The notes under the pieces: generated by a model
What the model saw: only the letters and a program-made list of their open reading frames with translations
Told to the model about the DNA's origin: nothing
The model's database searches: none
Assembly (NCBI RefSeq): GCF_037392515.1
Contig: NC_090291.1
Span: forward strand, 34,401,001 to 34,465,000
Length of the DNA stretch: 64,000 nucleotides
Origin: Haliotis asinina
Lineage: Eukaryota; Mollusca; Gastropoda; Lepetellida; Haliotidae
Reading direction: 5' to 3'
Shown: positions 1 through 64,000 of the stretch, in pieces
Layout of the letters: each line of letters starts with the position of its first letter
How positions within the stretch are numbered: the stretch's first letter is position 1
Program-made: the position numbers and the translations under genes

Positions 1-1179
1 ACATTCATCCAGACGACGCGGCATACTGCGTATGAGTTTCCCAATAGTCGTTTGAGGGAGTCTGTTCCATTCATCATGTAGTGCAAGGCCGCGCTCATCC
101 AGCGTAGTCGGTGGCCTTTGACGTTGACGCACACGTCTCCCTATCATGCCCCAGACGTGTTCGATGGGGGAAAGGTCAGGGCTTAACGCTGGCCATGGCA
201 TACGATAGATGTTGTGCTGGAGGTGATCATTGACGGTACGCGCAAGGTGTGCACGTGCACTATCATCCTGAAAGATGAACTGACGACCGACCTGCCTCGC
301 AAAGGGGACAACACAGGGTGTCAGTATGTTGTCTCGGTCTTCCTTGCACAACATGAAGAGGGGTTCGGTCTGTCATAGTGATACCACACCATACCATTAC
401 TGACCCACCTCCAAATCGATCGCGACTATGCTTGTCGTAAGAGACGACTAACGGGATCAGGTGGTCAGGCTCGCTGACTTGGTTGACACATGTCATCGGT
501 TCCCATTTGCGCAGATCGATTCTCATGTTGTTGATCACTGGACCCTCTTGTCCAGACTCAATAATTTACAGACCGCCGCCATAAAACTGGAATATTGCTG
601 AGTGCGGCTTAAAACTAACTCACTCACCAATCCAAATCGATCGTGTGGTCTCATGCTGATGTCAGCATGGCGTTCATTTCTTCTTCGCCAGTCCCGACCA
701 CGCCCGTCAAGGACGTCCAAGGTAAATCCTGACTCGTCTGAAAATATGACACGTGACCAACGACAATTTCTCCAGTGTCTACGTGCCCTGCACCACTGTC
801 GTCTTTGAACCATGTGACGATCAGTCAAGAGGGGTACAACATGGTGCCGTCGTGCATGTAAATGAGCTGCATGGAGGCAATTCCTAATCGTCTGACCAGA
901 AACTCGAACACCAGTAGCCGGCTTCAGTTTGGCTGCAATTTGATTTGCCGTTTGAGCTCGATTCCTTAAAACCTGGTTAAGAATGAAACGGTGCTGTACT
1001 CTTGTTGTTGACCTTGGACGACCTGAACGGGGTCGATCATCAACATTTTGGGTTTGCTGGTCTGTTAATGACTGACTTGGAAACATTATATTGAAGGCGT
1101 TGGCCACTGCTCGCTGGGTAGTGCCAGTTTGCAACATTCGAATTGGACGTAAACGTTCATTATGTTGCATAAGCGGCAT
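1..1179 (-). pseudogene. Tc1/mariner-type transposase, broken by a SINE
   Basis: The minus strand encodes a degenerate Tc1-family transposase that runs off the left edge. Seen: an N-terminal helix-turn-helix region (RPIRMLQTGTTQRAVANAFN), the linker DRPRSGRPRSTT, the first catalytic Asp in FSDESGF, then after an interruption GGSVMVW, the second Asp in IFQDDSARAH (near 250-290) and the third acidic position in SPDLSPIEHVWG (near 150-200). These are the three parts of the Tc1 DDE site. A SINE sits between the codons for DRFG and GGSV, and the reading frame shifts at least once after it, so the protein cannot be made. A cut-and-paste transposase of this family would bind its terminal repeats and insert at TA. 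The element's own inverted repeats were not found. Confidence 0.85.
423..630 (+). mobile_element. SINE-B copy inserted in the Tc1 transposase
   Basis: A 5'-truncated copy of the second SINE family (called SINE-B here). It runs from the GACTATGCTTGTCGTAAG block to the tail AGTGCGGCTTAAAACTAACT and CACTCACC. A 13-bp sequence, TCCAAATCGATCG, flanks it at 410-422 and 631-643 as a target-site duplication. Confidence 0.9.
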
Positions 1180-1199
1180 TGCAAATTCATACCATCTAA

Positions 1200-2460
1200 A
1201 CGACTAGAAGCATACACTAACAACTGCGTGATGCACAGATGCAAGAAGAAAATTATAGGAAACAATGGTATGCAGTGATTTATCGACCTGCCTGAAAAAC
1301 GTCAAGATTCATAATGACACCCCATGGACGTGTAGGAGGCTTCCCATGCATTGTGTTTGTGTGTGGTGATAAAGTGAAATGATGCTGCATACACAAGATG
1401 ATTGTCATTGTAACGTTCCACGATGGGGTTTCTTTCTAACACACTTCAAACTTCAGGTTCCCCTACTTTTTTAAACAGTATATTATGTCCACCACAATTC
1501 CACCATAATGCTTACTGGCGGTATACTGACTCCCATCACCAATATGATACCCCACTGCTCCTCGGCATGAAGAGCGAACGTTTTAAACACTTTGGAATCC
1601 CACCAGCTTAGACGTAAGCCTGTAACGAATCTAACGATATTGTTCGTCCATATGGGGAAGGGTTATATAATATTTTCACACCATCGTTGACGTTGTACAA
1701 ATTGAAACGTTAACGATGCACAAGCAGATTTCTTGACGTGTTTCACGATAGCACAATGGTAATGACATCACAGGTATCATGGTTGAAGATGTGTTTGGTG
1801 AAAAACTATGATAGAGTACACTACCTCAGAGCCGCAGCTATTGGGCGATTTGGAGAATAAACAAATGATGTTGTTCCAAAACTGGAAATCACGGCAAGTA
1901 TGTCGTTGAAAATTGCCAATGAAAGCGCAGTAGGAGAAGGCGTGAGTTTGGTTCTGAAATTGCATGTGAAAGCTGTCGCAGCGCACATTGACACGGGAAC
2001 CAGATTGGAAGCGAGAAGTTGTACCATCGCATACATCATTTCAAAAGGAAACTTATCGCCCTTCGGGACAAAGGGATAGCCCATTATCAAGCGTGCATGA
2101 TTATAATCTAGAGCGTTCGTTGGGATTGCCTCGGGTGGTTATTCACTGATCGAACACAGGAACCGTGGCACATAGTCCCAGCTGCATACACCCCGGGTGG
2201 TCGACACCACGACTAGGGGCTCAATCCGTACACTTATGTCGATGATTTGGACCCGTCTCCCAACTTGGAGATCGTCTTCCTACTTGTCTCTCTGGCTGAT
2301 CATATCTGTCAGCATTATACTCGGGAACATTACGTCATGTTGTGCAAAGTACGTAATATACGCAGGCATAGTGACGTGTTGTTAGACATTTACTGATAGC
2401 AGGGAGACTACATATATTGTAGATTATCCCTGCTGATAGCTTTGAGAATTACGGGTCCAG
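1200..2460. other. Intergenic; possible protein fossil at about 1877-2080
   Basis: No clear gene. On the plus strand a frame of about 70 codons is open from about 1877 to a stop near 2080 and reads as ordinary protein (KLEITASMSLKIANES, then VSLVLKLHVKAVAAHID). There is no obvious start or splice context. It may be a fragment of an extracellular-type protein exon, but I do not recognise it. The rest shows nothing I can name. Confidence 0.25.
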
Positions 2461-2526
2461 CCTAGCTAAGATACATAGCGTTCACTACACTACATCATGT
2501 AGTGAACGCTATGTATCTTAGCTAGG
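2461..2526. repeat. Perfect palindrome, 29-bp arms
   Basis: The arms begin CCTAGCTAAGATACATAGCG and end in the exact reverse complement, leaving an 8-base loop. TCCAGCCT occurs directly on both sides (just before 2461 and just after 2526). A degenerate relative lies at about 12727-12790. Confidence 0.9.
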
Positions 2527-2941
2527 TCCAGCCTGGAGGGGTTTATGACACCGAATGTTTACTGAATACACGAAACAAAGGAGATTATGTCGCTTGAATA
2601 CATATGACGTGTTAAAGGAACTTATTGAAATGGTTTACTGTATGACAGATATTACATTGTGTGTATGCCGCTGATGTTAGGATCGGTGTGAGTGAACATT
2701 ACACTGGATGTCTAGAACCAATTTGGGGGTTTGAAACCAGAAGATGAATTCTAACCCGGATGTGAATTGAGGAAGACAAATGACAGAATAGAGTTGCCTC
2801 CTCTTCAATGTAGGGGAAGTTCACGGTTTTCAAATGGATTCTGTTGGGTTTCACCAATTCAGCTTTGATATTTAAGCGCAGTTGTTCCAGCGCTCGTTGG
2901 GATATCATATCATAACCTACACTGTTTAAAACATGTCTCAC

Positions 2942-3032
2942 CTGTGAAGGAATCTATAGCTGTGATGATCCAGACAGCATGCCTCCCGCTCCCGGTTGTT
3001 AACTGGCCTCTGACCTACATACAAACGTGACG
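2942..3032 (-). other. Probable non-coding first exon, copy 3 (divergent)
   Basis: On the minus strand this block matches the two copies near 11.8 and 14.0 kb: CTACATACAAACG at one end and a splice donor CACAG|GTGAGA at the other. The donor GT is kept although the surrounding sequence has diverged. No ATG frame of use is present. The homology continues to about 2700. A minus-strand gene fed by this exon would lie at lower coordinates, outside the window or destroyed by the Tc1 element. This exon call is inferred from conservation only. Confidence 0.4.
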
Positions 3033-3059
3033 TCAGCGTATTTGTGACTTAGTTGTGCA

Positions 3060-4160
3060 TAGCTGCACTAGAATATTCCAGCTACTATAGTAGAGGAACT
3101 GCACTTTCAATGTACGGTTGTCGAAATTAGGAGATATGTGGGATTGAATCAATGTTGATACAATAATAATGGATGTTTTGAGATTGCATCGCCACACGGA
3201 TTTCATTCAAAGCAAAACTGTTCCTTCAGTTATCTCCCTTGTTAGGTGACTGGAGTATGAAATGAAAATTTCAGGTTTACAATTTTCAGTCAGTAGTGTG
3301 TGATTTGACCCCGAAAACCCTGACCATACACAGATGCAAGAAAAGTATCGGACATTTTTCGCTGAAGAAGGGTGAGGTATTATGTTGTTGTCATTTTATG
3401 CCCAAGAAATGAAGAAAGAATTGTCTGCGAGAATAATATCTTTACTGAACGTAAGGTTAAACAATGTATCTACAAAACCTTTTTGCGCTCAGAAAAATCT
3501 GTAAAAATATCTAACTGAATGTGAGAAAAATGATCACATACAGAGCTAAACTAAAACATAAAAATAAATATAATAAAATATATAGTATTTAAGTATTACT
3601 TGTATTCTGAAAAGAAATTGTCTACGGATAGACGTCAAATACAGTCGATGCGATTCATTATCTGTAGATCTACATGGTATTTTGCAATCGAATAGCGACA
3701 GTCAAATACAAAACAAAAAGCGTATAAACAGCCCCGGTGGAAGTTCCTGAGACAAATCATACATGTTCAGTTGATGTCGGCCAAAAGACCATGGTGACAA
3801 GATAAACCAATACTTCATGATGTAAGCGACCTTCGTGATGTTATATAACCCGTATCTATCACATAAACCGCTGACCACAACTTCGACTTAGACTTAGTTC
3901 CAGGGTGCCGATCCACAAAGCGTTCGTACCGTTACGACCTGTCGTAACTCGATACGTCATCATAGTAGTAGCGCTACGAAGACTTTGTGGGTAGGGGGCC
4001 TGAATACACGCACGCACGCACGCACTACTGATAGTAACAATTAATCCCACATCTATTGAAAAGGAGCCGCAGTGAGCTATTCGGGCAGAACATGGCTTGC
4101 TTCTTCTAGGGCTTTAGCATTGGAGGGAGGACAGTAGGGAAAATACTGTCTTTCAGGGAC
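3060..4160. other. Intergenic, no gene seen
   Basis: AT-rich sequence with a short CGCA microsatellite near 4008-4024. It contains no coding signal or recognisable repeat beyond scattered short ORFs. Confidence 0.4.
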
Positions 4161-4163
4161 CTG

Positions 4164-4430
4164 AGTGAGTGAGTTAAGCTTTACGCCGCACTCAGCAATA
4201 TTCCAGCTTTATGACGGCGGTCTGTAAGTAATCGAGTCTGGACCAGACAATCCAGTGATCAACAACATGAGCATCGATCTGCGCAATTGGGAACCGATGA
4301 CATGTGTCAACCAAGTCAGCGAGTCTGACCACCTGATCCCGTTAGTCGTCTCTTACGATAAGCATAGTCGCCTTTTATGGCAAGCATGGGTTGCTGAAGG
4401 TCTGTTCTACCCCGGGACCTTCACGGGTCT
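4164..4430 (-). mobile_element. Near full-length SINE-B copy
   Basis: The minus strand reads from the head ACCCGTGAAGGTCCCGGGGT through GGTTGACACATGTCATCGG to the tail GTGCGGCGTAAAGC and CTCACTCAC. This is one of the most complete copies and serves as the reference for the family in this window. Confidence 0.85.
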
Positions 4431-5189
4431 CAGGAACCTGAGAGGGGTCAGCGAAAGAAATGCTGTACCTTCTAGACCACTAATGTCTCTATTGCAGCAA
4501 TGTATCAAAACAACCCCACATTCACTACAGCTGTGTCCACGTGTTTCCTTGGTGTAGGATATCGACACGTCAACAGTAACCGCTCCCGCTTAGTCTAATG
4601 CGAGTGTCGTCTTCGAGGTTTGTGAATTCCAGTACATGTTATACTGACCTAACCCCGAGTAACCCCATATTGATGAAAGTTTTATATTAAAAGAGGAGCA
4701 GCTGCTTACGTTGTTATGTGTTATTTGAGAGTTCCTTAATATACAAAAGTTTGACAATGAAAGACGTTTGATTGCACCGTTTCGATCTAAGGTGGAATGT
4801 CTGCACGAGGTGACGTGAGCGTTCAAACGCATGTGAGACGTTTAGCGTAATTTGTAGAAATATGTAGAACTTTTTGTGCTGAATGCAATGGTACGAACCA
4901 AAACATTGTATGTTCACAAATGAAAAAGGTATACTGACACAATCGGTCGCCATTTTGATTGTCTCACTCTTTCAGTCCAGGTATATAGCACTTATCGAGG
5001 ATGCTCGTAGAGATAAATTCGTTATCATGTGTTCGAAAGTTTGATATGGAGATTTATCATGTGTCCGTGTTAAATATCAAACTCGAACGAGGAACTCGCG
5101 AACTCATGGTAACTTATATTGTATTGTTCGAAAAGAAAACACCAAGATGTTTGATATGTTGATGTACACCCTACAAATGTTCATTATTT
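4431..5189. other. Intergenic, no gene seen
   Basis: No coding frame with a recognisable motif, and no clear repeat boundary. Confidence 0.4.
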
Positions 5190-5440
5190 AAGATCAAGTT
5201 TTCTTCCCATTTATCCAGTTGGGCTAAATCATAGCTGAGAGTAGCTTCAGTCAGTTTTACACATTTTTCTGCAACACCGATTGACAGGTTAATGTTTTTT
5301 TTTCAGGTAAAGCATTGACATATAACAGGAACAAAAAAGGACCTAAGACAGATCCTTGAGGAATCCTTGCAGCAACCATCAGTTCTTTTGATCATGTTCC
5401 ATTAAAAAGACACACTGTGCTCAGAACTCAGTATATATGT
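5190..5440 (-). pseudogene. LINE reverse-transcriptase fragment
   Basis: The minus strand encodes a reverse-transcriptase palm segment: ARIPQGSVLGPFLFLLYVN followed by ALP, the classic G-I-P-Q-G-S-x-L-G-P block of non-LTR retrotransposons. Further on it reads LSYDLAQLDKWEEN, which fits the segment after the catalytic YADD motif. The YADD region itself is missing, and a frameshift lies upstream of the PQGS block (CVFLNGT, then SKELMVAA). It is a dead, internally deleted remnant of a CR1/Jockey-like LINE. The exact clade cannot be told from so short a piece. Confidence 0.75.
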
Positions 5441-6124
5441 TGGAAGATGACAAAAACGTGGAGACAATGGTCAGCATGCGTGCGTCTTTCAAGCCACTCT
5501 CCAAACCGACTGTTATTGGAGATTTCTTTCACCACAAGTGAGTGTCTAAATTTTGATTGGTATTTGTAATACTATGAACAATCTATCCAGACATTGTATA
5601 CATTGCTTGATTGTTATGTTAATATTAAAAAAAACTGTAATAAAGTCATTTGATACATGTATAAGTTCGTATGTTCTCTTTCACCGTAAGTCAAAGGGAA
5701 GTAACTCTACTGAAGCGGTGTTTGTTTCAGTAGTCCGTACATTTCACTATCCGAACGTTTTTGATGAAAACCAGAAGTGTCCGGATTAACGCGGCCTGAC
5801 TGTATGCTAAATTTCTGAGTTGATATACAGTAGAATGACTATCATTGAAAATGACTTCATTTGACTTAACTATCTGTGTTCATGCATGGAAATGGATGTT
5901 GGTTGGGATCGATTTATCTCATATAATGAAAATAGGAATAACGTTTCACATTGTAGGGTATACACATTTTCTTATGTTATACAACACAGAAAAGGGTTCG
6001 CCAATTGTAAATAAATACATGCTTGAAGCAAAAAATATTGCATTAAAAAATATTAAACAGGTGGCTAAAAATGTGAATATGTTAATAAATAGGTACAGAC
6101 TATAGAACTGGAACAAAACAATTA
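5441..6124. other. Intergenic, AT-rich, no gene seen
   Basis: Only short ORFs with no motif. It ends at the TA duplication (6123-6124) of the next transposon. Confidence 0.4.
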
Positions 6125-6569
6125 CAGTCTGTTTAGTCAGAAACGGACCGATGAATTGCAAATTTTATCTTTGTATAAATTGCCACATAAATATACATAG
6201 TACACATGTTTATTATTTATTGATACCCAGCAGCTTTCTGATATCTGAAACTTTTTCGGACTCCACCAAAAAGGTTGCATTAAGAACTATCATAATTGAA
6301 AACGCAAATGTTGTTTTCTGTCGCGACGGGGTGAAACCGCAGAAACAGCCATTATCTCGGGATACACATGCCTGACGAAAAATGAAGTTGAATGCTGTTG
6401 TAAAACAGTTGATGATTAAAGCGTACGATTTTTCCGAGCTGAAGCCGAAAGGGGCAAATAATTTTATGCCATAATAGAAATTCCGTAAGGGCTTTACACT
6501 TTTCAGCAAAGGTACTGACAAATGTTCTGGAAGGACAAACATTGTGAGGGGTATGCGTAGTGAGGGGTC

Positions 6570-7640
6570 GTGTCAAGGTCACAGAAAATCAAAGCATTTG
6601 GACAACTTTCGAAAGAACCGTGTAAGTCTATCAACAAGTTCTATTCTGAAAACAAATACATGTCGCTGAAAATTTTAAAAAAAACAAACAAAACATTTGA
6701 TTCAAGAACACAGCCTCAGAATATCAAAGTACGCACTCTGGCGACTCTTACACTCTTTCGGGTATCGTTATAAGAAAATTTCGGGGGAGAATAGGTCAGT
6801 ACTCTGTGAACGCACTGATATCCTTCGCTTGAGAAATAATTTTCTCGGGATAATAAAGAAGAAGCGCGAGGAAGGGTTCGAGCCAGTGTACTTGGATGAG
6901 ACCTGGGTCAATGCCTCGCACACTGTCAGCAGTCAGTGGGTACCTGATGAGGGTGATAAGGGGTCACGCAGAACGCTGCATCTAGGGAAAGGAGAGAGAC
7001 TAATCATTCTCCATGCTGGTTGCTCCTGCAAAGGCTTTCTCTCAGGCTGCGACTTGGTATTCAGGGCAAAGTCCACAGATGACAGAGACTACCATTCCGA
7101 GATGAATGGTGCGCTTTTCCACGACTGGGTTAAAAACAAGCTGGTACCAGCCCTACCAGAGAATTCTTTTATCGTAATGGACAACGCCCCATACCACAGC
7201 GTGCAGGACCCCGACAGCAAAGCCCCGACATAGAACAGTCGAAAAGGTGATATGATATCAAGGCTCGACAAATTTCAGATTGCACGGCCATCAAAGGCAA
7301 CGAAGCCTTAGATATATGAGGTCATAAAAACCCACAAAGGTGAACCTTTCTCCAAAGCTGACAGTTACGTAAAAAGTAAGGGTCGCGATATTCTGCGACT
7401 TCCGCCCTATCACTGTGACTTTAACCTCAATGGAATGACATGGGTATTGTCAAAGGAGATGTTGCCAGATCAAACACAACTTTTAGATTACGTGGCGTAC
7501 AGGTTTTGGTTAAGGAATTCAACAAATCCACGACTGAAACTTGGCAAAACTGTGTTAACAAGGTAGCAAAAGTTATTGTACAAGGTCTCGGGATGGCTTA
7601 CAACAGGCAACTGTGGAACCACTTGTCACCCCTTTAAGTC
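6570..7640 (+). pseudogene. DDE transposase of the IS630/Tc1-type element
   Basis: The plus strand carries a transposase core in one frame from about 6697 to 7233: a helical N-terminal part (LWRLLHSFGYRYKKISGENR), the first catalytic Asp in YLDETWVNASHT, the block KGERLIILHAGCSCKGFLSG, and the second Asp in FIVMDNAPYHS. After a stop at 7231 the homology continues in shifted frames: LRLPPYHCDFNLNGMTW near 7395-7445, then VARSNTTFRLRGVQVLVKEF and ETWQNCVNKVAKVI at 7440-7637. In this family the third catalytic residue lies in a PxELxW-like block. Here it reads LNGMTW, so that acidic residue is lost. Frameshifts and the missing residue show the enzyme is dead. Confidence 0.85.
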
Positions 7641-8193
7641 GTGACTATGACACTACGATAGACGAGGAACCGACAGGTCTCCCTGGATAGATTTTGAGAT
7701 GTCCCCAGCCATGACTGGCTGTTCCGTTTCTGCGGTTTCACCCCACTGCGTCAGATAACAACTTCTGCGTTTTCAATGATGATAGTTCCTAATGCAACCT
7801 TTTTGGTCGGGTACGGAAATTTTTCAAATATCAGAAAACTGTTGGGTATTAGTAAATGATAAACATGTGTACTATTTATATTTATGTTTGTGTACCAGAA
7901 CATTTGTCAGCACCACCAGCGTATGGTGCCCGCTTACGGACTTAGGGATTTATCAGTGGCATAAAATGATTTGCCCCTTTCGACGTCAGAATGGAAAAAT
8001 CGTACACTTTAATCATCAGCTGTTTCAGGTCAGCATTCAACCTCCTTTTTCAGAGATAGTGGCTGTTCCGTTTCTGCGGCTTCACCCCGCCGCGCCAGAA
8101 TACACCTTTTGCGTTTTCAGTGATGATAGTTTCTAATGCAACTTTTTTGGTGGAGTACGGAAAAATTTCAAACATCAGAAGGCTGTTGGGGGT

Positions 8194-8393
8194 AAGAGTT
8201 CCGCCCGTACCCCAACCTCAAACAAAAGCCAACATTACAAAATGACATGCACATCTCACCTTAAATATACATTCAATAAACTTGAACGGGTATTAAAAAA
8301 ACCCCAAAAATGAACTTATTTCAGTGTTGGAATATTAAACAGGGGAAGGTGGAAATATGCTATGTGAAAAGAGGTGGGTACGGGCGGAACTCC
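8194..8393. mobile_element. Small MITE nested in the transposon's right arm
   Basis: The ends read GAGTTCCGCCCGTACCCC and, inverted, GGTACGGGCGGAACTC. It splits the right inverted repeat of the 6125-8485 element, whose homology resumes at TTGAGTATCAGTAAATG. It has no coding capacity. Confidence 0.75.
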
Positions 8394-8491
8394 CGAGTTG
8401 AGTATCAGTAAATGATAAACATGTGTACTACTAATATAATGATAAAACTGGCAATTCATCGTTCCATTCTGACTCAAACGGACTGTATGTT

Positions 8492-8893
8492 CTAACGATT
8501 GATGGTTTCCTCTCTCATCAAACCTTTCAGAACATCCCTTGGCTTCACCCCCTGCAGATTTGACAGACACTGTCGATATGACATCCCTTTCTTGCCCTCT
8601 TTACACGTCTTGGGGTGCGGGTCATCGTCTATGTGTTTTAGCCAGGCAATCTTAATGTGAGCACTTTTCAAAACGTTGGGTACGTTTTTCAAACATTTGC
8701 TGATGTCTTGATTGCTTCCACCAGTAAATATGCTACGAAGACAGGTTAATATTGGCGTCTTCTTTGGCTCTCCAACATAAATTATTTTCCCTTTCCACAG
8801 GATTGTGAACACGCCACATTCTGTTCTGCTGAGGTGTCTTTCAAGTTGAGAATATTGGACGCCGTTATTCTCAAATAACGTCTTACAACGTCT
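8492..8893 (-). CDS. Gene A, exon with divergent GIY-YIG-like domain
   Basis: Terminal exon of gene A (133 codons plus stop). A good acceptor, ATGTTGGTTTCAG|AGACG, opens it in phase 0, like the matching exons of B, C and D. It begins RRCKTLFENN, comparable to KPCK[LV]L in the others. The GIY-YIG-like core is GVFTILWKGKIIYVGEPKK, ending PHPKTCKEGKKGMSYRQCLS and NLQGVKP. In GIY-YIG nucleases the two Tyr, an Arg, a Glu and an Asn form the active site. Here the first Tyr is Phe and no Arg stands in the usual place, so nuclease activity is doubtful. There is no C-terminal tail: the stop comes 14 codons after LQGVKP, and a DNA transposon begins just beyond it, which may have removed a former tail. 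The whole protein (with 10488-10862) would be about 255 aa. Confidence 0.75.
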   Translation of the reverse strand, partial: RRCKTLFENNGVQYSQLERHLSRTECGVFTILWKGKIIYVGEPKKTPILTCLRSIFTGGSNQDISKCLKNVPNVLKSAHIKIAWLKHIDDDPHPKTCKEGKKGMSYRQCLSNLQGVKPRDVLKGLMREETINR

Positions 8894-8970
8894 CTGAAAC
8901 CAACATGTGAAAGAAAATCAGACAGGTGAGCTCATGGAAATTTGAATTTGAAATTCATGTTACGGCAGTG

Positions 8971-9484
8971 TAAGTTAACTTAGACTCAGTATTATTCGTT
9001 ACTCTGGTATATACTGAATCTACCAAACCTTAGTAGAAGGTTGCTCAAAGGTTAACTGAAGCGACCTTCTACAGTGACTGTTCAATCAAAAGCGAGACAG
9101 CCGAACGGAATTAACCAACCAGACAAAGGGTACTGTTTAGGGTTCGGCGGGATCTACCAATTGGCGACGCATGATGACATAGTTACTATTAGATTATATT
9201 TCCGTAAGATGACATACTGGACTACAGATCGAATGTCCTTTTCAGCAACTGTTTATTATCGTTCAGCGTCCTCCACGAGTATCCCCCGGAAGTGATCGTG
9301 CGGTAATATCACTACGGAATCGTTCGAGCATAAACGTTTTCGAGGTGAAGGTTAAAACGGTACGTGCAAATGCTAACTTTCGCGATTTGGTAGGCTGTGA
9401 TTGGTCAGTTAAAAGTTTTTAAGGGTTTGTCAGACTCAGAATAGCTGTGAAACGGATATAATACTGAGCCTAAATCTACTTAGA
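8971..9484. mobile_element. Non-autonomous DNA element in the intron of gene A
   Basis: The left end TTAGACTCAGTATTAT and right end ATAATACTGAGCCTAA are inverted copies within terminal repeats of about 25 bp. The interior (about 510 bp) has no coding signal. It lies in the intron between the two coding exons of gene A. Confidence 0.65.
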
Positions 9485-10296
9485 TTTCATGTCACAGACT
9501 GATTTGTCTGTGGTGAAAAAACAGGTGAAAAAACAGTTGCAGGTGCACGCCATGTACTACGTGCCTGGTACACACCAGGCAATGGCAGTGTCTGTCAGAT
9601 AATGTAGTTTCTTTAATTACAGGCATGCATCTCTGTTTCCATGAACTGTTCATATTAAAACAATTTCTCATATATAGGCAAGTGTAACCCTGTATTCTAG
9701 TAAATATACTCGACAACAAAATTCCCTGCGATACAGACATTTTTGGATAAATTTGATCAGGTTTACCCAAAACGTACATAATACGAAAACAGAGCATACA
9801 AACGCAACTTTGAAATGATTTTTTTAAAACCAGGTCAAGCTGCTTTTGCACGTGCAATTTCGTGAAAAAAAACCGTCTGTGAGTTGCGGAGCTTTTTTCA
9901 ATGTGGATAAAGACACGTTCAATGACAGCTACCTGAATACAGCTACCTGGATAAACATTGAATTTCAAACCAGAAGTAAACTCTTTTGATGTCAAGACTT
10001 TCTGAAAAGGAGTGGTAGCGAGCACTTGGAAGCCGGAACCACAGGCGCTCTTGTCATTGCGAGGATATATCTAGATATATTGTCCCGTGAAGCGTTACAA
10101 ATGGCATGTTGTACACCAGCTGGCAAAAGACTAAACGCCAGCCACGTGGTTGTATTTTAAACCTCAACATTTAATTGCACAAACATATAAATACCCAGCA
10201 CCTAAGATACCAAATCAACGTCTTCCTGGTGCGGATCCAGGGCTTTGGAGAAGCGGGAGCATTATCATGTAAATTATAGCATCTAAAAACATTATA

Positions 10297-10357
10297 CGTT
10301 TGCAAAAGTCTAGATTTATGTTTTAAAAAATTGTTGTCCAAACATAGATTCGAATCC
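10297..10357. repeat. Block shared with 13066-13126
   Basis: GCAAAAGTCTAGATTT and CAAACATAGATTCGAA recur at 13066-13126 with few changes. It marks the lower edge of the duplicated segment around gene A. Confidence 0.65.
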
Positions 10358-10487
10358 CTGTGTCCTGGATCAGTGGTGGTCAAGCAGCATAAACAATAAG
10401 ATAAGGTAAAACATAGATAATCAAGATGTCTAAATAACTTCCAAACAGTTACTGAAATCTAAAACATTAAGTAAAGTGAAATTGTAC

Positions 10488-10862
10488 CTGGCTTACTGTT
10501 CGCCACTGACCCCGGTGTGTGGTAGAGTCATTTGACGACTCATTTCGTCTAGAGGGACCAGGCCAGACTTGGACCGTGGTCCAGCCATCTGGTCTTCTGG
10601 ATGGACCCTGTGTTGGTCCGCCGTTAGTCCGTCCCGGACACCCTGCTTCCTCGTCCTCCCCAGGCTCTGTCTTGATGATGAGTTCCGGTCGAGGTTCCAC
10701 CCTCTCGTGTTGTCCCGCCGGACACCCGCAGTAGGTACAGTTATGTCGGAGGACAGGTTGGGAATACTCTGGGCAGTCCTCGGGGCAGTCTTTACACCTA
10801 CCCCGAACAACTCCGTACTTGTCTCTGTTTGTGTCTGTGAACACTGCTGCCATCTCTAGGTA
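10488..10862 (-). CDS. Gene A, Cys/His-knuckle exon
   Basis: Coding exon bounded by acceptor TTTTGCTCAG|TAC and donor AGCCAG|GTACAA, in phase 0 at both ends. The first ATG (10853) gives 122 codons. The product starts MAAVFTDTNRDKYGVVRG and has a compact putative zinc knuckle: C-K-D-C, then C-T-Y-C-G-C-P-A-G-Q-H. The same pattern (C-x2-C ... C-x2-C-x-C-x4-H) occurs in the first coding exons of C and D. About 10 residues on comes IIKTEPGEDEE, which fits the extended SUMO-attachment consensus (hydrophobic-K-x-E plus acidic residues). The rest is Pro/Arg/Ser-rich and probably disordered. It splices in frame to 8492-8893 over a 1.6-kb intron. The function is unknown; a nuclear protein is likely. 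Confidence 0.75.
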
Positions 10863-11802
10863 CTGAGCAAAATTAATACAGTCAAATTGGCTCTTTGTGA
10901 GCTTCGGAACGGCAACGGGGGAAAAGAGTAAAAACGTTTCACCAAAAACTAACACGTAAGGGGCAAATACAGCTTTTTGAGAAAGGGTGGTTGCACAGTT
11001 CATTTGCACCCGCTTTCACTAGAGTTTCAATTAGTGAACTTTCAGGACAACAGGTGGGTCCGCATGGTAACCCCATCCTAACAGTTCATAAGATAATGAA
11101 ATAAATAAAAATGACAAATAAAAGAATAACATAAAAAACAATGAATACACAAACATTAATTGGTGAAACAAATCTATAAATAGTATCATATAAACTAAAA
11201 GTCTGGGATAGAATTGTCAGCATGGGGCGAATCGCTGGTATTCACATCGTGGGGCCACGAGTTACTGAATCTGGCAACTAGACTGTCAACTGAAATTTAC
11301 AATACAATTTTTATGTGTTAACAATATTGAACAGTTGTTTTGCACATAGTTAATTTTATAGTTCTGAACAATATCTACGGGTGCTACACTTTTGGACAAG
11401 GAAACCCTTTTTAAAACACATTAAAAAATGATCAAACGTAACAGACTGATATTAACAGAGTCATTTTACCTTCAGAAGGCAGGAAATTGCACCTGGGAGA
11501 ATCTAATTTTAAAACATTCTGGGGCCGGACCCCCTAGATCCTCGGCCGTTTTGAGGCCTCGAACGTGCTGAAGATCAAGTCTAATCCGTATGTTTTCCTT
11601 TACTAATTTGAGGAAAACAAATATAGCAGAGTTGCCTCCCCTGTATTGTCGACGCTGTGTCCATGAATTTGACATTTTTCTGACAGTTCGTTAATTTCTG
11701 TAGGGTTTACGAAATTCAGCTTCTTATTGGAACGCAGTTATACTTTTTAAGGGTACCAAGCATGTCACGTGGTTTGTGAAACATGGAATAAACATGGCTC
11801 AC

Positions 11803-11898
11803 CTGTGACGGAATCTAAAGCTGGGTGAACTTAGTTTGACAACACGCCTCCCGCTCCGGCTGTACGACTGGGTCTCTGACCTACATACAAACGTCAGT
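11803..11898 (-). other. Probable non-coding first exon of gene A, copy 1
   Basis: On the minus strand a conserved block runs from CGTTTGTATGTAGGTCAGAG to a donor CACAG|GTGAGC at 11803. It contains only an ATG followed at once by TAG. The same block with an intact donor recurs at 14001 and 2942. Position and strand fit a 5'UTR exon for gene A. The 5' end is not defined. Confidence 0.45.
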
Positions 11899-12009
11899 GT
11901 CCTTTTGAACTCGCGTGTAGCCAACCCATTCAGGACAAATCACCGTATCAAAGAGAGTATAGAGACGTCAGGGTATGTCAGTCAGGGCACTCACATTCAG
12001 AGGTGAAGG

Positions 12010-12152
12010 GTCTGTTGGATAGCCAAATTGTTAATGTGTTCGCTCATCACGCCGAAGACCTGGGTTCGATTCCCCATATGGGTTCAATGTGTGAAGCTCA
12101 GTACTGGTTGCTGGAATATTGCGAAAAGCGGATTAAACCTAAACTCACTCAG
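12010..12152 (+). mobile_element. SINE-A copy (tRNA-derived head), in copy 1
   Basis: The degenerate A box GGATAGCCAAATTG is followed by a perfect B box, GGTTCGATTCC, then ATTGCGAAAAGCGGATTAAA and an ACTC tail. Its partner in the duplication is at 14205. Confidence 0.8.
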
Positions 12153-12719
12153 AGTTATTGGCTAAACGTAATTCAAAATGATACTGCAGGGATACGTCTA
12201 CAACGAACGTAAAGGGGCCACTAAAGTTAGTCTATCTGAACCGTACCTCGTAAAATGCCAAATGAGTAGTTCGTAATATCCATCGTCCTGTTCATTACAA
12301 ACGTATTTGTACTGTCCTTTGTTTGATACTGTTTGGCAGATTAGATCCGTATGCATTAAAGAATTTGAACTGATGGGAAACATTACGTACCGTACTGCTT
12401 AAAATAATAATAAAAACAAAAAACAAAAACAAACAAACAAAAACAAAACATTATTCGTCGTTCCACTTCTTTTGCTCACAGTTATGCCATCATGAAAAAG
12501 ATGGGTGAGAGAATATTCCACCTCGATAGGGTCGGTGGGGTAACCCAGCAGTCAAATGATTTGCTCGACCCGCCAATGGATACGCATGTTTTTGATAAGT
12601 AATTTTATGTAAGTACATTGATATATGCGTGTAGTGCTTGGTTGAATAGCACCGACATCGTTGTTGAAAAGAAAAGACGGTCTAAAGATAAAAACAAGAA
12701 AGACCCCTTTCCCCATCAA

Positions 12720-12790
12720 TAGCAGGGGTAGCTAAGATACATAACGGTTCATGTTAGTGAACCCAATGTATCTTACCTATAGTAGGGGCA
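12720..12790. repeat. Imperfect palindrome related to 2461-2526
   Basis: CTAAGATACATAACGGTTCA faces GTGAACCCAATGTATCTTA. The core matches the perfect palindrome at 2461, and AGCAGGGG/AGTAGGGG flank it. Confidence 0.65.
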
Positions 12791-13065
12791 AATTCTGAGG
12801 CCATTCTAAACACTGTCACCATAGCAACACAACCGAGTAATACATTTGTACCACAATGTTGCAAATAGGGAGCTGTCCTCAGCGATTGTTAATCAATCTA
12901 TTTGTGTACATCATGATCAAAGTATTGATACAGCACTGTTTGAGTGCCATGTACACAAAGGTAATAAGGAGTTTTAACAGTAGAAGTTTCTAAAATATTC
13001 ATTTCTTCGCCGATTTCGTTCAAATTTGCAATATAAGTTAATCATAACATATTAAAACAACACAC

Positions 13066-13126
13066 AATTGCAAAAGTCTAGATTTTTATTTAAAAATATA
13101 TTGTACAAACAGAGATTCGAACCGCT
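13066..13126. repeat. Block shared with 10297-10357
   Basis: TGCAAAAGTCTAGATTTTTA and AGAGATTCGAAC match the block at 10297. Between this block and the start of duplication copy 2 only about 130 bp remain. The equivalent interval in copy 1 is about 725 bp and contains the Cys-knuckle exon of gene A. Confidence 0.6.
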
Positions 13127-14000
13127 TTGGCCATATACCCTCACCGCAGTCCTGAAATCCACACCTCAATTAATGACGCAAAGACATTAGCAGCCCATCT
13201 AACAGATGATCTGTATCAGAATGGTATACCGAAATACATACGATTACAAAAATCATCAGTTCATAAGATAATGAATCCAGACAATTCAAGAATAACATTC
13301 AAAACAATGAATACACGATTCACAAACAAACATTAATTGGTGAAAAAATCTGTAAATAGTATCATATAAACTAAAAGTCTAGGATAGAATTGTCAGCATT
13401 GGGCGAATTGCTGGTATTCACATCGCGAGGCCACGACAACTAGACTGTCAACTGAATTTTATAACAACTATTGTATGTTAACAATACTAAAAAAACAGTT
13501 TTATTGCATAGCTGTATATGCAGATATGTCTAAACACATTTACATAGCTAATTTTATAGCTCGGAACATTATCCACGTATGCTACACTTTGGCACATAGA
13601 AACTATTTTTAAAACACATGAAAAAATGGTCAAACGTAACAGACTGATATTAACAGAGTCATTTTACCTTCAGAAGGCAGGAAATTGCACCTGGGAGAAT
13701 CTAATTTTAAAACATTCTGGGGCCGGACCCCCTAGATCCTCGGCCGTTTTGAGGCCTCGAACGTGCTGAAGATCAAGTCTAATCCGTATGTTTTCCTTTC
13801 CTGATTAGGGGAAAACAAATATAGCAGAGTTGCCTCCCCTGCGTTGTCGACGCTGTGTCCATGAATTTGACATTTTTCTGACAGTTGCTTAATTTCTATA
13901 GGGGTTACGAAATTCAGCTTCATACCGGAACGCAGTTGTGCTTTTTAAGGATACCAAGCATGTCACGTAGTTTGTGAAACATGGAATAAACATGCCTTAC

Positions 14001-14090
14001 CTGTGACGGAATCTAAAGCTGGGTAGACTTGAACAACACGTCTTCCGCTAACGGCTGAACGACTGGGTCTTTGACCTACATACAAACGTC
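14001..14090 (-). other. Probable non-coding first exon, copy 2
   Basis: Minus strand, donor CACAG|GTAAGG at 14001, with the block CTACATACAAACG at the far end. It lies upstream of gene A and copy 1 on the same strand, so it could serve as an alternative first exon and promoter for gene A. This is inferred from homology and the kept donor. Confidence 0.4.
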
Positions 14091-14204
14091 AGTATTCTTG
14101 TGTGCTATTGAGCTCTCGTGTAGGCAATCCATTCAGCCCCCAATTGCCATATCAGTGAGAGTATAGATATGTCAGGGTATATCAGCCAGGGCACTCACAT
14201 TCAG

Positions 14205-14362
14205 AGTTGAGGGGGGCTGTGGGATAGCCGAATTGTTGAGGTGATCGCTCATCACGCCGAATACCTGGGTTCGATTCCCCATATGGGTTCAATGTGTGAA
14301 GCTCAGTACTGGTTGCTAGAATATTGCGAAAAGCGGATTAAACCTAAACTCAATCAGAGTTA
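14205..14362 (+). mobile_element. SINE-A copy, in duplication copy 2
   Basis: The same insertion as at 12010: B box GGTTCGATTCC and GAAAAGCGGATTAAACC. It was therefore present before the duplication. Confidence 0.8.
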
Positions 14363-14727
14363 TTGGCAAAACGTAATTCAAAATGATACTGCAGGGATAC
14401 GTCTATAACGAACGTAAAGGGGCCAGTAAAGTTATAGTCTGTCTGAACCGTAGCTCGTAAAATGCCAAATGAGTAGTTCGTAATATCCATCATCCTGTTC
14501 ATTACAAACGTATTTCTACTGTCCTTTGTTTTATACTGTTTTGGCAGATTAGATCCGTATGCATTAAAGAATTTGAACTGATGGGAAACATTAAGTACCG
14601 TACTGCTTACAAAATATAAACAACAACAACAGCAACAACAGCAACAACAACAACAAGAAAACATCATTCCTCGTTCCACTTCTTTTGTTCAGAGTTATAC
14701 CATCGTAAAATTAATGGGTGAGAGACA

Positions 14728-15423
14728 CAACACGGAAGGCAAGAACTCGTGGCTGGCCAGGCCTACATGACGCGCCATAAAATATCGTAGAATTGGGGTG
14801 TGGCTTGTCCATAAGTGCACTCAGTACAGAGTACCATATTTACATAAAGATACAAAAATTACGCATAATTTCTTTAGCTTATGAGCTTATGTTCCGTTAA
14901 CTTACAATAGTCCTTTAAACATGTTTTGAATTGTCGTGAATCAAGAAGAATCAACAGAAATTTATTTTCCAAAATTCGAACCGCATTCGGGAGAGAATGT
15001 CAAAATAAACGTTAATTTCAAACTGTTAAGAATGCCTAACTGGCGACTTCCAAATGCTATCTGACGTTTGAATAAAAGTGGGACACGTTTTCATGTTATT
15101 CGGGGTGAATTCGAGGTACGGGGTGCATTCGAGCTGTATTCCAGATGCAGTCGAACTATTCCGATATTTTTGAAGAATATTCCTCCTGAACTCCAGCAGC
15201 AATTGGAATGCTTAGAATGTGAAAAGAATACACTTCAAATGCCGTTCGATGTTTTTCAACTTCGATTGTACCTCGAAACTGTTCACTCGAAAGGTTTCAA
15301 TGCATTCGGAATACAGTTTTAGAATGCTCTTAGAATTTCCACCAACCTCGAGAAATTTTCATTCCGACAGCATTCCGGATCCTCCTGGCTCAAGTGTAAG
15401 GTGGTATATCCGACACTTCTTGT
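14728..15423. other. Non-coding, ATTCGA/ATTCGG-rich stretch
   Basis: From about 15085 to 15385 the motifs GCATTCGA, ATTCGGAATA and CATTCCGGATCC recur on both strands, suggesting a decayed repetitive element. An 84-codon frame at 15068-15322 is open but carries no motif I know. No Cys-knuckle exon for gene B is present here. Confidence 0.35.
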
Positions 15424-15580
15424 AAGAGGCAACTAACTGGATCGGATGGTCAGGCTCACTGACTTGGTTGATGAATATCATGTACATTTAAGTAGATCGA
15501 TGGTTGTTATATCAATAAATGGTTTGTCTGATCCAGATTCAGTTTACAGGTAATCGTAAAACTGAAATATGTGCGCCACT
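15424..15580 (+). mobile_element. Degenerate SINE-B copy
   Basis: AAGAGGCAACTAACTGGATC, GGTCAGGCTCACTGACTTGG and GATCCAGATTCAGTTTACAG match the body of the family. The tail is decayed. Confidence 0.6.
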
Positions 15581-15603
15581 AAGGAGGATACCAAAAACGT
15601 CAT

Positions 15604-15766
15604 GAGGTGGTGTAGTAGCCGTGGTTAAAGTGTTCACCCGTGTCACCCGAGATCGATTCCCCACAATGTTGCATCAGCGTTACAATGTGTGAAGCTCATT
15701 TATGGTATCTTCAGCCGTGATATTGCTGGACGATAGCTAAAAACGGCTCAAACCCAACCTTACATT
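15604..15766 (+). mobile_element. Degenerate SINE-A copy
   Basis: It has A-box-like TAGCCGTGGTTAAAG, B-box-like GAGATCGATTCC, then CGTGATATTGCTGGA and AACGGCTCAAACCC. Confidence 0.65.
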
Positions 15767-16039
15767 TTATACATGGAGAGGCTGAATTTCATAAGGAGCA
15801 ACATAACTTCACACCGACTGAAAAATAAAATAGTTGGTCACGAGTTGACCGGATATTTACTGACATTGCTGATTGTGGGTAATGCTGGCATAAGTCATAG
15901 AGGCCGTAAGTACGTGCGAGATTCTAACAACAGTTTATAGATGTCGTTTTCAACAGCGTTCCTTTACAACATCGAATCAGAAAGCAGCGTTAAAGCGTAT
16001 TACGTTTTTATCGATGACTAACTGCCTGATAGATAACCA

Positions 16040-16200
16040 CTGCACTGGTTATATCCGTGCTCTCCGTTCGAGGCCACTAACGCGACTCGTTTGTCATCAT
16101 ATCCTTATTGCGTTGACTGATACTTGTGATGTCGAGCAATGATCCAGACTCAGCTATAAACAGATCGCCGTCTTACAACTGAAATATTTGCGACTGGAGA
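16040..16200 (+). mobile_element. Decayed SINE-B remnant
   Basis: ATGATCCAGACTCAGC, ACAGATCGCCGTCTTAC and TGAAATATTTGCGACTGGAG resemble the 3' half of SINE-B. Confidence 0.4.
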
Positions 16201-16481
16201 GCAACCTAACCAAACAGTACAGTTGATTCAAGTCTGATCAATAACGACTACACTGGATAAATATACAGGTGGATAGATAGGTAGAATTTTTGTAAACAAG
16301 GATCCAACTTGAAGTTACGTATTTTATATATAGAAGTAAATGAGTACACTGTGAGGTGAGCTACTGCCCTCCAAACGCCTCCAAGGAACTTCAGTTGTAT
16401 GCTCACCAGGGAGCAGGGACTATGAGAAAGAGTGCACTTTGATCTGCTCATCCGGGCTGTAAATATCCTTTCTGTTTCAGC

Positions 16482-16752
16482 ACATCGTTGTATAACTGTG
16501 GCAGAGCACCGAGGACTACTTACTCTAAAGGATCCACTTGTGCGTTCTCCCTGCTGAACCTCTTGCCCTATGCATACCATCTATCACCGAGCAACACTGA
16601 CAGCAATGTGGTGATGGGTGCCAGACCCCGCCAGCGAGTGCAAGGTTCAGACCCTAAGACAAGATGTTATGCATGTAATCGAAATTACCCAGCTCATTCA
16701 ATCAAAGCTAATAGATCACTCTGGCGGCATGGGTTTGTCAAACGTTACAGGT
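16482..16752 (+). other. Possible exon, function unknown
   Basis: An open block is bounded by an acceptor-like TTTCTGTTTCAG and a donor-like AAACGTTACAG|GTAACT. The open frame encodes about 88 residues, including CYACNRNYPAHS. It lies upstream of gene B, but its end phase does not fit the phase-0 start of the gene B exon at 17433. Its Cys residues do not follow the knuckle pattern of A, C and D. It may be a chance frame or an exon of something else. Confidence 0.25.
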
Positions 16753-17017
16753 AACTGCGGGAACAGTATCGAGACTGATAACAAGTGCTTCCAGTGACTC
16801 TAGGTCGCAACCAGAAACACACCCCTCTAAAGAGTCCTAACGCTGGAGAGACTTCCGAAAACCATACAAAAAACACACGAAGGACAACATAAAGATACAG
16901 AGCTATCAACGGAGACAGGGCAGTTCTTAACTGGTAAACAAGACAAATACCATAACGATGGCAAAACCAAACCATTTACCCTTGATTGACGTAAGTAATA
17001 CGAATGAGGTAGATGTT

Positions 17018-17395
17018 GTTTTACGCCGCCTTAGACATATCGCAGTGATATCAGGCCGACACGGGCTTCACATATTGTACCCATATGTGTGATCGAGCAT
17101 TGCTCCGTCCTCAAGTGATAGATATGCTTCCAAATTAATATTGGTGAATAGCCATTACGTATTTTCATTACTTCGTAAACTGATCATAAACACGTTACCA
17201 TTTCTAAAATGTACATGGGTACAATGTGTGAACCCCGTATCTGGTGTCCCTCGCCGTGATGTTGCTATAACTCACTCACTCACTCACTCGCCCATGTCGT
17301 GAAGCTTGATTACATGTATGGATTAAAATTTACACACCTCTTACGAGAAATAAGGGTTACTGAAGATCAATTCTAATCCGGATCTTCACTGGTAT
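17018..17395. mobile_element. SINE fragments upstream of gene B
   Basis: 17018-17110 is a minus-strand SINE-A piece (GTTTTACGCCGCC, then TTGTACCCATATGTG). 17211-17292 is a plus-strand SINE-A 3' piece ending in CTCACTCACTCACTC. 17341-17395 is a minus-strand SINE-B head (CTGAAGATCAATTC, then CCGGATCTTCAC). They end about 40 bp before the gene B acceptor. Confidence 0.6.
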
Positions 17396-17432
17396 ATATG
17401 AATGATAGATAAAATACTGCACTTATTTCCAG

Positions 17433-20400
17433 ATTAAACCATGCAAGCTGTTGCATAGAGGCCATGTACCGTACTCAGTCGTTGCCCGGACAAAGCGCAG
17501 GCCTAGTGGAGTGTACAAGGTTGCCTACATGTGGGAGACTGTCTATGTCGGTTCATCCAGCAACGTCATCAAGGACCTTCGGAAACAGTTCAGTGGTAAT
17601 GGCAAGCTGGACTTAATCGAATTCTTGCTGAATCTCACCAAGAAGGAACTTGAGATGGTATCCGTGTACTGGCTGGACGAAGCGATACATGTCCACAGCT
17701 GTGGTAAATCCTACCTGGAATGTATTACAGATCTACAAGGAAGGAAACCAAAGTTTAACGACATACAACCGATTCTCTGCTCCATGTCAGCTGCCAGCGT
17801 TGTCAGTACTGACTCCCAAACCTTGAAACATGGAAAAGGACAATCACAGGATGATGTATCTATCCGACCTAGCAACGCTACAGAAGAGCCAAAGACGATT
17901 GTCCAAAGGAGACTGGGATCGGCAGATAAACGTACTTCACCTGGATTCAGTGTAACGTCGAGGAAGAGACCTGCGGAAGAGGATGGAGAGAGATCGCAAT
18001 TTCATACCGATCAAAAGAAAATTAAGACTGGTCAACTTGCAGAACAACCAATGAATCGTCCTTTGACAACGAACCCCGAGTACACTGCTGTGACTGGTCA
18101 ACATGCAGTACAACCAATGCATCGTCCTTTGACAACGAAGCCCGAGTACACTGCTATGACTGGTCAACATGCAGAACAACCAATGCATCGTCCTTTGACA
18201 ACGAAGCCCGAGTACACTGCTGTGACTGGTCAACATGCAGAACAACCAGTGCATCGTCCTTTGACAACGAAGCCCGAGTACACTGCTGTGACTGGTCAAC
18301 ATGCAGAACAACCAGTGCATCGTCCTTTGACAACGAAGCCCGAGTACACTGCTGTGACTGGTCAACATGCAGAACAACCAATGCATCGTCCTTTGACAAC
18401 GAAGCCCGAGTACACTGCTGTGACTGGTCAACATGCAGAACAACCAATGCATCGTCCTTTGACAACGAAGCCCGAGTACACTGCTGTGACTGGTCAACAT
18501 GCAGTACAACCAGTGCATCGTCCTTTGACAACGAAGCCCGAGTACACTGCTGTGACTGGTCAACATGCAGAACAACCAATGCATCGTCCTTTGACAACGA
18601 ACCCCGAGTACACTGCTGTGACTGGTCAACATGCAGTACAACCAATGCATCGTCCTTTGACAACGAAGCCCGAGTACACTGCTATGACTGGTCAACATGC
18701 AGTACAACCAATGCATCGTCCTTTGACAACGAAGCCCGAGTACACTGCTATGACTGGTCAACATGCAGAACAACCAATGCATCGTCCTTTGACAACGAAC
18801 CCCGAGTACACTGCTGTGACTGGTCAACATGCAGTACAACCAATGCATCGTCCTTTGACAACGAAGCCCGAGTACACTGCTATGACTGGTCAACATGCAG
18901 AACAACCAATGCATCGTCCTTTGACAACGAACCCCGAGTACACTGCTGTGACTGGTCAACATGCAGTACAACCAATGCATCGTCCTTTGACAACGAACCC
19001 TGAGGACACTCCTGTCTGCCGAAGTCAAACAGCAAACTTACACTTTTCTGCCACAATGCTCAGTACAAATGTGACCTTAAAGATGCAGAGCATGGAAACG
19101 CCCAAGATGTTGCTGAACAACATCCCAAGAAGACCAGTCATATCAAAGTTATCGTACAAGCAAAGATCTCAGTCACAGGGAGGAGCTACTGTTGACATGT
19201 CTTTGAACCATGAAAATCTCACGACCCAGGCGTTACTTCAACAATTCTGTATTTCTCCAAGATCACCTGAGTTTGAAGAGAGAATCCAACGTGATAAAAC
19301 TGGATACATCGCTGGACGCTCAGAGATTAGGAAGGATAACTGTGGCAATATCCCAATTTCAACTATCACCAAAGGGAGTCAGCCTGTGTGTCCTACCACT
19401 TCACATTTTGACAAGGAGTCCCAAAAGGGGCTACAACCACATGTAGTGGGAGATAAATGCGAATCAACCAAAGAAAAAACATTTAGAGATCGCCCAAATG
19501 CTTCCCAGAGACATTCACTGGAAAAATATCCTCGTTTCCAAACATCCTCGGGAGGAAATGAACAAACACACACCGTCAGCTCTACACAGTCTCAGTCTAC
19601 ACATGCAGGGATAACACCTAGCCATGAGTTTAAGCCCTCAAACAAGGATCCAGGACAAAACGAACTGTCAAATCAAGAAAACAAGGTATCAGCACCATGT
19701 GCTTCTAGTGGAAATGACCCTGAAGGGAATATACAAATTCCTCCATTTTCTTCGACATCGGTTTCAGGTTTGGCTGAAGCAGTTCGTCTGTTCATGCCCG
19801 ATGCTGTACCTGAACCAGAAACACATGCAACAAGGTCATGCACCGGTATCCCCATAGGAGATAGCTCCAAACTGTTGGAGAGAATCTTAAAAGCTGCACC
19901 AGTGAAACCGAGCTCCCCTTGCCGGATAAAAACCCCTAGTGGAAGACGCAAAACAATGAATGAGACAACATCTTCGTCTTACAAAGGTCCAGATGCCAAT
20001 ATTGTGAGAATGCTGGTTTGTGATCCCCTCGTCTCCAGTACTCAGACATGTAAATCAAATCAGAGCCCTCAGACAAAGGTTCCAAACAAAGCTGCTGAAG
20101 AACCTCATTCAGAGACAAAGGTTCCAAACAAAGATATTGAAGAGCCTCATTCACAGACAAGGGTTCCAAACAAACCATCTGGAGAGCCACATTTACAGCC
20201 CATTGTCTCCAGTACTCAGACATGTCTTTCAAACCAGACCTCCCTGGCTGAAGTTCCAAACAAAGCTGCTGGCGGGCCACGTTCACAGACAAAAGTTGCT
20301 AACATAGCATGTGGAGAGCCATGTTCACAGAAAAAAGTTCCAATCAAAGATCCTGGAAGGTCAAGGTTGCAGCCAAAAGTTCCAAACATGACATGTAGAG

Positions 20401-21089
20401 AGCCACGTTTACAGACGATAGCTCCAAACATGGTACGTGGAGAACCACGTTCGCAAACAAAAGTTCCAAACAAGGATCCTGGAGAGACACGTACACAACC
20501 AAAAGTTCCAAACGTAGCATGTGGGAAGCCAAATTCACTGCCAAAAGTTCCAAGCATAGTATGTAGAGAGCCACGTTCACAGTCGAAAGCTCCAAACATA
20601 GCATGTGGAGAGTCGCGTTCAAAAACAAAAGTTCCAAGCAAGGATCCTGGAGAGTCACGTACACAGCCAAAAGTTCCAAACAAGGCATGTGCAGAGCCAC
20701 GTTCAAAAACAAAAGTTCCAAACAAGGCATGTGCAGAGCCACGTTCAAAAACAAAAGTTCCAAACAAGGCATGTGCAGAGCCACGTTCAAAAACAAAAGT
20801 TCCAAACAAGGCATGTGCAGAGTCACGTTCAAAAACAAAAGTTCCAAACAAGGCATGTGCAGAGCCACGTTCAAAAACAAAAGTTCCAAACAAGGCATGT
20901 GGAGAGTCGCGTTCACAGACAAAAGTTCCATGCAAAGATCCTGGAGAGCGACGAACAATCAGGACACAATCATTGCCGAAGAAAGACTCGGATACAGTGG
21001 AAGGAGCTGGTGTATTTTCCGTGATCAAGACCATTGGTTCCAAAGTGTTTACGATGATGAACCCATTTGCCTCAAACGGTGGTCAGTAA
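17433..21089 (+). CDS. Gene B: GIY-YIG-like protein with two coding minisatellites
   Basis: A single large terminal exon (1218 codons plus stop) opened by acceptor ACTTATTTCCAG|ATTAAACC in phase 0, as in A, C and D. It begins IKPCKLLHRGHVPYS. Residues about 28-110 form the GIY-YIG-like domain: GVYKVAYMWETVYVGSSSN, an Arg in DLRKQF, then VHSCGKSYLECITDLQGRKP with a final FN. Of the four paralogs it keeps the most nuclease-like residues (both Tyr, a candidate Arg, Glu and Asn). Basic clusters (SRKRPAEEDGER, DQKKIK) suggest nuclear import. Then come 15 repeats of 22 aa (18027-19016), a Ser/Thr-rich stretch, and 20 repeats of 14 aa (about 20065-20952). It ends TMMNPFASNGGQ. The upstream exon with the start codon was not found, and no Cys-knuckle exon is visible between 14.7 and 17.4 kb. 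The tail resembles no known domain. Confidence 0.8.
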   Translation: MKPCKLLHRGHVPYSVVARTKRRPSGVYKVAYMWETVYVGSSSNVIKDLRKQFSGNGKLDLIEFLLNLTKKELEMVSVYWLDEAIHVHSCGKSYLECITDLQGRKPKFNDIQPILCSMSAASVVSTDSQTLKHGKGQSQDDVSIRPSNATEEPKTIVQRRLGSADKRTSPGFSVTSRKRPAEEDGERSQFHTDQKKIKTGQLAEQPMNRPLTTNPEYTAVTGQHAVQPMHRPLTTKPEYTAMTGQHAEQPMHRPLTTKPEYTAVTGQHAEQPVHRPLTTKPEYTAVTGQHAEQPVHRPLTTKPEYTAVTGQHAEQPMHRPLTTKPEYTAVTGQHAEQPMHRPLTTKPEYTAVTGQHAVQPVHRPLTTKPEYTAVTGQHAEQPMHRPLTTNPEYTAVTGQHAVQPMHRPLTTKPEYTAMTGQHAVQPMHRPLTTKPEYTAMTGQHAEQPMHRPLTTNPEYTAVTGQHAVQPMHRPLTTKPEYTAMTGQHAEQPMHRPLTTNPEYTAVTGQHAVQPMHRPLTTNPEDTPVCRSQTANLHFSATMLSTNVTLKMQSMETPKMLLNNIPRRPVISKLSYKQRSQSQGGATVDMSLNHENLTTQALLQQFCISPRSPEFEERIQRDKTGYIAGRSEIRKDNCGNIPISTITKGSQPVCPTTSHFDKESQKGLQPHVVGDKCESTKEKTFRDRPNASQRHSLEKYPRFQTSSGGNEQTHTVSSTQSQSTHAGITPSHEFKPSNKDPGQNELSNQENKVSAPCASSGNDPEGNIQIPPFSSTSVSGLAEAVRLFMPDAVPEPETHATRSCTGIPIGDSSKLLERILKAAPVKPSSPCRIKTPSGRRKTMNETTSSSYKGPDANIVRMLVCDPLVSSTQTCKSNQSPQTKVPNKAAEEPHSETKVPNKDIEEPHSQTRVPNKPSGEPHLQPIVSSTQTCLSNQTSLAEVPNKAAGGPRSQTKVANIACGEPCSQKKVPIKDPGRSRLQPKVPNMTCREPRLQTIAPNMVRGEPRSQTKVPNKDPGETRTQPKVPNVACGKPNSLPKVPSIVCREPRSQSKAPNIACGESRSKTKVPSKDPGESRTQPKVPNKACAEPRSKTKVPNKACAEPRSKTKVPNKACAEPRSKTKVPNKACAESRSKTKVPNKACAEPRSKTKVPNKACGESRSQTKVPCKDPGERRTIRTQSLPKKDSDTVEGAGVFSVIKTIGSKVFTMMNPFASNGGQ
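18027..19016 (+). repeat. Coding minisatellite: 15 units of 66 bp
   Basis: Each unit encodes 22 residues of the form TGQHAEQPMHRPLTTKPEY-TAV. Variation is confined to a few sites (E/V, M/V, K/N, V/M), and the first and last units are most diverged, as expected for unequal exchange inside the array. The opposite strand is open for 363 codons only because the unit is a multiple of three. Confidence 0.95.
20065..20952 (+). repeat. Coding minisatellite: about 20 units of 42 bp
   Basis: Units encode 14 residues, typically SKTKVPNKACAEPR, with variants such as SQTKVPNKDPGETR. A non-repeat insert (SSTQTC region) splits three leading units from seventeen that follow. Units near 20690-20900 are almost identical and therefore recent. 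The array is highly basic. Confidence 0.9.
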
Positions 21090-21820
21090 CCATGGAAACG
21101 CAAAGCTATAATTGATCTGATCACTCCAATGAATATGATTTGTTTCAGCTTTGTTGTGTGTAGATAACACTTTTAGCTTTTGATCAAGTTAAAGTGTTCT
21201 TTAAAGTGTATAATTTTCCTTTGCCCAGTTGTTTGGTCCATGCATTTGGAGAATGCCAGATCTCCAGATCAACCGGGTGTGGAAGGCAAAACTTTGTTGT
21301 TTTTTTTGTAAATAATATAACAGTTATATCTAAGGACAGTTAACATTTATTCTTTCTGACAAACGATTGATGTTACTGATTATTGTTAGCCATATGACTG
21401 TTAAGTTTCGTCGCCCAGTCAACATGGGAGTCCTTTTGCATCGTTTTGATTTGCTATTTTGAATCACAGCTAAAATCACATCGATATACTCGGTTGTTCT
21501 CTACTGTACTTATCTTGAGTGAGGCTTATCATGCTATACTAGGCACAATAAGAAACCTAGTGCAAAACAAATTCAAAATCTAAATTTATCAAACCTATGT
21601 AGACACATTATGATTTAAACTCAGAGATTAGTGACACGTCTCATTCCATGACCTCAGGGATTTCGTTCTTGAAACGTGCAATACGTTGTTGCACGTGCAT
21701 TCCGGGAAAGAAATACAGAGCAAACGAATGTCACACAATACTGTCACTTTGGAAAGCCCAACCCCTTACGATCGTTCAAAAAAGTAAACGGCTATTAAAA
21801 CGCATGGCATCCCAAGGCTA
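21090..21820. other. Gene B 3' flank, no gene seen
   Basis: AT-rich sequence, probably including the 3'UTR of gene B. No clear polyadenylation site could be fixed and no repeat was recognised. Confidence 0.35.
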
Positions 21821-21829
21821 ACTTCTGCA

Positions 21830-22262
21830 CAAAGCCATGAGGCCATCGGGATAGTCCGTTGGGGAATGTCTCAACGACAAGTGGCTGCACATTTCCACTG
21901 CCACCGGAACACCGGTTCTTCACTAGTGAGACGCTACCAGAGCACACATGACGTCATCGAGTGGCCACGGTCTGGACGTCCACGTGTAACAACGCCAAGA
22001 CAGGACAGATGGATAAGGGTGACCCATCTTCGCCACAGGTTTCAGACTCCAGTGATGACTGCCCGGACCATCCCAGGACTTCCCCTATTCACCCCAACAC
22101 AGGTCGACAACGTTTACGGCATCACGGGATCAGACCACGACGTCCCACCATGCGACCTATTCTGACACAACGCCATGACAAGCTCGCCGAATGTGATGCC
22201 GAAATCATGTCCGCAGACCCCTGTTTTATTTTTACAGATGAGTCCAGGTTTAATATCAATGT
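21830..22262 (+). pseudogene. Tc1-type transposase fragment (N-terminal half)
   Basis: The plus strand reads GIVRWGMSQRQVAAHFHCHR (helix-turn-helix), WPRSGRPRVTT (the Tc1 linker), and after a frameshift PRRPTMRPILTQRHDKLAEC and FIFTDESRFNI, holding the first catalytic Asp. Homology stops there: the second Asp and the Glu are absent. This is a second Tc1 lineage, different in sequence from the one at the left edge. It is truncated and frameshifted, hence inactive. Confidence 0.8.
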
Positions 22263-22554
22263 TATTGAGCTTGTGACATGGTCGTTTGAACTCTGTCCCG
22301 CTTGTGGACTCGTGACATCATTGTGATTGACTTTTCAACTGAGATTCTCCTGACTTGTTATGGTCTCATGATACCTTTCACATTGTTATCGTACTTATCA
22401 CCTGGAATAATATTTTGGCAATGCACAGTTTCTTTATGTGACTAGTATAAGACGTTTTGCTATGCAACCTAGAGTATGTATTTCAACTCAGACATTTTTA
22501 CTTAAATAAATGATCTAACTCCTGGAAAATTTGTTCAGTTAACCTAGTATGACC

Positions 22555-22640
22555 GCGTGTGTGCGTGTGCGTGTGCGTGTGCGTGTGCGTGTGCGTGTGC
22601 GTGTGCGCGCACCTGTGCATGCGCGCCTGCGCGTGTATGT
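22555..22640. repeat. GTGCGT/GTGTGC microsatellite
   Basis: A run of GCGTGT units, followed by mixed GCGC/TGTG sequence. Confidence 0.9.
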
Positions 22641-23345
22641 GCACTAAAGTTGATTGTTTGATGTGATGTTTAACGCCGCACTCAGCAAGATTCCAGAGGG
22701 TGGGGTTCACATACTTTGCATGTAAATTTTCGAGTGGAGGGGTCATTCACACTATACATCATCATCACACCTCCTTGCCAACGGCCCCATTCTACCTAAA
22801 TCCGTGTTGTATGACGAGAAGCATGGGTGGTGTACCCTAAATATCAAGCCAAACTAACGTCCAAAAGAAACGCGGCAGCCGATTTAAAACACAAAAACGA
22901 ACAAAACAACATGTCACAAATGAACATAATGAAAGGTATTGTAAACCAATCAGTCGGTGCCTAATCCTTGTGCAAACATTCATAACAATGCAATGAGCGA
23001 TCAAATAAATATGGATGGTCATATCGGCGTAATACGTAACACGGTTTTTCAGTACATGTACAAATGGTGAACTCTGTCCAACATAACCGTAGATGGTATT
23101 GCGTGTCATCCCTGCAGCGTGTGTGACCTGTATTGGCTTGAATGCAGACTCCTGCGCTTGGAATTCGTCGGTCACTTGATGACGTCACACATAATGCATC
23201 GCCATTCTTCACAGAGCGCTACAATGACTTAATCCCGGGAGGTTGTTGTCGCCGTCGAATTTGTCTGCAAATGATATCCCAATTGAATTTAATCTACAGG
23301 GTTACGGTCTAGAACACGAGCTAGCCAGGGCAACTCGTGAACGTT
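22641..23345. other. Intergenic, no gene seen
   Basis: It contains a short stretch (about 22690-22780) that resembles the 3' part of the 30411-30912 element (TACTTTGCATGTAAAT, TCATTCACACTATACAT). Nothing else is recognisable. Confidence 0.35.
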
Positions 23346-23815
23346 GTTAATGTTACAGAACGAATAAACTCAAATTACTCTTTTTACCATTGCATATGAA
23401 AGACTTCTGCCTTGTCATAAACGGAACACCATTGTTTTTGTTTTTTTTGGGGAGGGGGGGGGGGGGGGGGGGGTGTTTAACAAACTTTAAACGTTTTGTT
23501 GTTTGTTGGTGGAAGAATGGTTGGGAGTCAAAAGGGCAACAACAGCAGTGGCAGTAGCAACTACAGCAGACTTAGAAAGAGACAAGTCAAGGTCGAGACA
23601 TAAGCACTAGTAGCCTAATGGTTGGGGAGCTCCAGCTATGGGTTTTGTGGCCAGATCCACGGAGGGGTTCGGGGGATTCTAACTCCCTGAATTAACCCCC
23701 ACCCCTCCTCCCCGTCCCGCTTCCATGGTCTTTGTGGTGTCACTGAGTTGGTCATCCGAGGATATTAAAAACGAATAAACTCAATTTTGTGGTACTCTTT
23801 TCACAATTGTATATG
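23346..23815. repeat. Direct repeat pair, with a poly-G run between
   Basis: About 50 bp around CGAATAAACTCAA plus ATATGAAAGACTT occur at 23351-23403 and 23770-23823, 420 bp apart. A run of about 20 G lies at 23452-23473. Confidence 0.65.
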
Positions 23816-24032
23816 AAAGACTTAATTAATACCAAGCGCTTAAAAGTTGCTAAAAAGCCGTCTGCTTCTCTCTCGCCTGCAAACGAAACTACAGACAGGC
23901 TATGTAACTCTGTCGCCAGAGCCATGCAGTGGCGTAATAGAAGGAACGATTTTCAGTTAGTTGTAAAGCAAATGTGTAGGAAGCTCGTCATTCTGCTGAT
24001 TTCTCGACGTCACCAAAGACATGCCGAATTGT

Positions 24033-24092
24033 CAGGTAAAACAATAACAAAGTAACAAGTTAATTCATTCCACTTGTTACTTTGCTATTGTT
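24033..24092. repeat. Inverted repeat, 25-26-bp arms
   Basis: GTAAAACAATAACAAAGTAA faces TTACTTTGCTATTGTTTTAC, one mismatch, with a loop of about 15 bases. Confidence 0.85.
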
Positions 24093-24104
24093 TTACCTGT
24101 ACAT

Positions 24105-24215
24105 ATAAATATAGCTCTGTACCCCATTCTCATTCACCTGATGAAGGAGTAAGCATTAACTCTGAAACGTTGTGTTCTCATAATAAAGAAGTTGATTTCC
24201 ATAAAAATCTTCATC
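24105..24215 (+). ncRNA. Penelope-like element end with hammerhead-like core
   Basis: CCTGATGAAGGAGTAAGC is followed by ACTCTGAAACGTTG and AATAAAGAAGTTG. This fits the hammerhead core CTGATGA, a stem II (GAGT/ACTC), then GAAAC. Penelope-like elements are known to carry such motifs in their terminal repeats. No coding part of the element is attached. Stems I and III were not confirmed. Confidence 0.5.
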
Positions 24216-24229
24216 CTTATGTATTTCAC

Positions 24230-24840
24230 TTCTAAATGCCCTTCAAAGACTTGAGTGTTTTATGCATTTGCACCCCCTAGAGTATATGTAATCTGACACG
24301 AATTTGACACGATCTTCGCAGTCTGATGCCTGGCATTGTCGCGTTGGAACATAATACCCGTGGCTGTTGGAACATAGAATATTTTTATGTGCCAAGTTTC
24401 TTGTTGGGCTTCAGTTTACATTTAGATATGTAGTACGAGTATGCAACTTATATCAGATTAATATAGTTCACGTGTGTTTGGGGCACATGCATCGATGTCA
24501 ATTTTATCTGAATTGAAGTATTTGCTACGATTACTGCCTTTGGACCTTAACATTGCCTTTGGACCTTAACATTGCCGTATTTTGGTTACTGCTTGTATCC
24601 TTGCATCGTTTTGATAATATTTCTAATATTTTTGTTAAGATGCAGTTTTCAAGTACATGCTTTATTTTGCCCCGCAGTCTGTGTTGTCCAATGCACAACC
24701 AAGGCTAAAAGGATGTTACAGCACAGCTGACCAGTCAGGATTAGAGTATCCATGTCTAGCATGCCATCACTGATGGCACCGGGTGTCCTATTCTGGGACA
24801 GGTAACGATTCGTGTGAGAACGGATTTCTAGAAGTCATGC
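24230..24840. other. Intergenic, no gene seen
   Basis: It contains only a short direct duplication, CCTTTGGACCTTAACATTG, at 24537-24575. Confidence 0.4.
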
Positions 24841-24845
24841 TAGTC

Positions 24846-25020
24846 GTAGGGGCGGTGGGGTAACCTAATGGTTAAAGCGTTCGCACGTCACGCCGAAGAC
24901 TCGGGTTCGATTCCTCACATGGGTACAATGTGTGAAGCCCATTTTTTGGTATCCCCCGCCGTAATATTGCTGGAATATTGCTAAAAAGCGGCGTAAAACC
25001 AAACACACTCACTCACTCAC
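24846..25020 (+). mobile_element. SINE-A copy, near consensus
   Basis: It has GGGGCGGTGGGGTAACCTAA, B box GGTTCGATTCC, GGTACAATGTGTGAAGCCC, GCTGGAATATTGCTAA, GCGGCGTAAAACC and the tail ACTCACTCACTCAC. The A and B boxes of RNA polymerase III are recognisable. Confidence 0.9.
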
Positions 25021-25021
25021 C

Positions 25022-25228
25022 CATGCTAGTCGTAAGGGGCGACTAACGGGTGGTCGGGCAGGCTGACTTGGTTGACACATGTCACTGTATACCAACTGCG
25101 TAGATCGATACTCATGCTGTCGATCACTGGACTGTCTGGCCCAGAATCCAGTTAGTTAGAGACTGTCGCCATATAGCTGGAATATTGCGTGTGGCATAAA
25201 ACTAAACTCACTCACTCCTATTCCTGTT
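25022..25228 (+). mobile_element. SINE-B copy abutting the SINE-A tail
   Basis: It starts at ATGCTAGTCGTAAGGGGCGA directly after the SINE-A tail and ends GTGGCATAAAACTAAACTC. The two families are joined head to tail here. Confidence 0.85.
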
Positions 25229-25647
25229 CTCTGTAACAGGTTTGTTATAACTTCAGTCTACCAATGACGCATGTTTTTTGTTGATATGGATCTTCTGCAA
25301 GGTGCAACAAAACTGCCTCGACACCGGTGTTTTCGTTTGCAATAGCTGCTACCTGCTGGATATCACCTGCAGGAGACATATTACTTCATCGCAGGCAGGT
25401 AATATATCCCGATTTGTTATTGAATGTTATTCCATTTTGTTATGTCGGTAGGACAATGGGACTTATGTTTATAGTCATATCAACAATTCTCAACATGGTT
25501 TGTAATAAGCAAAAACAAAGTTGACAGGAGCTACCGGGAAGCATAAGTGGCTAGAAACTGCACACGTCACCATTTGGTTGAATACCACTTAGTAGACAGT
25601 CACTAAGTTAGGACTGATGCACAATGTGGCTGATAGTCTACGCTAAA

Positions 25648-25824
25648 AAAGGGCGCTGGGTAGCCTAGTGGATGAAGCGTTCGCTCATCCAACCGAAGAC
25701 CCGAGTTCGATTCCCCACATGGGTACAATGTGTGAAGCATACTTCTGGTGAAGCCCATGTCCCCCGCCGTGATATCGCAGGAATGTTGCTAAAAGTAGTG
25801 TAAAACTAAACCCTCTCACTCAAC
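25648..25824 (+). mobile_element. SINE-A copy
   Basis: It has GGGTAGCCTAGTGGATGAAG (A box), GAGTTCGATTCCCC (B box) and CCGCCGTGATATCGC, then an ACTC tail. It carries a short internal duplication around GTGAAGC. Confidence 0.85.
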
Positions 25825-26540
25825 CACTACAATAAATAAAATGACGGATTACTCGCGATTGTTATAATTAGCCATACACTGTGTACAATAAGGCTTTATC
25901 ACACATACACACATGCACGCACGCAAACACGCATGCATACACACACAGCCATGTTGCTACGAATCGCCTATCTTATTTCCAGGAAGGCCTTGTTGGTTAC
26001 AGTCAGGCTTATCACGTTTATAAGTAGTGCTCCTTCCATATGAATTGTTTACTTACTGACACTGACATGTGTACTGGTAGAACATACTGACATGATAATT
26101 TAAAAATATTATCACGGTACACCACAGCATGTAAATAATATGGCTCAGCATTAACACAAGTCTCTCTAGGCCCGTGGTGTTAGGGACCGTACATAATATA
26201 TGGTAAGTGGGGTGATATGGAATCCTAGAAGAGGCGTTGTCGCCCTCCCCAAAACAGTAAAAAAAGAGGCAAACATAGCCAAAGCGAGCAATGCGACATT
26301 TTAGACATTTGAAATGCTACAAAGAGTCAGAATACTGTCGCCCCCATCTAACATGTGTAAAGAAAGCCTAAAATTGAGCGTCAACGCGCCATTGTCCTTT
26401 CCAGGATTCCATAGAATAGTGATGACTTTTTAGTGGAGTAGTATGTACAGTGTAAATGACTCTTCCCTCACCCAGCCCCTAAAATGTATGTACGAAGTGT
26501 GTGTTCACAACATTCTCCTGACATTATCATTCAACAACCC
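25825..26540. other. Intergenic upstream of gene C
   Basis: A CA/CG microsatellite lies near 25900-25950. At 26185 AGGGACCGTACATAATATAT resembles the terminal repeat of the 30411-30912 element. No gene seen. Confidence 0.4.
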
Positions 26541-26721
26541 ATGTTTGTCTTAAGAGACGACTAACGGGGTCGGGTACTCAGACTCGTTGACTTACTTGAC
26601 ACATGTCATCGCATCCCAGTTACGTAGATCGATGGTCATGCTGGTAATTGGTTGTTTGTCCCAGACTCCCTTATGTCAAGACCGCCACCACACAGCTGAA
26701 TGCGGCGTAAAACATCACTCA
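26541..26721 (+). mobile_element. SINE-B copy 110 bp upstream of the gene C Cys exon
   Basis: It has GAGACGACTAACGGGGTCGG, ACACATGTCATCGCATCCC and GCGGCGTAAAACATCACTC. Gene D has a SINE-B in the matching place. Confidence 0.8.
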
Positions 26722-26830
26722 CCGATTTCCCATTTGCCTGGTCCTGACTTCGGAGTACGATAGTATTCACACAAATACAAACGAGGCCTTTCACATGTTA
26801 ATATGGTGAATGTATGTCCTATCCTTTCAG

Positions 26831-27232
26831 AACGGTGCGATGGAACCACCAAGCATCTACTTCGGTTGCAAATGTCGAAGGTGCTACAGTTACAAGGCTC
26901 CGGACGACGGTGCCACCACGAACTGCGCCGCGTGTGAATGTCCGCCAAGTGACCACAGCGTCATGATGAGGGTCGACCCCGACGAGGATGATGATGACCT
27001 CCCTGATCCATCTTGTTATTCAGTAGTGCCAATGTCTGGCACAGCATCCGCCCCTCCATCGGAAACAACTTCATGGTCGTTGACAGACTCGGACGTAACT
27101 GACTTTGCTAGCCTGTTGGATACCAAGAGTAAGAAACGTGCTGCGGATGATCTTGGCGGGGAACCGGCCAAAAAGAAGCCGAAGGGTGCCACAACTGGAC
27201 CAAAAACAGACAAAGATTTTAATGGGAATGAG
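26831..27232 (+). CDS. Gene C, Cys/His-knuckle exon
   Basis: Exon bounded by TATCCTTTCAG|AACGGTGCG and donor GGGAATGAG|GTATGT, in phase 0 on both sides. ATG at 26840 gives 131 codons. It begins MEPPSIYFGCKC, with the knuckle C-R-R-C ... C-A-A-C-E-C-P-P-S-D-H, the same spacing class as A and D. The acidic stretch after it reads MMRVDPDEDDDDLPD. It aligns with the SUMO-like site of A (IIKTEPGEDEE), but the acceptor Lys is replaced by Arg. A bipartite nuclear-localisation signal follows, KKRAADDLGGEPAKKKPK. It splices in frame to 28094-28489 for a protein of about 262 aa. Function unknown; nuclear location likely. Confidence 0.75.
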
Positions 27233-27313
27233 GTATGTTCTACAAATCCCCAACCCTCTCAGTAACAAATTCCATGAAAGCAAAACAAATTGTATGTTTT
27301 CATGTACAACGTG

Positions 27314-27581
27314 ACTTACCCGTGAAGGTCCGGTTTTGAGTATTGGTCGTCAGTTACCAGTTTCAGTTGTGGTGAGAGGCGACTGACGGGATCGGATGCC
27401 CAGACTCGCTGACTTGGTTGACACGTGTTCTTGGTTCCCAACTGCGCAGACCGATGCTCATAGCCGTTCATATGCCCATGTTGTTGATCACTGGATTGTC
27501 TGGTCCAGACTCGATTATTTGCAGACAGCCGCCATATAGCTGGAATATTGCTGAGTGTGGCGTAAAACTAAACTCACTCAC
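27314..27581 (+). mobile_element. SINE-B copy in the gene C intron
   Basis: It has the head ACCCGTGAAGGTCCGGTTTT, body GTTGATCACTGGATTGTCTG and tail GTGTGGCGTAAAACTAAACT. An extra 25 bp or so repeats the GTTCATATGCCCATG area. Confidence 0.85.
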
Positions 27582-27819
27582 TCTACGGATTGACTATCGT
27601 CCCGGCGTTACAGGTGCAATAAAAGCACCATCTTACTGACTGGTGATATATTTACGTGTGAAGAGGACACACGCCCATCACAAAATACGAGTGAACGTTT
27701 TTTTCATCCACCACTATTCCCTAAAACACAAGCTTCAAATATGAAACATACACTTTCTTTGACGGAGGCTGTCAAAGACGCTCACCAACCATTACAGAAG
27801 AAGCGATAGGAATCAAGTA

Positions 27820-28045
27820 GTGAGTGAGTCTGTTTATAAATACTCGAGTCTGAACCAGGCAATCCAGTGACCAACATCGTGAGCATCGAACTACGCATTT
27901 GGGGTACGATGAAATTTGTAAACCACGTAAGCAAATCTGACAACCCGATCCCGCCAATCGCCCCTTACGACAAGCACGCTTTACTGAAGGTCAGTTCCAA
28001 ACCATATAGCTGTAGTAATATTGCATGCTGAGTGCGACATTAAAC
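27820..28045 (-). mobile_element. SINE-B fragments, mainly inverted
   Basis: The minus strand has GAGTCTGAACCAGGCAATCC and GCCCCTTACGACAAGCACG. The last 45 bp switch to plus-strand tail sequence (ATAGCTGTAGTAATATTGC). Confidence 0.65.
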
Positions 28046-28093
28046 AACAAACAAAACATCACACTCCTTTCATTGTCTGTCCATTTATCCTAG

Positions 28094-28489
28094 GGCTTGC
28101 TGAAGATGAAGCCATGCAAGGTTCTCCAGACAGGACACATCCCCTTCACCGAGATGGAACAAATTCCATATGATGTCAGAGGAGTGTACAAGATCGCCTT
28201 CAACTGGCAGACAATCTACGTAGGCTCAAATTCCTGCAAGATCAAAACTACCCTGAAGAGCCATTTCAGCGGTCACGGCCGGGTCGATCTGTTTGACTAT
28301 ATTAAGCGCCTGAGTCAGAAGGACCTGGAGAAGGTGACGGTGTATTACCTAGACGAGACAAAGTACGTCCACAACTGCCCAAAGAAAAGTTATATGAAGT
28401 GTATTGAAGACTTGCAGGGCGCCAGACCAATGTTCAATCTGCCACTTAACAAAAATCCTACGTCAAAATGGTGGTGCAATGTCCAATAA
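28094..28489 (+). CDS. Gene C, exon with GIY-YIG-like domain
   Basis: Terminal exon (131 codons plus stop) after acceptor CATTTATCCTAG|GGC, phase 0. It starts GLLKMKPCKVLQTGHIPF. The GIY-YIG-like domain is GVYKIAFNWQTIYVGSNS, then SQKDLEKVTVYYLDETKYVH, then NCPKKSYMKCIEDLQGARP with MFN. Both core Tyr residues are present. The usual Arg position holds Lys/Thr (KIKTTLKSHF) and the residue before the last Cys is Lys, so a complete catalytic site is not evident. The conserved H-x-C and SYxxC positions could instead bind a metal. There is no long tail: 15 residues follow the domain. It is the most compact member with A. Confidence 0.8.
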   Translation, partial: GLLKMKPCKVLQTGHIPFTEMEQIPYDVRGVYKIAFNWQTIYVGSNSCKIKTTLKSHFSGHGRVDLFDYIKRLSQKDLEKVTVYYLDETKYVHNCPKKSYMKCIEDLQGARPMFNLPLNKNPTSKWWCNVQ

Positions 28490-28577
28490 GACGACCAATG
28501 TTAGTTGTATAATTCATAAACCAAATATCTCACATCGACGGAATCACGCCTTTATCTACCCTGCTTATCATGTTATA

Positions 28578-28745
28578 GTGAGTGAGTGAGCGAATGATTG
28601 AATGAGTGTGGTTTTACGCCGTTTTCAGCAGTAATCCCGCAACAAGAAATGGGCTTAACACATTGTACCCATGTGGAGAATCAAACCCGGGCCTTCGGCA
28701 TGACGAGCGAGCGCTTCAACCACTATGCCACTCCACCGCCCCCGT
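28578..28745 (-). mobile_element. SINE-A copy downstream of gene C
   Basis: The minus strand has the head CGGGGGCGGTGGAGTGGCAT, B-box-like GGTTTGATTCTCC, and the tail GGCGTAAAACCACACTCATT. Confidence 0.8.
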
Positions 28746-29465
28746 CCTACAGTGATGAGATCTAGGAGGCGACCATTTGATATTCCAAGGCCAGCAAAGA
28801 CCTGGGATGTTGCCATCAAAATGTGTGAAAGCAACATCGTCATGCCTCTGACAGAAGGAACAAAATATTTCGTATCACAAAATATAAATTGTTCGTAGAT
28901 ATGTGAAAGAAGCATTTAGGCTCGTAGTTTAATGCCTGGTTTTGCCTGTAACTGAAATTGATAGCAAGCACCAAGCACCAATTTTCTTTCCCCATCGAAG
29001 ATCATAGTTGGTCGCAATTATCCTCAACCGTATGGAACCAAGTGCTCGTGTCTAGATATTGTTGCCATTGTTGTAGCGTGAATGATTTTTGCTTAAGCTG
29101 TGAATTACAAGTAAATAAAGGTAGAAAAGTAAAAGCATGTTTCTCTTCTAAAATGTTTGATTTTGTTATTTTTTTGTATGTGTGTGTTGTTGTTGCTATT
29201 GTTTGTGTTGTTTGATCTACTTAAGAGAAGATATGGTAATACTGTGATCGTACCGAGCACCGCATGCGAGGTACATGATGTAAACGAGTGACAAACGAAA
29301 ACACATTCGTAACGATGTTTGTCTTTTTTATGCAAATGAAAACTGAAATAATTTATTCAGCACTAAAAAAGTATAATTTGTGCTAGTTAATTTAGATTAC
29401 AAACATATACTTTTTTTTTAGTTAAGGGATATCGTAAATCGCGTCGCATCAAAAGCACTATAGTG
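28746..29465. other. Intergenic, no gene seen
   Basis: It has a TGT-rich simple stretch near 29170-29212. Nothing coding is recognisable. Confidence 0.4.
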
Positions 29466-29587
29466 ATGTTTGAGTTTGATTATACGCCGCTATTAACAAT
29501 ACCACAGCAGGGGTTACCACACATTGTACCACGTGGGGAATCGAACCCTGGTCTTCAGCTTTAACCACCAGGCTACTCCCACCACCG
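29466..29587 (-). mobile_element. SINE-A fragment
   Basis: The minus strand has GGTTCGATTCCCCACGTGGT (B box) and GCGGCGTATAATCAAACTC. Confidence 0.75.
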
Positions 29588-30410
29588 AAAGTACTGAAGT
29601 CCCCTCGATCCTCAACAGATACACGGCTGTAATATTGCCGTAAAATTTAACTCTTTCACACATCACATAGTAAATGTATGCATTGCCCATTTCTCGTTTC
29701 CCGGTCATGTCGTTGTCGGGACGACGTGCGCTACATGTTACTCAATTGTTTATTTCATTAATTACTCACGTTTGTAAAGAGGTACAACGGTAATTCACAT
29801 GATATCAATCTCTGTAGCTATAGAAATCTATCCATATCCGCTAAGAGTTACCTGCCCTTACCTGCAGTTGACCTTCAACGTGTGTCGCTTGGCACACTTT
29901 CGGCCAGACATTTGGTGATTGATTAATAGTCTACGTTTAGCTGGCCGTTGACATCACATTTAAGGTAATAGTTGAATTGTTGTTTTAAAAAATGACGAAG
30001 TCCTTTTTCCGTTAAAGTGACGGGTTTCAGTGCATACGATTAAAGGAAATGACAATCAACAAAGCGTCACTCGTCCGTAATATGTAAAGCCCAAACTTAG
30101 GGAGCGAACAGTGATGAAAAAAATAAAATGAACAAAAACAGCAGCGGTCTACAGCAGTGTAGGCTAGTGACGTTTTAAAGACATGTTCTCAATGACGTCA
30201 TGTTCTCATTTTAAATATCATCTATTTGCGTATGCCAACAGTATATGTGATATTTGTGAGACCGTACACACGATAAGGGGAGGCAACTCGTGCTATTTCT
30301 CAGACATGTGACATGTCCTAACTTTTCATACCTATTTTGTTATTAAAAAGTCAAATTGCCAACATACATATGTGTAGTAGTCAACAACGACTGAACATTA
30401 TTTAGAATTC
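29588..30410. other. Intergenic, no gene seen
   Basis: AT-rich. GGGGAGGCAACTCGTGCTAT at 30279 resembles the GGGGAGGCAACTCTGCTATA motif in the duplicated block upstream of gene A. Confidence 0.35.
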
Positions 30411-30912
30411 AGGGACCATTCATAATTTATGGTTGGGATTTGTTTCATGCTTAAAATACATGCTTCTCCATTAAAAATGTCATTGTCCCCCAAGTCATAA
30501 ATTCTGGGGGATAAATTTGAAAAGGAGTTTAAGTCGAAGACCCGCACCATTTGGCGTACCTCTGGACAATTGTTCAAAGGAACCTTAAACCTAATTCACC
30601 AACTACTATCTCCAGTGGTCACCATGCAGTGGTTACTAATTTATGGTTAGGGGTGGAGGGATGGTGATTTTAAGGTGGGGCACCCATATTGTTTTGGGGA
30701 GTTAGGGATCAGTAATTTTGTACAATGCTGTATGTAAATGTTATGCTTGAAGATTATTACTTTAGTACTTGACATGCAGGGGGTCACTTACTTTGCACAT
30801 AAATCTTGGGAGGGGTAGGGAGTGAAGGTGTGTGTGTGTGTGTTCATTCACACTGTACATGCTTATTCTTTAAAAAAATCACCTCACTGGTCATAAATTA
30901 TGACTGATCCCT
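30411..30912. mobile_element. Non-autonomous DNA element with inverted ends
   Basis: The left end AGGGACCATTCATAATTTAT pairs with the right end ATAAATTATGACTGATCCCT. The interior has GTGTGT repeats and CCCC-rich tracts but no ORF. Related pieces lie near 22690, 26185 and 49835-50030. Confidence 0.7.
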
Positions 30913-32288
30913 CATGACCTCCCACAGCATCAAGCATGGTGATGAAGAATCTAGGCCATGTATGTCAACCACACAGAAACTCATTTTAAGTCGTGCTAGA
31001 TGGATACTTTCTGGACAAGACTCTTATTGGTAGCTCAGATTCAAGTTAATTGAAAATCAAACTGAGTAAACTTGACATAAAAATAGGATATGCGTGTGGA
31101 CATTTACAGAGGGCTATATTCATCCCCAAGTCAACAACAAATATCAGTTAAATTCCAACACAAGAATGATAATGAACAAAAAAAATACTTAGTGTTATAA
31201 ATATTGTCTTGACTTCAGTTATGGATTTGTAAAGGGGCGTGACTTTCGTAGTCCACTAGGAAGGGAAGAAACATCTCACATTTTTACTATTGAATTCATT
31301 GCATTGTTAAAATTGGTGACAACTCAGTTGGTACCAAAATAACATTTACCGAATTTACTCACTTAGGTGTGCCAAAAAGCCCAGTGAGATAGATTATATA
31401 ATTAGTGATATTAGTGAAATAATTTTAACTAGTCCAAGATTATTTATGCAAAAATAGACATCTGGTTTCAAAACGATGTGAATTGGATTGCACTGGTAAG
31501 TCCTGTACTTGATAAATTTCACCAATGAAGAATTGTTGAAGGCGTTACAAATAGGGAATATCAGATTATCAAGACGTAGACAAAATCATTTTTACTCTAC
31601 TGTAAACTTTGGACTTCTTTACTCAGTAAGTGAATTCAAGAATAAGATTAAATCATAATTATTGTAATACATTAAATTCATTTGGGTTTGATATCAACAC
31701 TCGAAACAGGTTCTGTCAAATAACGATCAGAATACAGCGATTTAAATGGCCGTAAAGAGTGAGACACCAAGTGGTGTTCACCTATTGCCCCCATGAGGGG
31801 AATCGAACATTGGTCTTCGGATCGAACGCTGGGCTACCCGACTGTCCCAAAACAATTATGTCACTATACAGTGCACATGGTTAGGAGCTGGGACCTGTCA
31901 GATATATGTCAGGAGATTTGTAGTTTAGGCGTACCATTGTTTGACATTGGTGAAATAGATATAACATGTTAAATTTATTTTGGATTGAATCTAACACAGC
32001 TGAAATGATGACAGATAAGATATATATAACTAGTTAGGGCTGGCTAAAGTGATCGATAATCGGAAATATCGCCGAGAAGAAAGATCGTTCATGAACAGAA
32101 ACAAGTTTCAGTTATGTCACACAATATACATATTTAGGACTTCATGGACAGCTTCAAAATTATATTCAGGACGCTCTTTTTGTTAATCCGTGCATAAATA
32201 GGTCACCACTCACCCGTTATGTGAAATATGTTTATTTCCTTAAGACGTCTATGGCATGTTTGCTCAAGGTTACGTCTCTCCGATTATC
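30913..32288. other. Intergenic upstream of gene D
   Basis: AT-rich sequence. A SINE-A fragment on the minus strand at 31744-31848 (GGGGAATCGAAC, TGGTCTTCGGATCG) is the only recognisable repeat. No coding sequence seen. Confidence 0.5.
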
Positions 32289-32551
32289 GACCCGTAAAGA
32301 TCCGGGGTAGAATAGGTCTTCAGCGACCCATGCTTGCCATAAAAGGCAACTATGCTTGTCGTAAGAGGCGACTAACGGGATCGGGTTGTCGGGCCCGCTG
32401 ACACATATCAGCAGTTCCTAGTTGCGCAGATCGATGCTCATGCTGTTGATCAATGGATTGTCTGGTCCAGGCTCGATTATTTACAGACCGCCGCCATGTT
32501 TGCTGGAATATTGCTGAGTGCGGCGTAAAACTAAACTCACGCACACACTCT
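32289..32551 (+). mobile_element. SINE-B copy 80 bp upstream of the gene D Cys exon
   Basis: Near full length: GACCCGTAAAGATCCGGGGT, GTCGTAAGAGGCGACTAACG, GGCTCGATTATTTACAGACC and GTGCGGCGTAAAACTAAACT. Confidence 0.9.
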
Positions 32552-32630
32552 TCAATTATCGACCTCTGTGATCTGTATCGATAGCCAGCCTATGACTAGT
32601 CACCTGCCTAACCTCTCTGTGCTAACACAG

Positions 32631-33086
32631 GTTGCTGGAGGCTACATGATGTCTTATGTTGAAGACAAACGCGGTGTTCCCCGCGGAAGCTGCATCTGTG
32701 GACAATGCGCCCACTATGTACCACAGCCCGATGGACATGCATGTGGCTATTGCGGCTGTCTGCCTGTGAAGCATGAAGACCTCAGAAAGATCTCAAATCT
32801 GCAAGAGCCCTTTCCAGTTCTTGGAATTAAAAGAGAAATTGCTTCAGAAGATGAACTTCCTGTCATACTTGGGCCATGTAGGCCTAGAAAATCAAACAAT
32901 CTCCCAGACAGATCAGATGCTAAGGACTGGACGTCTGAACAGGCAACAGCCGGTGCGAAGACACACAGTGGTGTGGTGTCAGTCAAAACAAACAAACTAC
33001 CTTGTCATGAGAACCTGGCGAAGGATAACCAAGTACCGGAATCGTTCAGTTACCCGCAATATCAAAATTCAGATGCACTTAAGAAG
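32631..33086 (+). CDS. Gene D, Cys/His-knuckle exon
   Basis: Exon between TGTGCTAACACAG|GTTGC and donor ACTTAAGAAG|GTAGTG, phase 0 at both ends. The first ATG (32646) gives 147 codons. It starts MMSYVEDKRGVPRGSCICGQ; the knuckle is C-G-Q-C ... C-G-Y-C-G-C-L-P-V-K-H, clearly the same module as in gene A. Downstream, GIKREIASEDELPVILG combines a SUMO-attachment-like site (I-K-R-E plus acidic residues) with a short hydrophobic run (PVIL) that could be a SUMO-binding motif. The remainder is polar and probably disordered. The frame also runs into the intron (to 33176), but the phase-0 donor matches those of A and C. It joins 33826-36096 for a protein of about 903 aa. Function unknown. Confidence 0.75.
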
Positions 33087-33344
33087 GTAGTGTATGAAAC
33101 AGTTCATCATTTGTTTAGGAATGCTCCTATTTACGTTAAAAATGTAAAAAAAGCACAACTTCACTGTAAACACTAGCGCCAGATTGAGTGTACCAGCGTA
33201 CTGTGTATAAAACGCGTCAGTGATTATCAGTAAATGAATCAGTAATGAATTATTTTATTATGTGTAAATATGCTACAAACTACCAGGCAAAGTAAAGCGT
33301 ACACTTTAAAACTGTTTTTTAGCTAAAAAGATATGAAAACATTA

Positions 33345-33622
33345 CGACCCGTAAAGGTCTGTTCTGTTTGATTGGCAAACCCGTAAAAGTCCAGGTTACA
33401 GCTGATCTTCAGCAGCCAATGCTTGTTGTAAGAGACGACAAACGGGATTGGGAGTTCAGGTTCGATGACTTGGTTTACACATGTCATCGGTTTCCAGTTA
33501 CGCGGAACGATATTCATGCTGTTGATTACTTGATTGTCTGGTCCAGACTTGATTATTTACAGACCACCGCCAGATATCTGGAATATTCCTGAGTGCGGCG
33601 TAAAACCAAACTCACTCACTCG
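33345..33622 (+). mobile_element. SINE-B copy in the gene D intron
   Basis: It has a duplicated head (GACCCGTAAAGGTCTG, then AACCCGTAAAAGTCCAGG), GTTGTAAGAGACGACAAACG and the tail GTGCGGCGTAAAACCAAACT. Gene C carries a SINE-B in the same intron. Confidence 0.85.
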
Positions 33623-33825
33623 CTATAAAATATTACAGGGTTGAATACAGTAACATCTACAAACGTAAATCCATAACAGAAATGTGAAACCCACATCAGT
33701 CATGAAATAACCATCCCTTTTCTTTATTTCCAGCCACCGCCAAACAGACACATATACATTGATTTGCCTTGTGGTATATACACTTACACATACCAAGGTG
33801 AATATCATATAATCTTTCTCCTCAG

Positions 33826-36096
33826 GTACCACCGTGCGAGCTCCTTCAAACAAGTCATATGCCATACTACGAGCTTCCTAGCAAACAGCCAATGAGGGGT
33901 GTATTTAAGATCGCCTACAAACACAAGACAATCTACATAGGAAAATCACTTAACATCCGTCGACACTTGAAAAGGCTTATGCCAGGGAGAATACGTCAGG
34001 AGATAGGAAATTTCCTCAGAAATCTTTCGAAGAAGAAAAAGAAGTATTTGACTGTGTCTTGGATCGACTCGGACGTATACGAGCACAACTGTAAAGGGAA
34101 GTCGTATTTCAGGTGTATCACTAGGATACAGGGGGAAAAGCCCAAATATTCCTATCCTAAGAAGTACACCGAGGCTGGAGGAGGAGCTGGAGGTGAAGGA
34201 ACTGCAGCTGTACCTACTGACGTCGTGTCAACACCTGAGCTCACAGGCATGATCAAAACTGCTAACCAACATAGCCATGTAGAGGTGGAGGATGTTGTGC
34301 TTCACAAGAGGATTGACTCTCCGCCTCAAATTCAAAGTTTTAATATTGGAGTTGATAACAGAGAAGTAAAGAGACAGAGGAGTGAATCTCCGCAACAACA
34401 GCGCAGCACTCTCACTGGAGATAGTCAGGGAAGAAGCAAGAAGCCCTTTGGTAGTGGGAACTTTTTGAAAAAGGAAACTGATGACGTAAGCGAAGGAATT
34501 AAAATCACAGTTTTTGAATCATACGTGCATGAAGTTGAGCCTGTAGTGGAAAAAATAGCACCATTCAAAGGAAAATGTCAAACGAATCGCAAGAAACCCA
34601 AAACAAGTGCTGCTAACCTGCTCTCTAAAGCTCTTCAGCCTAAATCCACAAAACGTTCAAAAAATGCTCCAGAAGCTCTGGGCACGAAAGATTACGCCAC
34701 AAAGACGAAGTCATGTTGCGTTTTACTGAACAAGGAAGTATATTACATACCAGAAGCAGACGTAAGTAAACCGCCCAATGAACATTTTGAGAAGAAAACA
34801 TCAGATACAGAGGAATGTAATGGTGTAGAAAGAGTGAAGGCTTTATCTTCCCTGAGGAAAATCCCACATGTGTCATCTGCTGAGGAGACTACAGTTTCCA
34901 AATCTTCCAATGTAACCGAACTAAAGACAAAAGATGTTGCCATATCTACGAGATACATGGACACGGCCATGTCACCAGCAAAAGTCAATTGGTCTGGTGG
35001 ACTTTCTGGACAAGAAAGTCCGTTGACTGATATCAGACTGAACACGTCAACACCCATTCATTTCATTCAAACAGCAGAAAAGAATGAGTCAGAATCACTA
35101 TGTAAAGAACAAAAATCACACGGAGTATGGTCCTCTCCGGGTATCCCTTTCACTGCAGAAGAGAACCAAGAATGGGTTCCTGATATTTTGGCTGATTCAG
35201 AAGACTCGATGAAACTCATCATAGATGAACACCAATGTGCTTACTCACCTGACACATCAAAAAGCACCTATGAAAACTTGCCAGAGAGTCCCATAACCCC
35301 CTTGAACGTGGAACATGATTACAGGAATGAGTCTGTTAGATCTGATTCGAAATCTCATCCAGAGGAAGATGATGCTTCTTTTCCAGCTATTCCTGGAAGC
35401 TTCTGGAGTTCACAGTCGACACGTCCCAAATCAACACAGTGGGTAAGTCCGGTTCGGTATCAGCATCCAACTAACGCATCAACAGATTCACTGAGACCGC
35501 AAACTGTACCGACGATGTCACAGTTTCCAAATTCTTTCGAAGAGAACAAAGGAACCTTTAACTCAGATTCGTCGGATTTATCACATTCTATCAACCGTAG
35601 CATGGTGGCAAAGAGTAGATGTGAGGGTTCTACCGGGTGTACAACTGAGTGCGGTTCCACTGATGAGAGATTATCTCCAGGTACGCTTCCTAGCAAACCT
35701 CATGTTCATGTCTTTGCTGACGGGAATTTGTCCAGCGCTGCTAATGACACAAAACCTGTCAAAGCCCTTTCAGAAAACAACGGTTCAGTTTGTACCACCA
35801 AGTGTCTAGAAGGAAGGACCTCTCGTTGTGACACCAGAATTGTCGTTTGTGATAAAACGTCAGAACCCTGTAGTCCTCCGACTCAGTATAGGAAGAAACC
35901 CAATATGCGAAGAGAACCATGGCCTATGTTTGATAACATCGAACACTGGAGATCTCATCAACACGACCTTTTCAAATCCTACAGCTCTAGTAACTGCTAC
36001 ACAAGGCGAGAACAAACTTCAGGCAGGGTCGAAGCCCATCATGGAAACATGAAGGACACAACCCATTTGAAAAGAGAACGTCCCTCGGGGCCCTAG
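33826..36096 (+). CDS. Gene D, GIY-YIG-like domain plus long disordered tail
   Basis: Terminal exon (756 codons plus stop) after acceptor TCTTTCTCCTCAG|GTACCA in phase 0. It begins VPPCELLQTSHMPYYE, matching the other members. The domain is GVFKIAYKHKTIYIGKSLN, with basic residues (IRRHLKRLM) where the catalytic Arg is expected, then VSWIDSDVYEHNCKGKSYFR and CITRIQGEKPKYSYP. The first Tyr is Phe and the Glu/Asn positions are not kept. A long low-complexity tail follows (about 640 residues, rich in Ser, Thr, Pro, Glu and Lys) with basic patches (VKRQRSES, TNRKKPK, KSTKRSKN) suited to nuclear import. It contains no repeats like those of gene B and no domain I know. The tail ends KRERPSGP. Confidence 0.8.
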   Translation, partial: VPPCELLQTSHMPYYELPSKQPMRGVFKIAYKHKTIYIGKSLNIRRHLKRLMPGRIRQEIGNFLRNLSKKKKKYLTVSWIDSDVYEHNCKGKSYFRCITRIQGEKPKYSYPKKYTEAGGGAGGEGTAAVPTDVVSTPELTGMIKTANQHSHVEVEDVVLHKRIDSPPQIQSFNIGVDNREVKRQRSESPQQQRSTLTGDSQGRSKKPFGSGNFLKKETDDVSEGIKITVFESYVHEVEPVVEKIAPFKGKCQTNRKKPKTSAANLLSKALQPKSTKRSKNAPEALGTKDYATKTKSCCVLLNKEVYYIPEADVSKPPNEHFEKKTSDTEECNGVERVKALSSLRKIPHVSSAEETTVSKSSNVTELKTKDVAISTRYMDTAMSPAKVNWSGGLSGQESPLTDIRLNTSTPIHFIQTAEKNESESLCKEQKSHGVWSSPGIPFTAEENQEWVPDILADSEDSMKLIIDEHQCAYSPDTSKSTYENLPESPITPLNVEHDYRNESVRSDSKSHPEEDDASFPAIPGSFWSSQSTRPKSTQWVSPVRYQHPTNASTDSLRPQTVPTMSQFPNSFEENKGTFNSDSSDLSHSINRSMVAKSRCEGSTGCTTECGSTDERLSPGTLPSKPHVHVFADGNLSSAANDTKPVKALSENNGSVCTTKCLEGRTSRCDTRIVVCDKTSEPCSPPTQYRKKPNMRREPWPMFDNIEHWRSHQHDLFKSYSSSNCYTRREQTSGRVEAHHGNMKDTTHLKRERPSGP

Positions 36097-36400
36097 TTGG
36101 TACGGTACAGGATGTCCATGGTGCGCACTGTATCTAGACATCAGAAGGGACACAACAACCAAAGGCCGTACGTGTCTATTCGCGCAACTGACGAATAGCG
36201 ATTTGAATTCCAGATAATCGGTTTAAAATCCCGACAGTTATCCTAGGCTGGCACAGAGCCCCGCCTCTTTGATTCACTTCCAAACTGTGTGTATGTGAGT
36301 TGTTTCGTTGGCAGTTTGTAGGAATGTTCCAGCATTGTTATACAAATGAAGGTCTGAGTTAGAATTAATCTTTAGTTTTCAAAAAGTGATTGTTATCAGA
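36097..36400. other. Gene D 3' flank
   Basis: Probably 3'UTR. No clear polyadenylation signal was fixed and no repeat seen. Confidence 0.3.
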
Positions 36401-36401
36401 G

Positions 36402-36578
36402 GCTACTGGGGGTGAGGCTCGTTTGCTTGGTTGATACGTCATCGGTTCCAAATTGGGCAGATCGATGATTATTCTGTTGATCATTGGATTGTCTGGTCTA
36501 AACCCGATTACTTACAGACCGCCGCCATGTAGCTGGAATATTGCTGAGTGCGGCGCAAAATTAAACTCACTCACTGAC
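36402..36578 (+). mobile_element. SINE-B copy (5'-truncated)
   Basis: It has GTTGATCATTGGATTGTCTG, ACAGACCGCCGCCATGTAGC and GTGCGGCGCAAAATTAAACT. Confidence 0.8.
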
Positions 36579-36697
36579 TCCATATTGCATGCTAGCAATA
36601 GACTTCACGCATTGTACCTATGTGCTACTCCAACACACCAACATTTGTCTTAAGTTAATTACCATCCGTGATATAATCATTCATAACTATTCAAGCA

Positions 36698-36864
36698 GTA
36701 GGGGCGGTTGGGTAGCTTAGTGGTTAAAGCGTTCGCTCGTCACGACAAAGACCAAGGTTCGATTCCCCGCATGGATACAATATTTTGGTGTGTCCCCCGC
36801 CGTGACATTGCTGGAATACTGTTGAAAGCGGCGTAAAACTAAACATACTCACTCACTCACTCAA
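36698..36864 (+). mobile_element. SINE-A copy
   Basis: It has GGGTAGCTTAGTGGTTAAAG (A box), AAGGTTCGATTCCCC (B box), GCGGCGTAAAACTAAAC and an ACTC tail. Confidence 0.85.
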
Positions 36865-37168
36865 GGCAGTGGTGCTTGCATCCCAATGTTCCAACTTCAT
36901 GTTAAAGTTTGTGTTATGACTAAGATGCTGAGAGACGCCTTTCTTACAAATGAAAACCAGCATAGGTCACAGTTTGATTTGTGTAATAATCCAACGCGCA
37001 AAAAATGTATATACGTGCATGTTTTTGGTATCGACATTACACAAACAAGATATGGCTATTCTATGATGATGTAATTGATGCTGGTATCAAAGATGAGATG
37101 TTTTCCCTCCATTTGGTTTGTTGTGTTTCGGTGACTGTTAGGTTTGTAATTATTTGTTCAAATCAGAG

Positions 37169-37320
37169 GGGGCGGTTAGTCGCCTAGTGGTGAAAGCGTC
37201 TTCTCGTCACGCCGAAGACACGGGTTCGATTCCCGTCTTGGGTACAGTATGTTCTTGTGTCCCTAGCCGTGATATTGCTGGTTAATAGCTAAAGGCGGCG
37301 TGGAACCATGACCACTGACT
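37169..37320 (+). mobile_element. SINE-A copy
   Basis: It has GTCGCCTAGTGGTGAAAGCG, GGGTTCGATTCCCG and CCGTGATATTGCTGG. The tail is decayed. Confidence 0.8.
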
Positions 37321-37906
37321 GAAAAAAAGCTTTAGGTGTTTATTTCCTTTGTCGGGCATTTGTAGAACTGAATCTGCCCTTTATTGTGGTATTCAGTATC
37401 AAATGAAGTCGGCGAGGTGCTCCTTCATTTCTGTTCTTCAACTGTAGAATCAGTGACTTCATATTCAAACTGCTTTGTTATTTACCTTGAATGTTCTTTG
37501 AATGTTTTGAAGTTGTTGCACGTGTTTAAAGGTCTTGCATTGGCTGTAGATGTACCATGCATTTGTGAGAGTAGAGCATTAAGGAAAGTTCTACTTTCTA
37601 CTCAAACACAATTCATTTATAGTTCTCCGATTTTGACTTAACTTCAGTATATTTACATATATTATTCTCAAGTTTAGTAACCTTGTTCAGTAAGGTTTCA
37701 ATACATGATTAAAATACATCTGTTACCTCAGTGTTTCTTTCTAATGTTGTAATTTGTTTGTCTGCGATTGCAACAAACCGGAATGGAATAGTATTTTATT
37801 TTATTTTCCTCTTTATTGGAAATAATTCTACCTACTTTAGCAAATACCTATGTTTTTAACTTTATGAATTAAATTTGATAAAGCGTGACACTGGTTGTAT
37901 TCTTCT
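37321..37906. other. Intergenic, AT-rich, no gene seen
   Basis: No motif-bearing frame and no repeat recognised. Confidence 0.4.
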
Positions 37907-38140
37907 GTTGTTTGTTTGTTGCTTAACGATCAGACAGTATATTCCAGGTTTTTGGTGGAGGTCTGTGATATAACCGGCTCTAAACCAGACAACCCAGTGA
38001 TTGACATTATGAGCATCGGTCACTGTAATTTGGATACGGTGCATTGAAAATAGGCATCCTGATTATCCCAATCCATCAAACAAGCGTTTGTTGCTGAAAA
38101 CACATTATAACCCGGATCTTCTCAGGTCGTCCTTTTCTTT
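37907..38140 (-). mobile_element. Diverged SINE-B copy
   Basis: On the plus strand it reads GGCTCTAAACCAGACAACCC and AGTGATTGACATTATGAGC, then CCCGGATCTTCTCAGG, the reverse of the family head. Confidence 0.65.
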
Positions 38141-38530
38141 TAAGAGAATCGACTGAAGCAATCTGGTGTGTGCCACAGTGCATCACAGTAACCGATTATT
38201 ACTGTGGATTGCACTAAGCAGTATACCAGTACAGTAAATCCTCTATTCCTTTACTGATACTGCCCCGTCTAAAGATCTGTTTACTTGCCGTTCCACGTCC
38301 TTCAATAGTCCTTATATATCACAGCCACCTGTAAATATCGATCAGACGCCAACGTGGTGTTTTCTTTTACTGCAACGCTAAATGCGGTTTATAACACTTG
38401 TTATAAACCGTCATTTTAAATATTGCGTTATAAGGAATTAGGACCTCACTATACCGCGAACATTCGGAATGACAGCAATGTCGCAACTCTAATGCACAAG
38501 TTAGAAAACGCACGGGATTTTCACGCAGTG

Positions 38531-38569
38531 CACGTGTTTTTTGTGAGTGAGTCAGTTATATACCACGTG
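38531..38569 (+). promoter_or_regulatory. Two CACGTG E-boxes before the recombinase gene
   Basis: CACGTG occurs at 38531-38536 and 38564-38569, 28 bp before the ATG, with a TATA-like GTTATATACC between them. This could be the core promoter of the recombinase gene, but the transcription start is unknown and the sites may be chance. Confidence 0.3.
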
Positions 38570-38596
38570 GTTACTTGAATCCGCTCATTGCTAACC

Positions 38597-38664
38597 ATGG
38601 CAAACCAGAGCGAAGACGAAATGTTTTTAACACAGTCGCAGTTTAAGAAAGATGATGACAACGC

Positions 38665-38696
<32 letters not shown>

Positions 38697-38700
38697 ATGT

Positions 38701-38739
<39 letters not shown>

Positions 38740-40673
38740 GTTCCGTTTCGCGGCACCTTTGACTGAGGAAGATATTGAAAGGAAATTATCTCGATGTGTT
38801 CCAAGAACGACAAGGTACAAAAATGATTGGGCGAAAGGAGTATTCAGGCGATGGCAAGAAGAGCGTCGGACGAGGTCAATGGATGCAAACATCACGCTGT
38901 CGTCGTCCGTCTTGACTGAAGACTTGCTGGATATGACTGCTAAAGATATAAATACAGCCCTAAAGTATTTCCTATTCGAGGCGAGGAAAGTGGACGGGAC
39001 TTGCTACCCAGCTGTTACTGTGTATGGGCTATTCACGGCAATAGCGTCACACTTGAAAGCTAACAAATCTCCTTACAATCTGATGGAAGGCGAAGAGTTC
39101 CAGGACAGCAGACAGGCACTGGACGCATGCATGCGTGAGAGGTCCACAGCTGGTCTTGGAGCAGACGTGAGAAAACCTACAGAGGTGATAACTCGAGACG
39201 AGGAGAACACTCTGTGGGAGAAGGGGGCTCTTGGAGAAGGCACGCCGCAAAAACTCCTGGACACAGTCCTCTACTTAACTGGTGAGTTGCATTTTGCATT
39301 TGATTTCCCTGTCGAAAAGTCGGATATTAGCAATTTTGGCATTTACAATCAAACCTTCACATCGAAAATAAATGTGATTAACTGGAACAAAATGCCCGAC
39401 TTCACTTTGAGGCAAACCAAACCAAACAAAGTTTGGATGGATATTTTGAATCCCGTGTTAAGACCAAAATAGATAAACATTATATAATTGTGTACGGAAT
39501 TTTATTTTCCAGGACTTAACTTCGCCTTGAGAGGTGGAAAGGAACATCGGAGTTTAAGACTACACCAACAACCTCAGATTACAGGCCCACATACAGACCA
39601 GAACGGCCGCAGGTACCTGCAGTATGTGGAAGACGTCTCTAAGACAAATGCCGGGGGAGTGAAAGACAGGAAACTGCAGAAGAAAAAGGTGCGAGCGTAT
39701 GAAAATACCAAGAACCCGGAACGATGTTATGTGCGCCTTTTCATGAAGTACAAGTCACTTTGGTATGTATTAGATGTTTTCTGATACATTTCTGATACAT
39801 GTTATACATTCTTTAGATATACCACTCATTTAATCACATCATGCGGGTGACTTGACCCATACTGCATGTAAATTGTCTTATAATTTTACTCCCTGATGAT
39901 GATTGCACGCATTGGTTTAGGGGCATATAAATGACAAATGCAAACATTTCATACTTAATTGATTCTATGTCAACACAATTTAACTTTCCAGCCTACCATC
40001 TTCAACTCGAGCAAATGCGTTTTACTTCACCCCGATGAAGAAACCTAAGGATGGAAAATGGTACCTAGAGTCGCCCATGGGCCACAACACAATCCAGACA
40101 ACGGTGAAGAGAATATGTGCTGAAGCCGGAATTGAAGGAAGGAAAACGAACCACTCGCTCAGATGCACTGCTGCTACCCGTCTCTACGAGGCAAACATAA
40201 GCGAGCAACAGATTTGTGAACAAACTGGTATGTAACTCAATGAATATCTGCAAAACACGAATGAAACTTGAAGTGACTGGGCCAAATTGCAATTTGGCGA
40301 TTTTAAATGCTAGAACTTGTGATGTCAACATGTGTTATGGTTAACATGCCAAGATCCGGGTTCGAATCCCAATGATGGCCCCAAGCAAAGCGATTACAAT
40401 ATCATATAAATTGCTTTTCAAACGGTTATGTACAATTTGAAATGACTTATCAAGATGAATTCTTTTATTGTATGTCACAAAAGCGAGGCAGTGAGGGTTT
40501 ACAAGAGAACCAGTGATCAACAACAAGCAATGGCGTCAGATGTTCTCTCATGTTCAGCTCCAAAGAAAACTCAGACGTCTGCGACAGTGTCGGTTCCTAC
40601 TTCAGAGGGAGATTCCGGTACAACACAAACTGTCGCTCACGGAAGTGTTACAATGACGTTCAATTTCAATTAA
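38597..40673 (+). CDS. Crypton-type (DUF3504-like) tyrosine recombinase, 4 exons
   Basis: Exons 38597-39281, 39513-39762, 39992-40227 and 40474-40673 join in one frame to 456 aa. The start is ACCATGG. The N-terminus has poly-Ala and poly-Asp tracts, then an N-terminal region (LTEEDIERKLSRCVP ... TRYKNDWAKGVFRRWQEER). The catalytic core carries ALRGGKEHRSLR (first Arg, about 235), NHSLRCTAATRL (His366, Arg369), then TGHKSEAVRVYKR (His392, nucleophile Tyr400). These are tyrosine-recombinase residues as arranged in Crypton transposons and in DUF3504 proteins (ZMYM, KIAA1958, QRICH1 type). The three introns are 229-246 bp with GT donors. The first two have AG acceptors, but exon 4 is preceded by TTATTGTAT with no AG. 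It could be a Crypton copy, a host gene derived from one, or a recent pseudogene. Confidence 0.8.
38661..38735 (+). repeat. GCT and GAT trinucleotide runs inside coding sequence
   Basis: These encode 8 Ala followed by a run of Asp interrupted by one Val in the N-terminus of the recombinase. Such runs vary in length between alleles. Confidence 0.9.
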
Positions 40674-40734
40674 AACACTGTTGTCAGAGTTTTTGTTTTT
40701 CCTTTCCTGTGAATGCAGATTTCGGTGGCTGATC

Positions 40735-40860
40735 GCTCCAAACCGGTACTTTCGGGACGAGGGTTTACTCCTAGTAAAACCTGGGAATAGGTTTTACTTA
40801 AATCTAGTTAAACCTATTCCCAGGTTTTACATTGGGAGTAAAACCTCTTACCGGGTATTG
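40735..40860. repeat. Inverted repeat after the recombinase gene
   Basis: AAAACCTGGGAATAGGTTTA and TAAACCTATTCCCAGGTTTT face each other around ACTTAAATCTAGT. Outer parts (CCGGTA, TACCGG) also pair. Confidence 0.8.
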
Positions 40861-40920
40861 GTGCAAGTAGAAAGGATAATGACCATTAAAGGCAGTGATC
40901 AGAATTAGGTTTATAAGCAA

Positions 40921-41059
40921 GAGAAAAAACTTCTCCTCAGTTTTGGTAGAGAATGTAAACCTTCGGGGGTCGGGAAATCCCTCGGGGCTACGCCCCTCGG
41001 GATTTCCCTACCCCTCAGGTTTACATTCTCTACCAAAACTTCGGAGGCGTTTTTTCTCC
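40921..41059. repeat. Large imperfect palindrome, about 65-bp arms
   Basis: GAGAAAAAAC, then TTTTGGTAGAGAATGTAAAC, then GGGAAATCCCTCGGGGC are mirrored by GCCCCTCGGGATTTCCC, GTTTACATTCTCTACCAAAA and GTTTTTTCTC. It has the shape of a foldback (MITE-like) element. Confidence 0.85.
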
Positions 41060-42058
41060 TATACATAGGGCCCTAACTGAAGATTTACCGTAGTTTAAAT
41101 TATGGTATTCCCTTTATTTATGGCAGTGTTTAACTCCATACTGAACACATGACACATGAGCAGAGTCGAGAGAGAGAGTTGTTGTGCTGTTCTTTGTTAT
41201 CAAGGACGCACATTTTATTCAAATCGCATTGTGAAGTCAAGGGATTTGGGAGGATACATAAAAATCATTTTCTCATGCTTTTGATTATAGACACTCATAA
41301 ACTAACTGGCCCGTATCTATGGAATAAAAATAGTTATGAGCATGGGTACATTTCAGTTGTAACTCTACAACACATATCGAGTTTAACCGCCGCAGTGTTT
41401 AGTAGGTTATTTATATACTACACGTCCGTGGTGTTCGAAATAGCGACAGATCACTTCCGGGTTTACACGCTGACTACAGCTAGGCGGTTAACCGTTGTCA
41501 ATGTACATAAATACTCGCGTCATACCGTGTTGTCCCAGGTAGCCACATTTCTCCACGGAATAACTCTTACAAGACACGAGGTAAGGAGCTGAATCTGTAT
41601 TTTTCTGTTTAATTAAACAGTCGGTTAATATTATATTCGCTCTCAAATATGAATAAATACTGAATCTTTCTATTCATGGCGTGAGATCAGGTGGATATTG
41701 AAGGGAGAGGTTGAGTAATGGATTTTTATTCTCATTAGGCATGACATGTACATTTGTGTTTCCCAAACTGATAAGTATAAATAGTAAATACACTAAACGA
41801 ATTACAATACAGCCATTCACCTGGAGACGTCCAACGAGTAATTAAAAACTTGCTAACTGAAAGTGTTCTCACTTGTATATATAATTACTAGTATATTGTT
41901 TAAAGAGTATCAAAGAAAAGTGTTAAAATGTCGTATCTCCGAAAGCTTACTATTTCCTGAAGTGTGTTTAAATTATTCGTGCCAGTCAGTAGTGATGTAT
42001 TTGGAAGTTTGAGAAAGAACTGATCTACAGTCACAGTATCGCCTTCTACAGCTAACAG
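41060..42058. other. Non-coding, no gene established
   Basis: A 147-codon frame at 41149-41592 lacks motifs and is probably chance. Confidence 0.35.
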
Positions 42059-43164
42059 GTGAAGGATGGGAAAGTGGAACCACAGCAGAAACCCCTGGAA
42101 CTCTCCAGTAAGTACAGTCTCTCGCGGTGCTTGTTGTTACCCTGCTTGTATTATGATGATGAAACAAGGACTGGTCAGCAGGGAGTCCGTTTACTCATGT
42201 GTCCATGTTCAACTATAGTATATTAGTATCTCAGAGAGACTACATATTAAGCGTTATTACGGACAGGCACGCACACACGCACGAACGCGTGCACACACAA
42301 GGTCACTCACTTACGGGTCGCTATATAAAGTTATCCAGTAGTTATATGATAGTCACATATCATAAACAGCTCCACGTAAGTACATTGGGCGTGCCTTGTA
42401 TGCTTCTCGGTATGCATTAAAGTCAAACGGAGGGTGCTTGTTATCTGGGACTACAATAGAATACTTTTATAACGAACACGGATATAACGAACAGACAGCT
42501 ATAGCGAACTGTTTTAAAAGTCCCGAATAAACCACTATATGTTATCATATAAAAAAGTCGTGAATAACGAATTCTCTATAATGAACTTACCGGCGACAGC
42601 GAACTGATTTGCAATCCCCGCGAGTCCCAGGAAACACTAATTAACGGTGTGAATAACGAACTGAGCAAACTCAATCAGTGTTACTGCCAATTATCGGTGC
42701 TCACTTTGAAATCAGTGTTTGGCGAACCCAGGAGTCCCAGTACATGTATCTTATCTCAAATGCACATGGTAAATATATCCGCACCAAAGTGTTGACTATT
42801 GCAAATTCCAATGAGATAGTGTTCCTGACGAATTATACGTGGACGTTTGTAATATCAATACCTTAAACATTCTATCAAAAAACATGTTTTTGTGGTTCTG
42901 TTGTCCTATGGAATAGCTGTAGTTTTCGAAAATATTTCCTTGATTGCAGGCGAAGAGAAGCGTCTCTCAGTTGCTCCGACAAGAGAAGTTGTGCCGTTGC
43001 AGCAACACAACACACCTATCGAAGACGGACAACAATATTTTGGAAACGCGGACAAGGATGGACAAACTGAAGTCTTCCACTCCGTCAGTCAACGAAGATC
43101 TTATGAAACTTCAACTACTGTGCCACTCCGTCACCTTTGTGACGTCATAATTGTCTTCAAATGA
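42059..43164 (+). CDS. Two possible linked exons, product unknown
   Basis: 42059-42107 lies between GCTAACAG and donor CTCTCCA|GTAAGTA and ends in phase 1. 42950-43164 follows TTCCTTGATTGCAG and continues the same frame to a stop. Joined they read VKDGKVEPQQKPLELSSEEK, then RLSVAPTREVVPLQQHNTP and onward for about 88 residues in all. The matching splice signals and phases are the only evidence. No domain is recognised and no upstream exon with a start was found. Confidence 0.3.
42430..42665. repeat. ATAACGAA-rich element remnant
   Basis: The motif AT[AT]ACGAAC recurs (GATATAACGAACAGAC, GTGAATAACGAATTC, GTGAATAACGAACTG). Such motifs mark the ends of some pogo/Tigger-type elements. Boundaries are unclear. 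Confidence 0.35.
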
Positions 43165-43417
43165 CCGTCCAATCATCATTCACGGCTTCACTGACAATGT
43201 ATGACATGTATCTACGGGAAGCCTGTTCTATTCAACATGTGCTTTGATACGCTTATGATATGTATCATATCACTGTGTTTCTTCATATTTGCATGTAATA
43301 CATTATCATATACATGTACAATATATGTAAAGTGTATCTGCAGTGTTCGGGATCCTTGACGATTTAGCAAAAGGGGTATTTTAGCAGAAGGGCGTAGGCA
43401 CATACTAAACGATGCAT

Positions 43418-43580
43418 GGTCCTGTTACCGGGGCGTACACCTGTCACCGGATGTAGACATGATCCTGTTACCGGGACGCAGACATGATCCTGTCACCGGA
43501 TGTAGACATGGTCCTGTTACTGGGACGTAGACATGATCCTCTTACTGGCACACGTGTTTAACATGCATGATCTTGTTACA
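43418..43580. repeat. Short minisatellite, unit about 28 bp
   Basis: About five degenerate units of ATGATCCTGTTACCGGGACG plus TAGAC. Confidence 0.8.
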
Positions 43581-44567
43581 GGACACAATCATATTAGCAA
43601 AGCATGGTCCCTGTTAACGATGCATATCTCCGAGCGTCGATACCTAGTAAACGCTTTTTACTGCATTGTAAATGTATCAGCACAAAATATGTCACTTCCA
43701 AAAGCGCTTTCATCATGCATGTTGATGGGATGGACTATAGCGCTAGCTACAATACCCATATATGTGTACACAAGCAACTCACCTAGTCACCCCCTGAATT
43801 TTTGCAATGATGGGCTGCACGTACATAAAATTTCTCGTGGTAATCGCGATGAAAAAAGTTAGTTGTTCCAACCCATATGAACCCTTGAATTCATGTTATT
43901 TCATGGTGATAATTTCTAATTTGAAAAAAGAGATGTCATTTTCGTGTCGTACATGGTCAAGGTCATTACCAAGTGTAACCTCCATGAGACTTTATGGCAG
44001 CCGGCATGTTTTCCTTAACAACCTCCTCATTCTCCTCATTCTCTCAAACGGGCAGTCCACCTCATCCCTCGTGTAAAGCAGATTCCATTTGGACCAGGTT
44101 CTGTACAGGAGGATCCCTGTGTTGCATAGGACGTCCATGCAATCATGTCCGCCCAAAGGGGTTAAGACCGGGGCTCATTCAATCGTGAGATGTGTCAGGG
44201 GCATGTTTAACCGAGTTCTGTGTGTATACAAACAAACGAGCGCATCATTGTTAACTGTCTATCGAACACAAATTGTTGCTATGAAGTATATTGCAATATC
44301 GCGTTTTAATACCATTTTCACCACAAGAAGTGAATAAACAAAGTCCAAAATGATTTTGAGTCTCTCTGAAATGGTTTCATCGTAGCAGAGAAACAAAAGT
44401 AACGGGTATTGAGAACTGGAGGAGTAATGTTATAGGTGCATTAAGTCGCCAGCAGCGAGCGCAGCCAAGTGAGAGACAACGTTAACATTCGGCCAAGTTC
44501 GTTGAACACGAGGAGCACCGTGAACGCAGTAAAACAAGTTTGTTGGCAAGTGTGCGTGCGTGCGTGA
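43581..44567. other. Intergenic, no gene seen
   Basis: Several overlapping short frames exist but none has a motif or convincing splice context. Confidence 0.35.
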
Positions 44568-44838
44568 ACATGGTTTTACGTCGGTTTTGGCAATATTCCA
44601 GCAATATCACGGCGGGAGACACCAGAAATGGGCTTCAAACATGTACCCATGTGCGGAATCGAACCCGATTCCTCGGCATGAGGAGCGGAGAGGATATGAC
44701 CATGATGCTAAAAGATAAGTCAACACAAAAAACTCCCCTGAACACCCGATCCCCTATTACGACAAGCATAGTCACCTTTTATGGTGTGCATGTGTTGCTG
44801 AAGGCCTATTCCGCTCCGGACCTTCGCGGGTCTTTAAA
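44568..44838 (-). mobile_element. SINE-A copy followed by a SINE-B head fragment
   Basis: 44568-44693 is SINE-A on the minus strand (GGGTTCGATTCCGCACATGG, GCCAAAACCGACGTAAAACC). 44738-44838 is the 5' part of SINE-B on the minus strand (ACCCGCGAAGGTCCGGAGCG, GTGACTATGCTTGTCGTAAT). Confidence 0.75.
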
Positions 44839-47500
44839 TAAATAATCACACGGACACCGGCCATAATATATATTTGCCGAAAATACAAAATAAAAGGTGC
44901 TCACTTTCTTTCGCCAATGAGTTTATATTAGTTTCAGTAGGTTTCTTTTTTAGCCTTTGAAGCTAACGGTACAGCACCGTGACAAACAAATGAATAGGCC
45001 GATCACATGACTTGTCCTTGTCTGAAGTTATGAGTGTGTGCGTGCGTGCGTCCGTGCGTCCGTGCGTCCGTGCGAGCGAGCTTGTGCGTGACCATTTGCG
45101 TAAAATATGTACAGTACCGAAGCCATCTATAGTACATGTACAGCAACATCATGGCGCAGTCTGTGCATCAGAATGCACGCCAAATAGCCCATTCTCGGTC
45201 TCGTTTAAAGCGAGCGCACACGCACGCGCATGCACGCAAACACAACCAGTCACATTCGTTTTGCTGTCTATATTTCTGTTTAATGCGATTGTGACCGAAC
45301 ATGGAAGCGTTCGTGTTCCTAATCATATGTGTGTATGTTTTACGTTGATCACGATGTCGCTCAATAGTTTGCCTGATCCTGACTTGGGTATTTACAAGCA
45401 GCCGTCAAGTTGTAGCTTGAGTATTGCAGAGAGCAAACGGGAAATCCAGTCCCCACTAATTGATATCGGTGAGGCCTACGTACATGTACACATCTGTCTA
45501 TACTTATACCATCAAATGCGCATGCGGATGGCACAGCAGAGGTCACAAACCAGTTACGAATTGGGATATCATCCGGGGACTCACGGGAGAAAAAGAATAA
45601 CAAAAGCAACAACCAGTCCACGGAAATTGCTAAGGATCAATGCCCCTTTAAATCACTCCGATATGATAGTCTGTTAAGTGTTTGCATAATCAGACAATGT
45701 CTCTCTTTGATGTTCTTAATAGGGAAATACTAAATATCTGTATCCTCTTGAAACCCAATCAGTTTGCAAATATACTGCACAAAAGTATTTTAACATTGAC
45801 ACATTGTTAAATCTAAAGTACAGAATTGTTAGGTGGTATGCAGTGGTGGGCCAATCTTGAGACTTACCTCCCCTACAAAAGCACTTCCGTGTTTTGATTA
45901 CGCATTTCGCTGGTGTAATAACAATACATTCCTGCTATATCTGACTTAAAAAGGTAGTGTATTCACATTTTTGTACACTTTTTATATAGTCATGGCGCAT
46001 AACTGATTCGTTTGCCAGCCCTGTCAGTACAAAGGCAGGGAACGAAAGCGCTAATTGTCCTACAAACCCCTGGCTTTCTCCGTATTGGTTTCTTTACAAT
46101 GAACTGACAATCTTGGTTTCAATTTGTTTAGTATAGGATAAAATACCTGCTTTTAGTTTGCCATTCCTGTGAATCGCAAGTTTCCATGTGGTTTATTTAT
46201 GGGATTTCTGCCATGCCCCCGAACATCTTTTAACATTACCGTGCCTTCTTTAGGCGGTGGTACATCTGCTTTTCCTTCTTGTTAGTCCTCTGTTGATTGT
46301 TTGTTTAGGTTTTGTGAATAATTTTAGCATATATTGATTTATAAATATTATTTGGGATTGGGAAACGTGATGAACTCTTACCTTATTGAATACAGTAGAT
46401 GTGATGAATGTGTGAAAAATATTTAAGAATATTTTACGTATGTTATTTCTGTTTAACAGAATTATCTTCAAACATTGTGGATATCGTCACTATTTAATTA
46501 GAATACCAGAACTTACTTGCAATTTTTTCCAATTTTATTTTATATAGGCGTAAGAAAAGAACCAAACTTCCTACATTCTTTTTTATGCTTTACATTAAGA
46601 TAACAATATACACTTGTTATTATAATGTTAATCTGTTTAGAGTGTTATTGCACCATATACTCATAACAATGAAGGTTAGAGGTCAGACTCATTGAAACAG
46701 CATAGACAAAATATATGTTGTACATGTGTTCATCACATCTGTTGTAATAGATAAACATCCAGACCATTATTTCCGCATGAGTCAGCCAAACGAATGTAGA
46801 GTCTGCTTCTGATTGATAATTGACTATGGCCATGATAGTTGTATTAATTTCATTGAAATAATATCTGCAAAATAAACGTTTTACACATGTTCAATACATC
46901 TAGTGTAATAAATAGATATCTGAAACACAAGATGTCAATGGGATGGGCAGTTATCTGATGATAGTACTATATCAGATGATAATGTGCACTTTTTGCGTTA
47001 CGTCACAATGCGCTGGCACCACTATGTGTTTCTAGTCTGCCCCCTCGTAATTGAACACTTTTGCATTACCTCACAATGTAATGTACTTGATGATGCATAT
47101 CAATTGAAATCGCCGTGTACAGCCTTCCACAATAAACAACTCTGTTTCATCTCATGTCTTGTATGCAGTTACGTAAGTCAGCTCACATCACTGGTGGAAA
47201 CATTCCATTTATGTCTCACAATTTGACTCACAGTTTTGCACTGTTTGCAGTGTGTACATTCTAAGAAAGAAGAGGTCTGTTTTACAAAACAAAAACTTCA
47301 AATGTGGATTTTCTGGGATAACAAGAGATGACCTAATATATAGTGAGAAGCACACTTCAAGTTTATATCTCTCATCCATACTTATATCAGGAAGTGAATA
47401 TCCCTGTCCAGTAATCACTTCACCGATCAGGCCAATTACACACAGATAGTGTCTAAGTTTCAGTGAAACATCTCAACCTGTGCAGGAAACTGACCCCAGT
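44839..47500. other. Intergenic, AT-rich, no gene seen
   Basis: It contains a GTGCGTCC microsatellite at 45034-45080. The 221-codon frame at 45012-45677 begins in that microsatellite and lacks motifs. Nothing else is recognised. Confidence 0.4.
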
Positions 47501-47690
47501 TGACTTGCTGAATGATGAAGGAATGTTGACAGCCTAAAATGATGAAGAAATGTTGACAGGCTGAATGATGAAGAAATGTTGACTGGCTGAATGATGAAGA
47601 AATGTGGAAAAGGCTGAATGATGAAATGTGTTGAATGGTAAAGAAATGTTGACTTGTGGAATGATGAAGAAATGTTGACAGGCTGAATGT
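47501..47690. repeat. Minisatellite, unit about 26-36 bp
   Basis: About seven irregular units of GAATGATGAAGAAATGTTGA followed by CAGGCT or a variant. Confidence 0.8.
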
Positions 47691-47915
47691 ATATTGGTGG
47701 TGTTGTTTATGTTGTTGATCAGTTGTCATCGCTTGATTTAAAGTCACAATGTCACACATTTTTGACAATAATTGGCCTGTATTATATATACTGGGGGCAT
47801 ATGCCCTCAGTTTAGTTCCTTATTGATGCAATAAAAGAATTATTATCCTTTACTACTTCCCTGAATTGATAATTGAAACTTGGAGGCCAACAGCCTCCAA
47901 ACAGACAATATTTGT

Positions 47916-49620
47916 TTGAGAGACATATTTTAGAAGTTGGAAGTAAATAGAATAAGTTTATATGGATGACAACTTCTTTAATACTGGAACATGACATTTC
48001 GATACAGGTTCTTGTATCGTTTTCAAAGCATAAATGATACAGGGAGAGAACAGGCGATATATATACATAAACTAATTAACAAGTGATGATAATGTCTAAG
48101 GGTTAACAATGGATACAAGGATAACATGGATGCCAGTAGTGCACAGAGCCTAGTATGAATACTATAAGGGTAACGCTATTTTTCAGGGCATTATCCTTCG
48201 TCGGGCAGTTAATGAAAGACCTCTGGCTTCTGCAAATGATAATGCCCTGAAATGAATAGAATTTTTGATGAAACAAGAATAAAAACAGTGGCATCGGTTT
48301 AGAAGAATTTACTGCCAACAACAAAACGACAGAGGTCACTGACACACATTTTACAAATATAGACACGTCATAGAACAACACAAATGACATCACTATTGAG
48401 AGTGATGACATTCGACCTTGACCTTTGCTCATATTACCAGTCGCCATTGTTTTCAGTGATTATCAGACTTCAAGACGATACTTTTGTTGCTGTATGTTGT
48501 CATTTATGGTACAATTGTTATGGTTGGCACAGGCAGGAAAGTGCATAATGGCACAGGCACATGTGACGAATGTGAGCCAGATATATGGTCAATAATGAAC
48601 CCAAGTTTAAACGAGCCGTAGGTGACTGAACTTCAACAGCTGAGCTACGCATGACGTCATGTAACAACGGGCTTGTTAATGGCCCGTCGTCAAGCATTTT
48701 GCGGGCATTATGAAGTTACGGTGGCCCGCTCATTTCTGATAACATGTGGTCGTTTTAATGATAATGCTATCCATTTTAGCTATAAAAGTTAACAATGTGA
48801 AGATAACTAAGCCAGTGAGGTACACAGAGTGGGTTGTTTGTACAGTAGGCTAGAGTGGTTTGATGAGCTCATTGTAAGCCGTGGGGATGGGGTAACCTTG
48901 GTCTCTGTTAATCAGGGGTCGGTATCGTTTGATGTTGATTGCTTCAGTTATTTTCCTTTTGGTAAAGTCTGATTGGTTCTTTGAGACTATGGTGTAGTCA
49001 GTCCAGTTGATTTGGTGATTGGGATGGGCTGCTATGTGATCTGAAATCGCTGATTTCTGGTCCGATTTGATGGTTGATGTCTGATGTTCCTTGATTCTGG
49101 TGTAGACAGGCCTGGATGTTTTTCCTATGTATGAGTGCCCACAATTACAGTCAGTTTTGTAGATTACATCCTTGGTGTTGGGTTTTATGGCTTGTGGGTG
49201 CCTTCTTCCTTTGGCCTGTAGGAGGTTGTTGATGGTGACAGAGGTAGTAAAGGTGGTGTCTATTCCTGCTTGTTGCTTAAGAAGCCTGTTGATCTGGTTG
49301 GAGGGTTTGCCGATGTATGGGATGGAAATCTTTATTGGAGCCGATTCAGGTCGAGAGGGTTTGGAAGTAGGTGGTGATAAAGTTGCTGCAATTGTCCTGT
49401 TCACTAACTGTGGTGGGTAATCATTAAGGTTGACAAAAATATCTCTCTGGTGGTTGTCGTTATCATCACTTAGTCGTTAACATCACTTTTTAATTAGTTT
49501 ATGAATATGTATTGCCTGTTCTCTCCCTGTATCATTTACACTTTGAAAATGATACAAGAACCTGTATCGAAACGTCGTGTTCCAGTATTGAAGAAGTTGT
49601 CATCCATATACACTTATTCT
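47916..49620 (-). mobile_element. 5'-truncated Penelope-like element with inverted ends
   Basis: A 15-bp duplication, ACAGACAATATTTGT, flanks it at 47901-47915 and 49621-49635. Inside, 47950-48070 and 49495-49619 are inverted copies of one another (GATGACAACTTCTT, GATACAGGTTCTTGTATC, GATACAGGGAGAGAACAGGC). The coding part lies on the minus strand between them. Such terminal repeats (pLTRs) and 5' inversions are typical of Penelope-like elements. Confidence 0.85.
48850..49482 (-). pseudogene. Penelope-like element: C-terminal GIY-YIG endonuclease part
   Basis: The minus-strand frame is open from about 49474 to the stop at 48850. It reads DNDNHQRDIFVNLNDYPPQL, a linker ending ISIPYIGKPSNQINR, then the endonuclease: VIYKTDCNCGHSYIGKTSRP, VYTRIKEHQ, SAISDHIAAHPNHQINW, TKRKITEAINIKRYRPLINR and DQGYPIPTAYNELIKPL. 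All five GIY-YIG catalytic positions are visible (Tyr in IYKT, Tyr in YIG, Arg in YTRIKEH, Glu in ITEA, Asn in LINR), with the C-x-C ... H-H pattern known from these elements. The reverse transcriptase that should precede it is missing, so the copy is 5'-truncated. In full elements this nuclease nicks the target for reverse transcription. It may be a solo active domain, but no promoter is evident. Confidence 0.85.
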
Positions 49621-49635
49621 ACAGACAATATTTGT

Positions 49636-50205
49636 CAAATATGGAATGTAAACATTGCTCTGTACATTGAAACGTTGTCGCATGCAGTGTTGTCGTCGTT
49701 TGCAGAACTGGTTTCATTCATAAAGAGCATTCCAAAGGACATAACTCAATGGGGCTTGGTTGAACTAATGTTCTGTTGCTAGAGGACACAAGAAACCCCC
49801 CAACACACATCCACCCACACACCCCACACACCCTAAAGTTAATGTACAAAGTAAGTAGCCAGCCCCCCTCCCCTTGTCATGAACAAAATCAGTGAAACCC
49901 TCCTCCAGATCATGTGTACAAAATTAATTACCCCTCCTACCTCCCCAGAACAAACTGGGTGATCTCCTCCCCACCCCAAATTAAAATCATCACCACCACC
50001 CTTAGCCATAAATCATGAATGGTGCATAAGTAATGGTTAGTCAGACATTGATTTTGAAATATATTGAGATGCACTTGACATATGCTTAAGTCTTTTGTTT
50101 GCATTTTTAGAAGTAGACAATTCATGACTCCATAACTATTGTCTAGCAAGTGAAAGGTGAACTGAATATTATCAATCCCAGTTTACATAATCTGGACTGA
50201 ATCAG
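49636..50205. other. Intergenic, C-rich repeat remnant
   Basis: 49835-50030 (ACCACCCTTAGCCATAAAT, CTCCCCACCCC) is the reverse of parts of the 30411-30912 element. No gene. Confidence 0.4.
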
Positions 50206-50212
50206 TATAGAA

Positions 50213-50330
50213 TTGTGCCGATTTTTACGCAAAATATCAACAAAATCACGGCAGGGAACACCAAAAATGGGTTTCACACAATGAACTCATGTTGGGAATG
50301 AAACTTGGTTTTCTTTTTGTCGTGAGCTTA
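50213..50330 (-). mobile_element. Decayed SINE-A copy
   Basis: On the plus strand it has AAAATCACGGCAGGGAACAC and CAAAAATGGGTTTCACACAA, reverse of the family body. Confidence 0.6.
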
Positions 50331-50469
50331 TGTCTTCAGATATCCCCATGCAAAACTCTGCAATCAAAAAGTAAAAATTAGTCTTATTCTCACTCCCTCT
50401 ATTTCTGACATTTCATGAAAGTAAACCAGACATTTTCAAACAACTCAACAATTAATGCATTAAATATAG

Positions 50470-50640
50470 GGGTGGTGGGGGTAGCCTGATGGTTAACTTG
50501 TTGATGTGTTCGCTAGTCATGCCAAAGGCCCAGGTTTGAATCCTCACATGAGAACAATGTGTGAAGCTCATTTCTGGTGTTCCTGCTGTGATATTGCTGG
50601 AATATTGCTATGAGCAGCTTAGAACCGAACTCACTCACTT
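50470..50640 (+). mobile_element. SINE-A copy
   Basis: It has GGGTAGCCTGATGGTTAAC, CAGGTTTGAATCCTC, GCTGGAATATTGCTATGAG and an ACTC tail. Confidence 0.8.
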
Positions 50641-52085
50641 ATTAGATAAACTTTTTTTTCATGATTTTTAGCTGAGTGTGGCCATTTTGTATCATAAATA
50701 AATTAAATGTTCAATAAAAAAGATTGTGTATTGTGTAATATCATTTGTTTTGTTGCCAGTAACGCTGTCATAGTTCCAATATAGCAATACCAGTAGTAAT
50801 CTCATCATGGTTGTATAACATTCTTGCTATTTAAAATATGAATACCAATATTCAATGATTATAACCCCAGTGGACTGCTTCACCTAAGATAGAGGGTCAA
50901 ATATTTTGCAGTAAACAAACTTCTCTCGTATCATGCTTATGAATTTGGTAACAATGTGCACTAACTTTGCAGTAAGTGAATACCACACATACACAGCTTA
51001 CTTGAAATAGAGCTGACTTAAATTAAAATAGCGGTTACTTGAAATAGTTCCAATTTGTCAGAGGACACAAAGTTATTTTTATGGCTTCATCATATTGATA
51101 GTGCCATCCATGATAAGATAATGTAATATATCAAATGCTGGGTGTACTGTGTCTTTCCACTTTGAACTGTTTGATAAGTGATTGATGGATACAAACTGAG
51201 AGGATAATGTATGGATAACACCATCCTTGATACGCTATACTGGTCATGTTTCAGTGTCAGATTGTATTTTTATTCTCTGTCTTTCAGTGTAATTGTATCA
51301 TTCTCCCTTGACCATAACAAGGATGAAAATGACATCAATATATACTTCAAAGGTTTAGCCTTACTTTAAGCGTATATATGGTTACATTAAAAATGAACTT
51401 GGTGATAACAACTGCAAACTTTAAGCAGATGAATTGCACAAGGATTGTGCAAATTACTAAATACCATGGGCAAATATCGTTCATGTGAACAGCTGCATTT
51501 TGGTGAAGAATTTGCCAATTTTCACTGATTTTCATCCTTTACTGAACTCATGGCAATTTGCTTTACAATACACCAGTTCATGTGTAAACAGTACCTTTGA
51601 ACAGAAAGGAATATTTTTCAGAATCTAGTTCAGAACAGTTGCCTGAAGTAAGTGACTACATTTTCACAAGTGAGTGTAAACTTTTGATGGGTAATAAAGT
51701 ATGTAAGGAATCTGTAATCCATGAATTGTGTTGTCTTTATTTTCCACCTTGACAGATCAGAGGCTATCCCAAATAATTCCATATGAAAAAATATATGTTA
51801 AAAATATATTATGAAAAAAATATTAAACAAGCTAAACATGTTTTAATTTTCTTCTTGCTGAACTTGATAAACCTACCTAAATGGAACAAAGATAAGTAAT
51901 GTTCAGTTTATTTCATCTCCCTACAAATGTGAAAAAAACTTAATGCCCAGTAAAATTAACATGAACAGGAAAAGTAGTATTTTTTAAATGTTTTGTCATT
52001 TTTGTTTTACCAAGCCAAACATATTTCTAACACTTTTGAAAGGTCAAATTGTCATACCCTATTTCTACTTCAATTTCTTCCTCTC
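50641..52085. other. Intergenic, AT-rich, no gene seen
   Basis: No motif-bearing frame. Part may be upstream sequence of the TRIM-type gene. Confidence 0.35.
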
Positions 52086-52087
52086 TC

Positions 52088-52230
52088 AGTCTCACTCACT
52101 CATTCGCCCTCCCACCCACTCAGTCACTTTCACTGACACTCTCACCCACTCACTCAGTCACTCAACAATCCACCCACCCACTCACTCACCCACCCACCCA
52201 CCCACCCACTCACTCACTCACTCACTCACT
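52088..52230. repeat. CACT/CACC microsatellite
   Basis: Long runs of CACTCACTCACT and CACCCACCCACC. This is the same tetranucleotide as the SINE tails, so it may be an expanded tail. Confidence 0.9.
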
Positions 52231-53222
52231 GTCCTTTATATGAACTTGGCCCTTCATTTACAGCCACCAAGGAACCTTACACAATGAGGAATATATGCCT
52301 GGATGTGAAGCTCTGTGCTAGCACGTCAGAGATGTTTCCTGGTATTCAGAATTGTTGTCCTGGCTTTACAGTGTAATACTCTGCATTATCATGTATTGAT
52401 TTGGTGCTACGTGTGTTGTTCTGGAGAATAACTTATTCACAATCTGGTCATGGTGTGGCTGCTCCGAGTGAATAATACATGCCTGCAGAACAGATATGAA
52501 GTACAAACATGAAGAACAAAAATTGATTTGTGTGAATGATCTTCAGTAATTATATCCCTGTTCAATGATTAGTCACTGATTTGGCTTCAGGTTCAGGGTT
52601 GTTGAAGTCTGATCTGCAGCTTTAATGAACTGGATTTAAGTTGGCCCTCTGTTTTAATGTTGAAATATTTAACGAGAAAATCTTTTGCCTTCTTGTAAAG
52701 TTATGGTAACCCAGTAATTTTTGGTAATGTTTGTTAAAGAACCACTTTCAGCCACCACTTTGGACAATGTTGGAACCTAGTAGTGTCCTCTGTAAGGACC
52801 TTTTTTCTTAGTTTTATGGAGTCTGCCAAACCTAAACAATATAAAAAGTGGAAAATTATTTTTTAAAAAATATTTTCCTTTTCCCAACCAGTTTTTTTTC
52901 TGGAGAAAATGTTTAAACCCAAACTTGTGAAACAGACAATGGAAGGCCTTAGTTTTCAAACACACCCATAATTTAGCTCAAAGTCACGTAAAATAGTACA
53001 TCTTCCTGAAAGCATTCTAGTTGTCTTACTGGAACAGTCCAATGAACTTGTCGAATTGATTACCAAAATTCAGTAATGAATCATGCACATTAACTGTCAA
53101 GACTAATGCTTTGAAAATATATAATTTAATCAAGGAAGGAAAAGGATCTTTGGTGTGCCTTTTAGATTTGAAGTGTTAGGTTGTTCATGAACATAAGTTC
53201 AGATGATGTTTTTCTTCTGCAG
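52231..53222. other. 5' flank and intron of the TRIM-type gene
   Basis: AT-rich. It ends in an acceptor, TTTTTCTTCTGCAG|TGATAC, nine bases before the start codon, so at least one 5'UTR exon lies upstream. That exon was not identified. Confidence 0.45.
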
Positions 53223-53231
53223 TGATACAAT

Positions 53232-55106
53232 ATGGCTGAGCAACCTGAGGCCGCTGTCCAAGGTCTCACCTGCGGGATCTGTCTGGACAAGGTGAAGCAG
53301 TCGAAACAGCTGCCCTGCTTCCACACCTTCTGTAGGGACTGTCTTGAAAAGCACATTAAGCACTCAAACAACACTGTCACAGACCAGGGGAAAGAGGTCA
53401 TACACTGCCCCCAGTGCCGACGCTCAGTTCCTGTTCCAGACAATGGTGTCAATGGTTTCCCCAGCAGCTACTTTGTGATGGCAAACTGTGCAATGTCAGA
53501 GATTGAATCTGGCGATATGACCTGTGGAGTGTGTGGGACTGTGGACTCGGCTGTCGGGTTCTGTATTGAGTGTCGGAAAAACCTGTGCATGTCATGCAAG
53601 GAGCTGCACAAGAGTGATGAGAAGACGCAGAACCACCATATCCTGGTCATGGGAGATGGAAGGAAAACTGTTGAAACCATGGAGATGTGTGAAAAACATC
53701 CTAGTCAGGAACTTAAGTTCTACTGCACCAAATGCAAGGTGCCTGTCTGCACAGATTGCCGTCAGACCGCACACTATGGTCATACAGCTATTGACATAGC
53801 GGAAGCTGCAGAGTTAGACAGGGAGAAGCTGACTGACATGGTGAAGGAGCTGAAGGTGCTGGTGATAAAGTTCCAGGCTGCCAGAGAGAAGGCTGCCGAG
53901 GCACGTGACAGGATGAAAGTGAACGGGGAAGTGGTGATCGGTGCAGTCGAGACGCGAAGGGAAGAGGTAAAGAGGATGGTGGAGCAGATGTGTGAAGATG
54001 GGATCAAGTTTGTCCAGGAGAAGATGGATGCAGAGAAAAAGTCCATTCAGGCAGAGTATGAAGACATCAAAGAAGACCATGAGCTCCTCCTGAGATCCAT
54101 TCAGGAGTCAGAAGAGGTTCTCCGACTCAGTGCTGCAGTACAGATTGTCCGTGTTGCTAAAGACATCAGCGATGTCCTTGAGAGATATGCAAAACTTCAG
54201 GCTAAAGAGTTGGATGAGAAACAGACCATTTTTGCAACAGGAATATATGGGACTCAGATTCTCAGCAATTTTTGTGGTATGTTTGGCTTTGAACCCCTGA
54301 AGCTTAGACAAGCCTTCCATTTTGAAACAGACCACTTTGTAGAGTTCAGCCTTATTCCTGTGTCTGCAACACAAGCATGGGTGTCCTATTACACCTCTGA
54401 AGGAAGTGCACTTGTGAAATATGATTTCTCTGGGGAGATAAAGGAAGATATTGCCCTCCAGCCTGATGGAAACACTCGAGTTGTTAAGTTAGGGCGAGAG
54501 TTTCTGATGACATCAAAGAAGGAGAGAAAACTGTACGTCTACAAAGGTAAAGCAGAACCTCTGCAGGAGTTTGCAGATGTTGGTCTCCCACCCAGGGGGA
54601 TGGCCCTAACACAAGAAAACCAGATAGTGCTCTGTACATCAGAATCCAATGGAGACTCTGACAATGCCCTTCTGGTGTTCTCAGAGAGGGGTGATCTGCT
54701 GCAGAAGGTTGTTGAGGAGGATGGCAAGAAGATCTTCATGGCCCCAAGGTACATTGCAGTCAACATCAATGGTGACATCTGTGTGTCTGACAAGGGAGCG
54801 AGCTGTGTCGTTATTATGAATAAGAACTTCCAGGTCAAGGCTCGCTACATCCCACCAGACAGTCTTAAGCTTCGTAGCTCATTCTGCCCTCGAGGCATCT
54901 GCTGTGACAGGTTTGGTCGCATCATTGTTGCCGATGGCTGTAACAACAAGCTACATCTTCTGTCTTCTCAAGGTGACTTCCTCCGCTTCCTCCTGGGGGA
55001 GTCTGATGGCATTAAGTGGCCACGCCTGGTTGCCACTGGACCTGGAGACAAACTATGGGTGGTCTGTCGAGGAAATGTGCAAGTTTTCGACTACCTTGAC
55101 AATTAA
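53232..55106 (+). CDS. TRIM-type protein: RING, two B-boxes, coiled coil, propeller
   Basis: An intact 624-residue protein encoded in one exon; the first ATG follows a 3' splice site. The RING is C3HC4: C14-x2-C17, C29-x-H31-x2-C34-x2-C37, C59-x2-C62. A first B-box runs from about C98 (CGVCGTVDSAVGFCIECRKN) to H135. B-box 2 is C153-x2-H156, C165, C168, C173, C176, H181, H184. A charged helical region follows (about 190-340, KELKVLVIKFQAAREKAAEA), as expected for the TRIM antiparallel dimer. The C-terminal 260 residues have repeated beta-propeller (NHL-like) strands such as GICCDRFGRIIVADGCNNKL. This layout resembles the TRIM56/TRIM45/TRIM2-3 type; orthology cannot be settled by eye. The likely role is an E3 ubiquitin ligase, possibly in signalling or innate defence. 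Nothing is broken. Confidence 0.9.
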   Translation: MAEQPEAAVQGLTCGICLDKVKQSKQLPCFHTFCRDCLEKHIKHSNNTVTDQGKEVIHCPQCRRSVPVPDNGVNGFPSSYFVMANCAMSEIESGDMTCGVCGTVDSAVGFCIECRKNLCMSCKELHKSDEKTQNHHILVMGDGRKTVETMEMCEKHPSQELKFYCTKCKVPVCTDCRQTAHYGHTAIDIAEAAELDREKLTDMVKELKVLVIKFQAAREKAAEARDRMKVNGEVVIGAVETRREEVKRMVEQMCEDGIKFVQEKMDAEKKSIQAEYEDIKEDHELLLRSIQESEEVLRLSAAVQIVRVAKDISDVLERYAKLQAKELDEKQTIFATGIYGTQILSNFCGMFGFEPLKLRQAFHFETDHFVEFSLIPVSATQAWVSYYTSEGSALVKYDFSGEIKEDIALQPDGNTRVVKLGREFLMTSKKERKLYVYKGKAEPLQEFADVGLPPRGMALTQENQIVLCTSESNGDSDNALLVFSERGDLLQKVVEEDGKKIFMAPRYIAVNINGDICVSDKGASCVVIMNKNFQVKARYIPPDSLKLRSSFCPRGICCDRFGRIIVADGCNNKLHLLSSQGDFLRFLLGESDGIKWPRLVATGPGDKLWVVCRGNVQVFDYLDN

Positions 55107-56959
55107 ACCTTGCGGACAGGTGAAGTCAGTTGAAGGAATGTACTTTACCACAACTGTTTAATGTTAACTGTACAATGCTTCAATCAGCAGCATGTCTTCT
55201 GTTCATAGAGAAAGAATTAATGTGAAATGTTAAAGTTCAATGTGGTACTGTTCCTTTGATATTAAGTATGGAAGGGGAACTCTTATCGTATTGAAAACAG
55301 AAAACTACCAGAAAATACTGTGAAAAACTAATTATGCTTCAGACAGTTGAAAACAAAGATTGTTTCAAGAAATGTTGTCAGGTGTTTTCAAAAGAGAAAA
55401 TATTGAAGCTCAAAAGTTTAAACTCTTTGGTTTTGAAGGTATATTCAGCTGAATATGTAACTTGTTTCTATATGAAATCCCAGGCCTATTCTAGAATATA
55501 TAATGGATGGTTCTCAAGTACCAAAGTCAGAGGAGACAAAGAAATACACATTCTGAACTCAGTTTCAACATAGAATGTGTGAGTAACTAAGGTGTGAGTG
55601 AACGAATAAGTGAGTATGGATGAGTATTGGAGTGAGTGAGTTAATGTCTGAGTGAGTGTGACATAAACTATTGAAGACATGAGTGAACAGCTTCAGTTGG
55701 CATATTCTGCAACTATTTGATCACATTTTGTAATCAAATCATAAAATGTTACATAGCCACAGTATGCATCGTTAGTGTTACATGTATTGATGGCTGCTGA
55801 CTTTTTGTGGCTCTCTTCTGACAGAGGATCTGTGAGATGTTTGTAACATGTATGTATGACTTATTCTGATTGATCCATTGATATGAACAGGTTCTCAAAG
55901 TTATCTATCTCATATGGCCATTAAACATATAAAATTAAGACACTTGTATTATTACAAAAAATGGTAATGTCAAAAACATGAAGAATACAATCATGTTTTC
56001 ATGATTTTTGACAATGTGTGTCTAATTCATTAAATCATAAATTAACATCTGGGATATATTATTGAAGAAACCATATGTATCAGTTCTGTTTGAAATGTAT
56101 TAATTTGATAACATATATAAGGTTACTTTTGAAAAATGTGTGATGCGTATACAAGATACAGGCTGTTAGATATACAGACTACAGAATATGTTGTGGTGAA
56201 TATTATGAATGACATTATTTTGCCATGATTCTTGTCAAGCAAATGGATGATAATCTTTTTGCTGATATTTAAGCATTAGTGATGCTGTGAATATGTTTCT
56301 TGAGAAGACATAGCAAGGTATAGAGAGGTGTGAGGCTGCCTATGAGATTAAGGAGAGCTTCACACGGCATACTGAAATTTAACAACGCATGCTGTGACAA
56401 TTTTGTGTCATTTGAACAAATGACTCTATTGGTGCGGTCATGTGACAGTTTTGTTGTCTCTGAAGAACTCGAGTTTCACAACAAGGAAAATTTGATGAAA
56501 AGTTGGTGAGAACAGAGACCAATCCTGTTTCTTGACAACGGTTTGACGAAACTGAAATTGGTGATGGTGGCAAGTTGTTGGAATGCTCACACTTTCAAAC
56601 TTGAGTTTGACAACATGATTTTGACGTGTTGTCAATCTTTAGTTTGGCATGTGAAGGCTGCTTAAGGGTTTTACTTTGAGGCTTTAGTTGTTAGGAACTG
56701 TGGTGATGTTCTTGCTACGCAATCAGTGTTTGCCACAGCAATACTCATGTTCACATACATCATCCATACTTTATGATCTCGTTAATCCCACATAGTTCAT
56801 CACATGTGATATTTATTAGTCACTGTGTAGTCCTGGTTTTACATCCAGGCAGCCTAAGCTCCCTGGTGTTATGTTATACCTGCCTTCAAGGGAATCAGTG
56901 TCTTCAACATTCCTGTCGATATTGTGTGTATCTGTACCCCATGTATCCATGTGTATCTG
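55107..56959. other. TRIM-type gene 3' region, no other gene
   Basis: AT-rich, probably with a long 3'UTR. Possible polyadenylation signals include ATTAAA near 55920. GAGT repeats lie at 55585-55660. Confidence 0.4.
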
Positions 56960-56961
56960 TT

Positions 56962-57575
56962 GGAATTGGTCTTCAGCAACCCATGCTTATATCTTGTGAA
57001 GATCTGGATCAGAATTAGTCTTCAGCAACCCATGCTTTTCCCTTGTGAAGATCTGGGTCAGAATTAGTCTTCAGCAACCTATGCTTGTCCCTTGTGAAGA
57101 TCTGGATCAGAATTAGTCTTCAGCAACCTATGCTTGTCCCTTGTGAAGATCTGGGTCAGAATTAGTCTTCAGCAACCCATGCTTGTCCCCTGTGAAGATC
57201 TGGATCAGAATTGGTCTTCAGCAATCCATGCTTGTCCCCTGTGAAGATCTGGATCAGAATTGGTCTTCAGCAACCCATGCTTGTCCCCTGTGAAGATCTG
57301 TATCAGAATTGGACTTCAGCAACCCATGCTTGCCCCCTGTGAAGATCTGGATCAGAATTGGTCTTCAGCAACCCATGCTTGTCCCCTGTGAAGATCTGGA
57401 TCAGAATTGGTCTTCAGCAACCCATGCTTATCCCCTGTGAAGATCTGGATCAGAATTGGTCTTCAGCAACCCATGCTTGTCCCCTGTGAAGATCTGGATC
57501 AGAATTGGTCTTCAGCAACCCATGCTTGTCCCCTGTGAAGATCTGGATCAGAAGTGGTCTTCAGCAACCCATGCT
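56962..57575 (+). repeat. 13-unit tandem array made from a SINE-B head
   Basis: The 49-bp unit is GAAGATCTGGATCAGAATTG followed by GTCTTCAGCAACCCATGC and TTGTCCCCTGT. The unit equals the SINE-B 5' head, and the last unit runs directly into the SINE body at 57576. Later units are nearly identical. Confidence 0.95.
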
Positions 57576-57760
57576 TGTTATAAGGGGCGACTAATGGGAT
57601 AGGAGTGGAGGCTTTCTGACTTGGTGGACACATGTCATAGTATCCCAATGATGTAGACTGAAGCTCATGGTAATGATCACTGGATTGTGTGGTCCAGACC
57701 AAAATATTTACAGACTGCCGCTATATGGCTGGAATATTGCTTAGAGCAGCGTTAAACAAG
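57576..57760 (+). mobile_element. SINE-B body downstream of its expanded head
   Basis: It has GTTATAAGGGGCGACTAATG, ATGATCACTGGATTGTGTGG and GCTGGAATATTGCTTAGAGC. Confidence 0.85.
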
Positions 57761-60195
57761 AATCCTTCCCCAACTACTCCTGTGTAATGCCAGACATATA
57801 TAGAAGTACTCAAATAGCTTCAGTAATGTGATACAGAACAGCAAAAGAAACACAACTCTAACATTTTGTCAGGTTTTAAATAGGAGACATAAACATGAAC
57901 ACTAACTGTTATGAGATGTAATTTTTTAAAAATTTGCGTTTCTTTTGCTTTTCAGTATATGTTGTGAACTATTATTGTTGGAAGTTTTACTGTGGCTTTT
58001 TTTCCTGATTTTATTTTATGTTATTTTCATTAGCAGTAAGAGTATATGTTTGTCAAATACAAATAAGGTAACTTGTGTGTTGCCATGGTGATGGATGTAA
58101 ACATGATTGTGTCAAGTTTTACATTGGACTCACCATGCTCAATATATATTCTGAATATAGTTGAATTGAATGGAATTATTTTGGTAAAACACAAACAAAC
58201 CTGGAGCAGATGACTGAATTAATATATGATGCAAAAATTATGCTCAATATATTTTAATGGAAGTAAATCTATTATTTTATATTTTTGAATGTAGTATTTA
58301 AAACGATCATATTACCAAAAGGCTTCATCTGATCATAATCTCAATGACTGAAACAAGTATTTTTATATCATTTATTTGCTCTAGTCAGTGTTCCATATGC
58401 TTGCTTTTCTATTGTTTCTTATCGAGGACAGAACAATTTTATTTCTTGTTTTACAGATTTTTGTCCTCATAAAACCTAAAGGCAAGAGGGGAAAAAATCT
58501 AAAAATCACCTGTCAAAGTACTTTTCCGTTTAAGTACAAACAATATTTTACTTTGGCAATTTCTCAAGTGGACATTGGGCAAAACAAAATCTAAGAGAAA
58601 ATAGTTTCTTGTTGTAGGTTTACATTTTTGGCCCATGAAAACATTAAGATTCTGTTTTTTGAGCTGTGAAAAAGATGTTTTTCTTATTCTTGAAATACAA
58701 CTGGGAGATCTGTAAAACAAGAAAAAAAAATTGGTCTTGCCTCAAAAACATTCAAATAACGGAATGGGCACCCATTATTATAGACTTACAAATGGTATGT
58801 TCCTCATGGATTAGAATCAAAATGTAACAGTGCTTGTTTTGATATGGTGCACAGGCTTACCTTGCTATTGTTTTTTGAAAGATTGTGTTACGTCACCGGT
58901 AATGTTATGTTGTCAATGCTATTATGATTAATGTAGTATGGCATTAATATATTCAGTATGTCACAAAAGACACTTTCATCAATAGCCATTTTCTTTCGTA
59001 TGGTTCTAAAACTCTATGTAGGTTATTAGGTGAAAATATACAAGAGCTGCAATAGATATACTGCACACAGATCAACACACTAATGATTTAACAAGCTAAC
59101 AGTAACAACCGAGTTGATGAAAGTGTTTGACATTATGAAAAATATTTTCAAAAAAGTGCTTGAAGAGAATATATGATAACCATAGCAACCCATGATTTAC
59201 TTCCTCAATAATCTCTTAATGTTTATTGCTCAATTACAAGCATGAATTCAGTCACGGTCATACTGCTTGTCCTCCATTGCTAGTCAGAATACCGTCACGT
59301 TGAAACAATACAGTATTAGGTAAAACATTAGTCCTCAAATTTCTTGGATTCATTTTTCTACAGTTTACATAACTAGTCAGTATGTGCAAGTTCATATTTA
59401 TGAGTTTACTCGGGATAATTTTTTTCATGCATGTATGTTTGAAATGATTGTGGTATATGGATGATTTATCTTTGCAGGTAGTGTTATATTCGTTGAGGAT
59501 ATTAAAAACATGTTGCATAAGATGTATTTCTTATGATAACAGAGAATGTTTAATTGAAAACGTACCATCCTCATTGACTGAAGTGCACCACTGCTGTAAC
59601 AGGTTAGTCATGGGTGGAGACTCACTTAAGCTCCATACAGGGTATTCCTCTACACAGAGCAAGGGAATGTGTCAGACAGTGTAATGAGCTCAGTTTAATC
59701 GTTAGTTAACCAGATGATACTGCTTTTCTCTGTGTTTTTTTTTGTAATAATCAAAATTTCTGAATCAAGAAATGAATATGAATCATTTAAGAAGGCTGAC
59801 CTCTAATTAGATCAAGCATCCAATATTTAGACTACGCAGTCAGAGTTCACTTATATTAATGACGTCAGAGCATCCTGCACAGATCTGATTTTTACAATGT
59901 TTGTTTTTTGCATAAAGTATATGCAGACTATGTAATGCCATGATTCTTGTCAAAATGCCACAAACAGTTTTGAGGAGTCTAAATTTAGTAAGCTGTGTTT
60001 TGGGTCTCTCTTTAGATCAATAATCTCATTCAAAACTGATCGCTTTTGCCCCATACCAGTATGACTCAAACAGAAATGATTAAATACTTTTAAAGTTTGT
60101 AATGTTATCTTGCACATTTCTTGTAAAATGGGCTTGTGTTGGTCACTTTTACATCATAGATTAAGATTTGTGTTGTATTCCACCTGGCTTGTGGG
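57761..60195. other. Intergenic, AT-rich, with one MITE
   Basis: Apart from the element at 58424-58743, no gene or repeat is recognised. Confidence 0.4.
58424..58743. mobile_element. MITE with about 40-bp inverted ends
   Basis: The left end GAACAATTTTATTTCTTGTT pairs with the right end AACAAGAAAAAAAAATTGGT. A third copy of the end (GACCAATTTTATTTCTTGTT) lies at 60711 and a weaker one near 52795. Confidence 0.7.
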
Positions 60196-60197
60196 TT

Positions 60198-60525
60198 TGC
60201 AGGGTAGCCTAGTGGTAAAGTGTACGCTTGACATGCCAGAGGCACAGGTTCGATTCCCCACATAGGTACAATGGGTGAAGCTCATTTCTTGTCTCCCCAC
60301 TGTGATATTGCTAGAGTATTGCTGAAAGTTGAGTAAAACCAAACTCACTCACTCACTCACTCACTCTACCTGGATTGTGGGTGCAGGTAGCCTTATGGTT
60401 GAAGTGTTTGCTTGTCACACCAACATCTTGGGTTTGATTTCCCACATGGGCACAATGTGTGACGCCCATTTCTGGTGATATTGCTGGAATATTTCTGAAA
60501 AGGAGTAAATCAGTACTCATTCACT
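60198..60525 (+). mobile_element. Two SINE-A copies in tandem
   Basis: 60198-60366 has GGGTAGCCTAGTGGTAAAGT, AGGTTCGATTCCCC and an ACTC tail. 60378-60525 repeats the head (AGGTAGCCTTATGGTTGAAG) and ends earlier. Confidence 0.8.
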
Positions 60526-60935
60526 CTAGTCCTGGCCACCTTTTATTAAACTGTGGTGTTTAGAAGGTATGACCAATTGTCACATGTCACATACAATGGT
60601 CAGTGTTGTGTGTGAGGCATGTAGTCTCTTCTAGTCTTAGTAATGACAAAGATCCATCAAGTCATCTGTCAGTCAGGAGAACATGATTGAAGCAATATAC
60701 TGTAAGGCCAGACCAATTTTATTTCTTGTTTTATGGATGTTTCGGTCATATTTTTTTAAGAATAAGAAAAGAAAAGCAAATTAATTTTTCCCATTAAAAA
60801 AATATAATCCTAATGTTTTCAGATGCCAATACACTTGCCCCATATACACTTCATAAGTTGGCAGAAGAAAAATACTTTTAGTATTTAGAAGGGATATTAC
60901 TTTGTTTTTAAATTTTGTTTTTATATTATGTTATG

Positions 60936-61155
60936 GCAGGGTCACTGTTTCAATAGCATTGTTATTGCAGAGTCACTGTTTCAATAGCATTGTAATTGCA
61001 ATGTTACTGTTTCCATAGCATTGTTATGGCAGGGTCACTTTTTCAATAGCATTATTATGGCAGAGTCACTGTTTCAATAGCATTGTTATTGCAGAGTCAC
61101 TGTTTCAATAGCATTGGCATTGCAGTATTACTTTTAGATATCATTGGTATTGCAG
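60936..61155. repeat. Minisatellite, unit about 31 bp, seven copies
   Basis: The unit is TCACTGTTTCAATAGCATTG plus TTATTGCAGAG, with point changes between copies. Confidence 0.9.
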
Positions 61156-62950
61156 CATCAGGGGTGCAGCACCTACTGGATTAGTCTACAGTATGTTTTC
61201 ATTAGTGGTCAAAATGCAAAGAAAGTGTTTAAGTATAAAAGTTATGATCATCTCAGTGCTGTGATCTCTTCCTAGCCATGTAATGTTTGTGTGCATTGAC
61301 ATGTCTGTTAAACCTTTTCTTTTTCAGTGTTACTGTTCTTAATTGAGCACTCTGTCCACAAGACAGGTTCTAACATTGCATGTACATGAACACACAATAC
61401 TATTTGGAAATTGGTCAAATGTAGCATAATGTTATATTTAGGATGACACTTTGTAAGTAAAGTGCAGATTCTACTACTTTTGCTGGGTTCAGTCCATACC
61501 TACAGATCTTGCACTACACTACACTTCATGCACAATTGTTGTGTCAGTCCATTGCCCAAATCAGAGTTTAAAGGTCTTAAGGAATAATTCTCGCAAACAT
61601 TTAAAACATTGTCATATAGTTTTGTTTACAATTCAAATGGTATTTTTTGTACAATTTGCCTTATAATTTAGAAAAAAATCATGTTTCTATGCTTATTGCT
61701 GCTCATTATGTATATCAGAATCAAATGTTACTATTTTGCACAGAAGAAAAGGAAATAACTTTGATATTCTATTAATCAGTATATGTACAAATTTGCTGTC
61801 TCAACCATGTTGCCTATGGAGTTAAACAATCTCATGTCAGTCGTCCAAGCTTTTGTCACCTGGCACTGAATGTGAGTCTGTCATGTCATCAGTGATTTTT
61901 TACTTTATTCTATTTACTTTCTCCTTTGATGCAAGCTTTTTTGTTTTGAATATTAACCTTTGTTTTTTTCTGGCTCTGTTTGAGGCTGGATCATTGGCTT
62001 TGCTCATGTTATCAAATACTCTTAATTTACATGTTTATTGTGGGAATGGTTTTGTTGATGTTTGCTGCTTATAGCTGTGTTTTATAGAGATTTTCCCCAT
62101 TTACACACTCCCGCCCTCTGAGGTGTCAGGGTAAATTCAACAGATGGTTGTATCTTTATACATGTGATATGAGATTCCATCAAACATGATCAAGTTATAT
62201 TGTTATATTAATTTTTTATGTATCTGTCTCTGTGTCTTTGTCTTGAAAAGTTGTAATAACAATGCAGTGCCGACAAAGATGATGCCGTAATTGAAACAAT
62301 GGTTGTTCTAAGCCACCCAGGTATGTTGACCATATGTGTATGACTGTAGCAAAATTAGGCTTAAACAGTATGCATGATATCAAACATTTTGCACTTTATA
62401 TAAGAACTGGTATGTGTCTAATACTACATATAATTTTTCTTTGAACAAATGAAAATATGTCTAGCTGATGCAATTATATTATTGGTTATTGTATCATAAA
62501 CAGTTTTCAGGTCTTCTCATGATATTCTTGTAATCACTTCCAAGGCGATCACTGTTGGACGGGACTTAACTCTGGTATACTTGATTTTTTCAAGCTTCTC
62601 TTCACTTCCTTCTGGTTTTTTAGTCATCAAGTTTCATAGTGATCACTACAGTATATGGGTTTTTGGTGATTTTAAATTAATATTTATTTCAAAAAGTGGT
62701 TTAGGCAAAACAATTCTTTCTTAGACATGAAACAAGAAGTCTTTATCTGTTAGTCATTTCAAATATACAAAGGTAAATATGTGTTTACTCATGTACAATG
62801 TATTTAGTCACATTTGAAAAGGTTTGTAATATTTTTTAACATTATTCTTATCTTATTCAGATGTCAGGTAACAAACAATAAAAATGCATGATCCAAACAT
62901 ATATCTGTGGTATCCAACATATATCCATAGCAATACGTATTGTGTTGTGT
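61156..62950. other. Intergenic, AT-rich, no gene seen
   Basis: No motif-bearing frame. The 73-codon frame at 61853 is hydrophobic by base composition only. Confidence 0.4.
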
Positions 62951-62954
62951 TATT

Positions 62955-63112
62955 AGTAGGGTCTGTGGAGTAGCTTTGTGGTTAGAGCATTTGCTTGTCA
63001 TGTCAAAGACCCAGCTTTGATTCCTAACATGGGTACAATGTGTCCAAGCCCATGTGTCCCCTGCTGTGATATTGCTAAAAGTGGCTTAAAACCAAACTCC
63101 CTCACTCATCCA
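62955..63112 (+). mobile_element. Diverged SINE-A copy
   Basis: It has GAGTAGCTTTGTGGTTAGAG, AGCTTTGATTCC, GGTACAATGTGT and a CTCACTC tail. Confidence 0.75.
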
Positions 63113-64000
63113 CTATGGTATGAGTATGATCTTTATTAACATGTTATACAGATTATACGCCTTAGGAAGCATACAGTGTCACAGTTGTCATGGTATCCTA
63201 GCTAAGTAGTTATGAACGTTGTATCTTAAGTAATTTGTATATGACAACTGTAAATCATGAAATTTATGCGTCACGAATTTAATGCGGTGGAGAGGGTCTA
63301 GTGTAAAATGTGTCACAAAATTAATGTGAACTCAGGAATCTGTATTGGTGATAACACATGACACCCTTAATATTTGGTGGTGTTTTTTTCCTGTTCATGC
63401 TTGTTATTTACCAAATGGCCTGAACTGAGCTTGTTGAGCAATAAATGAAAATGAGCTGACAATATGTTTTCATTACGCTGCCATGTTTGATCACATGATT
63501 GCTTGCAACGACTTTTGACAACATAATAAACATTGCAGAATGTGTGGTCTGCTGATGTGCTTAAGTGACTTTAAACATTGACCAGTGATTGTAACCAGTG
63601 ATAATTACATGTGATTTGAGATACCTGTAATGAGGAAGTGATCTGTATTGATGTAATGTGTAGTGTCAACACTTACATAATTTGCTGATGAATAAGTTCA
63701 GTGGATATCAATTGGTGTAATTGAAAGTACTGCTCATGGTCAGACTGAAATGCACCATTATTATAATGTGAGAAGAGTACAGACACATTTTTCGTATTAA
63801 TAAAATGCTCGCATTAATTTCAGGATTTACAGTATGTGTCAACACATACAGATAAGTTCTCAGACTGCAACCATGGTAACATTTGAAGATTTTGTTGCTA
63901 CTAGTAACAGCAGTAGTTCTTCATGTCATTAGAATTCTGGACTTGTTCTAAGCTCCTCTCAGATAAAAGTTTCTCACAACTCTTGTCAGTCATATATTTA
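63113..64000. other. Intergenic, AT-rich, no gene seen
   Basis: Nothing recognisable to the end of the window. Confidence 0.4.

Follow-up and report, generated by a model that had tools for sequence, protein, structure and literature searches.

Four related genes, A to D, lie in the 64,000-nucleotide stretch of Haliotis asinina DNA that we analyzed (the window), and we think it somewhat probable that they represent an animal protein family in which an N-terminal zinc-ribbon-like Cys/His knuckle is spliced in phase 0 to a GIY-YIG fold that does not cut. Their related exons, on the minus strand in A and on the plus strand in B, C and D, encode one homologous domain of ~115 residues (Table 1). 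The domain pairs align in tblastn searches within the window, with B/C the closest (48% identity, E = 8e-35), followed by B/D (40%, 4e-27), C/D (38%, 2e-24), A/D (34%, 3e-11), A/B (29%, 5e-9) and A/C (25%, 7e-7). Identity at codon position 3 of the domain exons is near random in all six pairs (0.27–0.39), whereas position 2 (0.50–0.69; position 1, 0.43–0.66) is conserved, so these exons are coding sequence under purifying selection. An earlier note on this DNA had described four paralogs arising from one ancestral gene that duplicated and was inverted in one case. Its coordinates, strands and phases are correct, and the E values above bear out the paralogy; homology and common exon phases support the descent of A to D from a single two-exon gene by duplication, with one copy on the opposite strand. 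Scanning the window for Rfam families (gathering) and tRNAs returned zero matches. A short repeat that is abundant in the window appears similar to abalone repeats, and a text search with a piece of it gave no match.

Table 1 Parts of the four genes, in window positions
Feature	Positions	Strand	Description
Gene A Cys exon	10488..10862	-	First ATG 10853; C-x2-C-x3-C ... C-x2-C-x-C-x4-H; donor CAG/GTACAA; 5' border (acceptor-like AG) placed by eye
Gene A terminal exon, GIY-YIG-like domain	8492..8893	-	Includes stop
Gene B terminal exon	17433..21089	+	GIY-YIG-like domain ~17433-17777, then long repeat-rich tail
Coding minisatellite in gene B tail	18026..19015	+	66-bp unit (22 aa), 15 copies
Gene C Cys exon	26831..27232	+	First ATG 26840; C-x-C-x2-C ... 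C-x2-C-x-C-x4-H; 5' border placed by eye
Gene C terminal exon, GIY-YIG-like domain	28094..28489	+	Includes stop
Gene D Cys exon	32631..33086	+	First ATG 32646; C-x-C-x2-C ... C-x2-C-x-C-x4-H; 5' border placed by eye
Gene D terminal exon	33826..36096	+	GIY-YIG-like domain ~33826-34167, then 644-aa Ser/Thr-rich tail

Of the 1,609 six-frame peptides of at least 25 residues in the window, three contain the pattern C-x2-C-x-C-x4-H, and they lie one each in the exons preceding A, C and D. In 100 Markov-1 randomizations, it appeared 0.25 times on average and at most twice, and the fuller two-knuckle pattern did not appear. The Cys exons of A and D are homologous by tblastn within the window (E = 3e-7), and those of A and C weakly so (E = 0.02–0.03). 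The predicted junctions 10488/8893, 27232/28094 and 33086/33826 are GT..AG and in phase 0. A phase-0 Cys exon before A, C and D, as previously claimed, is borne out by its pattern and predicted junctions; the claimed pairing of this knuckle with a GIY-YIG-like domain across the cluster holds for A, C and D and fails for B, in which we could recognize no Cys exon, including with a three-sequence profile across six frames. Visual inspection places an acceptor-like AG at 9 nt (A and C) or 15 nt (D) 5' of the first ATG in each Cys exon; signals of this kind suggest that A, C and D each comprise a noncoding 5' exon and two coding exons joined by predicted splicing. The frame of gene A stays open 5' of its first ATG, and the start of this gene is therefore less sure. 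The predicted A and C proteins have 255 and 262 residues, respectively. The Cys exon of A encodes IKTEPGEDEE, including the SUMO-like IKTE, that of D carries the SUMO-like IKRE and that of C the bipartite NLS-like KKRAADDLGGEPAKKK. Searched against the PDB, the Cys exons matched the ribosomal zinc ribbon eL37 at chance level (E = 0.18), and in Pfam zf-UDP was returned for C alone (E = 0.0099), scoring 16.4 bits where the cut-off is 27.1.

Assignment of the terminal-exon domain to GIY-YIG is modestly supported by profile comparison and low-confidence models. Aligned by hhalign with 47 GIY-YIG domains (46 bacterial or phage domains and the window's Penelope copy), the four-member family reached a local probability of 89.8%, compared with maxima of 2.7% for 200 column shuffles and 1.4% for the reversed alignment; omitting the Penelope copy gave 88.8% (60 shuffles, maximum 1.9%). 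These values depend on the set: the mixed 47 gave 69% in global mode, 21 UvrC gave 74% locally, and with a narrow set (8 UvrC) the values were 31% locally and 1% globally. Among the 1,609 peptides, the 46-member GIY-YIG profile ranked the window's Penelope-like ORF at the top (E = 5e-7), C second (0.12), D third (0.66) and B fifth (1.1), and exon A was unmatched at E values up to 50. With the family profile, the best eight of the 47 domains were seven Enterobacterales UvrC and one T4 protein, at E values of 1e-4 to 3e-3 that come from this tiny set, in which the best reversed decoy scored 0.023; a more distant UvrC (L124; E = 0.039) scored worse than that decoy. The UvrC topping this ranking are close kin of one another. 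Similarity to GIY-YIG is found mainly in the first half of the domain (33–42 columns), and one of the four members matches an NCBIfam UvrC model (E = 0.019). Pfam found no GIY-YIG match in the family exons, although the Penelope-like GIY-YIG domain of the window escaped it as well.

Structure prediction followed by a fold search, the check proposed in the earlier note, ranked GIY-YIG domains first for both of two AlphaFold2 models, which were built from alignments of four sequences and are of low confidence (pLDDT of 62 and 67). The order of elements in both is GIY-YIG-like (beta-beta-alpha ... beta-alpha). The best PDB match of each model is a GIY-YIG domain (best PDB Foldseek E of 0.028–0.059; TM of ~0.41–0.55 for the best matches), and no Foldseek E value fell below 0.001. 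For model 1, GIY-YIG proteins fill 11 of the top 12 PDB rows, the first seven of them UvrC, and 15 of the best 50, in rows that list the same proteins several times; its best 50 viral rows comprise 21 named as GIY-YIG or endonuclease, 28 unnamed or uncharacterized and one other. For model 2, they fill seven of the top eight PDB rows, led by an N-terminal domain from a plant Grx, and the best 50 contain 14 GIY-YIG as against 29 vaccinia D13 rows. Because both models are of low confidence, they place the domain in the GIY-YIG fold tentatively.

All four members contain the GIY and YIG motifs, as GV[YF] and Y[VI]G, with Phe replacing the GIY Tyr in A and D. Superfamily hallmarks described in part of PMC1564403 include a central catalytic Arg and a C-terminal catalytic Glu. 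The Arg is lost in all four members, being His in D, Asp in B and Thr in C by direct profile alignment and Cys in A via the family alignment, and the last helix has no conserved Glu. Of 44 offsets tried on UvrC, the top-scoring one aligns an invariant Cys with the Glu, at a score reached by 85 of 1,000 shuffles and hence not significant; this Cys most likely occupies the catalytic Glu position. In the same register, not significant against shuffles, the place of the C-terminal Asn that is typical of the UvrC lineage (PMC1564403, in part) is taken by Asn in B and C, Ser in D and Val in A. Invariant residues of the domain include the Tyr and Gly of YxG, an Asp (D81 in D) and three Cys, the other two being C4 and C89 in D; a nearby His is kept in B, C and D. 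Of the GIY-YIG-like core claimed earlier, the fold is modestly supported, by profile and low-confidence models, and the nuclease residues are absent from four of four, which makes 'pseudo-nuclease' the better label.

An unrelated small alpha/beta domain bearing a chance G-V-Y ... Y-V-G hairpin would fit the low model confidence, the short similar stretch, a C-terminal half that is not significant, zero Pfam matches and the failure of the GIY-YIG profile on A. We regard it as unlikely, because the profile comparison exceeds all 200 shuffles by a wide margin, as well as the reversed control, and because GIY-YIG domains come first in the fold searches. Also unlikely, and slightly more so, is that the active site was rebuilt as a metal or redox site, with an invariant Cys replacing the catalytic Glu and, together with the two remaining invariant Cys and the nearby His, binding zinc or forming a regulated disulphide; the former nuclease would then be a binding module gated by thiols or metal, next to another zinc site that the Cys exon supplies. 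A nuclease working through other residues, such as the Asp that follows strand 3 in all four members or basic helix 1 residues, is quite improbable: the invariant YxG residues, D81 and the Asn of B and C at the putative UvrC-lineage position speak for it, as does the best match of model 2, taken to be the GIY-YIG domain of plant GRXS16, for which endonuclease activity has been reported (PMC5890173, in part), whereas the missing Arg, the lack of a conserved last-helix Glu and the Phe of A and D speak against it.

We consider it very unlikely that the four genes derive from a mobile element, for example a Penelope-like element, either as remnants or as domesticated parts. Transposon pieces do occur in the window, together with a Penelope-like GIY-YIG domain (48850-49476, minus strand) whose ORF scores best of all non-members with the family profile (E = 0.018; 0.41 for its best domain), and such elements can carry GIY-YIG domains (PMC1564403, in part). 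Against this origin, the predicted introns are all of one phase, the exons are under purifying selection, Pfam scans of the exons revealed no reverse transcriptase, and seven UvrC slightly beat the Penelope domain with the family profile (E of 1e-4 to 2e-3 versus 3e-3).

In the knuckle-plus-pseudo-nuclease reading that we favor, the proteins are probably nuclear binding or scaffold proteins. The fold would have kept its GV[YF] and Y[VI]G strands and lost cutting, and the basic GIY-YIG-like domain may bind nucleic acid or protein, with the Cys/His knuckle as a second binding module. In B and D, the long tails would form disordered linkers, and in A and D recruitment may be under the control of the SUMO-like sites adjoining the knuckles. 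A precedent is the Unc-1 domain of ANKLE2, which is similar to GIY-YIG but lacks its motifs and had no nuclease activity when assayed (PMC13179284, in part). The family would add to the known examples of a GIY-YIG domain reused for a role other than cutting, with the fold retained, catalytic residues lost, invariant Cys present and a zinc-knuckle exon added, and the compact A and C proteins should be easy to express and test.

The pairing matched no catalogued family significantly in Pfam, NCBIfam, PHROGs (best E = 0.055) or PDB sequences. A PDB sequence search with one exon gave an unrelated chain as its best match (E = 0.38), and a profile search of the PDB confirmed no relative. In viral and prokaryotic contigs, 32, 22 and 49 stretches fit a search pattern and none was confirmed; tblastn of D against phages and B against plasmids gave best E values of ~6. 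Among the open-licence papers that literature searches listed, none describes a GIY-YIG domain combined with a Cys/His knuckle in its title or the opening of its abstract.

The earlier view that the combination fits none of SLX1, ANKLE1 and Penelope agrees with the Pfam scans, which found none of their partner domains in the pieces scanned: no RING finger (SLX1) in the A and C terminal exons, the tail of D or the tail of B outside 17901-18986, no ankyrin or LEM domain (ANKLE1, COG3680, N-terminal) in the Cys and GIY-like exons, and no reverse transcriptase (Penelope, N-terminal to GIY-YIG) in the exons scanned. COG1833/DUF123, whose Cys/His cluster we had presumed similar to that of the family, was rejected: the hhalign relation is weak (10% with 19 of 22 members, 60 shuffles reaching at most 2.5%, versus 74% for 21 UvrC), and A and C end ~15–20 residues past the LQGxKP block, with no His/Cys cluster as in the C-terminal extension of DUF123. 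The family resembles the N-terminal GIY-YIG domain of UvrC in the best PDB matches of model 1, the GVY..IYVG hairpin, helix 1 and, in B and C, the P-x-F-N end; unlike UvrC, it lacks the catalytic Arg and a conserved Glu and has three invariant Cys and an N-terminal Cys/His exon, and Pfam found no UvrC partner domains in its exons. The best PDB match of model 2, 2lwf, is the N-terminal domain of what we take to be plant GRXS16.

The GIY-YIG domain of GRXS16, for which a cysteine has been proposed in redox control, differs from the family in being fused to glutaredoxin and reported as an active endonuclease (PMC5890173, in part). Like SLX1, the family would join GIY-YIG to a zinc-binding domain in a eukaryotic protein; the SLX1 RING is C-terminal and its C-terminal Asn is lacking (PMC1564403, in part), whereas the knuckle here is N-terminal and B and C, in the non-significant register above, have Asn there. 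Human GIY-YIG annotation covers only SLX1A and ANKLE1, with ANKLE2 recently proposed as a noncatalytic relative (PMC13179284, in part). The family is like ANKLE2 Unc-1, described in the same source as an animal domain with a predicted GIY-YIG-like fold, absent catalytic motifs and a proposed scaffold role. Compared by description, ANKLE2 carries ankyrin and LEM domains and lacks a clear GIY or YIG motif, whereas the family keeps both hairpin motifs and has a Cys/His knuckle.

As the earlier note had proposed, four paralogous genes, A on the minus strand and B, C and D on the plus strand, have homologous terminal exons. The shared domain comprises ~115 residues, and in tblastn within the window every one of the six pairs is significant, with E values from 8e-35 to 7e-7. 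Between pairs, identity is near random at codon position 3 (0.27–0.39) and conserved at position 2 (0.50–0.69), which shows that the domain evolves under protein-level selection. Seventeen alignment columns are invariant, including three Cys, G-V, Y-x-G, an Asp, S-Y, Q-G and a Pro.

The exon pairing put forward alongside this homology is borne out at the level of predicted splice sites. Three matches to C-x2-C-x-C-x4-H are present among the six-frame peptides of at least 25 aa from the window, one each in the exon directly upstream of A, C and D (the Cys exon), and 100 Markov randomisations gave a mean of 0.25 and a maximum of 2. All three predicted junctions from Cys exon to terminal exon are GT..AG and phase 0. 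The Cys exons of A and D are clearly homologous (E = 3e-7), and that of C is similar mainly near the second knuckle (E = 0.02–0.03). In each of them an acceptor-like AG can be seen by eye 9 to 15 bases upstream of the first ATG. The predicted products of A, C and D comprise 255, 262 and 903 residues. No Cys exon was found for B, profile search included; the tail of its terminal exon holds two long in-frame tandem repeat arrays.

Features of the window
Feature	Position	Strand	Basis
Terminal exon A, homologous ~115-residue domain	8893-8492	minus	tblastn within window
Terminal exon B, same domain	from 17433	plus	tblastn within window
Terminal exon C, same domain	28094-28489	plus	tblastn within window
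Terminal exon D, same domain	from 33826	plus	tblastn within window
B tail, 66-bp coding minisatellite x15, 96% match	18026-19015	plus	tandem repeat analysis
B tail, second array, periods 42, 84, 126, 174 bp	20031-20953	plus	tandem repeat analysis
GIY-YIG endonuclease ORF, presumably Penelope-like	48850-49476	minus	motif VIYKTDCNCGHSYIGKTSRPVYTRIKEH
297-aa ORF, poly-Ala/poly-Asp tract	38579-39469	plus	QRICH1 (E 5e-12), DUF3504 (E 2e-7)
626-aa open frame, TRIM-like	53226-55103	plus	RING, B-box, NHL repeat
Transposase piece	541-1203	minus	
Transposase piece	6679-7230	plus	
Transposase piece	21788-22162	plus	
49-bp tandem array, 12.6 copies, 95% match	56963-57578		
Similar stretches between A and B	~11440-12400, ~13640-14600		by eye

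The two stretches between A and B, alike over much of their length, may represent a local duplication or copies of a dispersed repeat. The transposase pieces match a Tc3-type helix-turn-helix (E = 5e-15) and, both under Pfam cut-offs, DDE_3 and HTH_23 (E = 2e-4 each). QRICH1/DUF3504-type domains derive from crypton recombinase.

The profile built from the four domains was compared with one built from 47 GIY-YIG domains, the window's Penelope-like copy and 46 of bacterial or phage origin, and matched it with 89.8% probability; column-shuffled controls reached at most 2.7% (n = 200) and the reversed control 1.4%. The probability was 88.8% with the Penelope-like copy removed (60 shuffles ≤1.9%), 74% against 21 UvrC (60 shuffles ≤6.3%), 31% against a narrower set of eight UvrC and 10% against DUF123 (60 shuffles ≤2.5%). 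The aligned part spans 33 to 42 columns, mainly in the first half of the domain. Among 1,609 six-frame peptides, the 46-member GIY-YIG profile ranked the Penelope-like ORF, whose domain the Pfam scan missed, first (E = 5e-7), and C second (E = 0.12), D third (E = 0.66) and B fifth (E = 1.1), all three weakly; A was absent from the matches up to E = 50. Searched against the 47 domains, the family profile placed on top one T4 protein and seven Enterobacterales UvrC that are close kin of one another, and one more distant UvrC had a score lower than that of the top reversed decoy.

The two AlphaFold2 models (four input sequences each; pLDDT 62 and 67; pTM 0.53 and 0.65) share the order strand-strand-helix-helix-short helix-strand-helix, and model 2 has an additional strand and helix at the front. 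The fold-match rows are redundant, with the same few proteins recurring; we take T4 EndoII and Hpy188I to be GIY-YIG enzymes and 2lwf to be GRXS16, the remaining GIY-YIG assignments coming from entry titles. For model 1, the seven best PDB matches are all UvrC GIY-YIG domains, and GIY-YIG proteins account for 15 of the best 50 of 73 matches, 11 of them within the first 12 rows. Among its first 50 viral rows, GIY-YIG or endonuclease appears in the name of 21, another 28 are unnamed or uncharacterised, and 1 has a different name. Model 2 is matched best in the PDB by the N-terminal domain of a plant Grx; GIY-YIG proteins fill seven of its first eight rows but only 14 of the best 50 of 258 matches, against 29 for vaccinia D13. 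The best Foldseek E values were 0.0097 (viral) and 0.059 and 0.028 (PDB), none below 0.001 for either model. Profile comparison and fold matches together support a GIY-YIG fold for the domain, short of proof. The GIY-YIG-like core named in the earlier note has modest support, favoured by the profile probability and by the GIY-YIG proteins among the best fold matches, and weakened by the pLDDT, the Foldseek E values and the failure of the GIY-YIG profile to find A.

According to PMC1564403, two motifs, GIY and YIG, together with a central Arg and a C-terminal Glu define the superfamily. Profile alignments place Thr (C), His (D) and Asp (B) at the Arg position, and the family alignment places Cys there in A. 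The best of 44 offsets of the C-terminal S-Y-x-x-C ... P segment on UvrC sets the catalytic Glu against an invariant Cys, a register score reached by 85 of 1,000 shuffles. The family thus lacks the canonical catalytic pair; the GIY Tyr is also Phe in A and D. In this register, which shuffles reach at that same rate (85/1,000), B and C have an Asn at the place of the one described as typical of the UvrC lineage and absent from SLX1 (PMC1564403).

The GIY-like domains are basic (pI 9.4–10.1), and motif matches alone mark a bipartite NLS-like stretch in the first exon of C and SUMO-like sites adjoining the knuckle in A and D. We infer that the products are probably nuclear binding or scaffold proteins. 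ANKLE2 offers a precedent, its Unc-1 being described in PMC13179284 as GIY-YIG-like, as lacking the motifs and as having shown no endonuclease activity. A bolder reading, which we consider improbable, is that the former active site has turned into a zinc or redox-cysteine site; beside it we set plant GRXS16, for which PMC5890173 proposes a disulphide linking Cys123 of the GIY-YIG domain to the glutaredoxin part.
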